This document shows, in pieces, positions 1 to 64,000 of a stretch of 64,000 nt of DNA. The notes under the pieces were generated by a model. It saw only the letters and a list, made by a program, of their open reading frames with translations, was not told the origin of the DNA and did not search any database. A program made the position numbers and the translations under genes. Position 1 is the first letter of the stretch; every line of letters begins with the position of its first letter. The stretch comes from Sphaerolaimus hirsutus (taxonomy: Eukaryota > Nematoda > Chromadorea > Monhysterida > Sphaerolaimidae), in contig OZ038450.1 of assembly GCA_964036195.1 (NCBI GenBank), positions 8,248,701 to 8,312,700 of the forward strand, given 5' to 3'.

Positions 1-368
1 TAACCCCCCTCCCTGCTATCTAGCTATCTGGAGCGATTTTTGAAAATTTTTGAGATATTTTCTTTAATCGATAATATTTCTTAGATTATATTTAAGCTGA
101 GATTGTATTTTCTCAAAATCACCTATTTTTATCCATGCTAGCGGTGTTGCATACTTTCAGGTCGAGGGCACTCGCCCAGCAGTTGTAATTACTTGCAGGT
201 TGCTACTGCCTGCAAAGAGAGAGTTTACTTGCAGAGAGAGTTCCACCAAGTGTCATGCCACTGGAGTATAAAAAAAAAAATGGTTTGTACATTGTGCAGA
301 TGTGATCTTTCAGATTTCAGTACAATGTGTGCCAGGGTATCAAAATTTACTGTACCGTATCACAGGGG

Positions 369-1809
369 TAGTGATGTAAAAAGCGCCAGAGTTATGGCGC
401 CAAGCGCCAAAAGCGCCATGGCGCTTTTACCATTGCGGCGCCAAGCGCCAATGGCGCCAGACGATTTTAGCGCCAAGCGCCAAAAGCGCCATGGCGCTGT
501 TCCAGACCGTAGCGCCAAGCGCCAATGGCGTCAGAAGACTATAGCGCCAGCGCCAAAAATTTCTTGGTCGATTTTAAATTAACCATGTGCATCGATATGT
601 AAAGTTACATGGTACGTTGTATATGGATCGAACTGTATGCCAAATACACAAAGCTGTTCCTCTACTTTACAAATGAAGCTGCCTGAAAATTTGTGCAAAA
701 CATTTACTCGCAGTGAATGCAAGTACAGTACCGTATAGTATATTCTCAAAAAAGACCCTAAGGGAGTAATTACTTTGTCAGAAGTTTTTGAGGGAGGTAA
801 TCAAGATGGTGTTAATCAAGAGGGTGTTATTCTAGGAGGAGTTTTTTCCCCTCGGAACTTGCACGTTATTCATTGTATGAATGCATTTCCTAACTCATGT
901 AATCCGGGTATTTGATAGTTCAACGACAACAAAAACAAGGTATCCATGCAAAAATTTGTCTTCATCGGAATTGAAATCATTGATGGATAAATGTACATAT
1001 CAAATACCCAGATGGGGGAATGATTCAAGGGGGTATTTTTATCAATTGGTCAACAAGGGGAGTTATTCAGTGGGTGTTATTCAACGGATTGTCTGACAAA
1101 AAATGTGAGATGATAGTTAGGTAGATTGTAAAGTGTACATTCAGCATGCTATATACCGTATTTCCTCGAAATACCCCCCTCAAAATCGGCACTATGAATT
1201 TGTGGTCCGAGAAATGCATAACAGATGTTCAAAACACTTACTGTGTTACGTTAGAACATCGTTTATACCATCTATATCCTTATATAAGGCTGTAAAAACT
1301 TATAAATGGTGGTTATTGTTGCATTTTTCACGTTTTTCTCTCAAAATTCTCACTCTGAAACAATCACCCCCGGGGGGTATTTCGAGGAAATACGGTCGGT
1401 AGGTAGTTTTTTTCTGAATACAGAAAGTTTCAGTAGTGAAGCAAGTGAAGTTGTGCTATTTATATTTATATCAATGAAATTTGGATGTGTGAACCACAAT
1501 AATTGTTAGGTGATGGAAGAATTGGATGGAACAAAAAACAATCATCTCATATTTTGATGGCATTTTTGATGCCACCTATCGAAAACCTACACAGATGGTA
1601 TGGCGCTTTTTGGCGCTTTTTAACCTGTGAGCGCCAAGCGCCAATGGCGCCACGGCATTATAGTGCCAAGCGCCAAAAGCGCCATGGCGCTTTTGGAGGT
1701 CTCGGCGCCAAGCGCCAATGGCGCCACGGCATTATAGCGCCAAGCGCCAATGGCGGCACGGCAAAAAGGCGCCAAGCGCCAAAAGCGCCATGGCGCTTTT
1801 ACATCACTA
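369..1809. mobile_element. hAT-like element with GCGCCAAGCGCCAAAA arrays
   Basis: TAGTGATGTAAAAAGCGCC at 369 and GGCGCTTTTACATCACTA ending at 1809 are inverted ends. CACAGGGG at 361-368 and 1810-1817 is a perfect 8-bp target duplication. Both ends run into arrays of GCGCCAAGCGCCAAAAGCGCC with variants. The middle (about 570-1590) is other repeat material, including a TA-flanked MITE at 1154-1397. No transposase is seen. Confidence 0.8.
1154..1397. mobile_element. TA-flanked MITE (TACCGTATTTCCTCGAAATA ends)
   Basis: Inverted ends TACCGTATTTCCTCGAAATA and the complementary TATTTCGAGGAAATACGGT. The TA at the edge is compatible with a Tc1/mariner-type target. Related copies lie at 16226-16592, 20886-21167, 41688-42144, 44530-44747 and 48711-49900. 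Confidence 0.65.
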
Positions 1810-1819
1810 CACAGGGGTA

Positions 1820-2762
1820 TCTTGAATTTTGACCCTCCGAGTGGTCGTATAGATAGCAAATCGCTCCTCTGGAGGGATAGATAGCTGAAAAATTTTCTGG
1901 GGGGGGGGTGGTGGGGTTGGGGGGGGGGGGTTGGGGGGGGGGTTGTGGTGGTTCGATATATAGGCTTTTTCGGGGCATATAAGGAAGAAAATGGAGAAAA
2001 ATCGCTAAAAGTAGGTGTAAAATGGCTCAAAATGGGTATACAAGGGCATATAGAAGAAAATATAGCTGAAAATAGGCAAATAGGAAACAGAGCCATGATT
2101 TTGGAAGTGAAAATCTATAAAACGATATGAAAAATAGCGATTTTGAGCAAAAATTGGGGTATAGTTTAGCAAAAATCGCTCCAGATAGCAGGGCCGTATC
2201 CAGGGGGGGCGGGGGGGCTGCAGCCCCCCCCCCTCCCGGGGCGAGACCAGAAAGTGACCGGAAAATGCGATTTTTTTAACGTCAGCGTAAAAAATTTTGC
2301 GCGCAAGCGCGCATTCTTCACCAAACATATGGTATTATCGTCAGATTTGCTCCATGTGGCTGCAAATCGTTATAAATACACCCAATGTGGTGCTTATTTC
2401 TGTTTTGTATGTATATTTACATACATATACAGCGTTCCATGGCGCTGGCGTTAACGCCAATGGCGCCATGGCGTGGCGCCTACTAATGGCGCCAGCGCCA
2501 TTCCGCCACTATGTAGCTAAAATTTTAGGGGGGGGGGGGGCTGAGCCCCCCCCCCCTCGCCGGCCTCCGTAAACAAGCAGCCCCCCCCCCCGCTCAAAAA
2601 TCCTGGATACGTCCCTGCCAGATAGGTAGATAGCTGGCCGATTTGGGGGGTTCAAGGGGTAGTAGCCCAAAATTTTGCCTTCGGGATAGATAGATAGCTG
2701 AGCGGCCTCCGGGATAGATAGATAGCTGGGCGGTTTGGGGGGTGTAACCCCCCCCCCCCCCA
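1820..2762. repeat. GATAGATAGCTG-family repeat, interrupted
   Basis: The left part has CAAATCGCTCCTCTGGAGGG and ATAGATAGCTGAAAAATTTT followed by long G runs. The right part has ATAGATAGATAGCTGAGCGG and long C runs. It is split by the element at 2189-2617. The same family recurs at 5454-5972, 8433-9361, 9544-10048 and about 10130-10740. Confidence 0.6.
2189..2617. mobile_element. hAT-like element, CAGGGACGTATCC family
   Basis: Ends CAGGGCCGTATCC and GGATACGTCCCTG, with perfect 8-bp duplication CCAGATAG (2181-2188, 2618-2625). The body contains the palindrome GCGCGCAAGCGCGC and GGCGCCATGGCG words and is bordered by long G and C runs. Related copies: 5082-6032, 23759-24217, 29110-29403, 31553-31984, 39338-39763. 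Confidence 0.85.
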
Positions 2763-3293
2763 TTCGATCATACGATGCCGTATCATACTGTACCGAAAAA
2801 TTGAATAAATTACCATACTGTTTATCGGGATTTACGAAATTTCTGAAGTCCGCAATTTTTGAATATCCAAAACAACATTTTTAAGTCTGACGCTGGCACG
2901 ACAAAGCTTGCCAATACTTTTCAGATACCTCAGACATTTTTCTACATTTTTGTACCCAAAACGTTTATTGTCCGGCAAATACACTACCGTGCAGAATAGT
3001 TGGGACTTTTCACCCTTAGGAAAGAGGAGGCTTTTTGTCCACCCACACTTTTGTTGCTAGGGTTGGGACGATATATCGTATCGAATATCGAATATCGGAT
3101 ATCGACTATTTTTTCATATCGAATATCGATATCGAAAATTTTGAAAAAATATCGAATATCCATATTGAATATCGACCATTTTTTTCGATATTTTCGATAT
3201 TCTATCCTCCATGGGCCTGACTTCAAGTAAGCCAGGAATGGCACTATAAGAAGGCAATTCCATAAGCAATTTTTTTTAAATTTTGCGCGCAAG

Positions 3294-4066
3294 TAGGGTT
3301 CAAACGGGATTGACTTTTCGGGATCGGGATTGGGATTGGTTTTTTGAGATTTCGGGATCGGGATTAGCATTGAAAAAATCTCTGGGAGATTTATATTTAA
3401 AAAATCTCAGAAAATCTCAGAAAATAATAAGATTTTCTGAGATTTATATTTTTTCCACAATTTTCCAGAGAGATTTAATTATATTTTCTTTTTGAGAGAT
3501 TTTCTGAGATTTTTAAAAATATCAGAAAATCTCTCAAATTCTGATATTTATATTTTTTTTTATTTTTTCCAGGTATTTTGAGAGTGATTTAATTATATTT
3601 TTTTCTTGAGAGATTTTCTGAGATTATATTTAATTATATTTTCCAAAAATTGATGATTTTTTTCAATGCTAATCGGGATCAGGATTGGCCGGGATTGGGG
3701 TCACGTGATCGGGATCGGGATCTGGATTGGCATTTTTTCGGGATCGGGATTGGGGTCTTGGGATAGAGATTTTGGCCAATGTTTTGGCATCCACAGTTGT
3801 TCATAAAGGTCTAAAAACACTGTTGGATGCCAGAAACGTGGCATACAATGAACGCTGGGGGTTTGCGTTCACATTATTGCATGCAAAAACGTCGTTTTTT
3901 CACTTTTAATAATTTCCACTAATTTTTCCGGGATCGGGATCCCGGACTTTGGAGTTTCTCGGGATCGGGATCGGGATTTGAAAAGTTTCGGGATCAGGAT
4001 CGGGATCGGGACTGCTAAATCCCGGAATTTCACGGGATCCGGGATCGGGATCCCGTTTGAACCCTA
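3294..4066. mobile_element. hAT-like element with GGGATCGGGATT arrays (copy 1)
   Basis: Ends TAGGGTTCAAACGGGAT and ATCCCGTTTGAACCCTA; perfect 8-bp duplication CGCGCAAG. The body is GGGATCGGGATTGGG arrays around a unique core containing TTGTTCATAAAGGTCTAAAA. It holds a further insertion at 3365-3671. Confidence 0.88.
3365..3671. mobile_element. hAT-like element TAGCATTGAAAAAATC, innermost of the nest
   Basis: Ends TAGCATTGAAAAAATC and GATTTTTTTCAATGCTA-like, with perfect 8-bp duplication ATCGGGAT. The body is repeats of AAAATCTCAGAAAATCTC and its complement. Related DNA is at 15699-15970 and 51405-51730. Confidence 0.75.
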
Positions 4067-5081
4067 CGCGCAAGCGCGCAATTTGTTCTCACATGAAAGG
4101 TATTTTTGTTACAGCACTTGCGACAGCATCAAATCTTGTGCAAATGCACTCACATATGTTCACATAAAAGTATATGTAAATATGTTTAATAGTTACTTAC
4201 ACCATGGGAACATCATTGGCACCTTGGCATGGCACCTATAAATGGGGCTGGCACCTTTTCCTTACCAGGTGCCAGTTCCGCAAAATGAGAAGTGAACTGG
4301 CAAATGCGAAGTGAATTGAGAAGAAGATTGGCAAAAGCGAAGTGAAAATGGCAAGTAAATTAGCAAAAGCAAAGTAAAAATTAAAAAATAGAAAGTGATT
4401 TCCCTTCGCTTTCGCCAATTTTCTTCTCAATTCACTTCTCACTTCTCATTTCACTTCGCATTTGCCATTCCACTTCTCACTTCTCATTTTGCGGAACTGG
4501 CCCCTGATCTGTCACATTTTAAAACCATTTTCTCATTTTGATCATTGTAAGCCATTTAAATTTGTATCATCCACTTTTCTGTAGAGATGATCAATTGGGT
4601 TTGTGACCAAATAGAAATACAATATGCCAAATGAGATATGCCCTGCTATACCAAAAACAAAAAATCGAAAATATTGAAATATCGATATTGAATATCGACC
4701 ATTTTTTCATATCGAATATCGAATATCGATATCAAGGGTCCATATTGTATCAAGATCGAATATCGAGTTTCAGAAAAAAATATCGAATATTGAATATCGA
4801 TATAGAAAAAGTCATATCGTCCCAACCCTATTTGTTGCTTCCTCTTCCTTTGCGCCTTGTCCAATTTTGATGCTGTTCAAGTATGTTGGGGTTTGGGGAT
4901 GCGGCTAAAACCTATTAAAAAATTCCTCCAAAAAATCCCCCAGTCTTGAGATAAAGGGGCCTTAAAGAAGCACATGCATTTAACATGGCAAATCTGGCCA
5001 GGTGACTGATGCTCAATAACTTGGTCATTTCTTGGCCGATTTAGACCATTCAACGTTTAAAATGATCAGGATGACCTGATG

Positions 5082-6032
5082 CAAGGACGTATCCAGGGGG
5101 GCAGGGGGCTGCAGCCCCCCCCCCCTTCCCGGGGTGAGACCTAAAAACTCCCAGAAAATGCAACTTTTCCTACATATTTTCGATGTTTCTACAAAATTTT
5201 GCACGCAATTTCTTCCCCATGCATTGTTTTTTCAGTGGATCGGTCCCTGTAAACCTATATCCTTCAAATTGAACACATTTTTGCAACTTTCGCTGTATAT
5301 GTATATACATATAAAGCAGTTCCTGGCGCTGGCGCCAACGCCAATAGCGCCATGGCGTGGCGCCTTTGTATGGCGCTAGCACCAAAATGCATTTCCATCC
5401 CTAAATAGGGGAAAAATTTAGGGGGGGCTCAGCCCCCCCCCCTTTTGCCGGCCCAGGGGTCTCCAGGATTTTGGCCCTCACGGGGGCTGGATAGATAGCA
5501 AATCGCTCCTCTGGAGGGATAGATAGCTGAAAAAATTTTCTGGGGGGGGGGCTTGGGGGGGGCTGGGGGGGGGGGGCTGGCGGGGGCACAATATATAGGC
5601 TTTTTTCAAGGTTCAGAAGGCAGAAAGGGGAAAAAATCGCTAAGAATCAGTTAAAAGTAGCCAGTATAAAATGGCTAAAAATAGGTATATAACCATGTAA
5701 ATATATAGCCGGAAAGCATGATTTTGAACGTGAAAAACTATAAAAAGGTGCGAAAATTGGTGATTTTGAGCGAAAATTGTGGCAAAATTTCTCAAAAACC
5801 ACTCCAGATAGATAGATAGCTGAGTGATTTGGGGGGGGATCTTTTGGGGTAGTAGCCAAAAATTTTGCCTTGGTATAGATAGATAGCTGAGCAGCCTCTG
5901 GGATAGATAGATAGCTGGCCGATTTGGGGGGGGGCAGCCCCCCCCCCCCAGCCCCCCCCTAGGAGACTCCTGTGCTGGCCCCCGTAAACAAGCAGCCCCC
6001 CCCCCCGTTCAAAAATCCTGGATACATCCCTG
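5082..6032. mobile_element. hAT-like element, CAGGGACGTATCC family, with nested copy
   Basis: Ends CAAGGACGTATCC and GGATACATCCCTG; perfect 8-bp duplication ACCTGATG. It contains a GATAG-family element at 5454-5972 (ends CAGGGGTCTCC and GGAGACTCCTG, flanks TGCCGGCC/TGCTGGCC, 7 of 8). Confidence 0.83.
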
Positions 6033-6040
6033 ACCTGATG

Positions 6041-7670
6041 ATCACATTTATTATGTTGGATTAGTGTTGTCTAAATTCCTTATGTCGATTTGACCCGGTT
6101 TTTCAACACGAAAATCTTCTGAATTTTTCTGAACATTTTATCATATACTTTAGACAACGAGAATTCATATAAAACAAAAATGAGCTCAATATCTCATTCC
6201 AATAAAAAGTTATGGGACTTCAAACTTATTGGTGGCATCAAAATTCCTTGTGTTGACTTGACTGGGGTTTCTAACAACAAATTTTGTTTTTGAACATGTC
6301 ATCATATACTTTAGACAGCGAGGATTCATATAGCAAAAAAAACGTTTTCAATATCTCTTTCCAATCAGAAATTATATCACTGCAAACTTCCATCTTCTTT
6401 CTATACAAAAAATTGCACATTACATATTCACAGTTGAGACAAGTTTTATGGCCAATAGAGCAAAGCCAAAATCTGTAGTTTACACACCAAATCATCCCGG
6501 GCACATGTAGCCAACCCCCAAGGATACCCACCTATAGTATACAAATGTTTGGCACATTCATCATTTTGAAATTTTGGCAGTGTTAGTCATGCAGTGAAAA
6601 AGTCCCAACTATTCTGCACGCTAGTGTATATCAGGATTTATGTCAGATGAAAACCACCAAAATTAGGGAGTAATGCACAAAATTTGGAATAAAAAGTCGT
6701 GTAGCTGGCTAATGGGGTGGGAAGAGTTGTGTCAGTTTTTTGCAATTATGTAGCTTGTAAATTCTCATTCAGTGCATAAGATATTTGGACATCACACTCC
6801 CACTGGCTTATTAACGGGCATTTTTTAAAGGCTCACTCTGATAGAAACTTCAGTGATTATGTAATGGTGCCAAACTGAAAACGCCATTGAAAAGGCCAGT
6901 CGAAAAGTACCCATTTACCAAAACATGAATATATACCGCGCGTGTCGTCTGCCGAAAAATTGAGATTTATAGGTTAACTGAAAATAAACAGTGCATTTTA
7001 CATAGAAATTTAGAAATTAGAAATTTACATAGAAATTTACATAGAACTTTAGAAATTTGTTCATAAATTCTGCAATTTCCAAACCACTTATTTTCACATT
7101 GTAAGTATTCTTATTTTAAATGATGAACAGAAATGTTTCTTCCCACTGCGAAAAGCCACACCGTTTGCCACGCTAATGTGAGCATTCAATAGAGAAACCA
7201 CTATGAAGGATTTCATTGAACTGCTTACCGTATATCCTTGAATAAGACCCCCCTTGAATAACTCCCCCTGGTGGCCGAGGGAGGAAAAAATAACCCCCTA
7301 GAATAACTCCGCCCACTTAAAAAATTCCCCCTCTAGGATAGGCGGAAAAGATGTTGGGTCAATTTAAAAGCCAATAAATCTCCGGAATGGACAGATCACT
7401 ACAGTGTTTGAGAGGTAACGCGCTTCTAGACACTCCTATCCAGAGGCCTAAAAGGGGGATTGCGGGAAGGATAACTTCAAAACGCTACAGCTAAACCCTT
7501 GTTTACCTCGATGCGGATGGTTGCGAATTTTTTAAAAACGTTTCGTTCACCCCCCCCCCCCCTTAAAGTTTTCGGTAAAATTGACCCGACTCAAAAAATA
7601 GCCCAAAGAGTTGTCTGCATGATGTACGGATCGCCCCCAATATAACGCCGTGTGGGCCGTGTAAGCGGGC
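6041..7670. other. Gene-free stretch
   Basis: 6041-6626 is the right arm of the Tc1-like element. 6627-7227 is AT-rich with no repeat or coding pattern I recognise. 7228-7340 resembles the left half of the ATATCCTTGAATAAG MITE family. 7341-7670 has a C-run and nothing else supportable. Confidence 0.5.
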
Positions 7671-8229
7671 TAGGGTTCAAACGGGATTGACTTTTCGGGA
7701 TTGGGATCGGGATTCACTTTTTGAGATTTCGGGATCGGGATTGGGGTTTCGGGATTGGGATCGGGATTGGTATTTTGAGATTTCGGGATCGGGATCGGGA
7801 TTGGCCGGGATTGGGGTCACGGGATCAGGATTGGGATTGGCATTTTTTCGGGATCGGGATTGGGGTCTAGGGATAGAGATTTTTGTCACTGTTCTGGCAT
7901 TCACAGTTGTTCATAAAGGTCTCAAAACACTGTTGGATGCCAGAAAAGTGACATAAAATGGACGCTGGAGGTTTGCGTTCACATTTTTGCACGCAAAAAT
8001 GTCATTTTTTCACTTTTTATAATTTTCACTATTTTTCCGGGATCGGGATCCCGGACTTGGGAGATTCTTGGGATCGGGATTTGAAAGTTCTCGGGATCGG
8101 GATCGGGATTGGTATTTTTGGATTTCGGGATTGGGATCGGGATCGGGATTGGGGTTTCGGGATCGGGATCGGGACTGCTAAATCCCGGAATTTCACGGGA
8201 TCCGGGATCGGGATCCCGTTTGAACCCTA
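7671..8229. mobile_element. hAT-like element with GGGATCGGGATT arrays (copy 2)
   Basis: Ends TAGGGTTCAAACGGGAT and ATCCCGTTTGAACCCTA; perfect 8-bp duplication AAGCGGGC. It has the same unique core (CACAGTTGTTCATAAAGG) as the copy at 3294-4066 but lacks the inner insertion, so it shows the intact empty form. Confidence 0.9.
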
Positions 8230-8432
8230 AAGCGGGCCACGCATTTTTTATACCAAAATGCAGTGTTTACCTCGGTCCGGACGGTGGCTCCAAATCTTAT
8301 ATACCTAGTCTGTTTTTCAAGGTCAGAATTTGGCCGAAACATAGAACAAGGATCGGAACAAGAACAGGAACAAGAACAAGGCCGGATCGAGGTAAACAAG
8401 GGTTTACCTACTCCTGCGAAGACAACATGTCC

Positions 8433-9361
8433 CAGGGGTTTCTAATGCGGGCTGGGGGGGTGGGCTGCCCGCCCCCAAATCGGCCAACTATCCTGGAGGC
8501 CGCTCAGCTACATATCTATCGAAGCAAAATTTTTGGCTGCTTTCCCCTGATATACCCACAGAAAAAATCTACCAGCTAGCCTCCCCTGTATCTGGAGTGA
8601 TTTTTGGGAAATTCCCCAATTATCTCAAAATCGCTAATTTTCATAATTTTTTTACACATTTAACATTAAAAACCAATAGTATGATTTTCCAGACTTCAAA
8701 ATCACTATCGTTCATGTGCATTATTGCCTATTTTCAACTATTTTTTTGCTATATATGTATNNNNNNNNNNNNNNNNNNNNNNNNNNNNNNNNNNNNNNNN
8801 NNNNNNNNNNNNNNNNNNNNNNNNNNNNNNNNNNNNNNNNNNNNNNNNNNNNNNNNNNNNNNNNNNNNNNNNNNNNNNNNNNNNNNNNNNNNNNNNNNNN
8901 NNNNNNNNNNNNNNNNNNNNNNNNNNNNNNNNNNNNNNNNNNNNNNNNNNNNNNNNNNNNCTGGGGGGCTTGGGGGGGGCTGGCAGGGGCACAATATATA
9001 TTTTCAAGGTAAAAAGGGCAGAAAGGGGAAAAAGTCGCTAATAATCAGTTAAAAGTAGCCAAAAGAAGGTATAAAATGGCTAAAAATTTGTATATAATGA
9101 TGTATATAGCCGGAAAGCACGATTTTTAAGGTGAAAAACTATAAAAAAGGTGCAAAAATGCGTGATTTTGAGTGAAAATTGGGGCAAAATTTCTCAAAAA
9201 CGACTCCAGATAGAAAGATAGCTGAGCGATTTGGGGTGGGGTCTTTGGGGGTAGTAGCCAAAAATTTTGCCTCAGGATAGATAGATAGCTGAGCGGCCTC
9301 CAGGATAGATAGATAGCTGGCCGATTTGGGGGGGCAGCCCCCCCCCCCTAGGAGACCCCTG
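8433..9361. repeat. GATAGATAGCTG-family repeat with the assembly gap
   Basis: Starts CAGGGGTTTCTAATGCGGGC and ends GGAGACCCCTG. The 200 unknown bases at 8761-8960 fall inside, next to a long G run. The flanks do not match (ACATGTCC against ATTTGGGT), so the gap may join parts of two different copies. Confidence 0.5.
8761..8960. other. Assembly gap, 200 N
   Basis: An exact run of 200 N, the usual fixed-size scaffold gap. Reading frames drawn across it are meaningless. Confidence 0.99.
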
Positions 9362-9543
9362 ATTTGGGTGCCTTTGAAAAAAAACATTTCATTAAAAAAA
9401 CATAATTCTTTAAACCCAGGTCATTGAAAAAGATGTTTTTTCCATCCCTTGTTGGGACTGCTATAAAATTCCGGGACCAGGACTGAGAAGTCGGGACCGG
9501 GACCAGGACTGGCTTTTTTAATTGTCGGGACCGGGACCGGGAC

Positions 9544-10048
9544 CAGGGGTCCTAGGGGGAGGGGGGGCTGGGGGGGGGCTGCCCCCCCAAATCGGCCAGC
9601 TATCTATCTATCCCGGAGGTCGCTCAGCTATCTATCTATCCCGAGGCAAAATTTTTGGCTACTACCCCAAAAGACCCCCCCCCCAAATCGCTCAGCTATC
9701 TATCTATCTGGAGTGGTTTTTGAGAAATTTTTCCCCAATTTTCGCTCAAAATCACTAATGTTCGCACCTTTTTATAGTTTTTCACCTTCAAAATTGTGCT
9801 TTCCGGCTATATACTTGGTTATATACCTATTTTTAGCCATTTTATACCTACTTTTGGCTACTTTTAACTGATTATTAGCGATTTTTTCCCCTTTCTGCCT
9901 TCTTAACCTTGAAAAAGCCTATATATTGTGCCCCCGCCAGCCCCCCCCCAAGCCCCCCCCAGAAAAATTTTCCAGCTATCTATCCCTCCGGAGGAGCAAT
10001 TTGCTATCTATCCAGCCCCCGCGAGGGCCAAAATCCTGGAGACCCCTG
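9544..10048. mobile_element. GATAGATAGCTG-family element inserted in a GGGACC array
   Basis: Ends CAGGGGTCC and GGAGACCCCTG; perfect 8-bp duplication ACCGGGAC at 9536-9543 and 10049-10056. It is inverted relative to the copy at 5454-5972. The CA...TG ends and 8-bp duplication place the family with the hAT-like elements. The host DNA on both sides is a CGGGACCGGGACC array element (about 9455-10120). Confidence 0.82.
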
Positions 10049-10744
10049 ACCGGGACCACCCCAGTTCCGACTTTTTGCCGAACCATGTAAATACCAGGAC
10101 CTCGGTCACGTTTGAACCCTACAATAAACGCCCAGAAAAGTTTTCATCTAAAAATTTCATATCCCTCCGGAGGAGCGATTTACTACCTATCAGAACCCCC
10201 GCTGGTGTCCAAATTAACAAGACCAAATCCCTGTCAGCAGGGGTTTAGTGGATTTGGACCCTCCGGGGGTTCATATAGATATTAAATCGCTCCTCCAGAG
10301 GGAGATGGCTGAAAATAATTTGTGAGGGGTGGGATTTGGGGAGGGGGTTCGTGGGGGTTCAATATATAGGCTTTTTCAAGATGTAGATGGAAGAGGGAAA
10401 AAAATCGCTAAACGTAGATAAAAAATAGCTAAAAATAGGTATATAAACATATATGGTATGAAAATTAGCTGAAAATAGACAATAAAACACATGAACTAGT
10501 GTATTTTGAGGTGAAAAACCACAAAAATGTCTGAAAATCAGCGATTTTGAGAGAAAATTATGGCAAAATTACTTTAAAAATCGCTTCAGAAAGATAGACA
10601 GCTGGCGATTTTTTATCGGGGGTCGAGGGATAGTAACCAAAAAATTTGCCTCAGGGTAGATACATATTTAGCTGAGCGGCCCCGGGGATAAATAGATAGC
10701 TGGAGCATTTGGGGGGGTAACCCGCCCACCCCAACCCCCCCATA

Positions 10745-12000
10745 TAGGATTGGGATTTTCAAAATTTTCGGTTCCGGTACTCGGTTCTCGGTTCCAAAAG
10801 ATTTCGGTTCGGGTATCGGTTCTCGGTTCCTGAAAATTTTCGGTTCCGGTTCTCGGTTCGGTTCTTAAGCTCGGTTCCGGTTCGGTTCTTTCGGTTCTCA
10901 AATGATCAAAATATCGGTTCCGGGTAATAAAATAACCAGGTATCGGGTGATAATCAGCTGAAACACAGAAAAACAATATCCTAAATCCTCGAATAAGACC
11001 CCAGGGGAGTTATTGTTTCCTCAGTTGTTTTGGAGGGGGGAGTTATTCGAGGAGGGATTATTTTTTCCTCAGCAACTTTGGACTTAATTCATTGCATGGA
11101 TGTTATCTGTAAACTCATGTAATTCAATGTATTTAACTGTCCAACAACAACAAAGTGTGTATACACTGCATACACATCATGTATCTGCAGTTGCTGCTGT
11201 AGGCTAATATGCTTTTGTATTCATGTATTGTATCGTTGTCATCCAATGGGGGGAGTTATTCAAGAGGGGGGGGTATTCAAGGGGGAGTTATTTTTTCCTT
11301 GCCTCACCAATGGGGATTTATTCAAGGGGGAGTTATTTGAGGGGGGTCTTATTCGAGGATTTGCGGTACCTAATTATACATGTGTAAGTATAATACATTG
11401 GTTGGATATTTCATACTGCAGTAGCATATCACAGCTTATTATTTCATGGTAGAATGCAGAAATCAGAGTTCTTATAATACTGGTATTTTTTAAAAGTGTA
11501 AACGTAAAAGTATATGTTTTCTGTACTCGCGTACTTTCAAAAAGTAGACAAATAAATGAGTACTGGTATTTTTTCTGAAGGAAACATAAACGTATTTACG
11601 AAGTATGCGAGTACACATGTTTTTTGGGTACAAACGTAAAAACGTTTTGCCAACTATTATTAAAACTGCTACAAAACCAGTGAAAACTACCACCAGTGAT
11701 AATGTGTGTGTGAAATTAGACGCTCCTGTACAATAATAACACAGAGCCAAGATTTTTAGCTGCTGTTTAAAAATGGCTTAAATGTCAGTGTTGAAAAAAT
11801 GCTTTAAAATTTTTTTTTAAACTTTAGATTACTCGAAAATTTCGGTTCTTTCGGGTATTTACTTCGGTTCCGGGTATAAGGGCCGGTTCTCGGTTCCGGT
11901 TCGGTTCTCAAGCTCGGTTCCGGTTCTCGGTTCCAAAATAGTGCTCGGTTCTCGGTTCTCGGTTCGGTTCGGTTCGGGTCGGTTCGGGTCCCCAACCCTA
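10745..12000. mobile_element. hAT-like element with CGGTTCCGGTTCTCGG arrays
   Basis: Ends TAGGATTGGG and CCCCAACCCTA; perfect 8-bp duplication CCCCCATA (10737-10744, 12001-12008). CGGTTC/CGGTTCTCGG arrays sit inside each end. The centre holds a MITE with ATCCTCGAATAAGACCCC / GGTCTTATTCGAGGAT ends (about 10980-11372). Confidence 0.85.
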
Positions 12001-12008
12001 CCCCCATA

Positions 12009-14779
12009 ATGAACCCCTGCCTGTAGGTCGCTTCTCTATATTATTGGTTCACACCGGAAGTTGTACAATTTTTGACTAAAGTAATCATTACCAACTATCG
12101 CACTTGGCAACCTCCTCACCTCGAATGACACTGCCATCAAAAACTCGGATAAGAAATCTATGATGTTTCAAACAATCTTCATTTCGTCTCAAAGCAAACA
12201 ATTTACCACTCATCGTCCATGTTCCCTGTATCAGTTGCATGTAATTAATGCATGCATACAAGGACCGTGTATTCCAAATCTCAAATTGTGACAGATGCAT
12301 CAAGCATACATTCGGCGGCACGTCCCCTGGAAGCCATAATGGGGCGCGCACAAGCCACACACGTAATGAATACATGAATACCAAACCCAACACGTGCGCC
12401 GCGCCGCTGCGCGGCACTGCACCGCACCGGGGCCGCGTAACGTTGTAGAAATGCGTGAGACACGCGCATAGCGCGCATGCGACCGAACTGACCACAATGT
12501 ATACAAGCTAACGTTGGCTTGGGCGCGAGCTAATAGCCGCAAGCTTGGCGCTTACATAATGCGAGTGGACAGCGCGGCCGCCCACAGCTCCATGCATGTA
12601 ACCAGCGCGAGTCACTTTGCCGCTCCGTGCGTTAGTGTGTCCGGCACCAGCCTCGAATAATAACATCGTGTACGTGTTCCTAAGGTTGACAATGCGAGCG
12701 CATGGACGAGCGTTCCATTTGGATATTCCTGGTGTTCAGTTCATGTATTCGACCCCATTCAGTCAGTCGCGCACACAATGCGCACACTATTGCCGCAACT
12801 GTTGCCGCCGCAGCGGAAAGGACGGCCGCGGCACATGCGGAAACCGGCCGCCGCGCTGCACGCTGCCGCTCGTAATTCTCTTTTGCACTCCGCCCCGTGT
12901 TGACTGATGCGACGGCGGCGGGGCGCATCGATTGCGGTCCAGAGTCTGAATAGGTGAGAGGCGTGAACCTGCCGTTCTGCGTGGCTTCTTTTTTACGACC
13001 CCCCCCCCCCTGCCAGTAGGTTTAGATTGACAGTGTATGGAGTTTCACTTCATAAAGTTTTATTATCGGCGACACGTGACAAAATGTTGTTTTCTATTTT
13101 TCCATTAGTCATAGGGAATATTTAGCGGCCACTTCATGACGTGATTCACATTCCAATTTCAGTATAGGATCACATTACGGCGCGTGTTCCGACTGCAGCA
13201 AAGCATTCATGCAATGCATGCAAAACGGGGGGGGGAGGAAACTGCCGCTTCACTTGACTTCACATCAACTTCCGCCCTACAGTAGCAACAGGGAATTGCC
13301 GCGCATGATAAAGCGCCGATGCGAATGCACTGAGATTAGCGATCGAAGTGCGCTGGCACGAAATGCGTAAACTAGGCATGCTACATGCACGATAGCCAAC
13401 AAGGAGCGCTAGGTTGCAGTCGGCTGGCAACTGATTACTTATTGCAGTGACTGCGCAGAGCACTACATCATCGCTTATGTAGCAAACATGGGTGAAGCTA
13501 ACATCGTAAATACTAAATAGACATGTTGTATTTGTGTTTACAATGTATAATATGGTTGGTGAGTTTAGTGAGCCTGTAAGTTCTATAGGTTGCACACACA
13601 ATTATTGGGTGAAATATATAGGATTTTTCCAGAGGTATATGATTATATTTTTGTCTGGGGTAGAAAATATAATTGACCATCTCTGAAAATCACTTGTGTT
13701 AGTATCCGTAAACTTCCTGCTGAAAATCACTTGCTATTTTTTGGAAAATATCTCTAAATGTATGGTAGATAGATTTCTTGAACAGTGGTTGGATTAAAAG
13801 TTTAAATCAGTCTCAAATGTATTTCAGTTTACAGGATTGAATTATTTTTAATCTCTGTCAACTGTCTTTCACAAACACATAATTCCAGTAAACTCAAAGC
13901 CATTGAAAGTTGATTGATGAGTTTACTAAATTTTTATTTTATTGACAGTAAACCAGTGTGCGCAGCGCCAATGTGGTGAACCAAATCATGATTTATTCTG
14001 CAGTACTGATCACATGTGACAGCAATCTATTGTGAGGAAAAATGTAAATTATTTAAATGGATTATTCAGATGACACATGGCAGTCTTAAGTGCAAATGTG
14101 CTGTCAGTATAAAATATGTTGTTGTTATTGTTTGAAATTGCAAATGAAAAGCCTGAAACAACATCAAAATGCTAATAATTTTATCTACTGTGAATAGTTC
14201 AAAGGCATTGCAATATGAATTAAGATTATAATTTCAATTAAGAGATCTTTTATTTACAACCATGAGAAATTTCTCAGAGATTGAATAATATTTTCAAAAA
14301 AGGTTTCAATGGATTTAATTATATTTTTTTGTTGACATATTTTCTCATATTATTTCTCACTTTAAGTGTTCAAAATCAGCCATTCTTCAATGCTTATGCA
14401 TACACACCACCTGCTCGAACTGTGCGCGTGACAGCCACCGCAAAAGGCCATACTTTCCACAGATAACCCCACCCCAGTAGGAGAAATGCCGCGAAAACAA
14501 CCTGAGACTTCAACCAGTGTCTCTGTGATGGAATGTCCCAGAGCAGCACTTCTTTATGGGTTGAAACGAGCCCATTTACGCGCTGCGCCCAAGCAAAATT
14601 GATGACAAGACTCTTTCAACGCATGCAAACCGCCGCCGCGGCAGATAGATAGTCCAATGATCTTCCCACAGGGCAATTTCCCTTTTTCTTCCCAACCCTG
14701 CGTGAAAAACCGGATATTTTACAGAGTAAATTGCCTACGTCGATGAGGTAATTTTGTGCGGCAAACGAGCAGCGAACGT
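12009..14779. other. Gene-free stretch upstream of the CLIP-like gene
   Basis: 12080-12960 is CpG- and GC-rich with several short overlapping open frames on both strands. None has splice sites, repeated domains or a family I know. 13020-14270 is AT-rich single-copy sequence. 14270-14400 resembles the AAAATCTCAGA repeat family. It could contain regulatory DNA, which I cannot show. Confidence 0.4.
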
Positions 14780-14926
14780 GATACGGCACTCATTTGGTCG
14801 TTGGACAGCCGCAGACGATAGCAGCCTATTTACTCACTTTATTGCCTATTTACTTGCATCGCATTTATCATCATTTAATCCTCGATCCCGCAGTTTGCAG
14901 AGTATCGTTCGAGCCGTTCCAGCATG
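14780..14926 (+). promoter_or_regulatory. Possible first exon and start codon of the CLIP-like gene
   Basis: CAGCATG at 14921-14926 is followed at once by a consensus donor, GTAAGT. Splicing from here to the acceptor at 17028 is phase 0 and gives a Met joined to the [11 protein letters not shown] reading frame, which has no ATG of its own before its upstream stop at 16960. This makes a start-codon-only coding exon with a 2.1-kb first intron. Evidence is limited to splice signal and phase, so another upstream exon is possible. Confidence 0.4.
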
Positions 14927-17900
14927 GTAAGTGGTTCATTATTTTTCATGGCATTACCTTTTGAAACTATCTATGGTGTATCTATTTATGTAAAATAGGT
15001 GCTTTACATGCTTTGCATCTAGTGAACACACTGCGGATGGATTGAAATCAATATAACACACAGAAATTCCTCGCAATGTGACATTTGCTCTAGCACCGAG
15101 CAAAGGTGTGTAAATACACGGCCGCTATTGGCCGGACCGCTTACATGACCACTTCAATCTGCTGAAAACATCAAGTTTAGGCTTTTAGCATCATTGTGCC
15201 TACACACACTAGTTTTCACCGTGACTTCGTGTGAAAACTGAAATTTTTTCAAATGCAAATAAATGAACACGGTTGAATGATTTGATTTTATTTAAATTAG
15301 AATTTAAATTAATGAAACTTAAAATTTGAAAATTTCAAAACTCAAACACATAAAGCATACAAAAAGAGTAGGCTGTATGTCGCCATGTCGCCATTTCAGT
15401 TTTCACATCGGTCACGGTGAAAACTAGTGTGTGTAGGGCCATTTAAGCAACAGCGCGCAATATTAAATAGAAAATTGCATGTTTTGGCGTGAAAAAATCC
15501 CATCAGACAGCCATCAGAATAACATCACCACGGCCATGTCAATTTTTAATTGGACTACCGCCGACGAGCATAACAGCGTCACATTCAGCTTGTACTTGTA
15601 TGGCGGCTGATAAAAAGCACTGAGCACCGGCCAGTCTCAGCTGCCGTCAATTGATCCCCGAGTCGGACTAAGCAGCCCCCCGCTGGTGCATTCACGCAGA
15701 GCGTTGCAAAAATCTGGGGATATTTATTTTTTTTATAAAAGAAAAAGAAAATATATAAAAAACCTTATATTTTTTAAAATTTGTCCTGTTTTTTTCCGGA
15801 GCGATTGAAATAATATGTATTTTATTAAAAAAATCTCTCATCATTTTTTTATATTTATTTATATTTTCTCTGCGTTTTTTTCAGAGAGGTTTAATTACAT
15901 TTTATTTTTTGTAAAATTTTCTGAGATATTAAAATATATTTTCTGAAAAACACCATTTTTTGGAACGCTATTCACGCAGCGCGGCCGGCACATACATTCA
16001 TTACGTTCGGTGTTATATAGGCGCCGCGCACTCGTAAGTTATGCATTGGAGAACAGGGCAGAGGGAACACGGCACACATCTACTTAAGAGAGCGTGCCGC
16101 TTCACGACGACAAAGCTTATTTTGTCATTCAGTAGGTATCTATAAAGGCAGCCGTAGAGGATTTATTTGCACACATGAAATTATCTTTAGGTACACGGCG
16201 TAAATACCTTGGTGTATGCATCGACTGTATTTCCTCGAATTACCCCCAGGGGATTATTTTATCAGGGTGAGAATTTTGAGGGGGGTTAAACGAGGCGGGG
16301 TTATTATTTCGCCAAAAAATTTTCAGACTCCCAGTACCAATTTATTGTTTGTAACGTACGCAGACGGAGAAAAATGCAACAATAAGCACCATGTATAAGA
16401 GTCTATAGACTTGTATACCTAAGCATGCAATTGGTATAAAGCATGTTCTAACGTAACAAAGTCATTGTATTTAACGTGTATTCTACGTTGCCCGGATCAC
16501 AAACCGCAGCTTTTGTCATTTACGTTCTCTTTACACTCAATTTGGGGGGGGGGTATTTCGAAAGGAGGGGGGTATTTCGAGGAAATACGGTATTTGTGTA
16601 TCTTTACTTGAGCGCTTCCATCAGCTCCACAGAACACTGAAGGCGCACATGCTACCACATACCTAGACAGTTTGATGAAAACATGCGCCCAGAAAGCAAA
16701 TAAACTGACAGCGAGCTGCGCAGCTGTTTTTTATGCCGTACAGTTTTATGGGCCGCACATTGCATTCGATGGATAATGTTAGCACCGTGAATCTGTCCAG
16801 CCGCCTGCTCAGTCGCTCAAATTGAACGAAACGAATACCCTTCCGATTTTCAAATACAGTAAAATTGATTCAGCTAAATTTCACGCTGAAGCATCAACGC
16901 AGCGCGGCCAAACTTTAGGAACATCATACCCAGGTAGGTTAAGCTACCCTTGACACCAATAAAAAATTACAAAATTGGCACCCTTCCAAAGTCCACACGC
17001 ACCCCCAAAGACACTGACCCGACCGCAGCGGGCGCTCACTTCCGTCGCCGAGGAAAGCGGCCAAACGCAGCAGGAGCCGCAGCGGCGACTGTACTTGCCG
17101 CCGGCCGACTCGCTGTCGCGCAGCTGGAGCACGCACGCGGTTGAGCCGCCGCACACGCTGCCCGGCTTGTCGCCCACCGGCCTCCGGTCGTCCGACGAAA
17201 GTAGAGAGTATAGACAGTCGACGGCGACTTTTTCGCTCACCGCTAGAAGGCGCAGCGATCTGAGAATTGTGAACAATAGTGAGTGGGCGAGGGAGACTTT
17301 TGAATTGGCGAAAAAGAGTTGAAAAAGCTGTCTCTCTTGGCCGCGCACTTTGTCCAGTGGAAGTAGCATAATAGTGTCCTTGCTATTCAGAGATTCTAAG
17401 ATTAAGTTTTTTGCAACAACCACGTACATTTACAGCTGCACCGCGCGATACTTTATTGACTACAAGTATGTACGCAACATATGGCCGACCTTATCAGCAA
17501 CCGGCGTCCACGATGGTCACGAGCTCACGGTAAGCCAGTATCATTGCAAATTGCACAATCAATTATGGCAATCGTCCAATTTTTCAAACACAACTCAAGT
17601 AAAAAAGAAAACTATTTCGAAATAAAGGATAAAAAAGTGAAACGCGCCCGCTCAGCTCCGCGCGCCAGGCGTTGTCCGCTCACAACGGGAACAACGTGCG
17701 CGCCAGGTCTGCCGCCTCGTCAACTACTCGCCAGCGTGTGTCGGCATCGCCGAGCGAGCGGCAAGTGTCCGCCGCGAACATCGGCGACACGGTCGTCGTG
17801 GGCGGGGAAAAAGTGGGCGTGCTGCGCTACGTCGGCCCCGTGTTCGGCAAGGGCGGCGTCTTCTGCGGCATCGAGCTGAATGAGCCCACAGGGCTGCATG

Positions 17901-20900
17901 ATGGCACTTTTGAGGGTTCGTTTGACACGCGTGATGACTATTTTTCAGAATCCATTTTGCAAAGTTTTCAGTTTTAACGTTGATTCGTTCATTATTTTAA
18001 CGACTGGCAATGCTCCCGATTAATTTCCATGCCCCCCCCCCCCTCTCAGGCATGAAATATTTCACCGCTGCGCCGTGCCACGGTGTGTTCGCTCCAGCGG
18101 ACAAAGTTCGTTTGGCGCCCGTACAACGTGATCAGACCTACGACCGGTCGCTCAACAACGGCGGCCAGATTTACGGAGGCCTAGTTAGTCATAACGCGGA
18201 AATTAGTCCGTCATAACATTTTGACAGTTTTGTGCGCGAGGCGATAGGACGCCGGCACTGCGCGCATTTTCTAAAATGTTCCCATCGCGTGATAAAAACC
18301 GCGCCGCACTGTTTCGGAGCAAAGTCGATGTTTGTATTTCGTCTTTGTCATGTTATGTCGTGTTATTTTATATTCATTTTATCTCGTAGTTAAGTTTTTC
18401 AACATTGCAATTAACTTCAAAACGTGAAGTTTCTGGAAGAGTTTCTGCGTGAAGTTTCTGACTCCCCATGTTACCCAACCACAAACATATAGCCGCTTTG
18501 AAAAGCTCTCTCCAAGCATTAGATCTATTCAACTCGCGGCCTCCTTGCCGATGGCCGCGCGTATCGTAACAGACAGCGTGCAGCCTTTCCTTCGCATGCG
18601 ACGCGCGGCGCGGCCGCGCCAGCAAACCGACTGCACTCAATCTTCGTGACCAAAGTTGTACTTCATGTATTCATGCACTTATCATGCGTAATGGGCATGG
18701 AACGGCGACCGAGTGTAGCTGATTGCAGTGCATGCGCCGCTGCCCTTTCCAATTGCTGGGTACTAAATAACCTACTTTCGAATGGAGAGCTTATGAACTC
18801 GGATTAGTTCATGGATTAAATGCGCTTTGGAAAGTATTCTTGTTTTCTAGATTGAGAAGCTAACATCGGTAGCTGCTGCCGCGTTTTTGCAATCGCAATT
18901 TTTCGGTGGAGGTGGTCTGACCAGGCACATTCTGTTTACTGTTTTTACATGTTTCATGCTTATTCAAGTTATGATTCGTGCTTTGCTACTAGGATGCGAA
19001 CTGGGGATGGCCAGCGCTTTTTTCAACTGCTTTAAAAAAGCTCAAAGGTTCCACCACTTTTTTAATGTGGGCAAAAAGGTCCCACAGAATGTTCACCGGG
19101 CTGCAGTGCTGTGAAATGCAGTGTGTTTTGAGTGTGAAATGGGCAAAAAAATTCAATATCTGGATATTTTAAAATTGCTTTTTTATACCGCCGTTGAAAA
19201 AAGGGCGTTTTCCATCCCTAATGCGAACCACAGCTTTTTGATGCTCACTTAGCCATTGTTCTATAGAACAGCAATCGGGAAAAACATTTTCTACAAAAGC
19301 ATGATGCTTCCTTTGTGCCCGCAGACCGGCAGCAGCGGCACATACAGCGTCCGCAGCGGCACGTTCACCAAATCTGGCCGTTCCCGTTCAAACGACAGGA
19401 CCGTCGCGGCCAACATGAGCACCGACTCCCCCATGCGCGCACCCAGAGTCCGCCGGTGCGAACTTTTCCTCTCTGTGCTCGGGTTCAAACGGGATTCCGA
19501 TATCGATCCCGATTCCTGTGAATCCAATCCCGATCAGTGGAAACGAGAAAAAGTTCAAACAATGACTTTTCGCACTGAGAAATGGTCAGCGTCCAATCTA
19601 TGCCACTTTTATGGCATCCAAGTGTATTTTTACATCAATTATGTGGCACATCAGAAAAAAAGCTTTGATCGTAACAATGCCCAAAATCCCGATCCCGAAC
19701 CTTCAATCCAGATCCCAAAACTAACAAAAATTTCCAGATCTCGAAAAGTCAACCCCCTTTGAACCTTACTCCATGCTTTCAAATGCGAGTCCTGAATCCC
19801 TTCGAAAATCACCATAGCGACACGTACACGCGCGACATGCACGGCGGGTCGGGCAGCACCATCGATGACCTCTACGGCGAGTCGGCCGCGGCGGCTGCTG
19901 CCGTTACTGCGGCCGAAACTCCTGTCTTTGGCTCGTCTGCGCCGACGCGCTCGTTCAATCTGATGGCCATGACTGATTTGGACGAGTCCATGGAGCTGCT
20001 CGATGATATCGGCCCGCCGCCGCAGTGCCAACTGGACACGTCAATCGCCGGATCGGTGTCCAGTGGTCGGTGCATTCAGTTCACTCAAATCTGGTACCAA
20101 TCCCACAGACCCTGTAAAGTGTAAAGTAAGTGTGAAATGTCGTGTAAAATGGTTTGCAATTGTCATGCAAAGTTCAGTAAAAAAATCTTCTTTTTTATTG
20201 GCATTTTACAGGACTTTTCACTCTTTACAGGACCTGACACTGCCCCCCTGAACGTAGTTTTGATTTTGACCGCCCTTTGTGACGCCCCTCAAAATCTGTG
20301 CAGGTTCCCGCCGCTGCTCCTCTGTAGCCGCCGTGGTTGACGACTCGTCGTGCGCGAGCGACCGGGCGCCCGCAGTCGAGCCGGCCCCTTCACTGGACGA
20401 CCACTTGACGCAGCTGGCCGCCAAGGGCGACATGTGCATGAACGGCTCGCCCACCTACGACAAATTGGCGGATATTGTGAAGACTGAGGCAAAGGTCCCT
20501 GCGCACGATGTGGGCGAGATGACCGACTCGCAGTGCACCCAGGTGCCAGTCCCAGACCCTGTGAAAGACCCTGTAAAGTGTTTTAAAAAACCTGTGAAAT
20601 GCCATGTGTCATGTAAAAATATGTATATGACCCTGCGTCTTTACATGGTTTTATATTTACATGACGCATGACATTTCACAGTGACTTTTACACTTTACAG
20701 GTTTTTTACAGGGTCTGGGACTGCCCCCAGGTGGAAGTGGAGGTTGATGTGAGAGAGAAGGTGGAGGTTGATGTGAGAGAGAAGGTGGAGGTTGATGTGA
20801 GAGAAAAGGTGGAGAAGTCACCGCCCATAGGTCGGTTTTGTTGCGTATTTTGTGGGTTCTTCGTTGTGTTCGAACGGGATCAGTATACCGTATTTCCTCG

Positions 20901-23900
20901 AAATATCCCCCGGGGGGTGATTGTTTCAGAGTGAGAATTTTGAGGGGGGTTAAACGAGGGGGGTATTCAGACGTAGAAAAATGCAACAGTAACCACTATA
21001 TATAAGAGTCTATTGACTTATATAGGTGTGTAACACTGTTCTAACGTAACAATTGTTTTGTCATGTACGTTCTCTGTACACTCAATTTGGGGGGGGGGTA
21101 TTTCGAGGGGGTGGGTAATTATTTCATACTGTTCATTTTGAGGGGGGTATTTCGAGGAAATACGGTAGGTTCTTTGAGTTTTCGGGTTGGGGTCTCTCGA
21201 TCGGGATCAGTATTTTTATGTTCGGATCGGGATTCGTTTCCGGGATCGGGATTTTGGACGACGTTTTTCTATTAAAGGTTTTTCTCTAATTTGCTACAAA
21301 AAGGTCTAAAACACGCTTTGGTGCCAGAAAAGTGACATAAAATGCACAATAGAGGTTTCCGTTCACATTTCATACAGCAAAAAGGCATTTGGCCAATTGG
21401 GAAAAAAATCCAAGATCGGGATTAGGGAAATATTTCAGGGATTGGGATTGAGGTTTCGCGATCGGGATCCGGTTGAACCTTAGCGCGACGCATAGATTGG
21501 CAGTGATTTTGACGTGACAGCTTTTTACACATCCATTGTACTCTGTATATTGAAAGTAGCTGCATTGATCAAAATTTTGATTGTTTGTTTGTTGTTGTTT
21601 TTTGCACATTCGAAAAACTTAACGCAGAAGGTGCGCGGCGACAGTCCAGCGCAGAAACCGTTGCTCCACAGCAGCAGACAACAACGAGTCCTGCGAAAAG
21701 TTACCAGGTTCGTGTATTTGCATAGTTTTTCGTCTATAATCACATTTAGGTCATCGACGCGTGCCATGTAATCTGTGGCTTATTAATAGCGGCGCGCCAG
21801 CTACTTACCTTAGTTTTGCCTATGTTTCTTCTGAAAATTTTGCAAGGACCCAGCTTTTGTTTACTCTTTGCGGCCATTGGCGCCAACCGTTTTGACCACA
21901 AAATCGGCCGCTGCGACGTAACTTCAGACAAACAAACTAAATTTTTGTTTGTTCAGTAGCGGCGTCGGTTTCCGTCTCAAGAGCGGCGCCATTTTAACTG
22001 ACAGGATTCGTTTTAGTTTTTTTTTCTTTTGATATTTACCTGCCCACCACACGGCTTGCCGCTTAGCCATAGTAAGATAGAAACAGGCCCCAAGACTCTC
22101 AGCACGCAGCACTTTCTATCCGAGTAAATCTAGTATACTCGGCGGTCATAACAGTTTGCATGGATACCTACCTAGGGTTGGAAAAAAAACGTTTTTTTTA
22201 ACTCGATGTTTTTTTTTAAAAAAAAAACGTTTTTTTTAAATAAAAAACGTGTTTTTTTAAAAGCTCCCAGATATAACCTTGTGTCAACATATATAGGTAT
22301 ATCAGACAGTGGCAATACTCTGTGATGTTATATATGACCATATAATGTCTGTGGAGCCATGGGATAGCATTATAAGTGGTGATTTGTGTCAAAAATATCC
22401 ATTTTTTGTCAACATATCATTCGTATATCGCCTTATAGTCGAATGTTGGTGACTTCAGGTAAAGTTTGGCATGGAATAGTGATCAAACAAGGTTATAAAA
22501 CGAGGTTGTTACTTTGGGAGTGAAGTTACACACTGTGGAGGTACATGGAAGCACATTACCTCAATATTATATACTACAGCAACATATGACGGCTTATTAA
22601 CCCATGGTAGCATATATAAATGGATACTTTGATACAAAAAAACGCCACAAAACCAATGAAAACAACCACCAATGTCAATTTGTGTGTGAAATTGCGCGCT
22701 TGCGCGCAAAAATTTTGCAAAATACCTAGTGCTTAGTACTAAAAATTTCGGTCGATGTTTTTTTTTAAAAAAAAACATTTCGGACGTCATGTTTTTAAAA
22801 AAAACAACGTTTTTTTTAAATAAAAAACGTTTAAAAAAACATCGGCCAACCCTATACCTACCATAACTTAACTGAATAATGAACCAAAAATTATACAGTT
22901 TTTTATCAAAATATTTCATTTTTACCATGGAATAATAAATTACGAAATTTATCGCAAGATTTTATTCATCAAATTATGGTAGGTTTCTGAGCAAACTATG
23001 CGCTCCACTAGGTATACCATCCTCACCGGACTCTCGTGCAGCCGGAGCTGAACTGCACCTACCCGGTGCCGTGCATCAGCGACAGCGACGAGGAAGGCGG
23101 CAGTCTGGTCGGCAGGGCGGCCGCGCTCGTCGCCGACGTGGTCAGCGGCCAGTCGCAGTCGGACACGGCCTCGCAGCTGTCCGGCTCCAGTTCGCCGCCT
23201 AGTAGCGAAACGGAGACTGATTCGCTGCTGCCGCGACAGCGACAGGAAGTTGGCGCGGCCGCCGGCTTTCGTCGTAGCAAGGTGCACATGAAATATACCA
23301 CGCAGGCCGGTTTTAGTCCACCCGCTTCTGTAGGCGTTACGTTATTTTACTTAGTTTTTCTTCCTTTCTGCGAGATCATTTTTGGACCCTTTTGGATTTG
23401 TCATAAATATTGGTGTGCGAATATCTGGTTGACCATTGCAGAAGGCACCGGGCAGCGATGCGACCAGCTGCAGTTCGGTTCGAGGCCGGAGCCACGAGGC
23501 AGCTATGCGCGCTCCCCAGCCCAATTTGCAGGGCGTCAAATCGAAGCTGTTTGACCAGGTCGGTTTGGGATACCATGTTTTGAAGTTTTTTAATTCGTGC
23601 ACTGATTGAGCCAGTGAATTGTGAAGTCAAGTATCATACTAATTTGTCAATTGTCATTCAAAGTGTCGACATTTCAGGTAAAAAATCTTGTTTTACTTTA
23701 ATTGACGTTTGTCATGACATTTGACTTTACACTTTACGACTTTGGGACTACCCCCGGCCAAGGACGTAGCCAGGGGGGGGGCGGGGGGGCGGCCGCCCCC
23801 CCCCCCCCTTCCCGGGCCGAACCAAAAAATGTGCCAGAAATGGCACTTCCAGAAGACGATTTTGTCGACAGTTGAAAAAATTTTGCGCGCGAGCGCGCAT

Positions 23901-26900
23901 TTTCCCATCACGCAACGTATATTTTCGGCTGACGAGTCTCCGCAGTCCCAAAGCCGATGAAAATGGACTCAATTCTTGTCCATGTCGCTGTTTATCCTGT
24001 AAATTACAGCTGTTTTGGCGCCAGTTGAGCCATGGCATGGCGCCAACGAATGGCGCCAGCGCCATGGCGTGGCGCCTACGCATGGTGCCAGCGCCATGGC
24101 GCCATTCCCTTACTACAGGGGTAACATTTTAGGGGGGGGGGGGCGCCGCCCCCCCCGTTCGCCGAGCTCTGTATACAATCCGCCCCCCCCCGCTCAAAAA
24201 TCCTGGCTACGTCCCTGCCCCCGGCAGCTGTACAAAATTTGTAGGGGTATTTTTCACAGGTTTGGTGAAAGCAGATTCTTATTAAAAAAATTTTACTTGA
24301 TTAATTTTTTAGGAAAATTCCGTTTTATTGTATTCTTATATTTTCAATTTCATAATTAGTTTTTTTCTGAGATTTTGCCAAATCTGTTCAGGGGATAGTA
24401 GCCAAGGAAAATTGCCTCGGGACAGATAGATAGCTTGAGCGTTTGTTGTTGTTTGTTTGTTTGTTTGTTTTTGGGGGGGGGTACCTCCCCCCTGCAGAAC
24501 CCCTGAACCGTGGTAAATACTTCCTACAACCTCCCTAATTCCCCAAACATTGCAGACAACGTCGTCCGCCGCACTTCGTTCGCCCGCAGTGACAGCCGCA
24601 GCGCGGCCGCCCAAACCCAAAAGCAAGCACGAGGAGATCATGGAAAAACTGCAGGCCAGTATTCAGGCGGAAAAGTCCAAGCCTAAGAAACCGGTCCAGA
24701 GCAAGGTGGCCGAGCAGATGCGAAATGCCTCTATTGGTGGGTTTTGGGGTAACTTGAATGCGATTTTTAGTGCGTTTTGGATCTTGTTAACTGAAGAGCC
24801 TTCAAAGGGACAGTTAACAGCTGATGAATATTTGGGGGCTCGCATGGTTGTTGCGCGTGGATGGCTAACGAACAGCTGCTCTAGAAATTTGAAATATAAA
24901 CGAAGGTCGAAATCTCTCGATTTTTTGGGGTCGTATGATAACAAACAATGTCCCTCTGCGATATGTGGTTTTTCTATCTGGTGCGGAGGGGTGACCTATA
25001 TTTGCCTGGCTCTATTGTACACTATGTTTCAGCTTGTTTTGCATGTTGCTTGGGTTCAATCTTTTTGCACGTGGATTGCGAGCGCATATAAATTATACCT
25101 CCATCGTGCTTGTTTTTCAGTAACGCTGTTGTTGTCACTGCGCCCATTGGGGAGTGTGCTATCATCCCCCCGTGGACAGTGATAACCGTAAATTTGATCT
25201 GTTCGCTGTCAGGGCACGGGCGAAATTGGCTTTGGCGCTCATCATGGACAGGGCGCGAGCGTGTTGCCTCCTGATAATGCGCAGCTCGCACTGGCATACC
25301 AATTGAAAGGCAGCCGCAGCCACTATCTGCGGGCGCGAGTGTGTTGCGTCTGTCTCTCGGTGCGCGGCCGTAATGGCGGCGCCCTAGTTTAGCGGCATGC
25401 AAGCGTGTCAGCTCGATCCATACACGCGGCACAATGCGGCAACACATGTTTGTGTGCATGCGCTCGCTGTCGACGATGCTCATTTCCCACTGCGCTGCGG
25501 TACGCAGTGCGCCGCGTTGTTGCATGACTGCACCAGTTGACTCCTTTGGGATGGGGTGGAAGACATTGGCAGCGCGTGCGAGACGGCCGTTGTTTGCCGC
25601 CAGCGAAATGTTTTGAACATTTGGTAAACATTTCGCTGGCTACATTAGACCTAATTACTCACTCGTGTGGTTTTGATTTGACTTGCCATGTATTTGGGGA
25701 AGGAGGGGAAGTGAATGCAGCTGCATTTTTCGACATTCCTTTATCTTGCTGCATTTTCATGCAAAATTCGGAACATTGAAAATAATCAACATCACAGCAT
25801 GTGTGCTGACCTGCCTGACCTGTTTACTGCCAGAAACTGGTAATTTTATGCGAGCGTGAGTGAACGGTGTGAAACTGCTCTATAAATGATGACTGTGCCA
25901 TTTAAGTGTATCGATTTCGACTTGTGTAAAATATTCTAGTTTTTTTACAATTTTCACTCCACTGGAGTGGCGTTGTTCTTTTCACGCTGCGCGTGTGCAA
26001 CGATTTTGGTTTTGATGTAAAATTGTAAATGGAAACTGAATTGGTTGGATGACCGTTTCGTTTCATGCCGCTCGTTTACCTGGGTGTCGGAAGATTGCAA
26101 AAAGGTACGAGAATATAATACGCAAGTTCCTTATGTACAGTTGATTGACAAGTTACTCGCATACTTAACATCTTCATTTCACGCGTCACTGAGATGGTCT
26201 AAGAGACTAGTGATGTAAAAGCGCCATGGCGCTGGCGCATGGCGCTAGCGCCAAAGCAAAAAGCGCCATGGCGCTTTTGGCGCTTGGCGCTATTTTCCCG
26301 TGGCGCCATTGGCGCTTGGCGCCATGCCCATGAAAAGCGCCATGGCGCTTTTGGCGCTTGGCGCTATTTTTGACCGGCGCCAGGAACAAAATGCCTGGCG
26401 CCGGCGCTTGGCGCTAGCTCCACATCAAAAAGCGCTATGGCGCTTCTGGCGCTTGGCGCCATTTTGCTCTGGCGCCATTGGCGCTTGACGCTAAGGGTCG
26501 GAAAAGCGCCATGGCGCTTTTGGCGCTTGGAGCCAAAGTTCTGGCGCTTTTCACATCACTAGTCTAGACTTCCGTACGGACAGAGTTCTTGCATATACTG
26601 TACATATTTAAACACATTCGTATTTTATTTGCAAACGATCGCTGAACCGCCGCGCACTGTGCAATCACGGCAGTTTTTCAATTTATTTTTTTATTTGAGT
26701 TATTGCCAGGCCGTTGCGTTTTCTCCCCGACCGCAAGATCGGTATAGTATCTCGTTTGCGCTCTTAGTAGAATGTCTGTGTGCGTAAGAACAGGAAGCCA
26801 TGGTTATTGCACGGAGAGTGGTTTCTTGCGAGCGCGGTAAAATTGTTTACTTTTGCTTGCCCGTTCATGCTTGGCACGTTCCCAATTGTGAAATCTGCGT

Positions 26901-29900
26901 TCAAGGCCTTGTTAGCTCCTCGTAAATACAATTTATATGTTTTTCGACTGCACGAATGTTTTGACACCAAAATTTGGCACTGCGCCATCAGACATGACTT
27001 TCAGAACAATATTTTGGCACCCAGACAGTGAATTTTATCATGCGTTCAAATGTGTTCATGCACCGGACTGGCAGATTCGATTGTCCCTCATCACACGTTC
27101 TGCACGCTGCAATTACGCATCTGGCAGCACTACTATTCCACTATTTATTGTGCTGGCACTTGGCAGTGCATGCGATTTACCTGTTCCTCTTACCTGCATA
27201 AATAAAATATATATCTGGACGAGCAGTCAGTGTCGCGTCTGTATTTAGCATACTTGGATTTGTTCCGTCCAGGGTCGGCGCAAAATCACTTTTTCGATGT
27301 TTTCCTGTGAGTGTGCGAAAGAAACTTTTTGCCGGTGTTTTTGCGTCTTGATCTGTCCATTGAAATTACTTCTGCTGGCCTCATCATTTTGTTGTAATTT
27401 GAGTAATTGTCTTGTATTTATGTCTTAATTTCAGACTGATAAACTTCATGAGCACATGGTATTTATTTATTAAGTGAATACGTAGTTATTTGATAGCGAG
27501 TTATGTAAATGATTATGTTTCTGCGAAATTATCACAAGCTGACTCGATATTCTGTTTGCATCGTGTAGAGTACGTACTTAGAATGTTCCACCTTTTTTTA
27601 TTCATATCATGTATAAAATATCCTGCCTATGCAGCCGTTTGAAGCAGGAATACTCTCATTCGCTTATTACCCTTATTCAGAAGGGCACGCTTTAAACGAC
27701 TGTGATTCCCCCGCTGGCCATGATGCATTTACTACGATCGAACTCAAATGTGTCGTGTGGGGCGCTCGCTAACGAGTCATTTGTGTCCGCGGCGCACCCA
27801 CCATTTCGGCCCCAATTCGATCGGCCGCACTTGGCCATGACGCGGTCTACCGCTTTCGTTCAGCCCTAATTTTATTCGACTGCGCGTTCAATTCTGTTTC
27901 AGTATATTGCCGCCGCGCGGCTTGCTCACGGCCGCCGCGGCAGCACACTGTTCAGATGGGCCGCTCATGCATCTATACTTTATTTGCTTCTGCCCCATGT
28001 GTATCAGCGAACCCTCAAGCGGGGGGGGGGGGGGGGTTGACCACAGATTCTACCCAATTTTGGCAATTTCCTGCAAATAACTAAGTAACGTTCATGGCAA
28101 TACTTTGTGGCCACCCATACTGATATATTTACCATTGGAAAAAGGTTTAGTGAATTTGGAACACTGCGTGGGTTCATAAAGATAGTAAATCGCTACCCCG
28201 GATTGATGGATAGGTTAAAAACTTTTTTCAGGGAGCGGGGTTCAATAGAAGAAAAGATAGAAAAATCGTTTAAAATAAACACCTTCCCGGTCACGTCCGG
28301 CACCCATTTTTTGATTTTACTTCTCACATCCTATACCCAGTTCTAGGGTGCCGCAGAGGCTGAAACTTGGAGGAGATATTGGCGCGACCCCCCTAATTCA
28401 TGCGAGGTAGAGGGGGGTTGCGCCAATATCTCCCCCAAGTTTCAGCTTCTGGCGCGCCCTAGAACTGGAGATAGTGTGTCACAAGTACGATCAAAAATAG
28501 GGTGCCGGACGTGACCGGGAAGGTGTTTATATTTATAGCCAAAAATAATTGAACATAGGCAATAATAGCAATAATGGTAGGCACGATAAAGATTTTGAAG
28601 GTGGAAATAGGTAAAAAAATTCCCAAAAAAACCGCCCCAGACAGATAAATAGCTGGCCCCAGATAGATGAATAATAGCAGATGATAGATAGATTGAGTTT
28701 CAGGTAGGGATGGCCGAAAAAGGTTTTTTTCAACGACAGGGTAACCGTTATTTTCAAAAACAGCTATTTTAAAATAAAACCGTTTTTTTCAAAAGCTCCC
28801 AGATATGGTTATGAGTCAACATATACAGGTATATCAGACAGGGGGCAGTACTTTGTGGTGTTATATTTAGCCATATAATGGCTGTGGAGCCATGGAATAT
28901 CATTATAACTGGTGATTTCTGTCAAAAATATCCATTTTATGTCGACTTATTACATATATCGGCTTTTGTCGAACGTTTGTGACTTCAAGTGAAGTTGGCC
29001 TTGGAATAGTGTTTAAATTAAGTTACAATAGAAGGCATTTGAATTTTCATTAGAAGTGATTTTTCACACTGTACAAGTATATGGAGGCACATTGACTGGA
29101 TATTATATACAGGGACGTACGCAGGATTTTTGAACGGGGGGGGGGCGGATTGTATACGGAGCCCGGCGAACGGGGGGGGGGCGGCGCCCCCCCTAAAATT
29201 TGGCCCTATACTAAAGGAATGGAGCCATGGCGCTTGCGCCATTTGTAGGCGCCAGCGCCATGGCAGTATTGGCGTTGGCGCTGGCGCCAACGTATACTAT
29301 ATAGGTATCTATTAAGACCTATATATAGCTACAATGAACACATTGGGCACTTTTATAATACTGTTTGGACACCCGCCCCCCCCCCCCCCTGCGTACGTCC
29401 TTGATTATATACTACACTAACATATCACGGCTTATTATGGCAGGGCACAATAGCATGAACAAATGGAAGCTTCTACACTAGAAATGCTGCAAAACCAATG
29501 AAAACAACCACAAAAAGTAATGTGCATGTGAAATTGCGTGCTTGCACGCAAAAAAAATTGCAAAATACCTCATGCTTAGTACAAAAAAATTTGGTCGAGG
29601 TTTTTTAAAAAAAACGGTTTCGATGGTCGGGTTTTTTTTATAAATAAAAAGTTTTTTATTTAAAAAAAACCTTTGAAAAAAACCCTTGACCATCCCTAGT
29701 TTCAGGGCATAGTAGCCAAAATTTTAGCCTCAAACTAAGATAGCTGGAGCATCTGGGGCCGTAACTTAATTTGGGGGCTACTATCCCCTGAACCTCCCCA
29801 AATCGTTCAGCTATCTAGCTATCTGGTGCAAAGTTTGAGCTATTTTTCCTCAATTTCCACTCAAACTATTCCACTTCAGTTAATATATTCCAGATAACTT

Positions 29901-32900
29901 TATTTGAAATATTCACCCCCCCCCCCCATTCATGCATTGCTGCCCTAGCTGGTGTAAATGCCTAAATCTGTTGATTAATGCGTCCATATATTTATGCATA
30001 GGGAAATATAAGCTAAAAGCAGTAGACCTTTTAATGTCTGTTCTGCTTTTACTGGTACGTTTTTTGTTGTCGGCGAGATGCTCTCGCTGGTAAATACATG
30101 CCGCTTGAATGCGGCTGGCAGCTGTCTGCGACCCTCCCCCTTTTTCTTGTAATCACATGCGGCATGTATTCATGTACATCCTCTGTGTGCGGTGTTTGTG
30201 CTTGTGCTGCCCTGGCCGCACTGGCCGCGCTGCACGTGATCGCCTGTAGGTTCACTCATCGGCCGGATGCATGCGCTCGCCGCGCTGCCTTATTCCATGC
30301 GCTCTTACTCCGGGCATATCTCAGGGCTCGCGACTTTTTTTCACCTGCGCCGCCGCGGCTAGTGTAGATCTGTGGGCTGCGCAGTGGGGCGGCAATAAAT
30401 AAACATAGCCTAGTAGAGGTTACGAGTGGTCGTCGTGACGACCGCAGTTGCGTTGCATACTTATTTGAGCTAGCTTACGACCGCACGCAGCTGCCCTACC
30501 TACGAGGCTTTATCCAGGCATGCTCTATGTGTCATTGACTGTATTTAGTAGCGATACATGCGTGTGGCTGCATTTGTGGCACTATTCACGCACGAAGTAT
30601 GAATAATTCTCTGTCGCCAGTTCTGTCCTTTCGAGAGTACATATTTAGTTTCACACGCACTTGAGTGCCGCGCTACACTTGTAGCTAAGCCTAATCCGTA
30701 CTACGTTCTTCAAATCCCGCATAAAATATAAGCACGTTTCCAATGAATCACTACATACAACAGGCGAGAAGACTAAATCCCAACTGAACTTTACGACTTT
30801 GTAATGTTTACTTTAGCATTTTGTGCTACGCTTTCAAAAGCTGCAGCTTTCGGTTTCAGACCTGACGAGCCGAGAAGCTACTCCAGAGGCGCCGGCCATG
30901 ACCGCAACTGCGGGGGGCAGCGCGGCCGCGCCGAAGACTACATCCACTGCGGCGGCGGCAGCGCCAGCAACGACAACGGCAGCGGCGACGACTTGCAGCG
31001 GTACTGCGGCAGCGGCGCGACGACGACCGCCGCCCGCGGTCACCAACAGCACCTTGAATCGGACGTCCGGCCCGGCTGCAGTCATGGGCCCCGCATGCAG
31101 GCAGAGACCCAGACAACAGTCGCTCTTGGCGCAGCCGAAAAACGCCAGCAACAGTTTGTTCGCATTTTCTTTGGTTTTTTAACCCGTTTTGATTGGGCCC
31201 ACACATCAAAATTTGTGTCAACTAAATTTTGGTTAATTGTGTGATTTCAACATTGGTATGTGATAGAGCATAGATAATTTTAGATCGTGACACTAAATTT
31301 TTACTGTTTCCGTTGAGTGTGATGTTTTTAAAATTCTTTTTGCGTTATTTAGATGCCATTTAGTTGAGACGAAATCTCGATGTGAACTAGTGTGTGTGGG
31401 CCCATTGGTGAGAGCGCGTTGGCTTGAGGTGTGATTAGTTTAAAACATGTTTGGTTTTGGTCTGGCTGTCCGTGCATCTGTTCGTTGCTCAGTTTTGACC
31501 AGAATTGACATTTCCGTCGCTGGGTTCCATATGCAGTGCACTGCCTCATTAGCAGGGACGTATCCAGGATTTTTGAGCGGGGGGCTGCTTGTTTACGGGG
31601 GCCGGCGAACGGGGGGGGGCTCAGCCCCCCCCCCATAATTTTTTCCCTATATAGGGACGGAAAGGCGTTTTGGCGCTAGCGCCATACAAAGGCGCCACGC
31701 CATGGCGCTATTGGCGTTGGCGCCAGCGCCAGGAGCCGTGTTATATGTATGTAAAAATGCATACATATTTACATATGCAGCGAAATTCGCAGAAATGTGT
31801 TTGTTTCGGAGGATATTGGTTCGCAGGGGCCGATCCGTTGAAAATTCAATGCATGGGGAAGAAATTTTTAAGAAACATCGAAAAATATATAGGAAAATAT
31901 GCATTTTCCGGGACTTTTTGGGTCTCACCCCGGGAAGGCGGGGGGCTGCAGCCCCCCCCCCGCCCCCCCCTGGATACGTCCTTGCTCATTAGCATAGGCA
32001 TATTTACATACCGCGGCGTAATTGTGGTTTCACTGTCGCATCCAGGACCTTTAAGCGGCGAGAAAACGGCCGCGGTGCGTCGGCCGCTGAAAACGGCTAC
32101 ATCGGTTCCCGTCGCGGCGGCGGCGGCGACGCGTAGCAGCGGCAGGTCGTCGCCCGCGTCCACGAACACCGTGCGCCCCGCCAAGGCGGCAAAAACTGTC
32201 GCTGGTAAGTTTTAGCCCACGTTGTGATGTTTTCGCTAAACTTTAGCTCAAGGACCTGATTCATCTGTTGCTAATAGTGTGTCTGGTCGCTGGATTTTCA
32301 GTTTACCTACTTTCTGGTAGCTTAGCCGTTTATGAGCGAGTGCATAGCAAACAAGTCCGTACGCATCCGTTGCATTTTATTCAGTAGTTTGAGTTGCATT
32401 GTTGACTGAGCACACGGCTAAATAAATAAAATTCTCGGATGAGTAATAAATAGCTTTATCGAATGAGGATTGTATTTAGTTCGATAGATTTTTGAGGTTA
32501 GGTGGTAGTTCAGTTATTTTTGCAATTTTCTCTGCCCAGCAGAAAATTTACGCACATAAATGTGAAATTAACGTTGACCAGTGTGATGGCCTTTAAGTGT
32601 ATTCCAGCGTTATAACAAATTTTAAATATATTGTGAAAACGCGGCAATTTTGAGGTGCCAATTTTTAACACGAACAATATGAAAGCGCGCCCAGCGTTCA
32701 TATTTGCATAACAATAGCTGGCCCATGGGTTTACGCGTACAAGTATTTGAATTTAGGCTTAGTTTTTAGTTTATATTCTGTGTGGTTCAATTTTTTTTCG
32801 CTGTTTCTGAAATTCACTTTATTTGATCTCTGATTCAGAGTAGATCCGTCATATGCCAAAGTGTAAAGCTTGGCTTAGCCCTAGTATTTTTGATAGCTTG

Positions 32901-35900
32901 TTGTCAAATTTACAAAAAAAATTCTGAGACCTCCAGCCTAGGTAACTGGATTACCTTGAGAAAGATCAAGTATTTACTTTTGAGGCTCTGCTGTCACAAA
33001 CATGACAGAACAAGCGACACAGTGAAATGGCGTTATTCCTGGGTGCCCTGCCCTGTCCGTGCTCACTCTCAGGATTTTCCTTAGCAATCAAATCCTTCCA
33101 TCCTTAAATACCAACCGCTCCTTGTCAGGGCTCGGCGCAGCGCGCAAGAGTACTGCACATCCAGTGGGCGCCACTGCAGCTGGCAGCGGCGGCGCGACGT
33201 CGACAACGCGAAGTACGGCCGCGACGTCGGCGGCCGCCGTGCAGCGGGCTGAGAAACGCGCCGCGGAGGCTGAATGGCATGCCGGACGCCTGCGGCAAGT
33301 TGTTAAGGAGGACCGCAAGCGCGCTGCTAGCACTGTGGATGTGATGGCGCTGATCGTGGCTTCGTTTGATGATAGGGTTGGTTTGAGGATTGGTTAAATG
33401 GCCCTGCGTACACTAGTACACTATTGAAATTCGTGGAACTCATAAATCTGTTTTGAGGATATTTAGAGTTTACCACAATGAGTAGTCTGTCAAGAACTTT
33501 GACGCCGATCAGAGAACATTCATTCTGGTAAACTGAAATGTGCTCAAAACATTTGTGAGTTTCCAAACTTTTGATGGTTTACTGGTGTGCCTGGCCACAT
33601 TGTTTTTTGGAGTGTGGAGCGGCTGCGTGCATTTTTGTGTTTGCGAAACCGTTTCTCAAATGTTTATTCGTGCGCAGGTGACGAAACTGCAAAGTGAAAT
33701 GGCGCAGCTCATGGAATCATTCACTAATGCCAGGCGTGACATCGGTGGGTAACTTTCCATATCAGAATATTCCATACCGCCGGAGAATTATCTCCCGTGC
33801 TTGCTAAATAGTTCAGCCGACCAATAAAAAATCAAACAATACTCGCAGACGACCTTCGAGGTAAACTGGTCGATAGCGAAACGCAAAAAGACGAACTTCA
33901 ATGTGACCGCGCCGCCGAGCGAGCCGACCACGAAGTGCAACTGCAGCAACTGCATCAACAGGCGGCCGATCGTGAGTTAATTCGCGTCGTTTTGACGGCA
34001 CATTTTGCCGTCGCACTCGCGTTTTTCACCCCCCTTATCAGTTTTACATCTTTTGCGCGTGCACGCGCCACTGCGTTATCCATCCGTTTTACTATTCAAA
34101 TATGTGGTACGAAGTGCGCTCTTTCAGAAACTTTGAGTCAATTCTGGACGCGACGCGCGCGCGCGCGCGAAGATCATTTTCCGCTGTAAAGTTCTTATAA
34201 ACTCTGGAAATATACACCTCATCACTACAATCAATTTTGTGGCCAAAAGTGCAAACGGGGTCAGAAGATCATAAAACCGGCCGCAATGGAACGCACAAAG
34301 TCGTACATTTACGCGGACGTGCTTTACTGCCTGTGGGTGGTCAGCTGGGCACTGTCGCTGAGCCCGGCGCAGAGTGCACTGGTGCAGACGTTCTACAAGG
34401 ACCAGAGTCAACTACTGCTAATTGTGGTGCTCTTTGCATTCGCAGTTGCCGCCGCCCATGATGAGCAGTTGAAGCTTCTGCGTGAGCAACTTCAGCAGCA
34501 GGTCAGATTTGTCACTGTTTTTATATTGTCACAATTTCATTAGATTTATCTGCGGGGCGTGATCTCTCAATCGTGACAGCGCAATAAAATTTTCTCACAA
34601 AATCAAGTTTATCTCCCCTTATTACAGCATTGACGTTCATGCCGACAAAAAAAACCATGAGTTAAAAACGATCTATTTATTTGATGTAAACCTTAAAATT
34701 TACCTGTAAATTTATCACATACCTGGGGTTAGAAAAAACACAATTCTTTTTTAAAAACCGTATAGTATAGGGGCGTATAATAACCGTTGAACCAACAGAG
34801 GCATGTTGGTTGATATTATATACTACGCTAACATACCACGGATTGATTACTCGGGGGAGTTATTCAAGAGGGTTTTCTGCTCACGTCTACGCTGGTGATC
34901 TATGTGTATTTGGGGCGTATTCAAGAATTCACGATATGTATAACTGTTTTTGTCGATATTTTTCGTAACTTGCTTGACCATAAATTTTCTATACCTAATA
35001 AATCTATAGATAAACTTCTCCGCAGCCTTTTTTGCATATCATGCAAATGTATGAGCCTACGTTTGCAGTTGTTCACCATATGAATCCTAGAATAGCTGAA
35101 TATGAATCCTATGAAAAAGTTCATTAGGGGAATCAATCACATTACATCCTATCGCACATAAACATCCACCCACAGATACTAGCGGAGCGCGGCCGAGCGG
35201 ACAGCGCCGCCGCGCAGCTGGACGAGGCGGCCGCTCAATGGGCCGCCGAGCGCGATCAACGCGAGGCCGATTTCACCCGTCAGGTGGGCGACTTCGAGGC
35301 CAAGCTGACCGCGCTCGCCGACCAGGTAGACAGCCCCAGACCCTGTAACAGACCCTGTAAAGTGTAAAAGACCCTGTAAAATTTCATGTGTCATGTAGAA
35401 GGTCCTGTAATATGTCATGTGTCATGTAGAAGCACCTGTGCAGTGTCAGGTGTATCGGGATCTTATTGTATCGTATCTTTATCCTATGTTTTTGTATCCA
35501 AATCTTACTTGTGGACATAAGATTTGAATACAAAAACATAAGATTAGGACGCGATACAATAACATCTGCATACCTGACACTTTACACGGTTTTTACATGA
35601 CATTTGACGCTTTTCAGGTTTTTTCATGACATTTGACACTTTGCAGGGTCCTTTACACTTTACAGGGTCTTCTACAGGGTCTGGGACTGCCCCCAGGTCG
35701 ACAGACTGCGCGACAAGAATGTGAAGCTGCGCGTCGCGCTGCAGGCGGACACTAATGAGAAAGTAAGGGCGCTGCAAGCTGATTGTGATAGCTACATTGA
35801 AGCGTTGAATATAAAGTCGGCCGAGTTGAATGAGTTGAGGACGGAGAAAAATCGTCTACAACTGCTGGTTTGTTTGTTTTTCTGGGTTGTCGTTGATCCA

Positions 35901-38900
35901 TTATATCGTAAATTTTGGAATAAGCCCCTTCTCGTATAAGTTCCCCATCTTGTGACCGAGAGGAAAAAATACCCAGCCCCCCCCCCCCACTTTCATGGGT
36001 AGAAAACATTTCACATTTACAAATGTTACAAACATTGACGTTTCATGTTTTTACAAATATTTATTATCTTGCAGCCAGAGTTCAAAATTGATTTCACTGC
36101 TTGAATTGTAGATTTTATATTCCTACAAATGATTTATGTTGCCAAATTTACCCCATTTGTGCAGAAAATTTATCGTACATTTTACTGAAAATTCTGACGT
36201 TAAAATAACTCCCCCCTCGAATAAGTCCCTCTCAAAAAAATAACTCCCTTATCCGACTTAATAGTTCGACTTATTCTAAGATATACTGTATTCAGTCCGG
36301 TTTTTGTATTTTACTGCTAATATTGCAGGCCGACACAATACCTGATAAGGAAGTTGAAATTCGGAAGCTAACTGAGCGAATCGGCGACTTAAAGAGACAG
36401 GTTGATCAGAAACAACAGCGAGAAAAGTTTGTCTTTTTTCTGTGGTTTCAACTACGCAAACAGAATTTTTTTGCAGGGGCCAGTTCCGCAAGTGGATAAG
36501 TGAGAAGTAATATGGCAAAAGCGAAGTATATTGAGAAGTAAAATTGCAAAAGCGAAGCGAAAACACTTTATTTTTATTTTTTACTTCGCTTTTGCCAATT
36601 TACTTGCCACTTCATTTCACTTTATCCATTTCACTTCGCTTTTGCCATTTTACTCCTCACTTCTCCACTTGCGGCACTGGCACCTGGTAATCTACAACCT
36701 TCTAATTTATCACGCGCAGGGAACTGATGCACCGAATCGGCGTGCTGGACGACTCTTGCGTTCGACAACAGAAAGCAGAAACATCTCTGCGCCGCGAGCG
36801 CGACGAACTAGTCTTCAAACTGTCCACGGTGGGCTTGGGCGAGCAGACGACAAGCTCGGACGAGGAGCCGCAAGCAGGGAGGCGCGGCGTCGCCCATTTC
36901 AGCACCAGCCAGGTGCCAGTCCCAGACCCCGTAAAACGCCGTGTAAAATGTAAAATGTCATGCAAAGCGTCAAACTTCATGTAAGATGCCCTGCAAAATG
37001 GCAAACGTACGTTTGCCATTTTGCAGGGCGTTTTACATGACTTTCGACACTTTGCGTGACATTTGACATTTCACAGGGCATTTTACAGGGTCCTGGATTG
37101 CCCCCAGCTACGCACGCCGCAGACAGCACCCAACCGCCGGTCACGATCGTCCCATTCGGAGTGTAACGGGGGCAGCGGCGGCGTGACGCAGTCGGCCCGC
37201 GGACCCGCTACTCCGCACAACGCCACAGATCGTTGGTGCCATCTTGATGACCACCTCTTTTCTGGGGTTCAAACGGGATTGACTTTTCGGGTTGGGGATC
37301 GGGATTATCCCGGGATTTGGTCACGGGGTTGGGATTTTGGCCTAAGTTCTGGGATAGAGAGTTTTTCTGTAATGTTTCACAAAAAAAGTCTAAAACGCAC
37401 TTCACTTCGAGAAAAGTGGCCTTAAAGGCACACTACTGGAAATTTCGGTACACATTTCTCAGTGCAAGAAGTCATTTCTTTCACTTTTTTATCGTTTGCT
37501 CTAAATTTTTCTGTGTCGGGATCCCGATTGGGGAAGCTTTTCCGAATCGGGATTTGAAAATTTTCGTGAACGGGATTAGGATTTTCCGATTTTATTTTAT
37601 TTATTTATTTCGGTATCGGGATTGGCGTTTCGGAATCAGGATCGGAACTGCCGAATCCTGGAAACTTTCGGGATTCGGAATCGAGATCCCCTTTGAACCC
37701 TGCCTCACTCTCAATCCCATTCAGCTGGTCATTTCCACACTCCCTCTAGCAGCGCCGTCGATGTATCAATCGTGGCATCCGGACCGGCACGCGCCCGGCA
37801 GCGAGCTGGCCGTGACGCCGGTGCGCACGCCCGGCACCAGTTCCGCCCTGGCTACGTTGAGACGCAGCGGCAGGCGGATTGTCGCCGCCGATCGAAGTAC
37901 CAATGCTGATCGGATTTATGCGCCTGATGGTCGGTTTTGGCTGTTCTGAGTAGGGCTGTTTTGTTGTGTGAGGTCATTTCGGGTGTCAGACCCGTGCCCT
38001 GTAAAGTGTTTAGTTAAGTGTTAAATGTCATCACATTTAAATCGTCACATTTTCATTTAAAATCGTCACATACAATCGTCACATCGTCAAGTCATCACAT
38101 TTAAGTCATGTCGTGTAAAATGTCATCACAATTTGTCTACTGTCATGCAAAGTTCAGTAATAACATCTTTCCTTTTTTGTTTTGATTGACATTTTACATG
38201 ACATTTGACAGTGGACTTTACACTTTACAGGGCTCGGGACTGCCCCCCAATCGTCCCTGTATGTACTCTGGTATCCCAGTTTGCGTCAACCTTCGGTTAA
38301 CGTCCAACGCAGGTGTTATCACCTCGATGGACGGGCGCGTGCTGGCCGACGGCACGGGCGAGCGCGAACGCAGCCAAGTGCGCTGCCGCCTGTCCATGAC
38401 CGAATCACGAATGGATAGGTACGGATAAGTCATAGTCAACTTATTTTTGTTGTATAAAGTGCAAAAAGTTTTCAAAGAGATTCATAAAAATGATCACGGG
38501 AAATTGCAACCATAAATCATAATTAATCTGATGAACGATGAATCTGATCTGGTAGTGATAGTGGGAGCCGGTGTATTTTCCAAATTCAATTAAACTTAAA
38601 GTATCCGACACGCGAGTGAGAGCTGAAGTTGTTCGCTAACTTTACTGTCGGGAGCCTGCTTAGGGTGGCAGACGGTACGGCCTTGCGGTAAACCGTACGG
38701 TACGGTAAATTTTCTATTTTGCGGTAAACGGTACGGTACGGTAAATCTTCAATTTTGCGGTAAACGGTACGGTACGGTAAATCTGAAAAGTGCGGTACAC
38801 GGTACGGTACGGTAAATTTCCGATTGTCAGAAATGTATCAATGCCGGAAGAGGTACATGCAACTGTTACTTGATAAATTGACACCAAATCCAGTTACACA

Positions 38901-40239
38901 ATTTGATCAATAGATGATATAAAATTACATCACCCTCAATGTAGGGGCTCAATATATAGGCTTATTCAGGTGTAGAAGGAAGAAAAGGGAGAAAAAATTG
39001 CTAAGTGGGTGGAAAATTGCTAAAGGTATGGGAAATTCACACCTTAAGAGCATGTGGAAGCACATGGCTTGATTTTATAGACACAATATACTAATGTAAA
39101 CCATGACTTATAGCAACATTGCATGCAGAAATGGGAGGGCTTCATATCAGGAAAAAATCATGTTATGAAATTTGCGTGCTTGCGCGCAAAAAAATTTTCA
39201 GAACACCACATTAATTGTCATCAATAAATTGGCATATTCAAGGTCAATCTGAATGAAATTTACCGCATTTTCTGCGGTAAATGAGTGCGGTACGCGGTAC
39301 GGTACGGTAAATTTTGGAAAATGCGGTACGCGGTACGCAGGGACGTATCCAGGATTTTAGAGCGGGGGGGGGGGCTGCTTGTTTACGGAACCCGGCGAAC
39401 GGGGGGGGCTCAGCCCCCCCCTGAAATTTTGCCTGTACAATGACGAAATGGCGCCATGGCGCTGGCGCCATTCATAGGCGTTGGCGCTAGCGCCAGAAAG
39501 CGCTGTAAATGTATGTAAATATACATACATTCACAGTGAAAGGTACATTATTGGGTGCATTTTCTGGTATGTGTGACGCGGGGACCTATATGCTTAAAAT
39601 ACCATGTGTTTAGGGGCAAATGCGCGCTTGCGCGCAAAAATTTTGCATACACCGTCAAAAATTTCTACTAAAAGTTGCATTTTCGGTGGGTTTTCTTGTC
39701 TCACCCCGGGAAGGGGGGGGGGCTGCAGCCCCCCCCGCCCCCCCCCCCCTGGATACGTCCTTGGCGGTACGGTACGGTAAATTTCTAAAAGTGCGGTAAA
39801 CGGTACGGTACGGTACGGTAAATTTCCCAAAAATGCGGTACGGTACGGTAAATTCTGCCACCCTAAGCCTGCTTACATACTTTTTATCCTTGTACCTTTA
39901 TATCCTTGAATAAGTCCCCTCTCCAACTGCACCCCCTTCGAATAACTCCCACCTGTTAGCGGACTGAGGAAAAAGAACACCCCATCGAATAAGTTCCTTG
40001 ACTAAAAAGCCCGAATAACTCCCCCGGGGACTTATTCGAGGATATACAGTAATTACCTTACGTTCTAATTGTCCTACATTCTAATTGAATCACTGTTATC
40101 TCGCAGGAGCGACGAGGACTCTGCATGCGCCGATGAAGGCTCCTCGGCGCCGCCGCGGCCAATCAGCGACTCTGGCGTGTTCCTGGCCGGCTCGTGCACC
40201 TTCACCGACGTCGACCACACCATCCTGGAGGAAGCCTGA
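14924..40239 (+). CDS. CAP-Gly domain, coiled-coil protein (CLIP-like microtubule plus-end protein)
   Basis: Spliced model of 27 exons: 14924-14926 (tentative ATG), 17029-17269, 17436-17529, 17656-17915, 18050-18183, 19325-19455, 19818-20065, 20304-20542, 20731-20830, 21628-21707, 23042-23281, 23442-23558, 24556-24736, 30860-31153, 32046-32204, 33129-33376, 33678-33744, 33849-33971, 34446-34501, 35176-35325, 35697-35867, 36329-36426, 36720-36912, 37108-37266, 37725-37929, 38313-38418, 40107-40239 (TGA). Total 4230 nt, 1409 residues. Every junction is GT-AG and phases agree. Residues about 155-222 form one CAP-Gly domain ([35 protein letters not shown]), closest in my reading to the second CAP-Gly of CLIP-170. 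Low-complexity Ser/Ala/Thr regions follow, then heptad-rich coiled coil at about 870-1190 and an acidic tail ending ILEEA. No CCHC zinc knuckle is seen. Known role of the family: binding growing microtubule ends and tubulin/EB tails in the cytoplasm. Weak points are the first exon and the 6.1-kb join 24736/30860, so two genes are possible. Confidence 0.8.
15699..15970. mobile_element. hAT-like element related to TAGCATTGAAAAAATC, in intron 1
   Basis: Ends GAGCGTTGCAAAAATC and TTTTTTGGAACGCTA; perfect 8-bp duplication TTCACGCA on both sides. The body is A/T-rich with ATCTCTCA / TGAGAT words. Confidence 0.7.
16226..16592. mobile_element. TA-flanked MITE (TACCGTATTTCC type) in intron 1
   Basis: Left CTGTATTTCCTCGAATTACC and right GGTATTTCGAGGAAATACGG TA. 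The interior has G-rich words such as GGGGGGTTAAACGAGG, shared with 20886-21167. Confidence 0.65.
17656..18183 (+). CDS. CAP-Gly domain exons (4 and 5) of the CLIP-like gene
   Basis: Exon 17656-17915 carries the first two thirds of the CAP-Gly fold: the [18 protein letters not shown] strand pair, then [12 protein letters not shown] and the [12 protein letters not shown] groove, where GLHDG replaces the canonical GKNDG. A phase-1 intron (17916-18049) splits the Gly codon after FEG. Exon 18050-18183 completes the domain with [19 protein letters not shown]. The Gly-Lys-Asn-Asp-Gly groove binds C-terminal EEY/F tails in known members. The Lys-Asn to Leu-His change here may alter binding, which is inference. 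This is the strongest homology evidence in the gene. Confidence 0.92.
19488..19767. mobile_element. Diverged GGGATC-family element in intron 6
   Basis: Left GGGTTCAAACGGGATTCCGA at 19488; right CAACCCCCTTTGAACCTTAC to about 19770. The words are inverted relative to the intact copies (CCCGATCCCGA). The intron runs 19456-19817 by phase. Confidence 0.6.
20093..20248. mobile_element. Introner-family copy inside intron 7 of the CLIP-like gene
   Basis: Left end GGTACCAATCCCACAGACCC, TGTAAAGTGTAAAG; right end CTTTACAGGACCTGACACTG followed by CCCCC. The ends are diverged. The intron runs 20066-20303 by phase, so this copy lies within it and does not supply the splice sites. It may be an older intron whose splice sites shifted, or an insertion into an existing intron. 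Confidence 0.7.
20543..20730 (+). mobile_element. Introner: element forming intron 8 of the CLIP-like gene
   Basis: Intron and element coincide. The exon ends ACCCAG and the element starts GTGCCAGTCCCAGACCCTGT; it ends with GGGTCTGGGACTGCCCCCAG, after which the exon resumes GTGGAAGTGG. It is 188 bp, phase 0. The body is a foldback: the left AGACCCTGT...ACCCTGTAAAGTGT arm pairs with the right ACACTTTACAGG...ACAGGGTCT arm. CCAG occurs on both sides, compatible with a 3-4 bp target duplication that supplies the 3' AG. Confidence 0.88.
20748..20820 (+). repeat. 24-bp in-frame tandem repeat, three copies
   Basis: GAGGTTGATGTGAGAGAGAA followed by GGTG is repeated three times in exon 9 of the CLIP-like gene, encoding VEVDVREK three times. 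The exon is only 100 bp and starts directly after an introner. Confidence 0.85.
20886..21167. mobile_element. TA-flanked MITE inserted in a degraded GGGATC element
   Basis: TACCGTATTTCCTCG at the left and CGAGGAAATACGGTA at the right. Outside it, GTGTTCGAACGGGATCAG on one side and a GGGATCGGGAT-containing stretch ending GGTTGAACCTTA (to about 21482) on the other are halves of an older TAGGGTTCAAACGGGAT element. Confidence 0.65.
22173..22854. mobile_element. hAT-like element with long A/T-run arrays
   Basis: Ends TAGGGTTGGAAAAAA and CGGCCAACCCTA; perfect 8-bp duplication TACCTACC. The arrays are AAAAAACGTTTTTTT. The core has GCGCGCTTGCGCGC followed by AAAAATTTTGC. It is closely related to the element at 28705-29698. 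Confidence 0.82.
23640..23758. mobile_element. Degraded introner-family right half in intron 12
   Basis: The TGTCATGACATTTGACTTTAC body and CACTTTACGACTTTGGGACT ACCCCCGGC end match the right half of the family with changes. It is immediately followed by, and its CCCCCGGC end duplicated by, a hAT-like element (23759-24217). A left end is not clear. Confidence 0.5.
23759..24217. mobile_element. hAT-like element, CAGGGACGTATCC family
   Basis: Ends CAAGGACGTAGCC and GGCTACGTCCCTG; perfect 8-bp duplication CCCCCGGC, which is also the end of a degraded introner. The body has GCGCGCGAGCGCGC and TGGCGCCAGCGCCATGGCGC. It lies in intron 12 of the CLIP-like gene. Confidence 0.85.
26208..26561. mobile_element. 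TAGTGATGTAAAA element with GCGCCAAGCGCC arrays
   Basis: Ends TAGTGATGTAAAAGCGCCA and TGGCGCTTTTCACATCACTA. The whole body is GCGCCATGGCGCTTTTGGCG-type repeat. Flanks TAAGAGAC and GTCTAGAC do not match well, so the duplication has decayed or the edge has changed. Confidence 0.72.
28705..29698. mobile_element. hAT-like element with A/T-run arrays, carrying a nested element
   Basis: Ends TAGGGATGGCCGAAAAAGG and TTGACCATCCCTA; perfect 8-bp duplication GTTTCAGG. Its core matches 22261-22740. A CAGGGACGTATCC-family element sits at 29110-29403. Confidence 0.82.
29110..29403. mobile_element. hAT-like element, CAGGGACGTATCC family, nested
   Basis: Ends CAGGGACGTACGCAGG and CTGCGTACGTCCTTG; perfect 8-bp duplication ATTATATA at 29102-29109 and 29404-29411. 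The body has GGCGCTTGCGCCATTTGTAG and TGGCGCTGGCGCCAACG. Confidence 0.85.
31553..31984. mobile_element. hAT-like element, CAGGGACGTATCC family, in intron 14
   Basis: Ends CAGGGACGTATCCAGG and CCTGGATACGTCCTTG; perfect 8-bp duplication CTCATTAG. It includes TGGCGCTAGCGCCATACAAA, and ATGTATGTAAAAATGCATAC, a dyad shared with 39338-39763 and 5082-6032. Confidence 0.87.
33129..36912 (+). CDS. Coiled-coil exons (16-23) of the CLIP-like gene
   Basis: Eight exons (33129-33376, 33678-33744, 33849-33971, 34446-34501, 35176-35325, 35697-35867, 36329-36426, 36720-36912) encode almost uninterrupted heptad sequence rich in E, K, Q, R, A and L. Examples are [47 protein letters not shown] and [19 protein letters not shown]. 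This is typical of a dimerising rod. Introns 35326-35696 and 36913-37107, at the ends of exons 20 and 23, are introner insertions. Exon GC content contrasts sharply with the AT-rich introns. Confidence 0.85.
34286..34501 (+). CDS. Possible alternative first exon with two hydrophobic segments, reading into coiled-coil exon 19
   Basis: An ATG at 34286 in a good context (GCCGCAATGG) opens a frame with strong GC-ending codon bias. It encodes about 53 residues with two hydrophobic stretches ([17 protein letters not shown] and [15 protein letters not shown]) and reads without a stop into exon 19 of the CLIP-like gene in its own frame. The main isoform would splice past it using the acceptor TTTGCATTCGCAG at 34433-34445. 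If used as a first exon, it would make a membrane-anchored coiled-coil protein lacking the CAP-Gly domain. I do not recognise the segment, and it could be chance. Confidence 0.35.
35326..35696 (+). mobile_element. Introner: element forming intron 20 of the CLIP-like gene
   Basis: The exon ends GCCGACCAG. The element starts GTAGACAGCCCCAGACCCTG and ends GGGTCTGGGACTGCCCCCAG; the exon resumes GTCGACAGACTG. It is 371 bp, phase 0. It is longer than its sisters because the centre holds an extra inverted repeat built on TATCCAAATCTTA / TAAGATTTG. GTAGACAG on the left and GTCGACAG on the right match at 7 of 8 positions, which might be an 8-bp target duplication, though the left copy is also close to the family's usual end. 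Confidence 0.88.
36474..36684. repeat. Foldback repeat GGGCCAGTTCCGCAA in intron 22
   Basis: GGGGCCAGTTCCGCAAGTGG at the left and CCACTTGCGGCACTGGCACC at the right are inverted. The body is GCAAAAGCGAAG/CTTCGCTTTTGC arrays. A second copy is at 4258-4505. The outer GGTGCCAGT resembles the introner end GGTGCCAGTCCC. Confidence 0.65.
36913..37107 (+). mobile_element. Introner: element forming intron 23 of the CLIP-like gene
   Basis: The exon ends ACCAGCCAG. The element starts GTGCCAGTCCCAGACCCCGT and ends GGTCCTGGATTGCCCCCAG; the exon resumes CTACGCACGCCG. It is 195 bp, phase 0. Long complementary arms meet near 37005-37030 at a GCAAACGTACGTTTGC palindrome, so the whole intron can fold into one hairpin. 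Confidence 0.87.
37266..37698 (+). mobile_element. GGGATC-family element at the 5' edge of intron 24 of the CLIP-like gene
   Basis: The left end GGGGTTCAAACGGGATTGAC starts at the exon boundary, so the donor GT (37267-37268) is the element's own. The right end is CCCTTTGAACCCTG at about 37698; the acceptor CCCATTCAG is 27 bp further on. The flanks CTCTTTTC and CCTCACTC match at only five of eight positions. Confidence 0.65.
37983..38248. mobile_element. Introner-family copy inside intron 25 of the CLIP-like gene
   Basis: GTGTCAGACCCGTGCCCTGT, then AAAGTG, at the left; CACTTTACAGGGCTCGGGAC TGCCCCCC at the right. The body is the usual mix of TCACATTTAAATCG and TGTCATGCAAAGTTCAG words. The host intron (37930-38312 by phase) extends beyond both ends. 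Confidence 0.7.
38661..39865. mobile_element. hAT-like element with CGGTACGGTAAA arrays
   Basis: Ends TAGGGTGGCAGACGGTACGG and TACGGTAAATTCTGCCACCCTA-like; perfect 8-bp duplication AGCCTGCT. CGGTACGGTAAAT arrays lie at both ends. The core has TGCGTGCTTGCGCGCAAAAA. It lies in intron 26 of the CLIP-like gene and carries a nested element at 39338-39763. Confidence 0.88.
39338..39763. mobile_element. hAT-like element, CAGGGACGTATCC family, nested in a GGTACGG array
   Basis: Ends CAGGGACGTATCCAGG and CCTGGATACGTCCTTG; perfect 8-bp duplication GCGGTACG, taken from the host array. The body has GGCGCCATGGCGCTGGCGCC, ATGTAAATATACATACAT and GCGCGCTTGCGCGC. Confidence 0.87.
39895..40053. mobile_element. 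MITE with ATATCCTTGAATAAG / CTTATTCGAGGATAT ends
   Basis: A short inverted-repeat element in intron 26, 53 bp before the last exon. Similar ends occur at 7228, 10980-11372, 35925-36293, 46095-46550, 54612-54810 and 61490-61937. The ends resemble the TACCGTATTTCC MITE in layout (G-rich interior) but not in exact sequence. Confidence 0.55.
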
Positions 40240-42873
40240 TCTGCGTTGCCTTTTTGTGAATCGTGCCATTTTTGCGCTGAGAGGTTTTGAACGCTCCCAT
40301 CTATCTACATATTTTGTATTTACATATTTTGTCAACCAATGGGTAGGGTGATTTTCATCCTTTCTTTCAGATTATCGCTGTGTAGAAATCAATCGTGCTT
40401 TGTGTAATTTTGCGGCGTGAATGTTCCTTTTTGGGCGGAGTCTTAGATTCTATTAGATGTCGATGTGTGTAGATATTTGTCTACTAATGTTACTCGCACT
40501 ATCCATTGCCTGGTTGATCTCTTATGGGAACACATCGTTTTTGCTGCAACTCAGGTGGATGGTTTTTCAATGTCCTTGGATGTGGATTTGATGTGCTTTA
40601 TTGCGTCTGCCATGTTTTTGGTCGACTGGCGACTAGAAGAGTAGTGTCCATACATTGAGGAGTTTTTTCCACTTTCAACTGCATTTTGCATATTATATAT
40701 TACAGATTCTGCCTCTGGGGGCCGGTCCCAGACCCTGTAAAGTGTGAAGAAATGTGTCAAATGTAATGTGAATGTCAATCAAAAAATAGGTATTGACAAT
40801 TGAATTGATACTATATTTTTCAGGACACTTGACACTTTGCATGATATTTTACATGACATTTGACACTTTACTCTACATAAATACAGGGTCTGAGATTGGC
40901 ACCTGATTGCTACTCGTGGTACAGTGTACCTGATTTCTACTTGCAATCGCTTTGAAATTTCACATTCTCTTTTCCGATAAGCTTGCATTCCTGAAAAACA
41001 TGTATTTAATGCAAATGATAGGACAGTGTAAACGTGAACCGTGTACCTGTAAAAACATCCCCGGAAATATTTCCCCTCTATTCCTGAGAGGAGCAGGTAG
41101 AGAGTTTTTTCCCTAAAGATTACGAAATTATTCTAAAAGACAGAGTGATATTTACTTGAAATGGTCCACAGGGGATTTATTTGAGTGTATGCGGTTTGTA
41201 CTGTATGTTTTTTGCTATTATCGTTGCTAACGTATGTGAATGTTTTTATCATGACGGACAAATTTTTCCAGCATCTAAGTCACATTCAATGATCGGTGAC
41301 GTTATTGTTACTACTCAATTGTATTTTTTTTCGATTTGTATTTACAATAAAACAATTCTGAACGGCATTTCCTTATGAAAAGTGACAAAGCTTGAATTCA
41401 TCCGCAATGCATTAAAATATATACTTTTTGCAGTTGCAAAGGTATAACCGGGGCCAGTTCTATCCTGAGCCGAACCCTGTGAAACTTGTCATAAAGATTT
41501 GTCAAATGTCGCTAAAATGTCAAATATCGAATAAAATGCTAAAACAAGAGCTTCACTGGCTTTACTTGTCACTCAAAAAAGATGTCTCACAATTTACATG
41601 GCATTCTGTCAGATGCGTGGTTGACCTCGGCCTCGCTGAAAAAGCAGTGCAATGCGCTGAATTCCTTACCTAACCAACTAAAATAACTACCGTATTTCCT
41701 CGAAATACCCCCCCCCCTCGAAATACCCCCTCCCCCTCGTTTGACCCCCCCTCTCGAGACCACTATGAAACAATCACCCCCCCCTCGAAATACCCCCCCC
41801 CCCGATTGAGTGTAAAGAGAACGTACATGACAAATACTGCAGTTTGTGTTCTGCGTAGTGCAGAACACGGGTTTAAACAATGTCGTAATCACGTTAGAAC
41901 AGTGTTTATACCGTCTACATACTAATATCAGTCTACATAACCTTATAAATGGCGGTTTTTGTTGTATTTTTTGACGGCTGCGTACGTTACAGACGACAAG
42001 TTCGTACTGGGATTTGAAATTTTTTTATTGAAATAATAACCCCCCTCCCCTCGAAATACCCCCCCCCTCGTTTAACCCCCCCCCCTCTCTCGGGACCACT
42101 ATGAAACAATCACCCCCCGGGGGGTATTTCGAGGAAATACGGTATATATTAGACACGTGTTGAGCGGCGTTTGACCGGTCAAAGTGAAAATATATGCTTT
42201 TCCCGTCTGTTGGCGGCGTCATTTATAAAAGTGGCTTTCTCAGCTACATCAACGGGATAATTTACAATAGTACATAAATACATAGCCATGCATGTATTGA
42301 TGTGAGTACAAGTGGAATTCTTTCGTTTGTTCTGAAATTAGTGCCGTTGGTTCAACCAGTTTCGGAAAATTGTGAAGCTTCTCTAATTAGAAGAAATTTG
42401 GAAAACAAGAAAACGATTTTTGGGCTCAACTGGTTTCTGGTTCATCCGTTTGGTGACTATGTACTTTTACTGTGTTTGTTACTAATCACTGTAAGCCACA
42501 TCAGCTTGTGCAAGTGATTTTATTTTTCGAATCGCCACTGTGGGGGGCTTCCGTATGTTGGTTTGTCTTTTTTTGATGGTGGGCGACAGGATCACAGTAT
42601 ATTGACTTCATTGCTAAAAGTCGTGCGTGTCAACAATTCCAGAACGGGTCATTTAGGTAGCTTTGAATCGAGAATCCCTGCCGAGTTCCGTCTATATAAT
42701 GTATAATTATGTACCTCGCTTTGCCGGGTTCCGCACTGCACTGCAACACGTGTCGTAAGTTCTACAGGGTGCGAGCTTTGCCAATGGTGCAGTGCCGCGC
42801 TGCAGCGGCTGCTGCCGCCGTGCCGCCGCACATTCAGGTCGAAACTCACCAGTGGTAAATTTTGCGAGCGAAA
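40240..42873 (+). other. Region between the CLIP-like and hypothetical genes
   Basis: It holds the CLIP-like 3' UTR (an AATAAA at 41346 is the first clear one, 1.1 kb past the stop), an introner-family copy (40715-40904), and a TACCGTATTTCC MITE (41688-42144) with internal duplication. A CpG-rich stretch at 42700-42873 is the likely promoter and 5' UTR of the next gene. No coding exon seen. Confidence 0.5.
40715..40904. mobile_element. Introner-family copy downstream of the CLIP-like stop codon
   Basis: CTGGGGGCCGGTCCCAGACC CTGTAAAGTG at the left and ATACAGGGTCTGAGATTGGC ACCTG at the right. Between them lie typical TGTCAAATGT / ACATTTGACAC arms. It lies 480 bp past the TGA and so is outside coding sequence, either in a 3' UTR intron or intergenic. 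Confidence 0.7.
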
Positions 42874-45800
42874 ATGTCGTACGAAAATGGCCCCAAAAGC
42901 ACAGACTTCATACCGGCCGAATTGCCGTGAGTGACGTTTAAGTGGTTTTACGCCTACGCGGTATTTGTGGTTTATCGCGGTTCAAGTTTGTTGTGCGACC
43001 AAGTTTCTTAGTGCCAGTATGCATCAACATGTGTGTGTTGAAAAACTGCCTGATGAATCGCTTTCTTATTGGGTCTACTTGTCTGTTTTTAGGTCTGGCC
43101 CATTTTAAGTCCATTAACTTTCTGGTCTGAACCAGTTCACACTTCTCTGCCGACATCGAGCCGTTCCACTGTGGCAAACTAGGATAAAAATACAAAACCT
43201 TCCAGTGACCGGCATCTGTTGAAACGAAGCAGGGCGGCCGCGACAAGGGTCAAGCTAGAAAACTTCGATTCGCCCTCTGAACGCTACTTTCGTAATCGCA
43301 GAAGAGTGATTAAGTACGGAGAGACGATCAGCGAATTTCTGAAAACCGGTTTCAAGCCGGCTGAGGTCAGTTTTGTTTAAATTGTGCTTGACATCAATAT
43401 TTACCAAAACAACCAAAGAAGGTATTTCCCTGCAACTAACCGAATTTTCAACCCGTTTTTATCACCCATTCGATGTTGTGACTTGTGAGATGTTGCTTAA
43501 TCTCATTCATATTTATTTTGTCATAAAATTTTGTCCTTTAAATTTGAATTTTCCTGGCTTGCTATGAAGCTAATGAAATATCTGTCTGAAAAATTCACGC
43601 AAATCATAGTGGATACAAATTACACACGTATTTTAAATTGTACTGCTCTATTTGAACATTCATGAAGTTTCTAGACATTTTGTACTGCCAAACACAGTGG
43701 AGTGTTGCGTACAGGGCCATGCGAAGTCTAAAGTCAAGTGTAAAATTTCATGTAAAATGTCAATCAAAACAAAGAAATATTATTTTATCACAGAAATTTC
43801 GACACATTGCATGAAAATTGACAGATTTGAATGACATTTTACATAACATTTACAACTCGACTTTACACTTTACAGCGCTCGGGACTGGCACCAGGTGCCA
43901 ATCCCAGACCCTGAACAGTGTAAAGTATAGTGTCAAATGTCATGCAAAGTGTCAATTGTCATGAATAATGTAAAGTAAAGTGTCAATTGTCAAAGAAATT
44001 TCAGTAATAAAGTCTGTTCTTTTTTGTTTTGATTGACATTTTACATGACATTTGACACTCTATTTCACACTTTACAGGGCTCGGGACCAGGTGGCCCTTC
44101 ACTGTAGGTAGATACTTTTCAGCCGCGGAAAATGCGCGACTGCGGCTGGACGGGCGAGCGGCGGGCGGCGCGCTCCAGCGACGTGCTGGTGGGCGGTTCG
44201 CACGCGCACAACTACGGCAAGTTCGTCAGTCAGATGTTCAAGAACAAGCCCGACGCCCAGCAGGTGGCCGACCACTTCGCTAAGGAGTCAGTTTGCGATT
44301 TGCGTTACACTGTAGATGTTTATGTAGCTATTTACCTTATATCCTTTGAGTGGGAAAGTACCTTTGAGTGGGAAAGTAGTGATGAACAAATTTTTTATAT
44401 ATTTATTCGAAAAACACGTTAGAAATTAGAAATTGTTTCATTAGAATATCAAGCATCGAGACCCTTTTAAAAGATGGCAGCTGAACTACTGATTCACTAG
44501 GTAATTCGGTATTTTTTAAGATTCCAACATACCGTATTTTATCGAAATATCCCCGCCCCCGTCGAAATACACCCACCCTCGAAATACCACCACCCCAATG
44601 AGTGTAAAGTGAATGAAATTGCCAAAATAATTCTTGCGAATAAATATCCCCAACCCGAAATACCCCCTCCCTAGATTACCCCACACCCCCTCAAAATTTG
44701 CACTCTGAACAAATGAACTCCCTGGGGTATTTCGAAGCAGTACGGTATTCATATTCCGGGATATTTTTATTTGTTATGTTGTATAGTTTTAGTGGCAAAC
44801 CAAACCAAACCGTAATAATAAGTCATAGCCCATGTTAGTGTAGAATATAAGATTAGTCAATGTGCTTCCACTTAAATACTTTTGAAGTAAATATGAAACC
44901 ATCTAATACTTTTGAAGTAAATATGAAACCATCTAATACTTTTGAAGTAAATATAAAACCATCTAAAGGATGGGAACTAATCGATGATTCACTTCCCGGT
45001 ATATATCACAACCCTGTCTTTAATACTCACAGTGCAATGGCAAACGCAGCGGTAGAGGATCAACTGTACACGTTGACTAGTGACCAGGAACTGACACCAA
45101 AGGTAAAAATAACATTTTCATATTATTTTTACATTCCATGTCAATAAAAAAATATCAGTATGATCGGCGGACTTTATAGTCTGCACGCACACTTATTTGT
45201 CTCGTTTTGGAAACGTGCCAGTGATAATTAAAGCATGCTATGTTTGTAATTGTAAGGAGGTGAAAAAATATTATTTTGAACATGTAAACATATATGTAAC
45301 GTTATAGTTATAGTCCAGTTACTTTACACCCTGCACGCGTGGTTCCCGCTGGAAGCGTGCCAACTACTTTTCTAGCCATGCGATTTTAATAAAAAGTTAA
45401 AAAAAGTCATTTCTGTTATAGCGCTATATGTTCACTTATTCACAACAATAAATTTTTTCATCTGTCATACAAAAATCGCATGCTTTATCATCATTGGCAT
45501 GCTTCCAATGTGAGGCATAAATGAGTGCGAGGGCAGAGTATCATGTCCGCCGAGTATACAACGAGTTTTTTTTTGTGGAAATCTCATGCGTCGGATATCG
45601 TTGCAAGGTGTAACGTGCAAGGTCACTGAAGTATAACGAAAACGGTAAAAATGATGTGTCTTGTGCACTCAGCATGTTCTGCATATGGAAAAGTTGGACC
45701 ACATGGACAACCAGGACAGCTCCGAGCAGAACTACAACAGCGGCAGCTACAACGGCAGCAGCAACGCCAACGGCACTGACCAAATCTACGATGATCACTA

Positions 45801-47220
45801 CATTCAGGCTTTGTTGAACCCGGTCAAAAAAGAAAAACCTGTTAGTCTTGATGGTGTAGGCACTTCGTTTGCTTGTCATCGCGTCAACAATTAAACCCTG
45901 GTTTCAGCCGCTGGTGTACCAAACGAAATCGTCTGCTGAATATATGAACGTATACTGCAGCCACGGCGGCGGCAGTGTCAGATCTGACACGCCAAGGCAT
46001 CAGTTTGATTACAAGGTTTGTTATTGTGAACAATAGCCGTTTGCCCGGCGTGCGTGATGTGCTTTAAATCCAAGCCTTTCCGATTTTGATGTACCGAAAT
46101 AAGCTCCTTGAATAAGAACTTTTTTGAATAACACCCCCTTGGAAATCCACATGTTGGCTAGGTGATGAAAAATTACTCCCCCTTGTATCACTCCCCCTTG
46201 TGCAATTCCCCCTTGTAAAACTCCCCCTCTGGAACAATTTCCCCTCTGGGTATTTTAAAAATTATGTATTTTGTATCCACAGGGTGTATTTGAATGTTTC
46301 GAATGCCATTCACACAAATTTTAGCATGGATACCTAGTTTTTGTTGTTGTTGAACTGTTAAATACCTGGAATAGATGAGTTGACGGAATGCATTCATACA
46401 ATGGATAAAATGCAGGTTTTCCTAAAGGTTATCCTGTAGGGGAGAAAATACCCCCCTTGAAAAACATCCCTCCTTGAATGAAACCCCTTCCAAAGCCCAT
46501 AGACGAGATAACAACTCCCCTGGGGCCTTATTCAAGGATATACGGTATTCACTTTCAGGTGCAACAAGAGCGCGACGTGAAAACGTCCTATGCGGTCGGC
46601 TCCAGGGACACCTTGCGTGGTTCAAGTTCAGCTGCGGACAATCCGCATTCGAGCAGCACCGTGCTGGTTGACTACAGCCGCCTGCCGAAAACTGACCGCC
46701 GCATGGGCACTAACTATAACTTCAGAGTCAGTTTTACACAGTTTTTTGTGTCTGGGTTATTAATATTAGGGAGCTTAAACCCTCCACATTTGTATCCAAA
46801 TCTTACGTGTTTGTATCCTAATCTTATGTTTTTGATCCAAATCTTTTGTTTTACCTCCAAATCTTATGTTTTAACGTTAGATTTAGATGCTTTAGAATAA
46901 GAGTCGAATACTCTAGAGGGTCTGTTACATGACATTTGACACTTCACAGATTTTTTTAACATGAATGGCATTTTACACGGTCTTTTACATCACACATGAC
47001 CCTTTACAGGGTCTTTTACAGGGTATCTGATTGCCCCTGATCCGTCAAAATGTTTTTACATTTCTCAAGTTTTATCAACCCCCAGGACACATCATTCCTG
47101 CGGCGCACGGACTCCCGCATCGTTGGTAGCGACTTTGTCGTCGTCTCGATGCACAAGGACCCGTGGTACGACAAAGTGGACCAGCTGCTCGCCGACGCCA
47201 GGGACATTAAGCGCTTCTGA
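42874..47220 (+). CDS. Hypothetical protein, 8 exons
   Basis: Model: 42874-42926, 43206-43365, 44123-44290, 44857-45102, 45673-45840, 45908-46015, 46559-46726, 47086-47220 (TGA). Total 1206 nt, 401 residues. Intron 1 is phase 2 and the other six are phase 0; all are GT-AG. The start MSYENGPKSTDFIPAELP is joined in frame to DRHLLKRSRAAATRVKLENF. No signal peptide or membrane segment is seen. The middle has three copies of NTFEVNMKPS and an Asn/Ser/Gly-rich stretch; the C-terminus (VGSDFVVVSMHKDPWYDKVDQLL) looks like a compact conserved domain. I recognise no family. The left edge of exon 4 is the least certain boundary. An AATAAA lies at 47811, about 590 nt past the stop. It lies 2.6 kb downstream of the CLIP-like gene on the same strand and converges with the TMEM272-like gene. 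Confidence 0.7.
43711..43892. mobile_element. Introner-family copy in intron 2 of the hypothetical gene
   Basis: The left end is diverged (ACAGGGCCATGCGAAGTC). The right end, TTTACAGCGCTCGGGACTGG CACC, has the GGCACC form instead of the acceptor form CCCCCAG. It abuts a second copy at 43893. Confidence 0.65.
43893..44096. mobile_element. Second introner-family copy, head to tail with the first
   Basis: Left end AGGTGCCAATCCCAGACCCT; right end TTTACAGGGCTCGGGACCAG GTGGCC. The body is TGTCAAATGTCATGCAAAGT and its complement. Both copies lie within the 43366-44122 intron, and the exon begins 26 bp after the second copy. Confidence 0.65.
44530..44747. mobile_element. TA-flanked MITE (TACCGTATTT type) in intron 3 of the hypothetical gene
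   Basis: TACCGTATTTTATCGAAATA at the left and TATTTCGAAGCAGTACGGTA at the right; a C-rich interior with GAAATACCCCC words. Confidence 0.6.
44870..44965 (+). repeat. 30-bp in-frame tandem repeat, three copies
   Basis: ATACTTTTGAAGTAAATATG and AAACCATCTA are repeated three times in exon 4 of the hypothetical gene, encoding NTFEVNMKPS three times. The unit is AT-rich, unlike neighbouring exons, and lies at the exon's uncertain left edge. Confidence 0.8.
46916..47039. mobile_element. Introner-family right half in intron 7 of the hypothetical gene
   Basis: TTACATGACATTTGACACTT, CCCTTTACAGGGTCTTTTAC and AGGGTATCTGATTGCCCCTG resemble the right arm. Upstream (46790-46870) is the TATCCAAATCTTA module found in two intact introners. 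The exon begins at 47086, so the element does not set the acceptor. Confidence 0.55.
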
Positions 47221-48241
47221 TGCGAACCCTGCACAGCGTAGGTACGATGAGCTGTTTTGCGTGTTTTGGATGCTATGCTCTGGATACGTAATTTGAAAAC
47301 ATTTTATCGATTTTAGATAAAAATTGGGGTTTTTAAACAAAGAGCATATTTCAAATTCAACACTGGGTAGGTTCTAATAGGGAGAATGAATCGGGCTGTC
47401 GGGAATCTGTTTGGTGTATCAAATATCGTTTCTGTGACCAAAAAACTCTAGCACCAGTGACGCTGCTGCGTCAATTTGCATTTTTAAACACAATTTTCTC
47501 GCATTCACGATTTTGGCTGCGGCGCCAACAAGAACATCGCGGTGTCAACGCTATTTGCATAAAATGTTTTCAAATATCCGCATTTTTGCAACTACAGCGT
47601 TTTTGCCAGCTGTAGAATTGCTCTACAAACAAGATAGTCTCCGTACTGGCAGTACTGTTTGCACTGAAATTTACTATCTTTTTTATGCCAATTAGAATTG
47701 AAATGGTATTCAAACACAATTATTTTTCTCCTCAGCTTTGTTTTTCCCGTTAGAAACACGATAGGTAACTTTCTGTGCAGAATGTGCTGCCAATACCGAT
47801 GGACTAGTGAAATAAATAAAAAACGAATGTTTGTTTTTGGTGGTTGCGCCTGGCAGGGGTTTATTTATGTGGCTTCGTGCTTGCTGGAGGATTCGACTGT
47901 TTACGTGGTTTATTCTATTGATATTTTTCACCAATTTGCATAATCCATGTCACCTACTATTGGCATATCCAATGAGATTTCGAATTCGATGAACTGTCCT
48001 GATTGTACAAGTATAGCAATGGCAAAAACTAAGATTAAACAAAGTTTTATTAAGAAACGCTAAGAAACACTAAAAATACTATTAAAATATACTTAATACT
48101 GAGTAGTGATGGAGTGGCGCCATGGCGCTTGGCGCCCTTTTCTGTGGCGCCATCTGGCGCCATTTTTCCTGGCGCTTTTCTATCACTAATACTGAGTAAT
48201 TTTTGACGAGGTAAACACAAAGTGCCGAAGCGCCCGACAGA
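47221..48241. other. Convergent intergenic region
   Basis: It lies between the stop of the hypothetical gene (+) and the stop of the TMEM272-like gene (-). AATAAA at 47811 (+) and at 48051-48046 (-) are candidate polyadenylation signals. An 85-bp hAT-like element is at 48104-48188. No coding signal. Confidence 0.5.
48104..48188. mobile_element. 85-bp hAT-like mini element with GCGCC words
   Basis: Ends TAGTGATGGAGTGGCGCC and GGCGCTTTTCTATCACTA; perfect 8-bp duplication ATACTGAG (48096-48103, 48189-48196). It is the smallest member of the TAGTGATG family and consists of almost nothing but ends and five GGCGCC-type words. Confidence 0.85.
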
Positions 48242-51200
48242 TTACAATTCCCCATTTAAATCATTTTCTCTTGGTTGTGTGCCTCTGGTTAAAGCCAAGA
48301 TAATCAGGAATACAGCAACGATGACGCCAAACAGAAGAACGCATGCCAATTCAAACGTGAGAAAAATAAATGCCACCCAATAAAGTGCGGGCGAGCAATA
48401 GTTATTCGATTCTTGGGCACCGTCCAGATCGATGTAGCGCCTCGACGCGTAGATCCACACAACACCTGTGCGAGCGAAGTTCGTTGTCCAGAGTTCCAGA
48501 CGTGAAAAGCTTTTTAATCGAACTTGTTAGGAGCGGTCTATTTCAGTGGAGAATTCATTAGCGTGCAGTGGGTAATTTTCTCAGGTAGCCACAATCCGAC
48601 TGGGGGGTTTATCGAGGTGGATTCCGAGGGAAACTTTTTTCGAACACCCTCGGGATTTATTTCAAGTACTCGAGATTTTTAAAAGAGAGGACTTGTTCAA
48701 GAGTTTGAAGTACCGTATTTCCTCGAATTGACCCCCCCCCCTTGAAATACCCCAATGTTTGAGCGACCTGGTGGCAGTCCCAAGCCCTGTAAAGTGTAAA
48801 GTAAAGTGTCAAATGTAAAGTCAAATGCAAAGTAAACTGTCAATTGTGATGCAAAGTTCAGTAATAAAATCTTTTCTTTTTTGTTTTGATTGACACTTTA
48901 CTTTGCATTTGACTTTACATTTGACACTTGACTTTACACTTTACAGGGCTTGGGACTGCCCCCTGGGGAAATAATAACCCTCTCCACGAAAAAACCCTTC
49001 TTGAATTCTGTACATCAACATGATGTACACTCAATGTACATTATGTTTGAATTGTTGGAATTTTGCATCACATCACTAGGGTGTCAAAAAAATTTTTTTA
49101 CGGAAACGGAAACGGAAAAAAAATTTCAGCGGCCGGAAAACGGAAAAAGAGGCCGGAAAAACGGAAACGGAAAAATCAAATTTGCATGGAAATGGAAAAA
49201 CTTGCTGAAATTTTGCCGGAAAACGGATAATCTTTGCTGAAATTTAGCTGGAAGTGGACAAAATTTGCAGTAATTTTGCTGGAAACAGAAATTTTTTTAC
49301 ATCATTGACAATCTGCATGACTTTTAACCAGTTTGGCTGATCAGAAAACAGAAAGTTGAGCCAGAAAAAGATAAAATGAGGCGGAAAAATGGAAAATTGA
49401 TGCCCAAATTGGAAAAAAGGCGGAAAAACTGAAAATTGAGGCAGAAAACGGAAAAAAGGCAGAAAAACTGAAAATTGAGCCGGAAAACGGAAAATGAGCC
49501 GGAAAACGGAAAATGAGCCGGAAAAACGGAAACGGAGAAAAAAGTTGCCGGAAAACGGAACGGAAAACGGAAAAAAAATTTCAGCAGCCGGAAAACGGAA
49601 CGGAAAACGGAAAAAATTTGCCTGCAGAAAACGGAAACGGAAAACGGAAATTTGACACCCTACACATCACACTAGTTTGTGTTGTACCTACATGCATTTG
49701 TCCAAACGTATAAATTTTTATATCCTGTTTTGTCACAATTATTACCAGTTTCGGTATGTAAAAGCGTGTTATTTACTAAGATTCTTCACGGAAATTTCTG
49801 ACGAAATAATAACCCCTTGAATAAGCCTCCCTCGAATTAAACCCCCTTAAAATATGCTGGCGGAATATTAAACCCCCTGGGGGTTCGAAGAAACACGGTA
49901 GACGTAACAAAAACACAAAAAGAATTACCGGCAATGGCCCAGACGAGTATGAAAGCCTTGAGCGCGGCGCCGAGCAGCCGTCTCAATATAACGCCGGCGC
50001 GCATCGAGTGCTGCTCGTTGACGTGGCTCATTGCGGTCGCCGTGGTCGACAGCTGGGGGCAGTCCCAGACCCTGTAAAATACCCTGTAAAATGTCATGTA
50101 AAAAACCCTGTCAACTGTCATCTGTCTATCTTATTCCATAGTATCCAAATCATTTTGCTTTGTATCCAAATATTATGCCCAAACGTAAGATTTGGATAAA
50201 AACAATATTTGGACACTATTGAATGAGATTTAGATACACATGGCGCTTTACAGGGTCTTTTACATGACACACGACATTTTACAGGGTCTTTTACATGACA
50301 CACGACATTTTACAGGGTCTTTTACATACATTTTACAGGGTCATATACAGGGTCTGGGACTGGCACCTGGCCGTTGCTCTGCGCCCGGTGTTGAAGGTGT
50401 CTGCGCGGCCGCGGCCAGCGCTCCCAGATGATAAGGTTGTCGAGCAGCAGTAACACCGCGCCGTTCACGATCGTGTGCACCGGCACCATGGGCTCGCCGG
50501 GGCAGTTGAACAAGTTCACGGCGCCTGAATGAGTTTTAGCAGTTTGACACCTTGTCGAATGATAAGTCAGTTGCGAGTGAAGTTCGGTGACAAGACAAGT
50601 AAACTTGTTAGTGATGAGTACCGAATTTCATATGCACCGAGCTTGCTGACTGCTTGACTTGTCTGTTATTTGAAACTTCCCTTAACCCTTCACATCGTGG
50701 CATTGCTACCAGGACATTGCCTTGCTGTGATGTGAATAAAAGCACTACATGATAATTCTATGAATCAACTGACCAAAGATGATGATGCCCAACGGTATGA
50801 TGCCCAAGAAGTAAAAGCAGGCGATCCACATCCCTGCAGAGATGGGACAGTTTTATTCACACACGCACACAGCCTCAAAAAATAAGAGGTGTTAAAAGTA
50901 CTGAACTTCTTTCAAAGTAAACGTAAAGTATTTATTTTTTACTCACCGATGAGTACAGAAAACGTAAAAGTACAAAAAGACGATATCAAAACCTATACCA
51001 AATACGTTCTGTGTACTCGAGTAGGTACATTAACAAAGTTACACGTACGTACTTAAAAACGTCAACGTATGTAAGCATTTAAGTACTCGCGCATACGTAT
51101 TTGTCGAGTAAACGTAAATACGTTTTTACAACAACTATGCAAAAAAATGCTTCAAGGCGCACATGGATTTCCGGCGTGCGCGGCGCTCAGCTGCAGGTTG

Positions 51201-51987
51201 CGTGCGAAGTCGTAGGTGCCGGTGGAGGTGGCGTACAGCTGCACCAGACGCGAGTAGGATGGGGCGCTGCCGCCCGTGGTGGTCGTGGTGCCGCGCACGC
51301 CTTAAGGTTGGTTTACGTATTGGTGCTGCGCACACTAGTTTACTGCCGGCAAAACGTTTAAGTTCTGGAAAATAGTGCAAAAACAACCCTCAAACTGGGT
51401 TGATTATGCTTAGCATTGAAAAAAAGTCATCAATTTTTGGAAAATATAATTAGATATACCTAATCTCAGAAAATCTCTCAAGAATAAAATATAATTAAAT
51501 CTCCCTCAAAAAAACCTGGAAAAATATAAATAAATATAGATATCAGAGTTTCGGAGATTTTCTGATATTTTGAAAAATCTCAGAAAATCTCTCAAAAAGA
51601 AAATATAATTAAATCGATCTGGAAAATCATGGAAAAATATAAATCTCAGAAGATCTTACATTTTCTGACATTTTCTGAGATTTTTTAAATCTGGTTAAAT
51701 ATGGTAAAATCTTTTATAAATAAGGAACGATCTTCGGCTACATAACATCGGCCACGCAGACGGCCTCAAAGAATCCCTTCAGCGATACCCATTTCCAGAC
51801 AGCATCCAGTAAATCTACAAAACCCACTGTTGCTGTAGTTTGTGGGTGTCGTCGGTGGGTAGTAGGTGTGCCCCGCGGGCGTTGATAACACGTCTTCACA
51901 TCTCCCCAGTGACTGCCTGTCGATATTGGCACTATTCACCATGTAGTATTGGTTGAATTGTGACGGGTCAGGAGGCTTTTGCACCAT
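48242..51987 (-). CDS. TMEM272-like four-pass membrane protein
   Basis: Model on the minus strand: 51987-51828, 51300-51163, 50833-50774, 50524-50367, 50052-49929, 48465-48242 (TAA). Total 864 nt, 287 residues. Phases 1, 1, 1, 0, 1 agree at all junctions. The N-terminal 99 residues are Ser/Thr/Tyr/Pro-rich and probably cytosolic. Hydrophobic segments lie at about 100-121 (CFYFLGIIPLGIIIFG), 135-155 (PMVPVHTIVNGAVLLLL), 190-214 and 240-272. The order TM1, then VNLFNCPGEPMVPVHTIV, matches the conserved short loop with Cys-Pro of TMEM272-type proteins (from memory of the family). Function is unknown. Exon 1 could instead end at 51789, also phase 1; I chose AACA|GTGGGT because GTGGGT donors recur in this window. 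The fourth intron is an introner. A possible polyA signal (AATAAA on minus) is at 48051-48046. Confidence 0.78.
48771..48963. mobile_element. Introner-family copy in intron 5 of the TMEM272-like gene
   Basis: GTGGCAGTCCCAAGCCCTGT, AAAGTG at the left and CACTTTACAGGGCTTGGGAC TGCCCC at the right, almost perfectly inverted. CCTG is present on both flanks, in line with a short target duplication. It sits inside a TA-flanked MITE and is not at a splice site. Confidence 0.72.
49077..49662. mobile_element. hAT-like element with CGGAAAACGGAAA arrays
   Basis: Ends TAGGGTGTCAAA and TTTGACACCCTA; perfect 8-bp duplication CACATCAC. The arrays are CGGAAACGGAAAA with TTGAGCCGGAAAACGG variants. It lies in intron 5 of the TMEM272-like gene, inside the span of a TACCGTATTT MITE (48711-49900). 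Confidence 0.87.
50053..50366 (-). mobile_element. Introner: element forming intron 4 of the TMEM272-like gene
   Basis: Read on the minus strand, the exon ends AACGGCCAG. The element starts GTGCCAGTCCCAGACCCTGT and ends GGGTCTGGGACTGCCCCCAG; the exon resumes CTGTCGACCACG. It is 314 bp, phase 0. This copy is in an unrelated gene on the opposite strand, yet the donor-type and acceptor-type ends again face the right way for the host gene. The centre carries the TATCCAAAT/ATTTGGATA inverted repeat also seen in 35326-35696. Confidence 0.88.
51405..51730. repeat. AAAATCTCAGAAAATCTC repeat, partial
   Basis: It starts TTAGCATTGAAAAAAAGTC like the element at 3365-3671 and continues with the same TCTCAGAAAATCTCTC words. 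No matching right end was found. It lies in intron 1 of the TMEM272-like gene. Confidence 0.55.
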
Positions 51988-54313
51988 TGTGAATGTTTAG
52001 GTAAAATAGCAACAGTTTGAGACAGCTATTTAGATCCTCTCTATTCTTCTATTCGCGCCAGAACAGTCATCGTGTTTAGTAGATTATAAATTTCCTGCTT
52101 GCGAATGTTTTTTAATCGATATTTTGCATTTAGGTAGGTAGTTCAATGTACGCTGCAAAATTCGACCGGCCGTAACGATTTTTCGCCGAAAACTGAGAAT
52201 ATTTGTCAATAAGGTTCGTGGCTGCAAACCGTCTGTCGTCTTGTGTGAAAAACAGCGTGCCATGTGCCGCGTGCGTGCAGGGACTTCGGCATGATTCACG
52301 TGTACACTGCACACGCCCAACAAATTTCGCATCGAAGTGTATACACATCTGCTTTGTATCTATTTTTTGTGTTTATTTTTCAGGGGTACGCATGAATACA
52401 GCAAAATAACGTCATCGGTAATGTACAAATGATACAAAAATGTGATGAGATACGAAGTTGACAGGATAAAAAACGCGAAGCGGCGTCAATAAATATATAT
52501 TGGATGATAAAAATATACGTGCTGACAATATTTCACAATGTAATTTTATAGACCATTGGATAAAACATAAAAATTTCGTTGCAATATGCATGTGTATAAC
52601 AAGTAAGATAAATACAAATTGCCTACCTGTACATCAAATATCCATGTACTTTTTACATACCTACCATCTTTTTATACACACATAAAAACAATAAAATACA
52701 ATATTATGAGTAAATTAAGTAGAACTTGTTAGTCCTGTACAAAATCTGATCATTGTTTAGTTCAAATGTAGGACCTAGTGTGGCTAGTATACCCAACAGG
52801 CTATATTGTCATATTTAAAAAGTACATAAATACATATCTACCTATATGCTATCATACAAGTTTGTTTCAAAGTATTAACTATACCTAATAAGTAGAAATA
52901 GTGCGACGGAACCGTGAATTATTGTTTCCTTAATTCAGAATTCCTCAGCTGTGCATTTATGCAAACTTGTAAAGCTGCCTGTGTATTTATTTGCTAGGTC
53001 CATACATTTGCAAAAAGCACAATGTTTAAAGTTTGAGTGCGTAGCACTACAGTATTGACTTCCCATGCTACACGTGAATATTGACAATTGAATTTATATT
53101 ATTGAATATATAAGCAGGTAAATCTGGAAGTATTTATATTTCTCTCGAATGGGGGTGCTATAAAATGAAAACAGAGTGTAGACGATGGTGCAAGTAAATA
53201 CATACCTATTTTAAAAATGTTCACAATCAATCTATAGCGTAAATATTAAGTAGTGATTGAATTTATTACAAAATAAGTTCATTCAACCACTACAATAGCA
53301 CACAAATTCATTTAAAAACATTCATGTCGAACACGCAAAACTTATCACAGTTAGATTGGTATTTATGCAGTAATAGAGATAAAATCTTAACCTTATTGGT
53401 GTATAACAAATATGATCATTTTATTGCAATAAATAATGCTTATAAGAATGTAGTCCCTGTGCTAACAGTAACGTAACACCGTCGTGAAGCACCTGATTAA
53501 TGCACCTGTATTGCTTCGATGAAGTCCCACTTAAATAACTTCGCTGTTTGAAATTGGTGCCACGCCGCTAAAAAACACAATGAACTCTTTTGCGGATTTT
53601 TTGTCATTTGTATACCTAAAAGTCAGGTGTTTCACGACGTTGTTCGAGCATTTCAAATTAGAATGAGTTAATACTATCTTCCGGCATAATTAAGATTTAG
53701 ATGCAATGTTCAAAGTACTTGAAACAGATGTACTTACATTGCATTGTGCGAAATCAAACACCATCAGTTCATAAATATATTCATTTTCTTATGCATTTAT
53801 TTAAACATGCAAAAATGCTCAGTTCCGGTGTAAATATTTACTCAAAAATGTGTCAATCTGTGTAAAATTATTAAAAACTTGGATAATCTCTTTGTACTGT
53901 GCTGGAAGGTGTCATTTCTGGCAATTTGCCAACTGTCCAATATTATAAATGCTAATAACAGACATGTGAAGGTGAGGGTCAAAACGTTGATGTTATGGTT
54001 CAAAGTAAAGCTCAAGCTGATAAGAGGATTCATAACTGGATTAAACTATTGTAATATAAAAAAAACTCCTACTTTTTATGTTCATTGCTTATTGTCTGCG
54101 CGCCAGTGCCTGAAACAAAAGCCACTTTGCAACAATGCCCATGACACTATTCATTTTCATCCGCAACACTCTTTAAAATCTAGGTGACATCATTAACAAA
54201 AGCGGCAAAGATCTTAATTGCCAAAAGTTTCAGGCCACTGGCGCTAGAACCAATCCTATGGCGTTGTTCCACCACCAGCGTAACCACACCACAACCTTAA
54301 ACACATCATAATC
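51988..54313. other. Intergenic AT-rich region between the TMEM272-like and GATA genes
   Basis: 2.3 kb, mostly AT-rich with no transposon ends, arrays or coding pattern that I recognise. It separates the TMEM272-like start from the GATA stop, both on the minus strand, so it should contain the TMEM272-like promoter and the GATA 3' UTR. Confidence 0.5.
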
Positions 54314-57300
54314 TCACGCCATCCCTACCAAATTTGCCGGCGGCACGGCGCCAACGGGCGCCATTACCGATCCATACAACGTGGACAGGTATTGCTGTTG
54401 TTGTTGTTGTTGTTGCTGCTGCTGCACACTGGCAGAGGTGTCGAAGGTGTTGTCGCCGCCGGTGGGGCCGAACGAAGACCCGGTGGCGGCGCTCACGTCC
54501 AACCCGCTGCCCGTCGCACCGATGCTGCAGTCTTGCGGCGACTCGGTGCCGCTGTCGCTGCCGCCTGAAGTTTAGGTAGCTGGTGAGAATCGTCACTTCA
54601 ATGATAATTACGGTATGTGCTCGAATAATTCCCGTGGGGATTCATTTTTTCGTCAGACATTTTTGAACTATTCCTGGTGGGATTGTTCAAATGGGAATTA
54701 TTCAAAAGGAAAATATGCAAAAATATATCGTCATAAAAAATTTCGTCATGGGGGAATCATTCAAGAAACAAGGATTATTCAATGGAGATTATTCAAGAAA
54801 GTACGGTATGTACAGATGTTATGCACGGGAAAATCCACTCTAATCGAATAAATCCGTTCAAACACAACTCCACTTAAACAACTCCGTCTCGGCATCCAAA
54901 AATTCTCCCAAAAATGGCATCTGGCATAAAACGCCACCCACAATCCAACGAACCTCCAAATCCGGATGACGGCACGTTGTGGAACTGGGTCATGTGAAAC
55001 TGCGACAAATAGCCGGACGGGTCCATCTGGCGAGCCGAGTTTGAGTTCTTCAATTCGGCCGCGGCGGCCGCTGCGGCTGCGGCGGCGAACTGCTGCGGCT
55101 TGATGTCCAGCGAGGAAGTCGACTGAGGTATAGGAAGCGATTTTAAGTAAAGAAATGAATGTGGGGATAAAAATTCACTCATATTGATTCTAAGCTTGCT
55201 TTCTCTCACCTCTCACACAAAAATTCCCAAAGAAAAGTTGAAGTTCAAAAAATATATAAACAGCACATTTTTTTAATTTGCAGCAGCGCAAAGCAGTTTT
55301 TTTATCACAGCTCAAAATGTCATATTGTGCTTATGCACACTAGTTTACTACTGAAATTTAGTAAACACTTCAATCAATTTTAAATGTATTTGAGTTTACC
55401 AAAACAGAATTTTTAATAGCCTAACACAATATGTACAAGGACACCCTCGCCTCACCTGAAAGGCGAGCGCGGGATAGCCGGGCAAGAAACTGGCCATCAC
55501 ATCTGCCTGAGCTGCGGCGCTCGACCGGTTGCGCTTTTTGCTGCCCTTCATGTTGAGCTTGCGGTTGCGCGTCTGGATGCCCTCCTTCTTCATGTGCATC
55601 GGTCTCTCCGTCTGTGAACGGGAGCGATTTGTTCAAGTTTTTAACAGTGTTCAAATACGATCAAAATCTAGCAATAGTTGTTAAAAGTACTGAACTTTTT
55701 TGAAAGTAAAATTAAAGCTTTATTTTTACTCACCGCTGAGTACAGAAAACGTTAAGTAATTTTTTTAATTTTTACTTATTATTTTATTTTTATTTTAAAT
55801 TTATCGAGTAAACGTAAATACGTTTAAACAACTATGAATCTAGCCACCCCCCACGAGGTTGTCAACAAAACGTGTTAGGTATATTGGGTTCACTTTTTAT
55901 TTCAGGCTGCGTTGTGAGATAGTACGTTTTAAAGTCGCAGCACCTTACACTTGTAAATTCAGCACCCGATCATCACATCGGCTCCACGCATGTTACAGAC
56001 ACAAATTTGTCTACAAAGTGGTTCGGCAGGTAAATTGTTTGTAAACGATGCGCCGACATCGTCACGTTACACTAAATGCGATGTTGTAACAAAACATTAC
56101 TATTTTTACAGGTAAATATATTGTATTTTCTTGAAGAATTTGAATATAAATAGTTATCTGCCATTCGCCACACCGATCACTACATCTTGGCTATCAGCCC
56201 AAACCTAATTGGCGTCAAATTTCATTATTCGCAACAACCCCTCCCCAAAATTGGGTAAAATATGACCGCCCGCCAGCACACTTGGGCTCTCGTAAAAAAG
56301 TAGCCACACACGGTGGTAACTATTCTACGTATCTTACGTATCCTACATAGGTATTTACGTACACTGCACCGGCTTATCAAGTCGTACAAATCTCCGTCGG
56401 GCGGCGGCGCGGCCGCTGCCGCGGCGCACAGGCGCGAAGTGAAGTGAAAGTCTTTTTTCGAAACAGAACATATCGCCTGCAGCACAATGCCGCCGTGCCG
56501 TGCCGCCTTACGGTAATAGGTGAATGTAGGCGGCCGTTCCGCTGCCAAGCGCCGGATTTCACCTGGCACAGTGTAACACAGCGGCGCGTAAAAGAACACA
56601 GGTGCCCGGACACACGATTTCACACCCCCATTTCACCTGCTGCCTTCTAGGTATTCGCATTCCGTTTGATGAATTGGCCGTGTTCGGCGCTCAAATCGCG
56701 AACTAGACAGCCTTCCCACGGAGCAATTTCCTCGCGGCCCATTCCAAAACAATGCGGTTTGTCGCGTGCTAATAGACACGCGGCTGACAGGCGTATATGA
56801 AGCCGCTAATGGGCGTGACAAAGCGGCGCGCGATCGAGTCTAGGAAGAGTCTTGAAGCTGTCAGCTCGTCCACGGCAAGGTGCGCCCGACTGCGCGGCCG
56901 CTGTCGGGCGAGGCGCTGCGGCGGCGGCGGCGAGTGCAGTCGCGACTGCCGAACGAGCATCAATCACCGCCAGTTGCCAGTCGCCCGTACGCCAACTGGC
57001 GCCCCCGTTGCGTGCACGGCATAATGGCACAATGCCCGCCTAATTTCCCCTCTTTTTCAATCCACTTTCAAATGGCGCGCTCGTCGCACACAACTAGCTA
57101 CCGTATTAGTTCGCACAAAATTTGGTAATGTGTTTTGTTGACAACCTCTTTTATTTGGAAAACGTAAATAACCCCGAAAGAGAGTGAATCCAACCCACCT
57201 TGTGCAGCTTGAAGTACAGGCCGCAAGCGCTGAAAAGACAAAAGGAGGAAAATTGATCATTGTTTGCAAACACATATTTCAAAAGCATTCAAACACTCGT

Positions 57301-60300
57301 CTTTAATCAAACTTCATAATTTTGAAGAAAAAAAATCACTTCAATCTTCGAACTTCGAAAAATCCACACTTCAATCCAGTAACTCACTTGCACACCGACT
57401 TGCCGTGGCAGTTGCGCCGCCACAACGTGGTGGTGGTGGTGCCGCAGTTGACGCACACCACGTCCGTCCGCTTGGTGGTGTGCTGCGAGGGGTGAGACAA
57501 TGCTTGTAATTAGGTACGTTCTGTGCGCTAATGATCGCGTGTAATTAGCTCGTTCTCGATCACAATTACGCCGATTCGCGACGCGCGCAGTTGCAAAAAA
57601 ATCGACTTTGAAACAATTGCACCATTACGCGAGAGGTAATTTGTTGCGTCCACATTTCAATGGGGCTACAAATGGACAATCGGTCATTACTGCAAAATGG
57701 TGTGGTGATCGAACGAACGCCCGACGGGCGCGATGGAATGCGGGCGCCATGAACGAAAATGAACGTTTTGACAGAAAAAAAACGATTTTGCTCCAGTTTG
57801 CGCGTTCCCACAGGCGCGCGGGGGCCGGTCCATCCGTCATTTGCACGTCAGAAGTAAATAAAACGGTATTTTGATGGTGGAAAGCCTGGAGAGACAGCGA
57901 CAAGTGGCTATGACCGGCTGCACGCGCTGCAACGACGCTCGTATCTTAGGCTATTAGCGCCGCTCAATGAGCCGGTAAATTACGTGATGATAAACGGGGT
58001 TTTGCAGTGCATGCTTCGCATTACATTTTGTTGGCTCAATTTCCCATGCCATTTGAAGACCCAGTTACATCGTTTTGGGGTTTAACATGACGAGAGGATG
58101 GATGCTGGTTGTTTTATGAATTGCCTGTTGCAGTTGTATTCTAATGCAAAGTGCCAGCTATTTAGGTTAATTGAGAGTGCAGTGATGCTCGTCGTAAAAT
58201 GCGTGAACTATATTATAAAACTAAACAATCTCATTCCAACTTTCCCAACACCAAACATTGTTTCCTGCCATAAACAATGTAAAAGATTGTATACTGTACT
58301 GGAACACACAATAATTAGCTTATCCCATTTTATGGCACCAATAAACTGCACATTTACTGAAAAATTGGCATGTTCAGCGTGGAAGTTGATTGTCCCAGTG
58401 CCCGCAATAAATTTCCCTCAAATCTTCCCACTACTAAACCCAACAGGTTTACATATGTTTATACACATACTGGATGCGTATCTACATGAAGATGACCCCA
58501 ATAAAACTTAGCGGGCACCCGACCCTAAATCACTCAAGCACGGTGAAAAGCGACAAGTTGATTGCATGGCTACTGTCCATAAACTATAGTCTACAGACCA
58601 TATTTCCACCATTAATATTGCGCCCCAAAAATAAATAGTTACAGTAGGCCAATAAAAAGTAACATGGTGTGCGTGCGCAATTTGTAGCGTGGCCTCGCAC
58701 GTGTTCACCGAGCTGCAACTTCCCGTCGAGTGATGCATGAGCTCGGCGCGCATGCATCCACCAAGAATATACGAGAGTCCATTTTTTGGGTGTCCATCCC
58801 GCTTTCACGTGACTGGTGATCTTGATAAACAGGGTCGAAATGACGCATGGCCGCCGACATGCCCGCCGGCCACTCGCCCAGCCCTTCTGATTTCGGCCCC
58901 TAGATAAACGCGCGGCCAATATCGACAAGTTTTCGCTTTTGGGACAAAAGTCCAATCTCAACGCATGCGAGCGGGTTCTGGGGCGCGCGAAACAAGTCTT
59001 TAGCGAGTGTGATGATGGGCCACATAAACAGAGACTGCGCGCCGCCACATCAAAGCCATAAGTTAATTACAGTGCACGCACGATTGCCGGCGGCGCCCGT
59101 TGGTAGTTCGATATCTTGATGAAGGCCACGCTCGAAATTGATGAACGGGTCAAAAAGTTGCATCACGCGCGGCATCACGATGCGTCGGTGCGCAGCAAAA
59201 GAAATTGCAACTCAATACTGCGTGCGTTTCCGGTTGAACGCCTTTTCACTTACTGAACCAAAATGCGCTGCACGGTCGATTGCACAGAACACACAAAAAT
59301 GCAGGTAAACACAACAAAAAAGAAAGAAAAAAAAACTCACATTTTGCCGCTTTTTCGGCTTGATGAGCGGCCGGTTGGAGCCGTTCATCTTGTGGTAAAG
59401 ACCGCATGCGTTGCACAGGTAGTGGCCGGTGCCGTCGCGCCGCCACAGCGGCGTTTGCGTCGCGCCGCAGTTGACACATTCGCGGCCCTCTGTCGCTGTA
59501 AAGGAAGGAGGGGTAGATGTTGTTGTGATGTAAATACAATACAAAAAGTTCACGTTGTTCCTACCCTACCGTATCTATAACCAATTACCATCTCTCACTT
59601 CACATTTCACATTTCAAAGCCCCGATAAAATTGCAATTTACATTTCACACCCAACATTCATCGAGTCGAATGTAAACTACGTGCAAATCACGGCCGCGCT
59701 AATCTCCAGGGGCGAGACACGTTTGAACTAAACGGGGGGCACTAGCACGTTATTGTCGCGGGACAGGACCTAGCAGCGGCGCGGCGGCGGCGGCGCGCCT
59801 TTTAAATGAGCTTCACTGCCGCTGGGGGTTTGCCGCCCGGTGCACTGCCCTGCGCTAAGCGGCCCAACTAAATTTGCTATCTTTCACCCGGCCAGACCTC
59901 GCGCGCATCCAGCCCCTCTGGTGGCTTAACACAAAGACAGGAATAACGTGGGTGCGAAGCACATGCGAAACGTCGCGCGTGACACGGGCCGCTTGACGGG
60001 CGGCGGCCGGCCGCGGAAAGCGATCGGCCTTGGGGGGATTGCCAGTGTTATTGAGGCGCGGCGGCGCAAATCACGACCTAACAATGTAGTCTGCTGGGAG
60101 ACGGCCCACTGCGCGCGGACGCCCCGCGGAGAATTTGGAAGCTATCAGCTAACTGACAGACTCGCAGTTCGACTGTCGGCCCGCGTCGCAGTGCGCGCTG
60201 GCAGCGCGGCGATTAATCTCCGCTTAAAATCACATTTCATTTTAATGCAGAGCACCCGCGCGCGACGAACGAGCGCACGCGGCCGCTCCGAGCAAAACGC

Positions 60301-63300
60301 TCGCCGCCGCCGACTGGAGAAAGAGCAGCGAAGATTCATGCGGCACAACCGATCGTTTTGCGCCGCGCGGCATCGTGACGGCGGCATAAAACGACGGTTA
60401 TAAAACGCTAAGAAAGAGACCCGGCGCGGTGACCTTTAGCCCCCCAAAACAGAAACAAATCGGTTCGAAAACGGATTTGGGTGCCACGGCACCAAAAATG
60501 ATGCGCATTTGAAGCGGCGGCAAAACGACCGGCCGGCCGGCACTCGCATGAGTCAGATGCGCGCTCGCTGACGAATCACACGCTTGAGCTGAGCCAATCT
60601 CTGCATATTTAGCTCATGCACAAGTGTGCCCGGCTCCATGCGTCGCCCCAGCCTTATCCAGCCGCCCATCAGTTACAGCTGAGTAACTGATTGGGCGTGT
60701 TTTCAAACAAAGAAGTCAAAAATGATGAGTCGGGGTTCAAGAACTAGATAACTACTTACATACATAGTCTACTTAATGATCCTTTTCCAGACACACACAG
60801 CTAGGCATAGCAAAACAGCGCAGCCTGCAAAATTTCCATGAAAGCAAAATCCCCACCAAACTCACTCGACTTGCCACTGCGCTTTGGCGTCGACGTGCCG
60901 GCCTTGCTGTTGCTGCGGCCCGTGCCCACCATGGACGACCCGATGGGCAGCGTCGGCGGCGCAGCTGAAGCCAGCGCGAAATGTTGCACCAGCTGGTTTT
61001 GGTAGTCGTTGTAGCCGGCTGCGGCTGCAAGATTGGGGGAAGTTGAGAATCCAAAATTCATGAAAAAATTGAATCGAATGAAACACGATCGTTGTCACAT
61101 TCGGTAAGCCGAATGAAATCTCATTAGTAACGATGGCAAACAAAAATTCGAAACCGATTTTCAAAAAATTCGAATTGCGTCAAAAGTTTTCAAAAAAGTC
61201 ATTTTAGAAAAACACACTTAAAAGTATAAATACTTTTTTCAAAGACGATTTGCCATCGTTACTCATTAGAAAAAACGCTCAAACGACAGAAACCAACCTT
61301 GCTGCGCCATCCAAAAACTCGTGGGGTCGGGCATCTGCATGAGGCTCTCCTGCTGCATCGTGTTCATCATGGACTGCAGCGCGGCGCTGTTCTCGCCGTT
61401 GCTCCCCAGTGCCGCTTGCTCGTTCGCCGACTGCGGGTGGGGTGAAAAGCGATGTTAATAGATAGAAAATGGATAGAAACTACCGTATTTGTCAGACTTT
61501 TCTGATGGGGGACTGTTCAAGATGGTAAATCATTCAAGGGGGAATCATTATTTCGTCAAAATTTTCAAACTAATTTCATGAAATATGTTTTAATTAATAA
61601 TAACATAAAACGCCATTTTTGTTGAAATTATACACAACAAAATATTATATGCCTAAAAGGGGGAATTATTCGGGATGGGTATATTTCCTCACTCATCGAA
61701 CACGGGGGGATTATTCAAGAGGGGGGTTATTCGGGATGGGTATATTTCCTCACTCATCGAACACGGGGGGATTATTCAAGAGGGGGGTTATTCAAGAGGG
61801 GGAGTTATTCAAGAGGGGAATTATTGAAGAGCGGGAATTTTTCAATGGGGAATTATTCAAGTGGGGGGAGTATTCAATGGCGAATTATTCAAGAGGGGGA
61901 AGTATTCAGTGGGGAATTATTCATGTTAATACGGTATATAAAAAAGGCAGACGAACGTGCCTAAAAAAATTTTTGCCTAACTCAAACGACAGTCAAAGGA
62001 TGTCATCCAAAAACCCATCACACCTGATGGCAGGGCAATTGCAGCGTGGGCACGCCGCTGGGCGACGGGCCGGCGTCGATGCAGCCCGGCTGCGACACGG
62101 GCGCCAGCGACTGCTGCTGCTGGTGGTGCTGCTGCTGCTCGTCGTACATGCCGTACATGGCGGCCGAAGTCGGCCACAGGATCTGGTTCATCGAGTTCGG
62201 GTAGAACGACGCCAGATTGGGTCCTGCACCTGGAAGTGGGTGATGGGTATCGTTATGTATGTAATTATATAATCGGTACGAGAATGAATATCAGAAAGTC
62301 CGAAGGAATACAAAACATATTTACATTAATTTTGAGAACTCCGACAACTTGGAGAAATATTATAGCCAAGCATATTTTTAGGTCAACTCGATTCTTCTAT
62401 CTGACAATTTTACAGTTAAAGTTTTACAGTTTAAATAAATACAGATCCAATTTTCGATTCTGTCAATCAGGACAAAAATTTATCAGCAACAAAGTTCAGA
62501 TATAATTGTACAAACAATCGATCTTCTAGAAAAAAACTCAATCGTATTTACAATTCTTCAACTTAGCACCCGAGAATAAACACCAGAAAAAAATCCCCAA
62601 AAAACGCCGCCAACAAACCATACGACTGGGGGTACGCACTGTTGTACAGCTGCAGCCTTGTCTGCTCATACAGGTCGCCCTGGACGCTGACCGGCTGCTG
62701 CGGCTGCTGGTGGTGGTGCTCGTGCTGCGTCAACTTGACCGGCGACGCCTCCACCGACGCGGCGTACCTGGACGGCGGCATGGCGCCGCCCACCGCCGTC
62801 GACGACGGGTGCATGTAGCCCATGGCCGCCTGCGCCGACCCCACACCGCAGTAAGGAAAGTGCATCGAGTCGAACATTTTTGTCGGTTCCGAATTTTGTC
62901 GATAACTTTTGTCAGTCGGTCGGAAAGTACTCGAAAATTTGTTATCGGAGGCAGTTATGTACGCATTCGGTCACCGCAGAGCACACACGTATCTCACCTG
63001 CTTCTGACTGTCATTATCTGAATTAACGCCGTCGCAGGAAGTCACCGGGCTGGTGGCACAAAGTTGATCGGCCGCCTGGCCGCTGCCCATCGGCGGCGCA
63101 ACACTTGCGTCGGCAAACTATAAAAAAATAAATGACAGGAAGTCGGGATAATATTAGTGAAGGCGTTATGAAGCGCCGCGACGCAATGGATTTGGTTCGC
63201 CGGGGCCGGATACGCAGTTAATTTTATACACGGCACTGCATGATCGGGCAATTAGCGGCGGCCGCTCTTATCTCAAAAATATATTTTTGATACAAAAAAG

Positions 63301-63460
63301 CAGGGTTAAATTTGGCCGGATATCAGTAAATACCTACATACCCTTGTCGAAAAAAATATCGCATTGGGGTTAGTCACAAACGCACCGCATGTTGTTGCTG
63401 CCTTTGCTGTTGCTGCTGCACGACGGCATCCAAAGCGACTGCACTTGATGAATAATCCAT
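54314..63460 (-). CDS. GATA-type transcription factor with two zinc fingers (GATA1/2/3, ELT-1, Pannier type)
   Basis: Model on the minus strand: 63460-63386, 63117-62998, 62829-62619, 62229-62024, 61430-61298, 61024-60866, 59495-59341, 57482-57388, 57229-57199, 55611-55456, 55122-54954, 54564-54314 (TGA). Total 1761 nt, 586 residues, all GT-AG with agreeing phases. N-finger at about 308-332: CVNC, 17 residues, CNAC, followed by [20 protein letters not shown]-finger at about 363-387: CVNC, 17 residues ([17 protein letters not shown]), CNAC, then [12 protein letters not shown] and the basic tail [12 protein letters not shown]. Flanks are low-complexity with poly-Q and poly-A runs, as in activation domains. 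The known role is a nuclear factor binding WGATAR sites in epidermal, blood or other lineage control. A second possible start, ATG at 62877 (MFDSMHF), would arise from an internal promoter. This is the best-supported gene here. Confidence 0.9.
54395..54430 (-). repeat. Poly-glutamine repeat in the last GATA exon
   Basis: Eleven consecutive CAG/CAA codons encode Q11 near the C-terminus, after SVQ and before YLSTLYG. The mix of CAA and CAG suggests a stable tract. Similar Q-rich stretches are in exons 1, 3 and 4. Confidence 0.85.
55456..57482 (-). CDS. GATA gene exons 8-10: C-terminal zinc finger split over three exons
   Basis: Exon 8 (57482-57388) encodes [20 protein letters not shown] and VC, ending in the first two bases of an Asn codon. 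Exon 9 (57229-57199) is a 31-nt microexon completing N and giving [10 protein letters not shown]. Exon 10 (55611-55456) gives [18 protein letters not shown] and the basic tail. Only with exon 9 included is the CNAC zinc knuckle intact, so skipping it would destroy DNA binding and shift the frame. Confidence 0.93.
57483..59340 (-). other. GATA intron 7 (between the two zinc-finger exons)
   Basis: 1.86 kb with no repeat family from the rest of the window and no exon I can support. The open frames at 58098-58511 (+) and 58584-59048 (-) lack codon bias or recognisable motifs. Confidence 0.45.
59341..59495 (-). CDS. GATA gene exon 7: N-terminal zinc finger
   Basis: One exon holds the whole N-finger: [20 protein letters not shown] followed by [18 protein letters not shown] and [13 protein letters not shown]. 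All four zinc-binding Cys are present with 2-17-2 spacing. The sequence is nearly identical to animal GATA1-3 N-fingers, so the domain call is near certain. The donor is AAT|GTGAGT at the exon's low-coordinate end. Confidence 0.97.
59496..60865 (-). other. GATA intron 6, GC-rich and free of transposons
   Basis: A 1.37-kb intron with CpG-dense DNA at 59690-60600. Open frames on both strands are short and Arg-rich, as expected of GC-rich noncoding DNA. It is a candidate internal regulatory region, because other introns in the window are AT-rich and full of repeats; this is inference only. Confidence 0.35.
61490..61937. repeat. GGGGAATTATTCAAGAGG repeat cluster in GATA intron 4
   Basis: CTACCGTATTTGTCAGAC at the left and TTCATGTTAATACGGTAT at the right enclose many GGGGGATTATTCAAGAGG words, plus a duplicated 74-bp stretch (GGGTTATTCGGGATGGGTAT at two sites). 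This is one of only two MITE-type insertions in the GATA locus (the other is near 54612-54810). Confidence 0.6.
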
Positions 63461-64000
63461 GAGTTTTTCTGCAGCGACGACCGCTCTCTTGCCAGATGGC
63501 TATCAGTTGATCGCTGCCGATGCTGCTGTAAATTGATTTGTTCTTCCATGATTCGATAACGAATTTGTTAAGCGCAACTGTATAATACTCTCGTGTGGCC
63601 AGTAAATGCGCGCAGTGCGGGTGGATAATATCTACAAGTTGTATGTACGCCCACAGGCCGGATAAAATCTACCACAGCGCTTTGGAGCAACGGCGTTCGC
63701 CGCCTTTCCTAATCAGATTTGGCCGCCGCGCCGGCCGACTTCATTATCAGATGCTTAGCGCGCGCGCCGCCGAGTGAGTAACAGCTGCCGGTGCCGCGAC
63801 CCTTCCGAAAAATATTTTTGCGCTAATTGAAATTACCCAAGATTTGATTGCCAAAAGTTAATTAAAAATAGGAAAAAATTAAAAGTTTGGCATCTAAATA
63901 TTTACAACTCTGCGCTATTCCAAAGTACGTAAATATGGATAACTTGTGGAAGGTGCAGTCAAGTGACATGGGCGGGGAGAAAGTTCCGCGAGGCCGCGGC
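63461..64000 (-). promoter_or_regulatory. Upstream region of the GATA gene
   Basis: This stretch lies 5' of the GATA start codon and is free of recognisable transposons. CpG-rich segments are at 63700-63800 and at the window edge. It probably holds the 5' UTR and proximal promoter. I found no TATA box or initiator I would defend, and no coding exon. Confidence 0.35.

What the first reader, a model, noticed from the sequence alone, without database searches (positions are those of the whole stretch)
20543..50366. Introner family: one transposon family forms complete introns in two genes on opposite strands
Seen: introns 20543-20730, 35326-35696 and 36913-37107 (+) and 50053-50366 (-) are each exactly one copy of the same inverted-repeat element. 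The left end GTGCCAGTCCCAGACCCTGT gives the donor, and the right end GGGTCTGGGACTGCCCCCAG gives the acceptor. Flanking exons read on in frame in every case. All four are phase 0, all follow a CAG codon, and all are oriented with the host gene. Known: introners (intron-generating transposons) have been described in a number of eukaryotes. Inference: this genome has an active or recently active family, and three of the 26 introns of one gene arose by transposition.
Basis: partly seen in the sequence, partly recalled or inferred. Interest (0 to 1): 0.93.

Follow-up and report, generated by a model that had tools for sequence, protein, structure and literature searches.

The report
Jumping DNA that makes new introns
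In an unnamed animal genome, a small jumping DNA element lands inside protein-coding exons and seems to behave as a ready-made intron, and many copies end in the letters TG instead of the usual AG, which, if transcripts confirm it, breaks a nearly universal rule of gene splicing.

Summary
All four introns are single copies of one TIR element, each flanked by a duplicated CAG. The family is genome-wide: the 16-base TIR core occurs 4,426 times, its reversed control never. The target duplication is real: 47 of 80 paired copies carry identical triplets, mostly CAG or CTG, once CAT. The donor GT is TIR bases 1-2; the acceptor is the right-hand duplicate. CWG duplications and GGG-starting TIRs recall NuwaI (PIF/Harbinger) transposons; no transposase was found.

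Removing the element plus one duplicate restores conserved proteins without a gap (Na/K-ATPase, cyclin Y, SLC23, CNOT9). Pfam hits on joined flanks: about 9 of 90 forward peptides, 0 of 82 reverse.

The surprise: some exonic copies, including those in CNOT9 and SLC23, carry CTG at the right end, so the intron would run GT...TG. Left-CTG copies often have CAG on the right (10 of 40); left-CAG copies rarely have CTG (2 of 50; p=0.003), as if selection converts TG acceptors to AG. No transcripts were available, so splicing is inferred.

The parts
20543..20730 (+). Complete intron = element 20543-20727 plus right CAG duplicate 20728-20730 (left CAG 20540-20542)
   Evidence: as locus L026
35326..35696 (+). 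Complete intron = element (variant left end GTAGACAG) plus right CAG duplicate 35694-35696
36913..37107 (+). Complete intron = element plus right CAG duplicate 37105-37107; palindrome with arms 82% complementary
50053..50366 (-). Complete intron on the minus strand = element plus CAG duplicate (50053-50055 in + coordinates)
   Evidence: (as locus L027)
48768..48965 (+). Family copy with CTG/CTG target duplication; no evidence that it lies in an exon
40716..40905 (-). Family copy in reverse orientation, downstream of the apparent stop codon of the plus-strand gene
37981..38249 (+). Degenerate family copy inside what looks like a larger intron
20095..20250 (+). Degenerate family copy inside what looks like a larger intron
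43709..43892 (-). Degenerate family copy, abutting the next one
43893..44095 (+). Degenerate family copy beginning CAG|GTGCCAATCCCAGACCC
36474..36692 (-). Sister MITE family with the same terminal motif (on the minus strand CAG|GTGCCAGTGCCGCAAG ... ACTGGCCCCTG)
   Evidence: sequence

Best explanation
The four introns are copies of a non-autonomous DNA transposon, probably mobilised by a NuwaI-type PIF/Harbinger transposase that inserts at CWG and duplicates those three bases (assignment inferred). The ancestral TIR would begin GGG, as one end still does; the other TIR begins GTG, and that one-base difference supplies a 5' splice site. Insertion into CAG in the sense direction gives CAG|GT...CCCCCAG|, a complete intron with no change to the coding sequence: the TIR brings the donor and the target duplicate brings the acceptor. 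The RNA folds into a long hairpin. It would pair the internal GTAAAA donor-like and TTTTACAG acceptor-like sites and hold the terminal GT and CWG close together. Insertion into CTG gives the same structure with CTG at the end; I infer that exon joining then uses TG, perhaps after first-step recognition of the ACAG 19 nt upstream, and that selection later turns TG into AG. Shown: element, TIRs, duplication, sense orientation, restored reading frames, predicted hairpin, asymmetric CTG-to-CAG change. Inferred: splicing itself, use of TG (about 0.55), transposase type (about 0.65).
For:: four whole-element introns; 4,426 core sites; 649 CAG- and 563 CTG-flanked exact left ends; reversed controls 0; identical triplets on both sides in 47 of 80 pairs; in 43 of 46 pairs not selected by their ends, one TIR has T and the other G as second base (I orient the element by this, so the finding is that the two ends differ). 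Gapless best alignment across the join: Na/K-ATPase L032 CAG/CAG, Na/K-ATPase L095 CTG/CAG, cyclin Y L090 CTG/CAG, SLC23A1 L091 CTG/CTG, CNOT9 L100 CTG/CTG. Further domains across the join: sugar transporter L102 CTG/CTG, CHPF L075 CTG/CTG (a 2-residue gap lies beyond the join), Srx-type receptor L086 CTG/CTG. Orientation: Pfam E<=0.01 for 10 families, each in one forward peptide of 90 (9 peptides if the two LRR families are one), 0 of 82 reverse. Joined flanks (90+90 nt) open on the element's strand in 51 of 70, control 25%. Paralogues keeping a CTG/CTG copy: dN/dS 0.17-0.24 in one family over 324 exon nt without visible indel, elements with 27-46 gap positions. Hairpin: TIR stem in 35 of 37, median z -17 against 20 mononucleotide shuffles each. 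Right-hand CTG-to-CAG change 10 of 40 against CAG-to-CTG 2 of 50, p=0.003 on the four main cells; CTG...CAG 32 genome-wide.
Against: No transcript was available. The opposite strand of joined flanks is open almost as often (45 of 70), so open frames alone do not give orientation. 33 of 80 pairs lack identical triplets at the fixed offset, some through a shift of one C, some through change. predicts that the terminal GT and AG/TG bases are mostly paired too (35 and 33 of 37), so the fold does not clearly expose them. No transposase or autonomous copy was found; the search for PF13359 did not complete. The fourth cell of the genome-wide table (CAG...CTG) did not complete, so the asymmetry rests on 90 loci, 12 of which had no callable right end and a few of which are paralogous (L017/L018, L086/L087, L121/L122). 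The excess of G after CTG copies could partly be a target preference. L030 has a GDT1 gene on the opposite strand, but the domain does not cross the join. In humans TG acceptors are reported never to be the sole site (PMC2374985, abstract and passages).
Confidence: 0.75

Rival explanations
1. Ordinary GT-AG introner only: CAG copies are introns, while CTG copies in exons are unspliced, harmful or non-functional insertions captured by the assembly.
For: CAG...CAG pairs outnumber CTG...CTG 128 to 66 in one length band, as if CTG copies were partly removed. CTG ends lack AG.
Against: CTG/CTG copies sit in CNOT9, SLC23, a sugar transporter, CHPF and Srx-type genes with frames intact on both sides. 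Two gene families kept a CTG/CTG copy through duplication; in one dN/dS is 0.17-0.24, in the other there are too few changes to weigh. G follows the element in 19 of 21 CTG/CTG copies against 20 of 38 CAG/CAG copies, p=0.004, which may reflect a splice-related constraint.
Confidence: 0.2
2. Excision at DNA level: the elements are removed precisely from somatic DNA by a domesticated transposase, like ciliate internal eliminated sequences, so splice sites are irrelevant.
For: Exact removal of element plus one duplicate restores the gene whether the duplicate is CAG or CTG.
Against: The domain-supported exonic copies found in the two-strand scan are in sense orientation (10 families forward, none reverse) and right-hand duplicates drift towards CAG. 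Neither is expected if RNA signals do not matter.
Confidence: 0.07
3. Structure-guided, non-GT-AG removal of the hairpin, as suggested for introners of the dinoflagellate Amoebophrya, rather than TG recognition by a standard spliceosome.
For: Very strong predicted hairpins with direct repeats at the borders. Amoebophrya introners are described with inverted repeats, direct repeats and non-canonical ends (PMC7789003, passages).
Against: Here one end carries GT almost always and the acceptor tends to AG, which suggests spliceosomal signals matter.
Confidence: 0.15

Closest known systems
Introners of TIR DNA-transposon type (Gozashti et al. 2022, PMC9860276; abstract, first part of the results section and passages seen)
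   Same: Near-identical whole-element introns in many genes, TIRs, 3-9 bp duplications, one splice site in the element and the other recruited from the duplicate.
   Different: That survey found introners in only two animal groups (a passage names copepods). Here the duplicate is CWG, so sense insertions can leave a TG acceptor; I saw no such case in the parts I read.
NuwaI transposons, PHIS (PIF/Harbinger) superfamily (PMC4482050; section 7 and passages seen)
   Same: CWG target duplications, TIRs usually starting GGG, animal hosts.
   Different: No DDE or Myb/SANT gene was found here; one TIR starts GTG; intron formation is not mentioned in the passages I saw.
Non-canonical introns of the tunicate Fritillaria borealis (PMC13326754; abstract, introduction and one results section seen)
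   Same: An animal in which a triplet often precedes the donor and recurs as the last three bases of the intron (YAY there, CWG here), giving non-AG 3' ends.
   Different: There AG/AC and AG/AT are the most frequent ends and <10% of introns are GT/AG; here the donor stays GT, and the two ordinary gene 1 introns that I read by eye are GT-AG.
Human TG 3' splice sites (Szafranski et al. 2007, PMC2374985; abstract and passages seen)
   Same: Introns ending in TG with an AG within 28 nt; here ACAG lies 19 nt upstream of the CTG end.
   Different: In human they are only alternative sites beside a used AG; here the upstream AG would shift the frame, so TG would have to be the main site.

Membership tests
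Introner | Many introns in unrelated genes similar end to end | tested here: met
   with gene evidence in 36, 58-60, 85
Introner | Insertion into coding sequence with the protein continuous after removal | tested here: met
Introner | TIR and/or target site duplication (DNA type) | tested here: met
Introner | Sense orientation in genes | tested here: met
   (10 families forward, 0 reverse)
Introner | Excess in genes genome-wide | tested here: inconclusive
   open joined flanks 51 of 70 against 25% of random 180-mers; no gene annotation was available
Introner | Splicing supported by transcripts | not testable with these tools
   no RNA data held
Introner | Intron absent at the site in relatives | not testable with these tools
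   G000 has no relatives here; solved homologues show protein continuity only
NuwaI (PIF/Harbinger) | CWG target duplication | tested here: met
   exceptions exist, such as CAT/CAT at L052 and an unclear site at L077
NuwaI (PIF/Harbinger) | TIR starting GGG | tested here: inconclusive
   one end GGGG in 30 of 46, the other GTGC in 37 of 46
NuwaI (PIF/Harbinger) | DDE transposase and Myb/SANT genes in autonomous copies | not tested
   PF13359 search did not complete
Canonical U2-type GT-AG intron | Ends in AG, CAG-duplicate copies | tested here: met
Canonical U2-type GT-AG intron | Ends in AG, CTG-duplicate copies | tested here: not met
   splice borders inferred

The most novel reading that the evidence does not exclude
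A transposon family with a palindromic CWG target has seeded an animal genome with introns, a large share of which end in TG and are spliced constitutively at TG, with selection gradually converting them to AG. That would be a natural series showing how a spliceosome tolerates, and evolution repairs, a non-AG 3' splice site.
Probability: 0.5. Interest if true: 0.88.

Novelty: new variant of a known kind. Interest (0 to 1): 0.76.

Why it matters
It gives a concrete route by which an ordinary MITE becomes an intron generator: one base change in one TIR supplies the donor, and the transposase's own target preference supplies the acceptor and the exon border. Because the target is CWG, about half of sense insertions would test what happens when the last dinucleotide is TG. 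The AG rule can then be studied as an evolutionary process, with unrepaired (CTG/CTG), repaired (CTG/CAG) and canonical (CAG/CAG) introns of otherwise similar sequence in one genome. Introners were found in only two animal groups in a survey of 3,325 genomes (PMC9860276, passages).

Tried and rejected
A codon-usage score trained on 2,229 nt of gene 1 was too weak to place coding strands (left and right flank agreed in 7 of 25 CAG, 7 of 19 CTG and 6 of 30 other copies) and was dropped. Alternative splicing of CTG copies through internal sites was rejected by frame: donors inside the left end keep 0, 6 or 18 nt and the only AG in the right end keeps 19 nt with the duplicate, so no sum is a multiple of three (my arithmetic from the sequences). 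15 loci whose partner end was missing or weak were screened for longer elements; I saw no transposase in the ORFs printed, but ran no family scan on them. The organism could not be named: mitochondrial contig C762 (14,754 bp) codes a COX1 whose best named hits among the 120 listed are insects at about 65%, with 89% only to an unnamed sequence; an Srx-type receptor match hints at a nematode-like animal but settles nothing. GDT1 next to L030 looked like a reverse exonic copy, but the domain starts about 25 residues past the join. Searches planned but did not complete: PF13359, CAG...CTG, and receptor paralogues without the element. Spliced-leader RNA and U2AF searches were planned and never sent. 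Paper searches on introners, non-canonical introns and TG acceptors showed no CWG or TG introner in the titles and abstract starts listed; that is a statement about those listings only.
Full report
What is there. One search reads the four intervals back from the window. One search finds further, more diverged copies in the window, including one reverse copy beyond the apparent stop codon of gene 1 and copies buried in what look like larger introns.

Genome-wide. The window is C1:8248701-8312700 of a 348,482,957-base genome in 762 contigs. The core CAGTCCCAGACCCTGT occurs 2242+2184 times, its reversed control 0 times. Preceded by GTGC and a target triplet, exact left ends number 649 with CAG and 563 with CTG.

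Anatomy. I paired ends in 306 kb of sequence, window included (80 pairs), and in 90 loci chosen by their left end. The element runs GTGC-CAGTCCCAGACCC ... GGGTCTGGGACTG-CCCC, median about 180 bp. The three bases outside the left end recur after the right end in 47 of 80 pairs: CAG/CAG and CTG/CTG, and CAT/CAT at L052. The other 33 differ at the fixed offset, some only by one C more or less. Variation between sites with identity within a site is what separates a duplication from a mere preference. In 43 of 46 pairs not selected by their ends, one TIR has T and the other G as second base. Since I orient elements by that base, the finding is that the two ends differ and that one end carries GT as a fixed property. 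RNA folding gives the TIR stem in 35 of 37 and median z -17 against mononucleotide shuffles, with the caution that terminal bases were mostly paired too (35 and 33 of 37).

Copies as introns. If an exonic insertion is removed as element plus one duplicate, the protein should read through. It does, without gaps in the best alignment, against solved proteins: Na/K-ATPase at L032 (CAG/CAG) and L095 (CTG/CAG), cyclin Y at L090 (CTG/CAG), SLC23A1 at L091 (CTG/CTG), CNOT9 at L100 (CTG/CTG). Pfam domains also cross the join at L075 CHGN, L086 Srx and L102 Sugar_tr; NHL at L072 is weak (E 0.017). Of the 40 peptides I picked by eye for Pfam, many had no hit, and the picking favoured the forward strand. 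To guard against that, I scanned the longest joined reading frame on each strand of 117 elements (92 had one forward, 83 reverse). Forward, 10 families each matched one peptide of 90; I take the two LRR families as one peptide, hence 9. Reverse, 0 of 82 matched. Using only the longest frame misses some true frames, for example SLC23 and cyclin Y. Joined flanks are open on the element's own strand in 19 of 30 CTG-left and 32 of 40 CAG-left copies, against 25% of random 180-mers from loci L039-L058. The opposite strand is also often open (19 and 26), as GC-rich exons tend to be, so this test alone does not give orientation.

The TG ends. For CTG/CTG copies no choice of borders that yields the restored protein ends in AG. 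By sliding the borders I get CT-CC, TG-CC, GG-CT, GT-TG and, where the next exon starts with G, TG-GG; GT-TG is the only one with a normal donor. Two gene families kept such a copy through duplication: L086/L087 (5 differences in 411 exon nt, too few to weigh) and L040/L041/L073 (dN/dS 0.17-0.24 over 324 exon nt, 27-46 gap positions in the element). In the 90 selected loci, left-CTG copies had right CTG 21, right CAG 10, other 4, no callable end 5; left-CAG copies had right CAG 38, right CTG 2, other 3, none 7 (Fisher p=0.003 on the four main cells). Genome-wide, with one length band and exact ends: CAG...CAG 128, CTG...CTG 66, CTG...CAG 32; CAG...CTG did not complete. G follows the element in 19 of 21 CTG/CTG copies and 20 of 38 CAG/CAG copies (p=0.004), while C before the triplet does not differ (11 of 21 and 26 of 38, p=0.27). 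I read these as signs that the TG end is a working but inferior acceptor. The human TG-AG tandem literature (PMC2374985, passages) offers a mechanism: a nearby AG supports the first step and TG is chosen in the second; here ACAG lies 19 nt upstream, inside the stem. The same paper says TG is never the sole site in human, which is the strongest argument against my reading.

Origin. CWG duplications and TIRs usually starting GGG are marks of NuwaI elements in the PIF/Harbinger superfamily, reported there only from animals (PMC4482050 section 7). I did not find a transposase, so this is an assignment by two features, one of them met at one end only.

Known and new. TIR-type introners that recruit one splice site from the duplicate are known (PMC9860276), and an animal with triplet-flanked non-AG introns is known in Fritillaria (PMC13326754). 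New here, as far as the cited listings and passages go, is an animal introner with CWG duplications, a donor set by one TIR base, and a TG class in exons of conserved genes. Without transcripts this remains an inference from anatomy and evolution.

Noticed in passing
window 36474-36692: A second palindromic MITE family shares the terminal motif GTGCCAGT / ACTGGCCCC and lies in an apparent intron of gene 1; possibly a second introner family of the same transposase.
   Followed up: no
L040, L041, L042, L043, L073: A small gene family with an alanine/serine-rich exon, four copies within about 53 kb and one at C1:5.31 Mb, all apparently carrying a GTGA-type element (CTG/CTG in the three copies compared).
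   Followed up: partly
L086, L087: Two near-identical Srx-type chemoreceptor-like genes about 16 kb apart, each with the element at the same site but with different inner palindromes.
   Followed up: partly
L139 (G000 C762, 14754 bp): Mitochondrial contig: cox1 with 14 in-frame TGA and, on the opposite strand, an open frame about 10 bases upstream that I recognise as nad1 (no search run); COX1 far from the named relatives listed (about 65%).
   Followed up: partly
window 38676-39870: Stretch rich in GGTACGGTAAAT-type repeats interrupted by another repeat, in an apparent intron of gene 1 (seen).
   Followed up: no
window 9001-10749: Large inverted repeats (arms up to 147 nt, 92% complementary), apparently another element family.
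   Followed up: no
L088, G000 C1:8196870-8197590: Possible reverse exonic copy: an open frame on the opposite strand crosses the join; an internal donor CCCT|GTAAAA with acceptor GCACCAG would add 18 nt in frame. No domain hit.
   Followed up: partly
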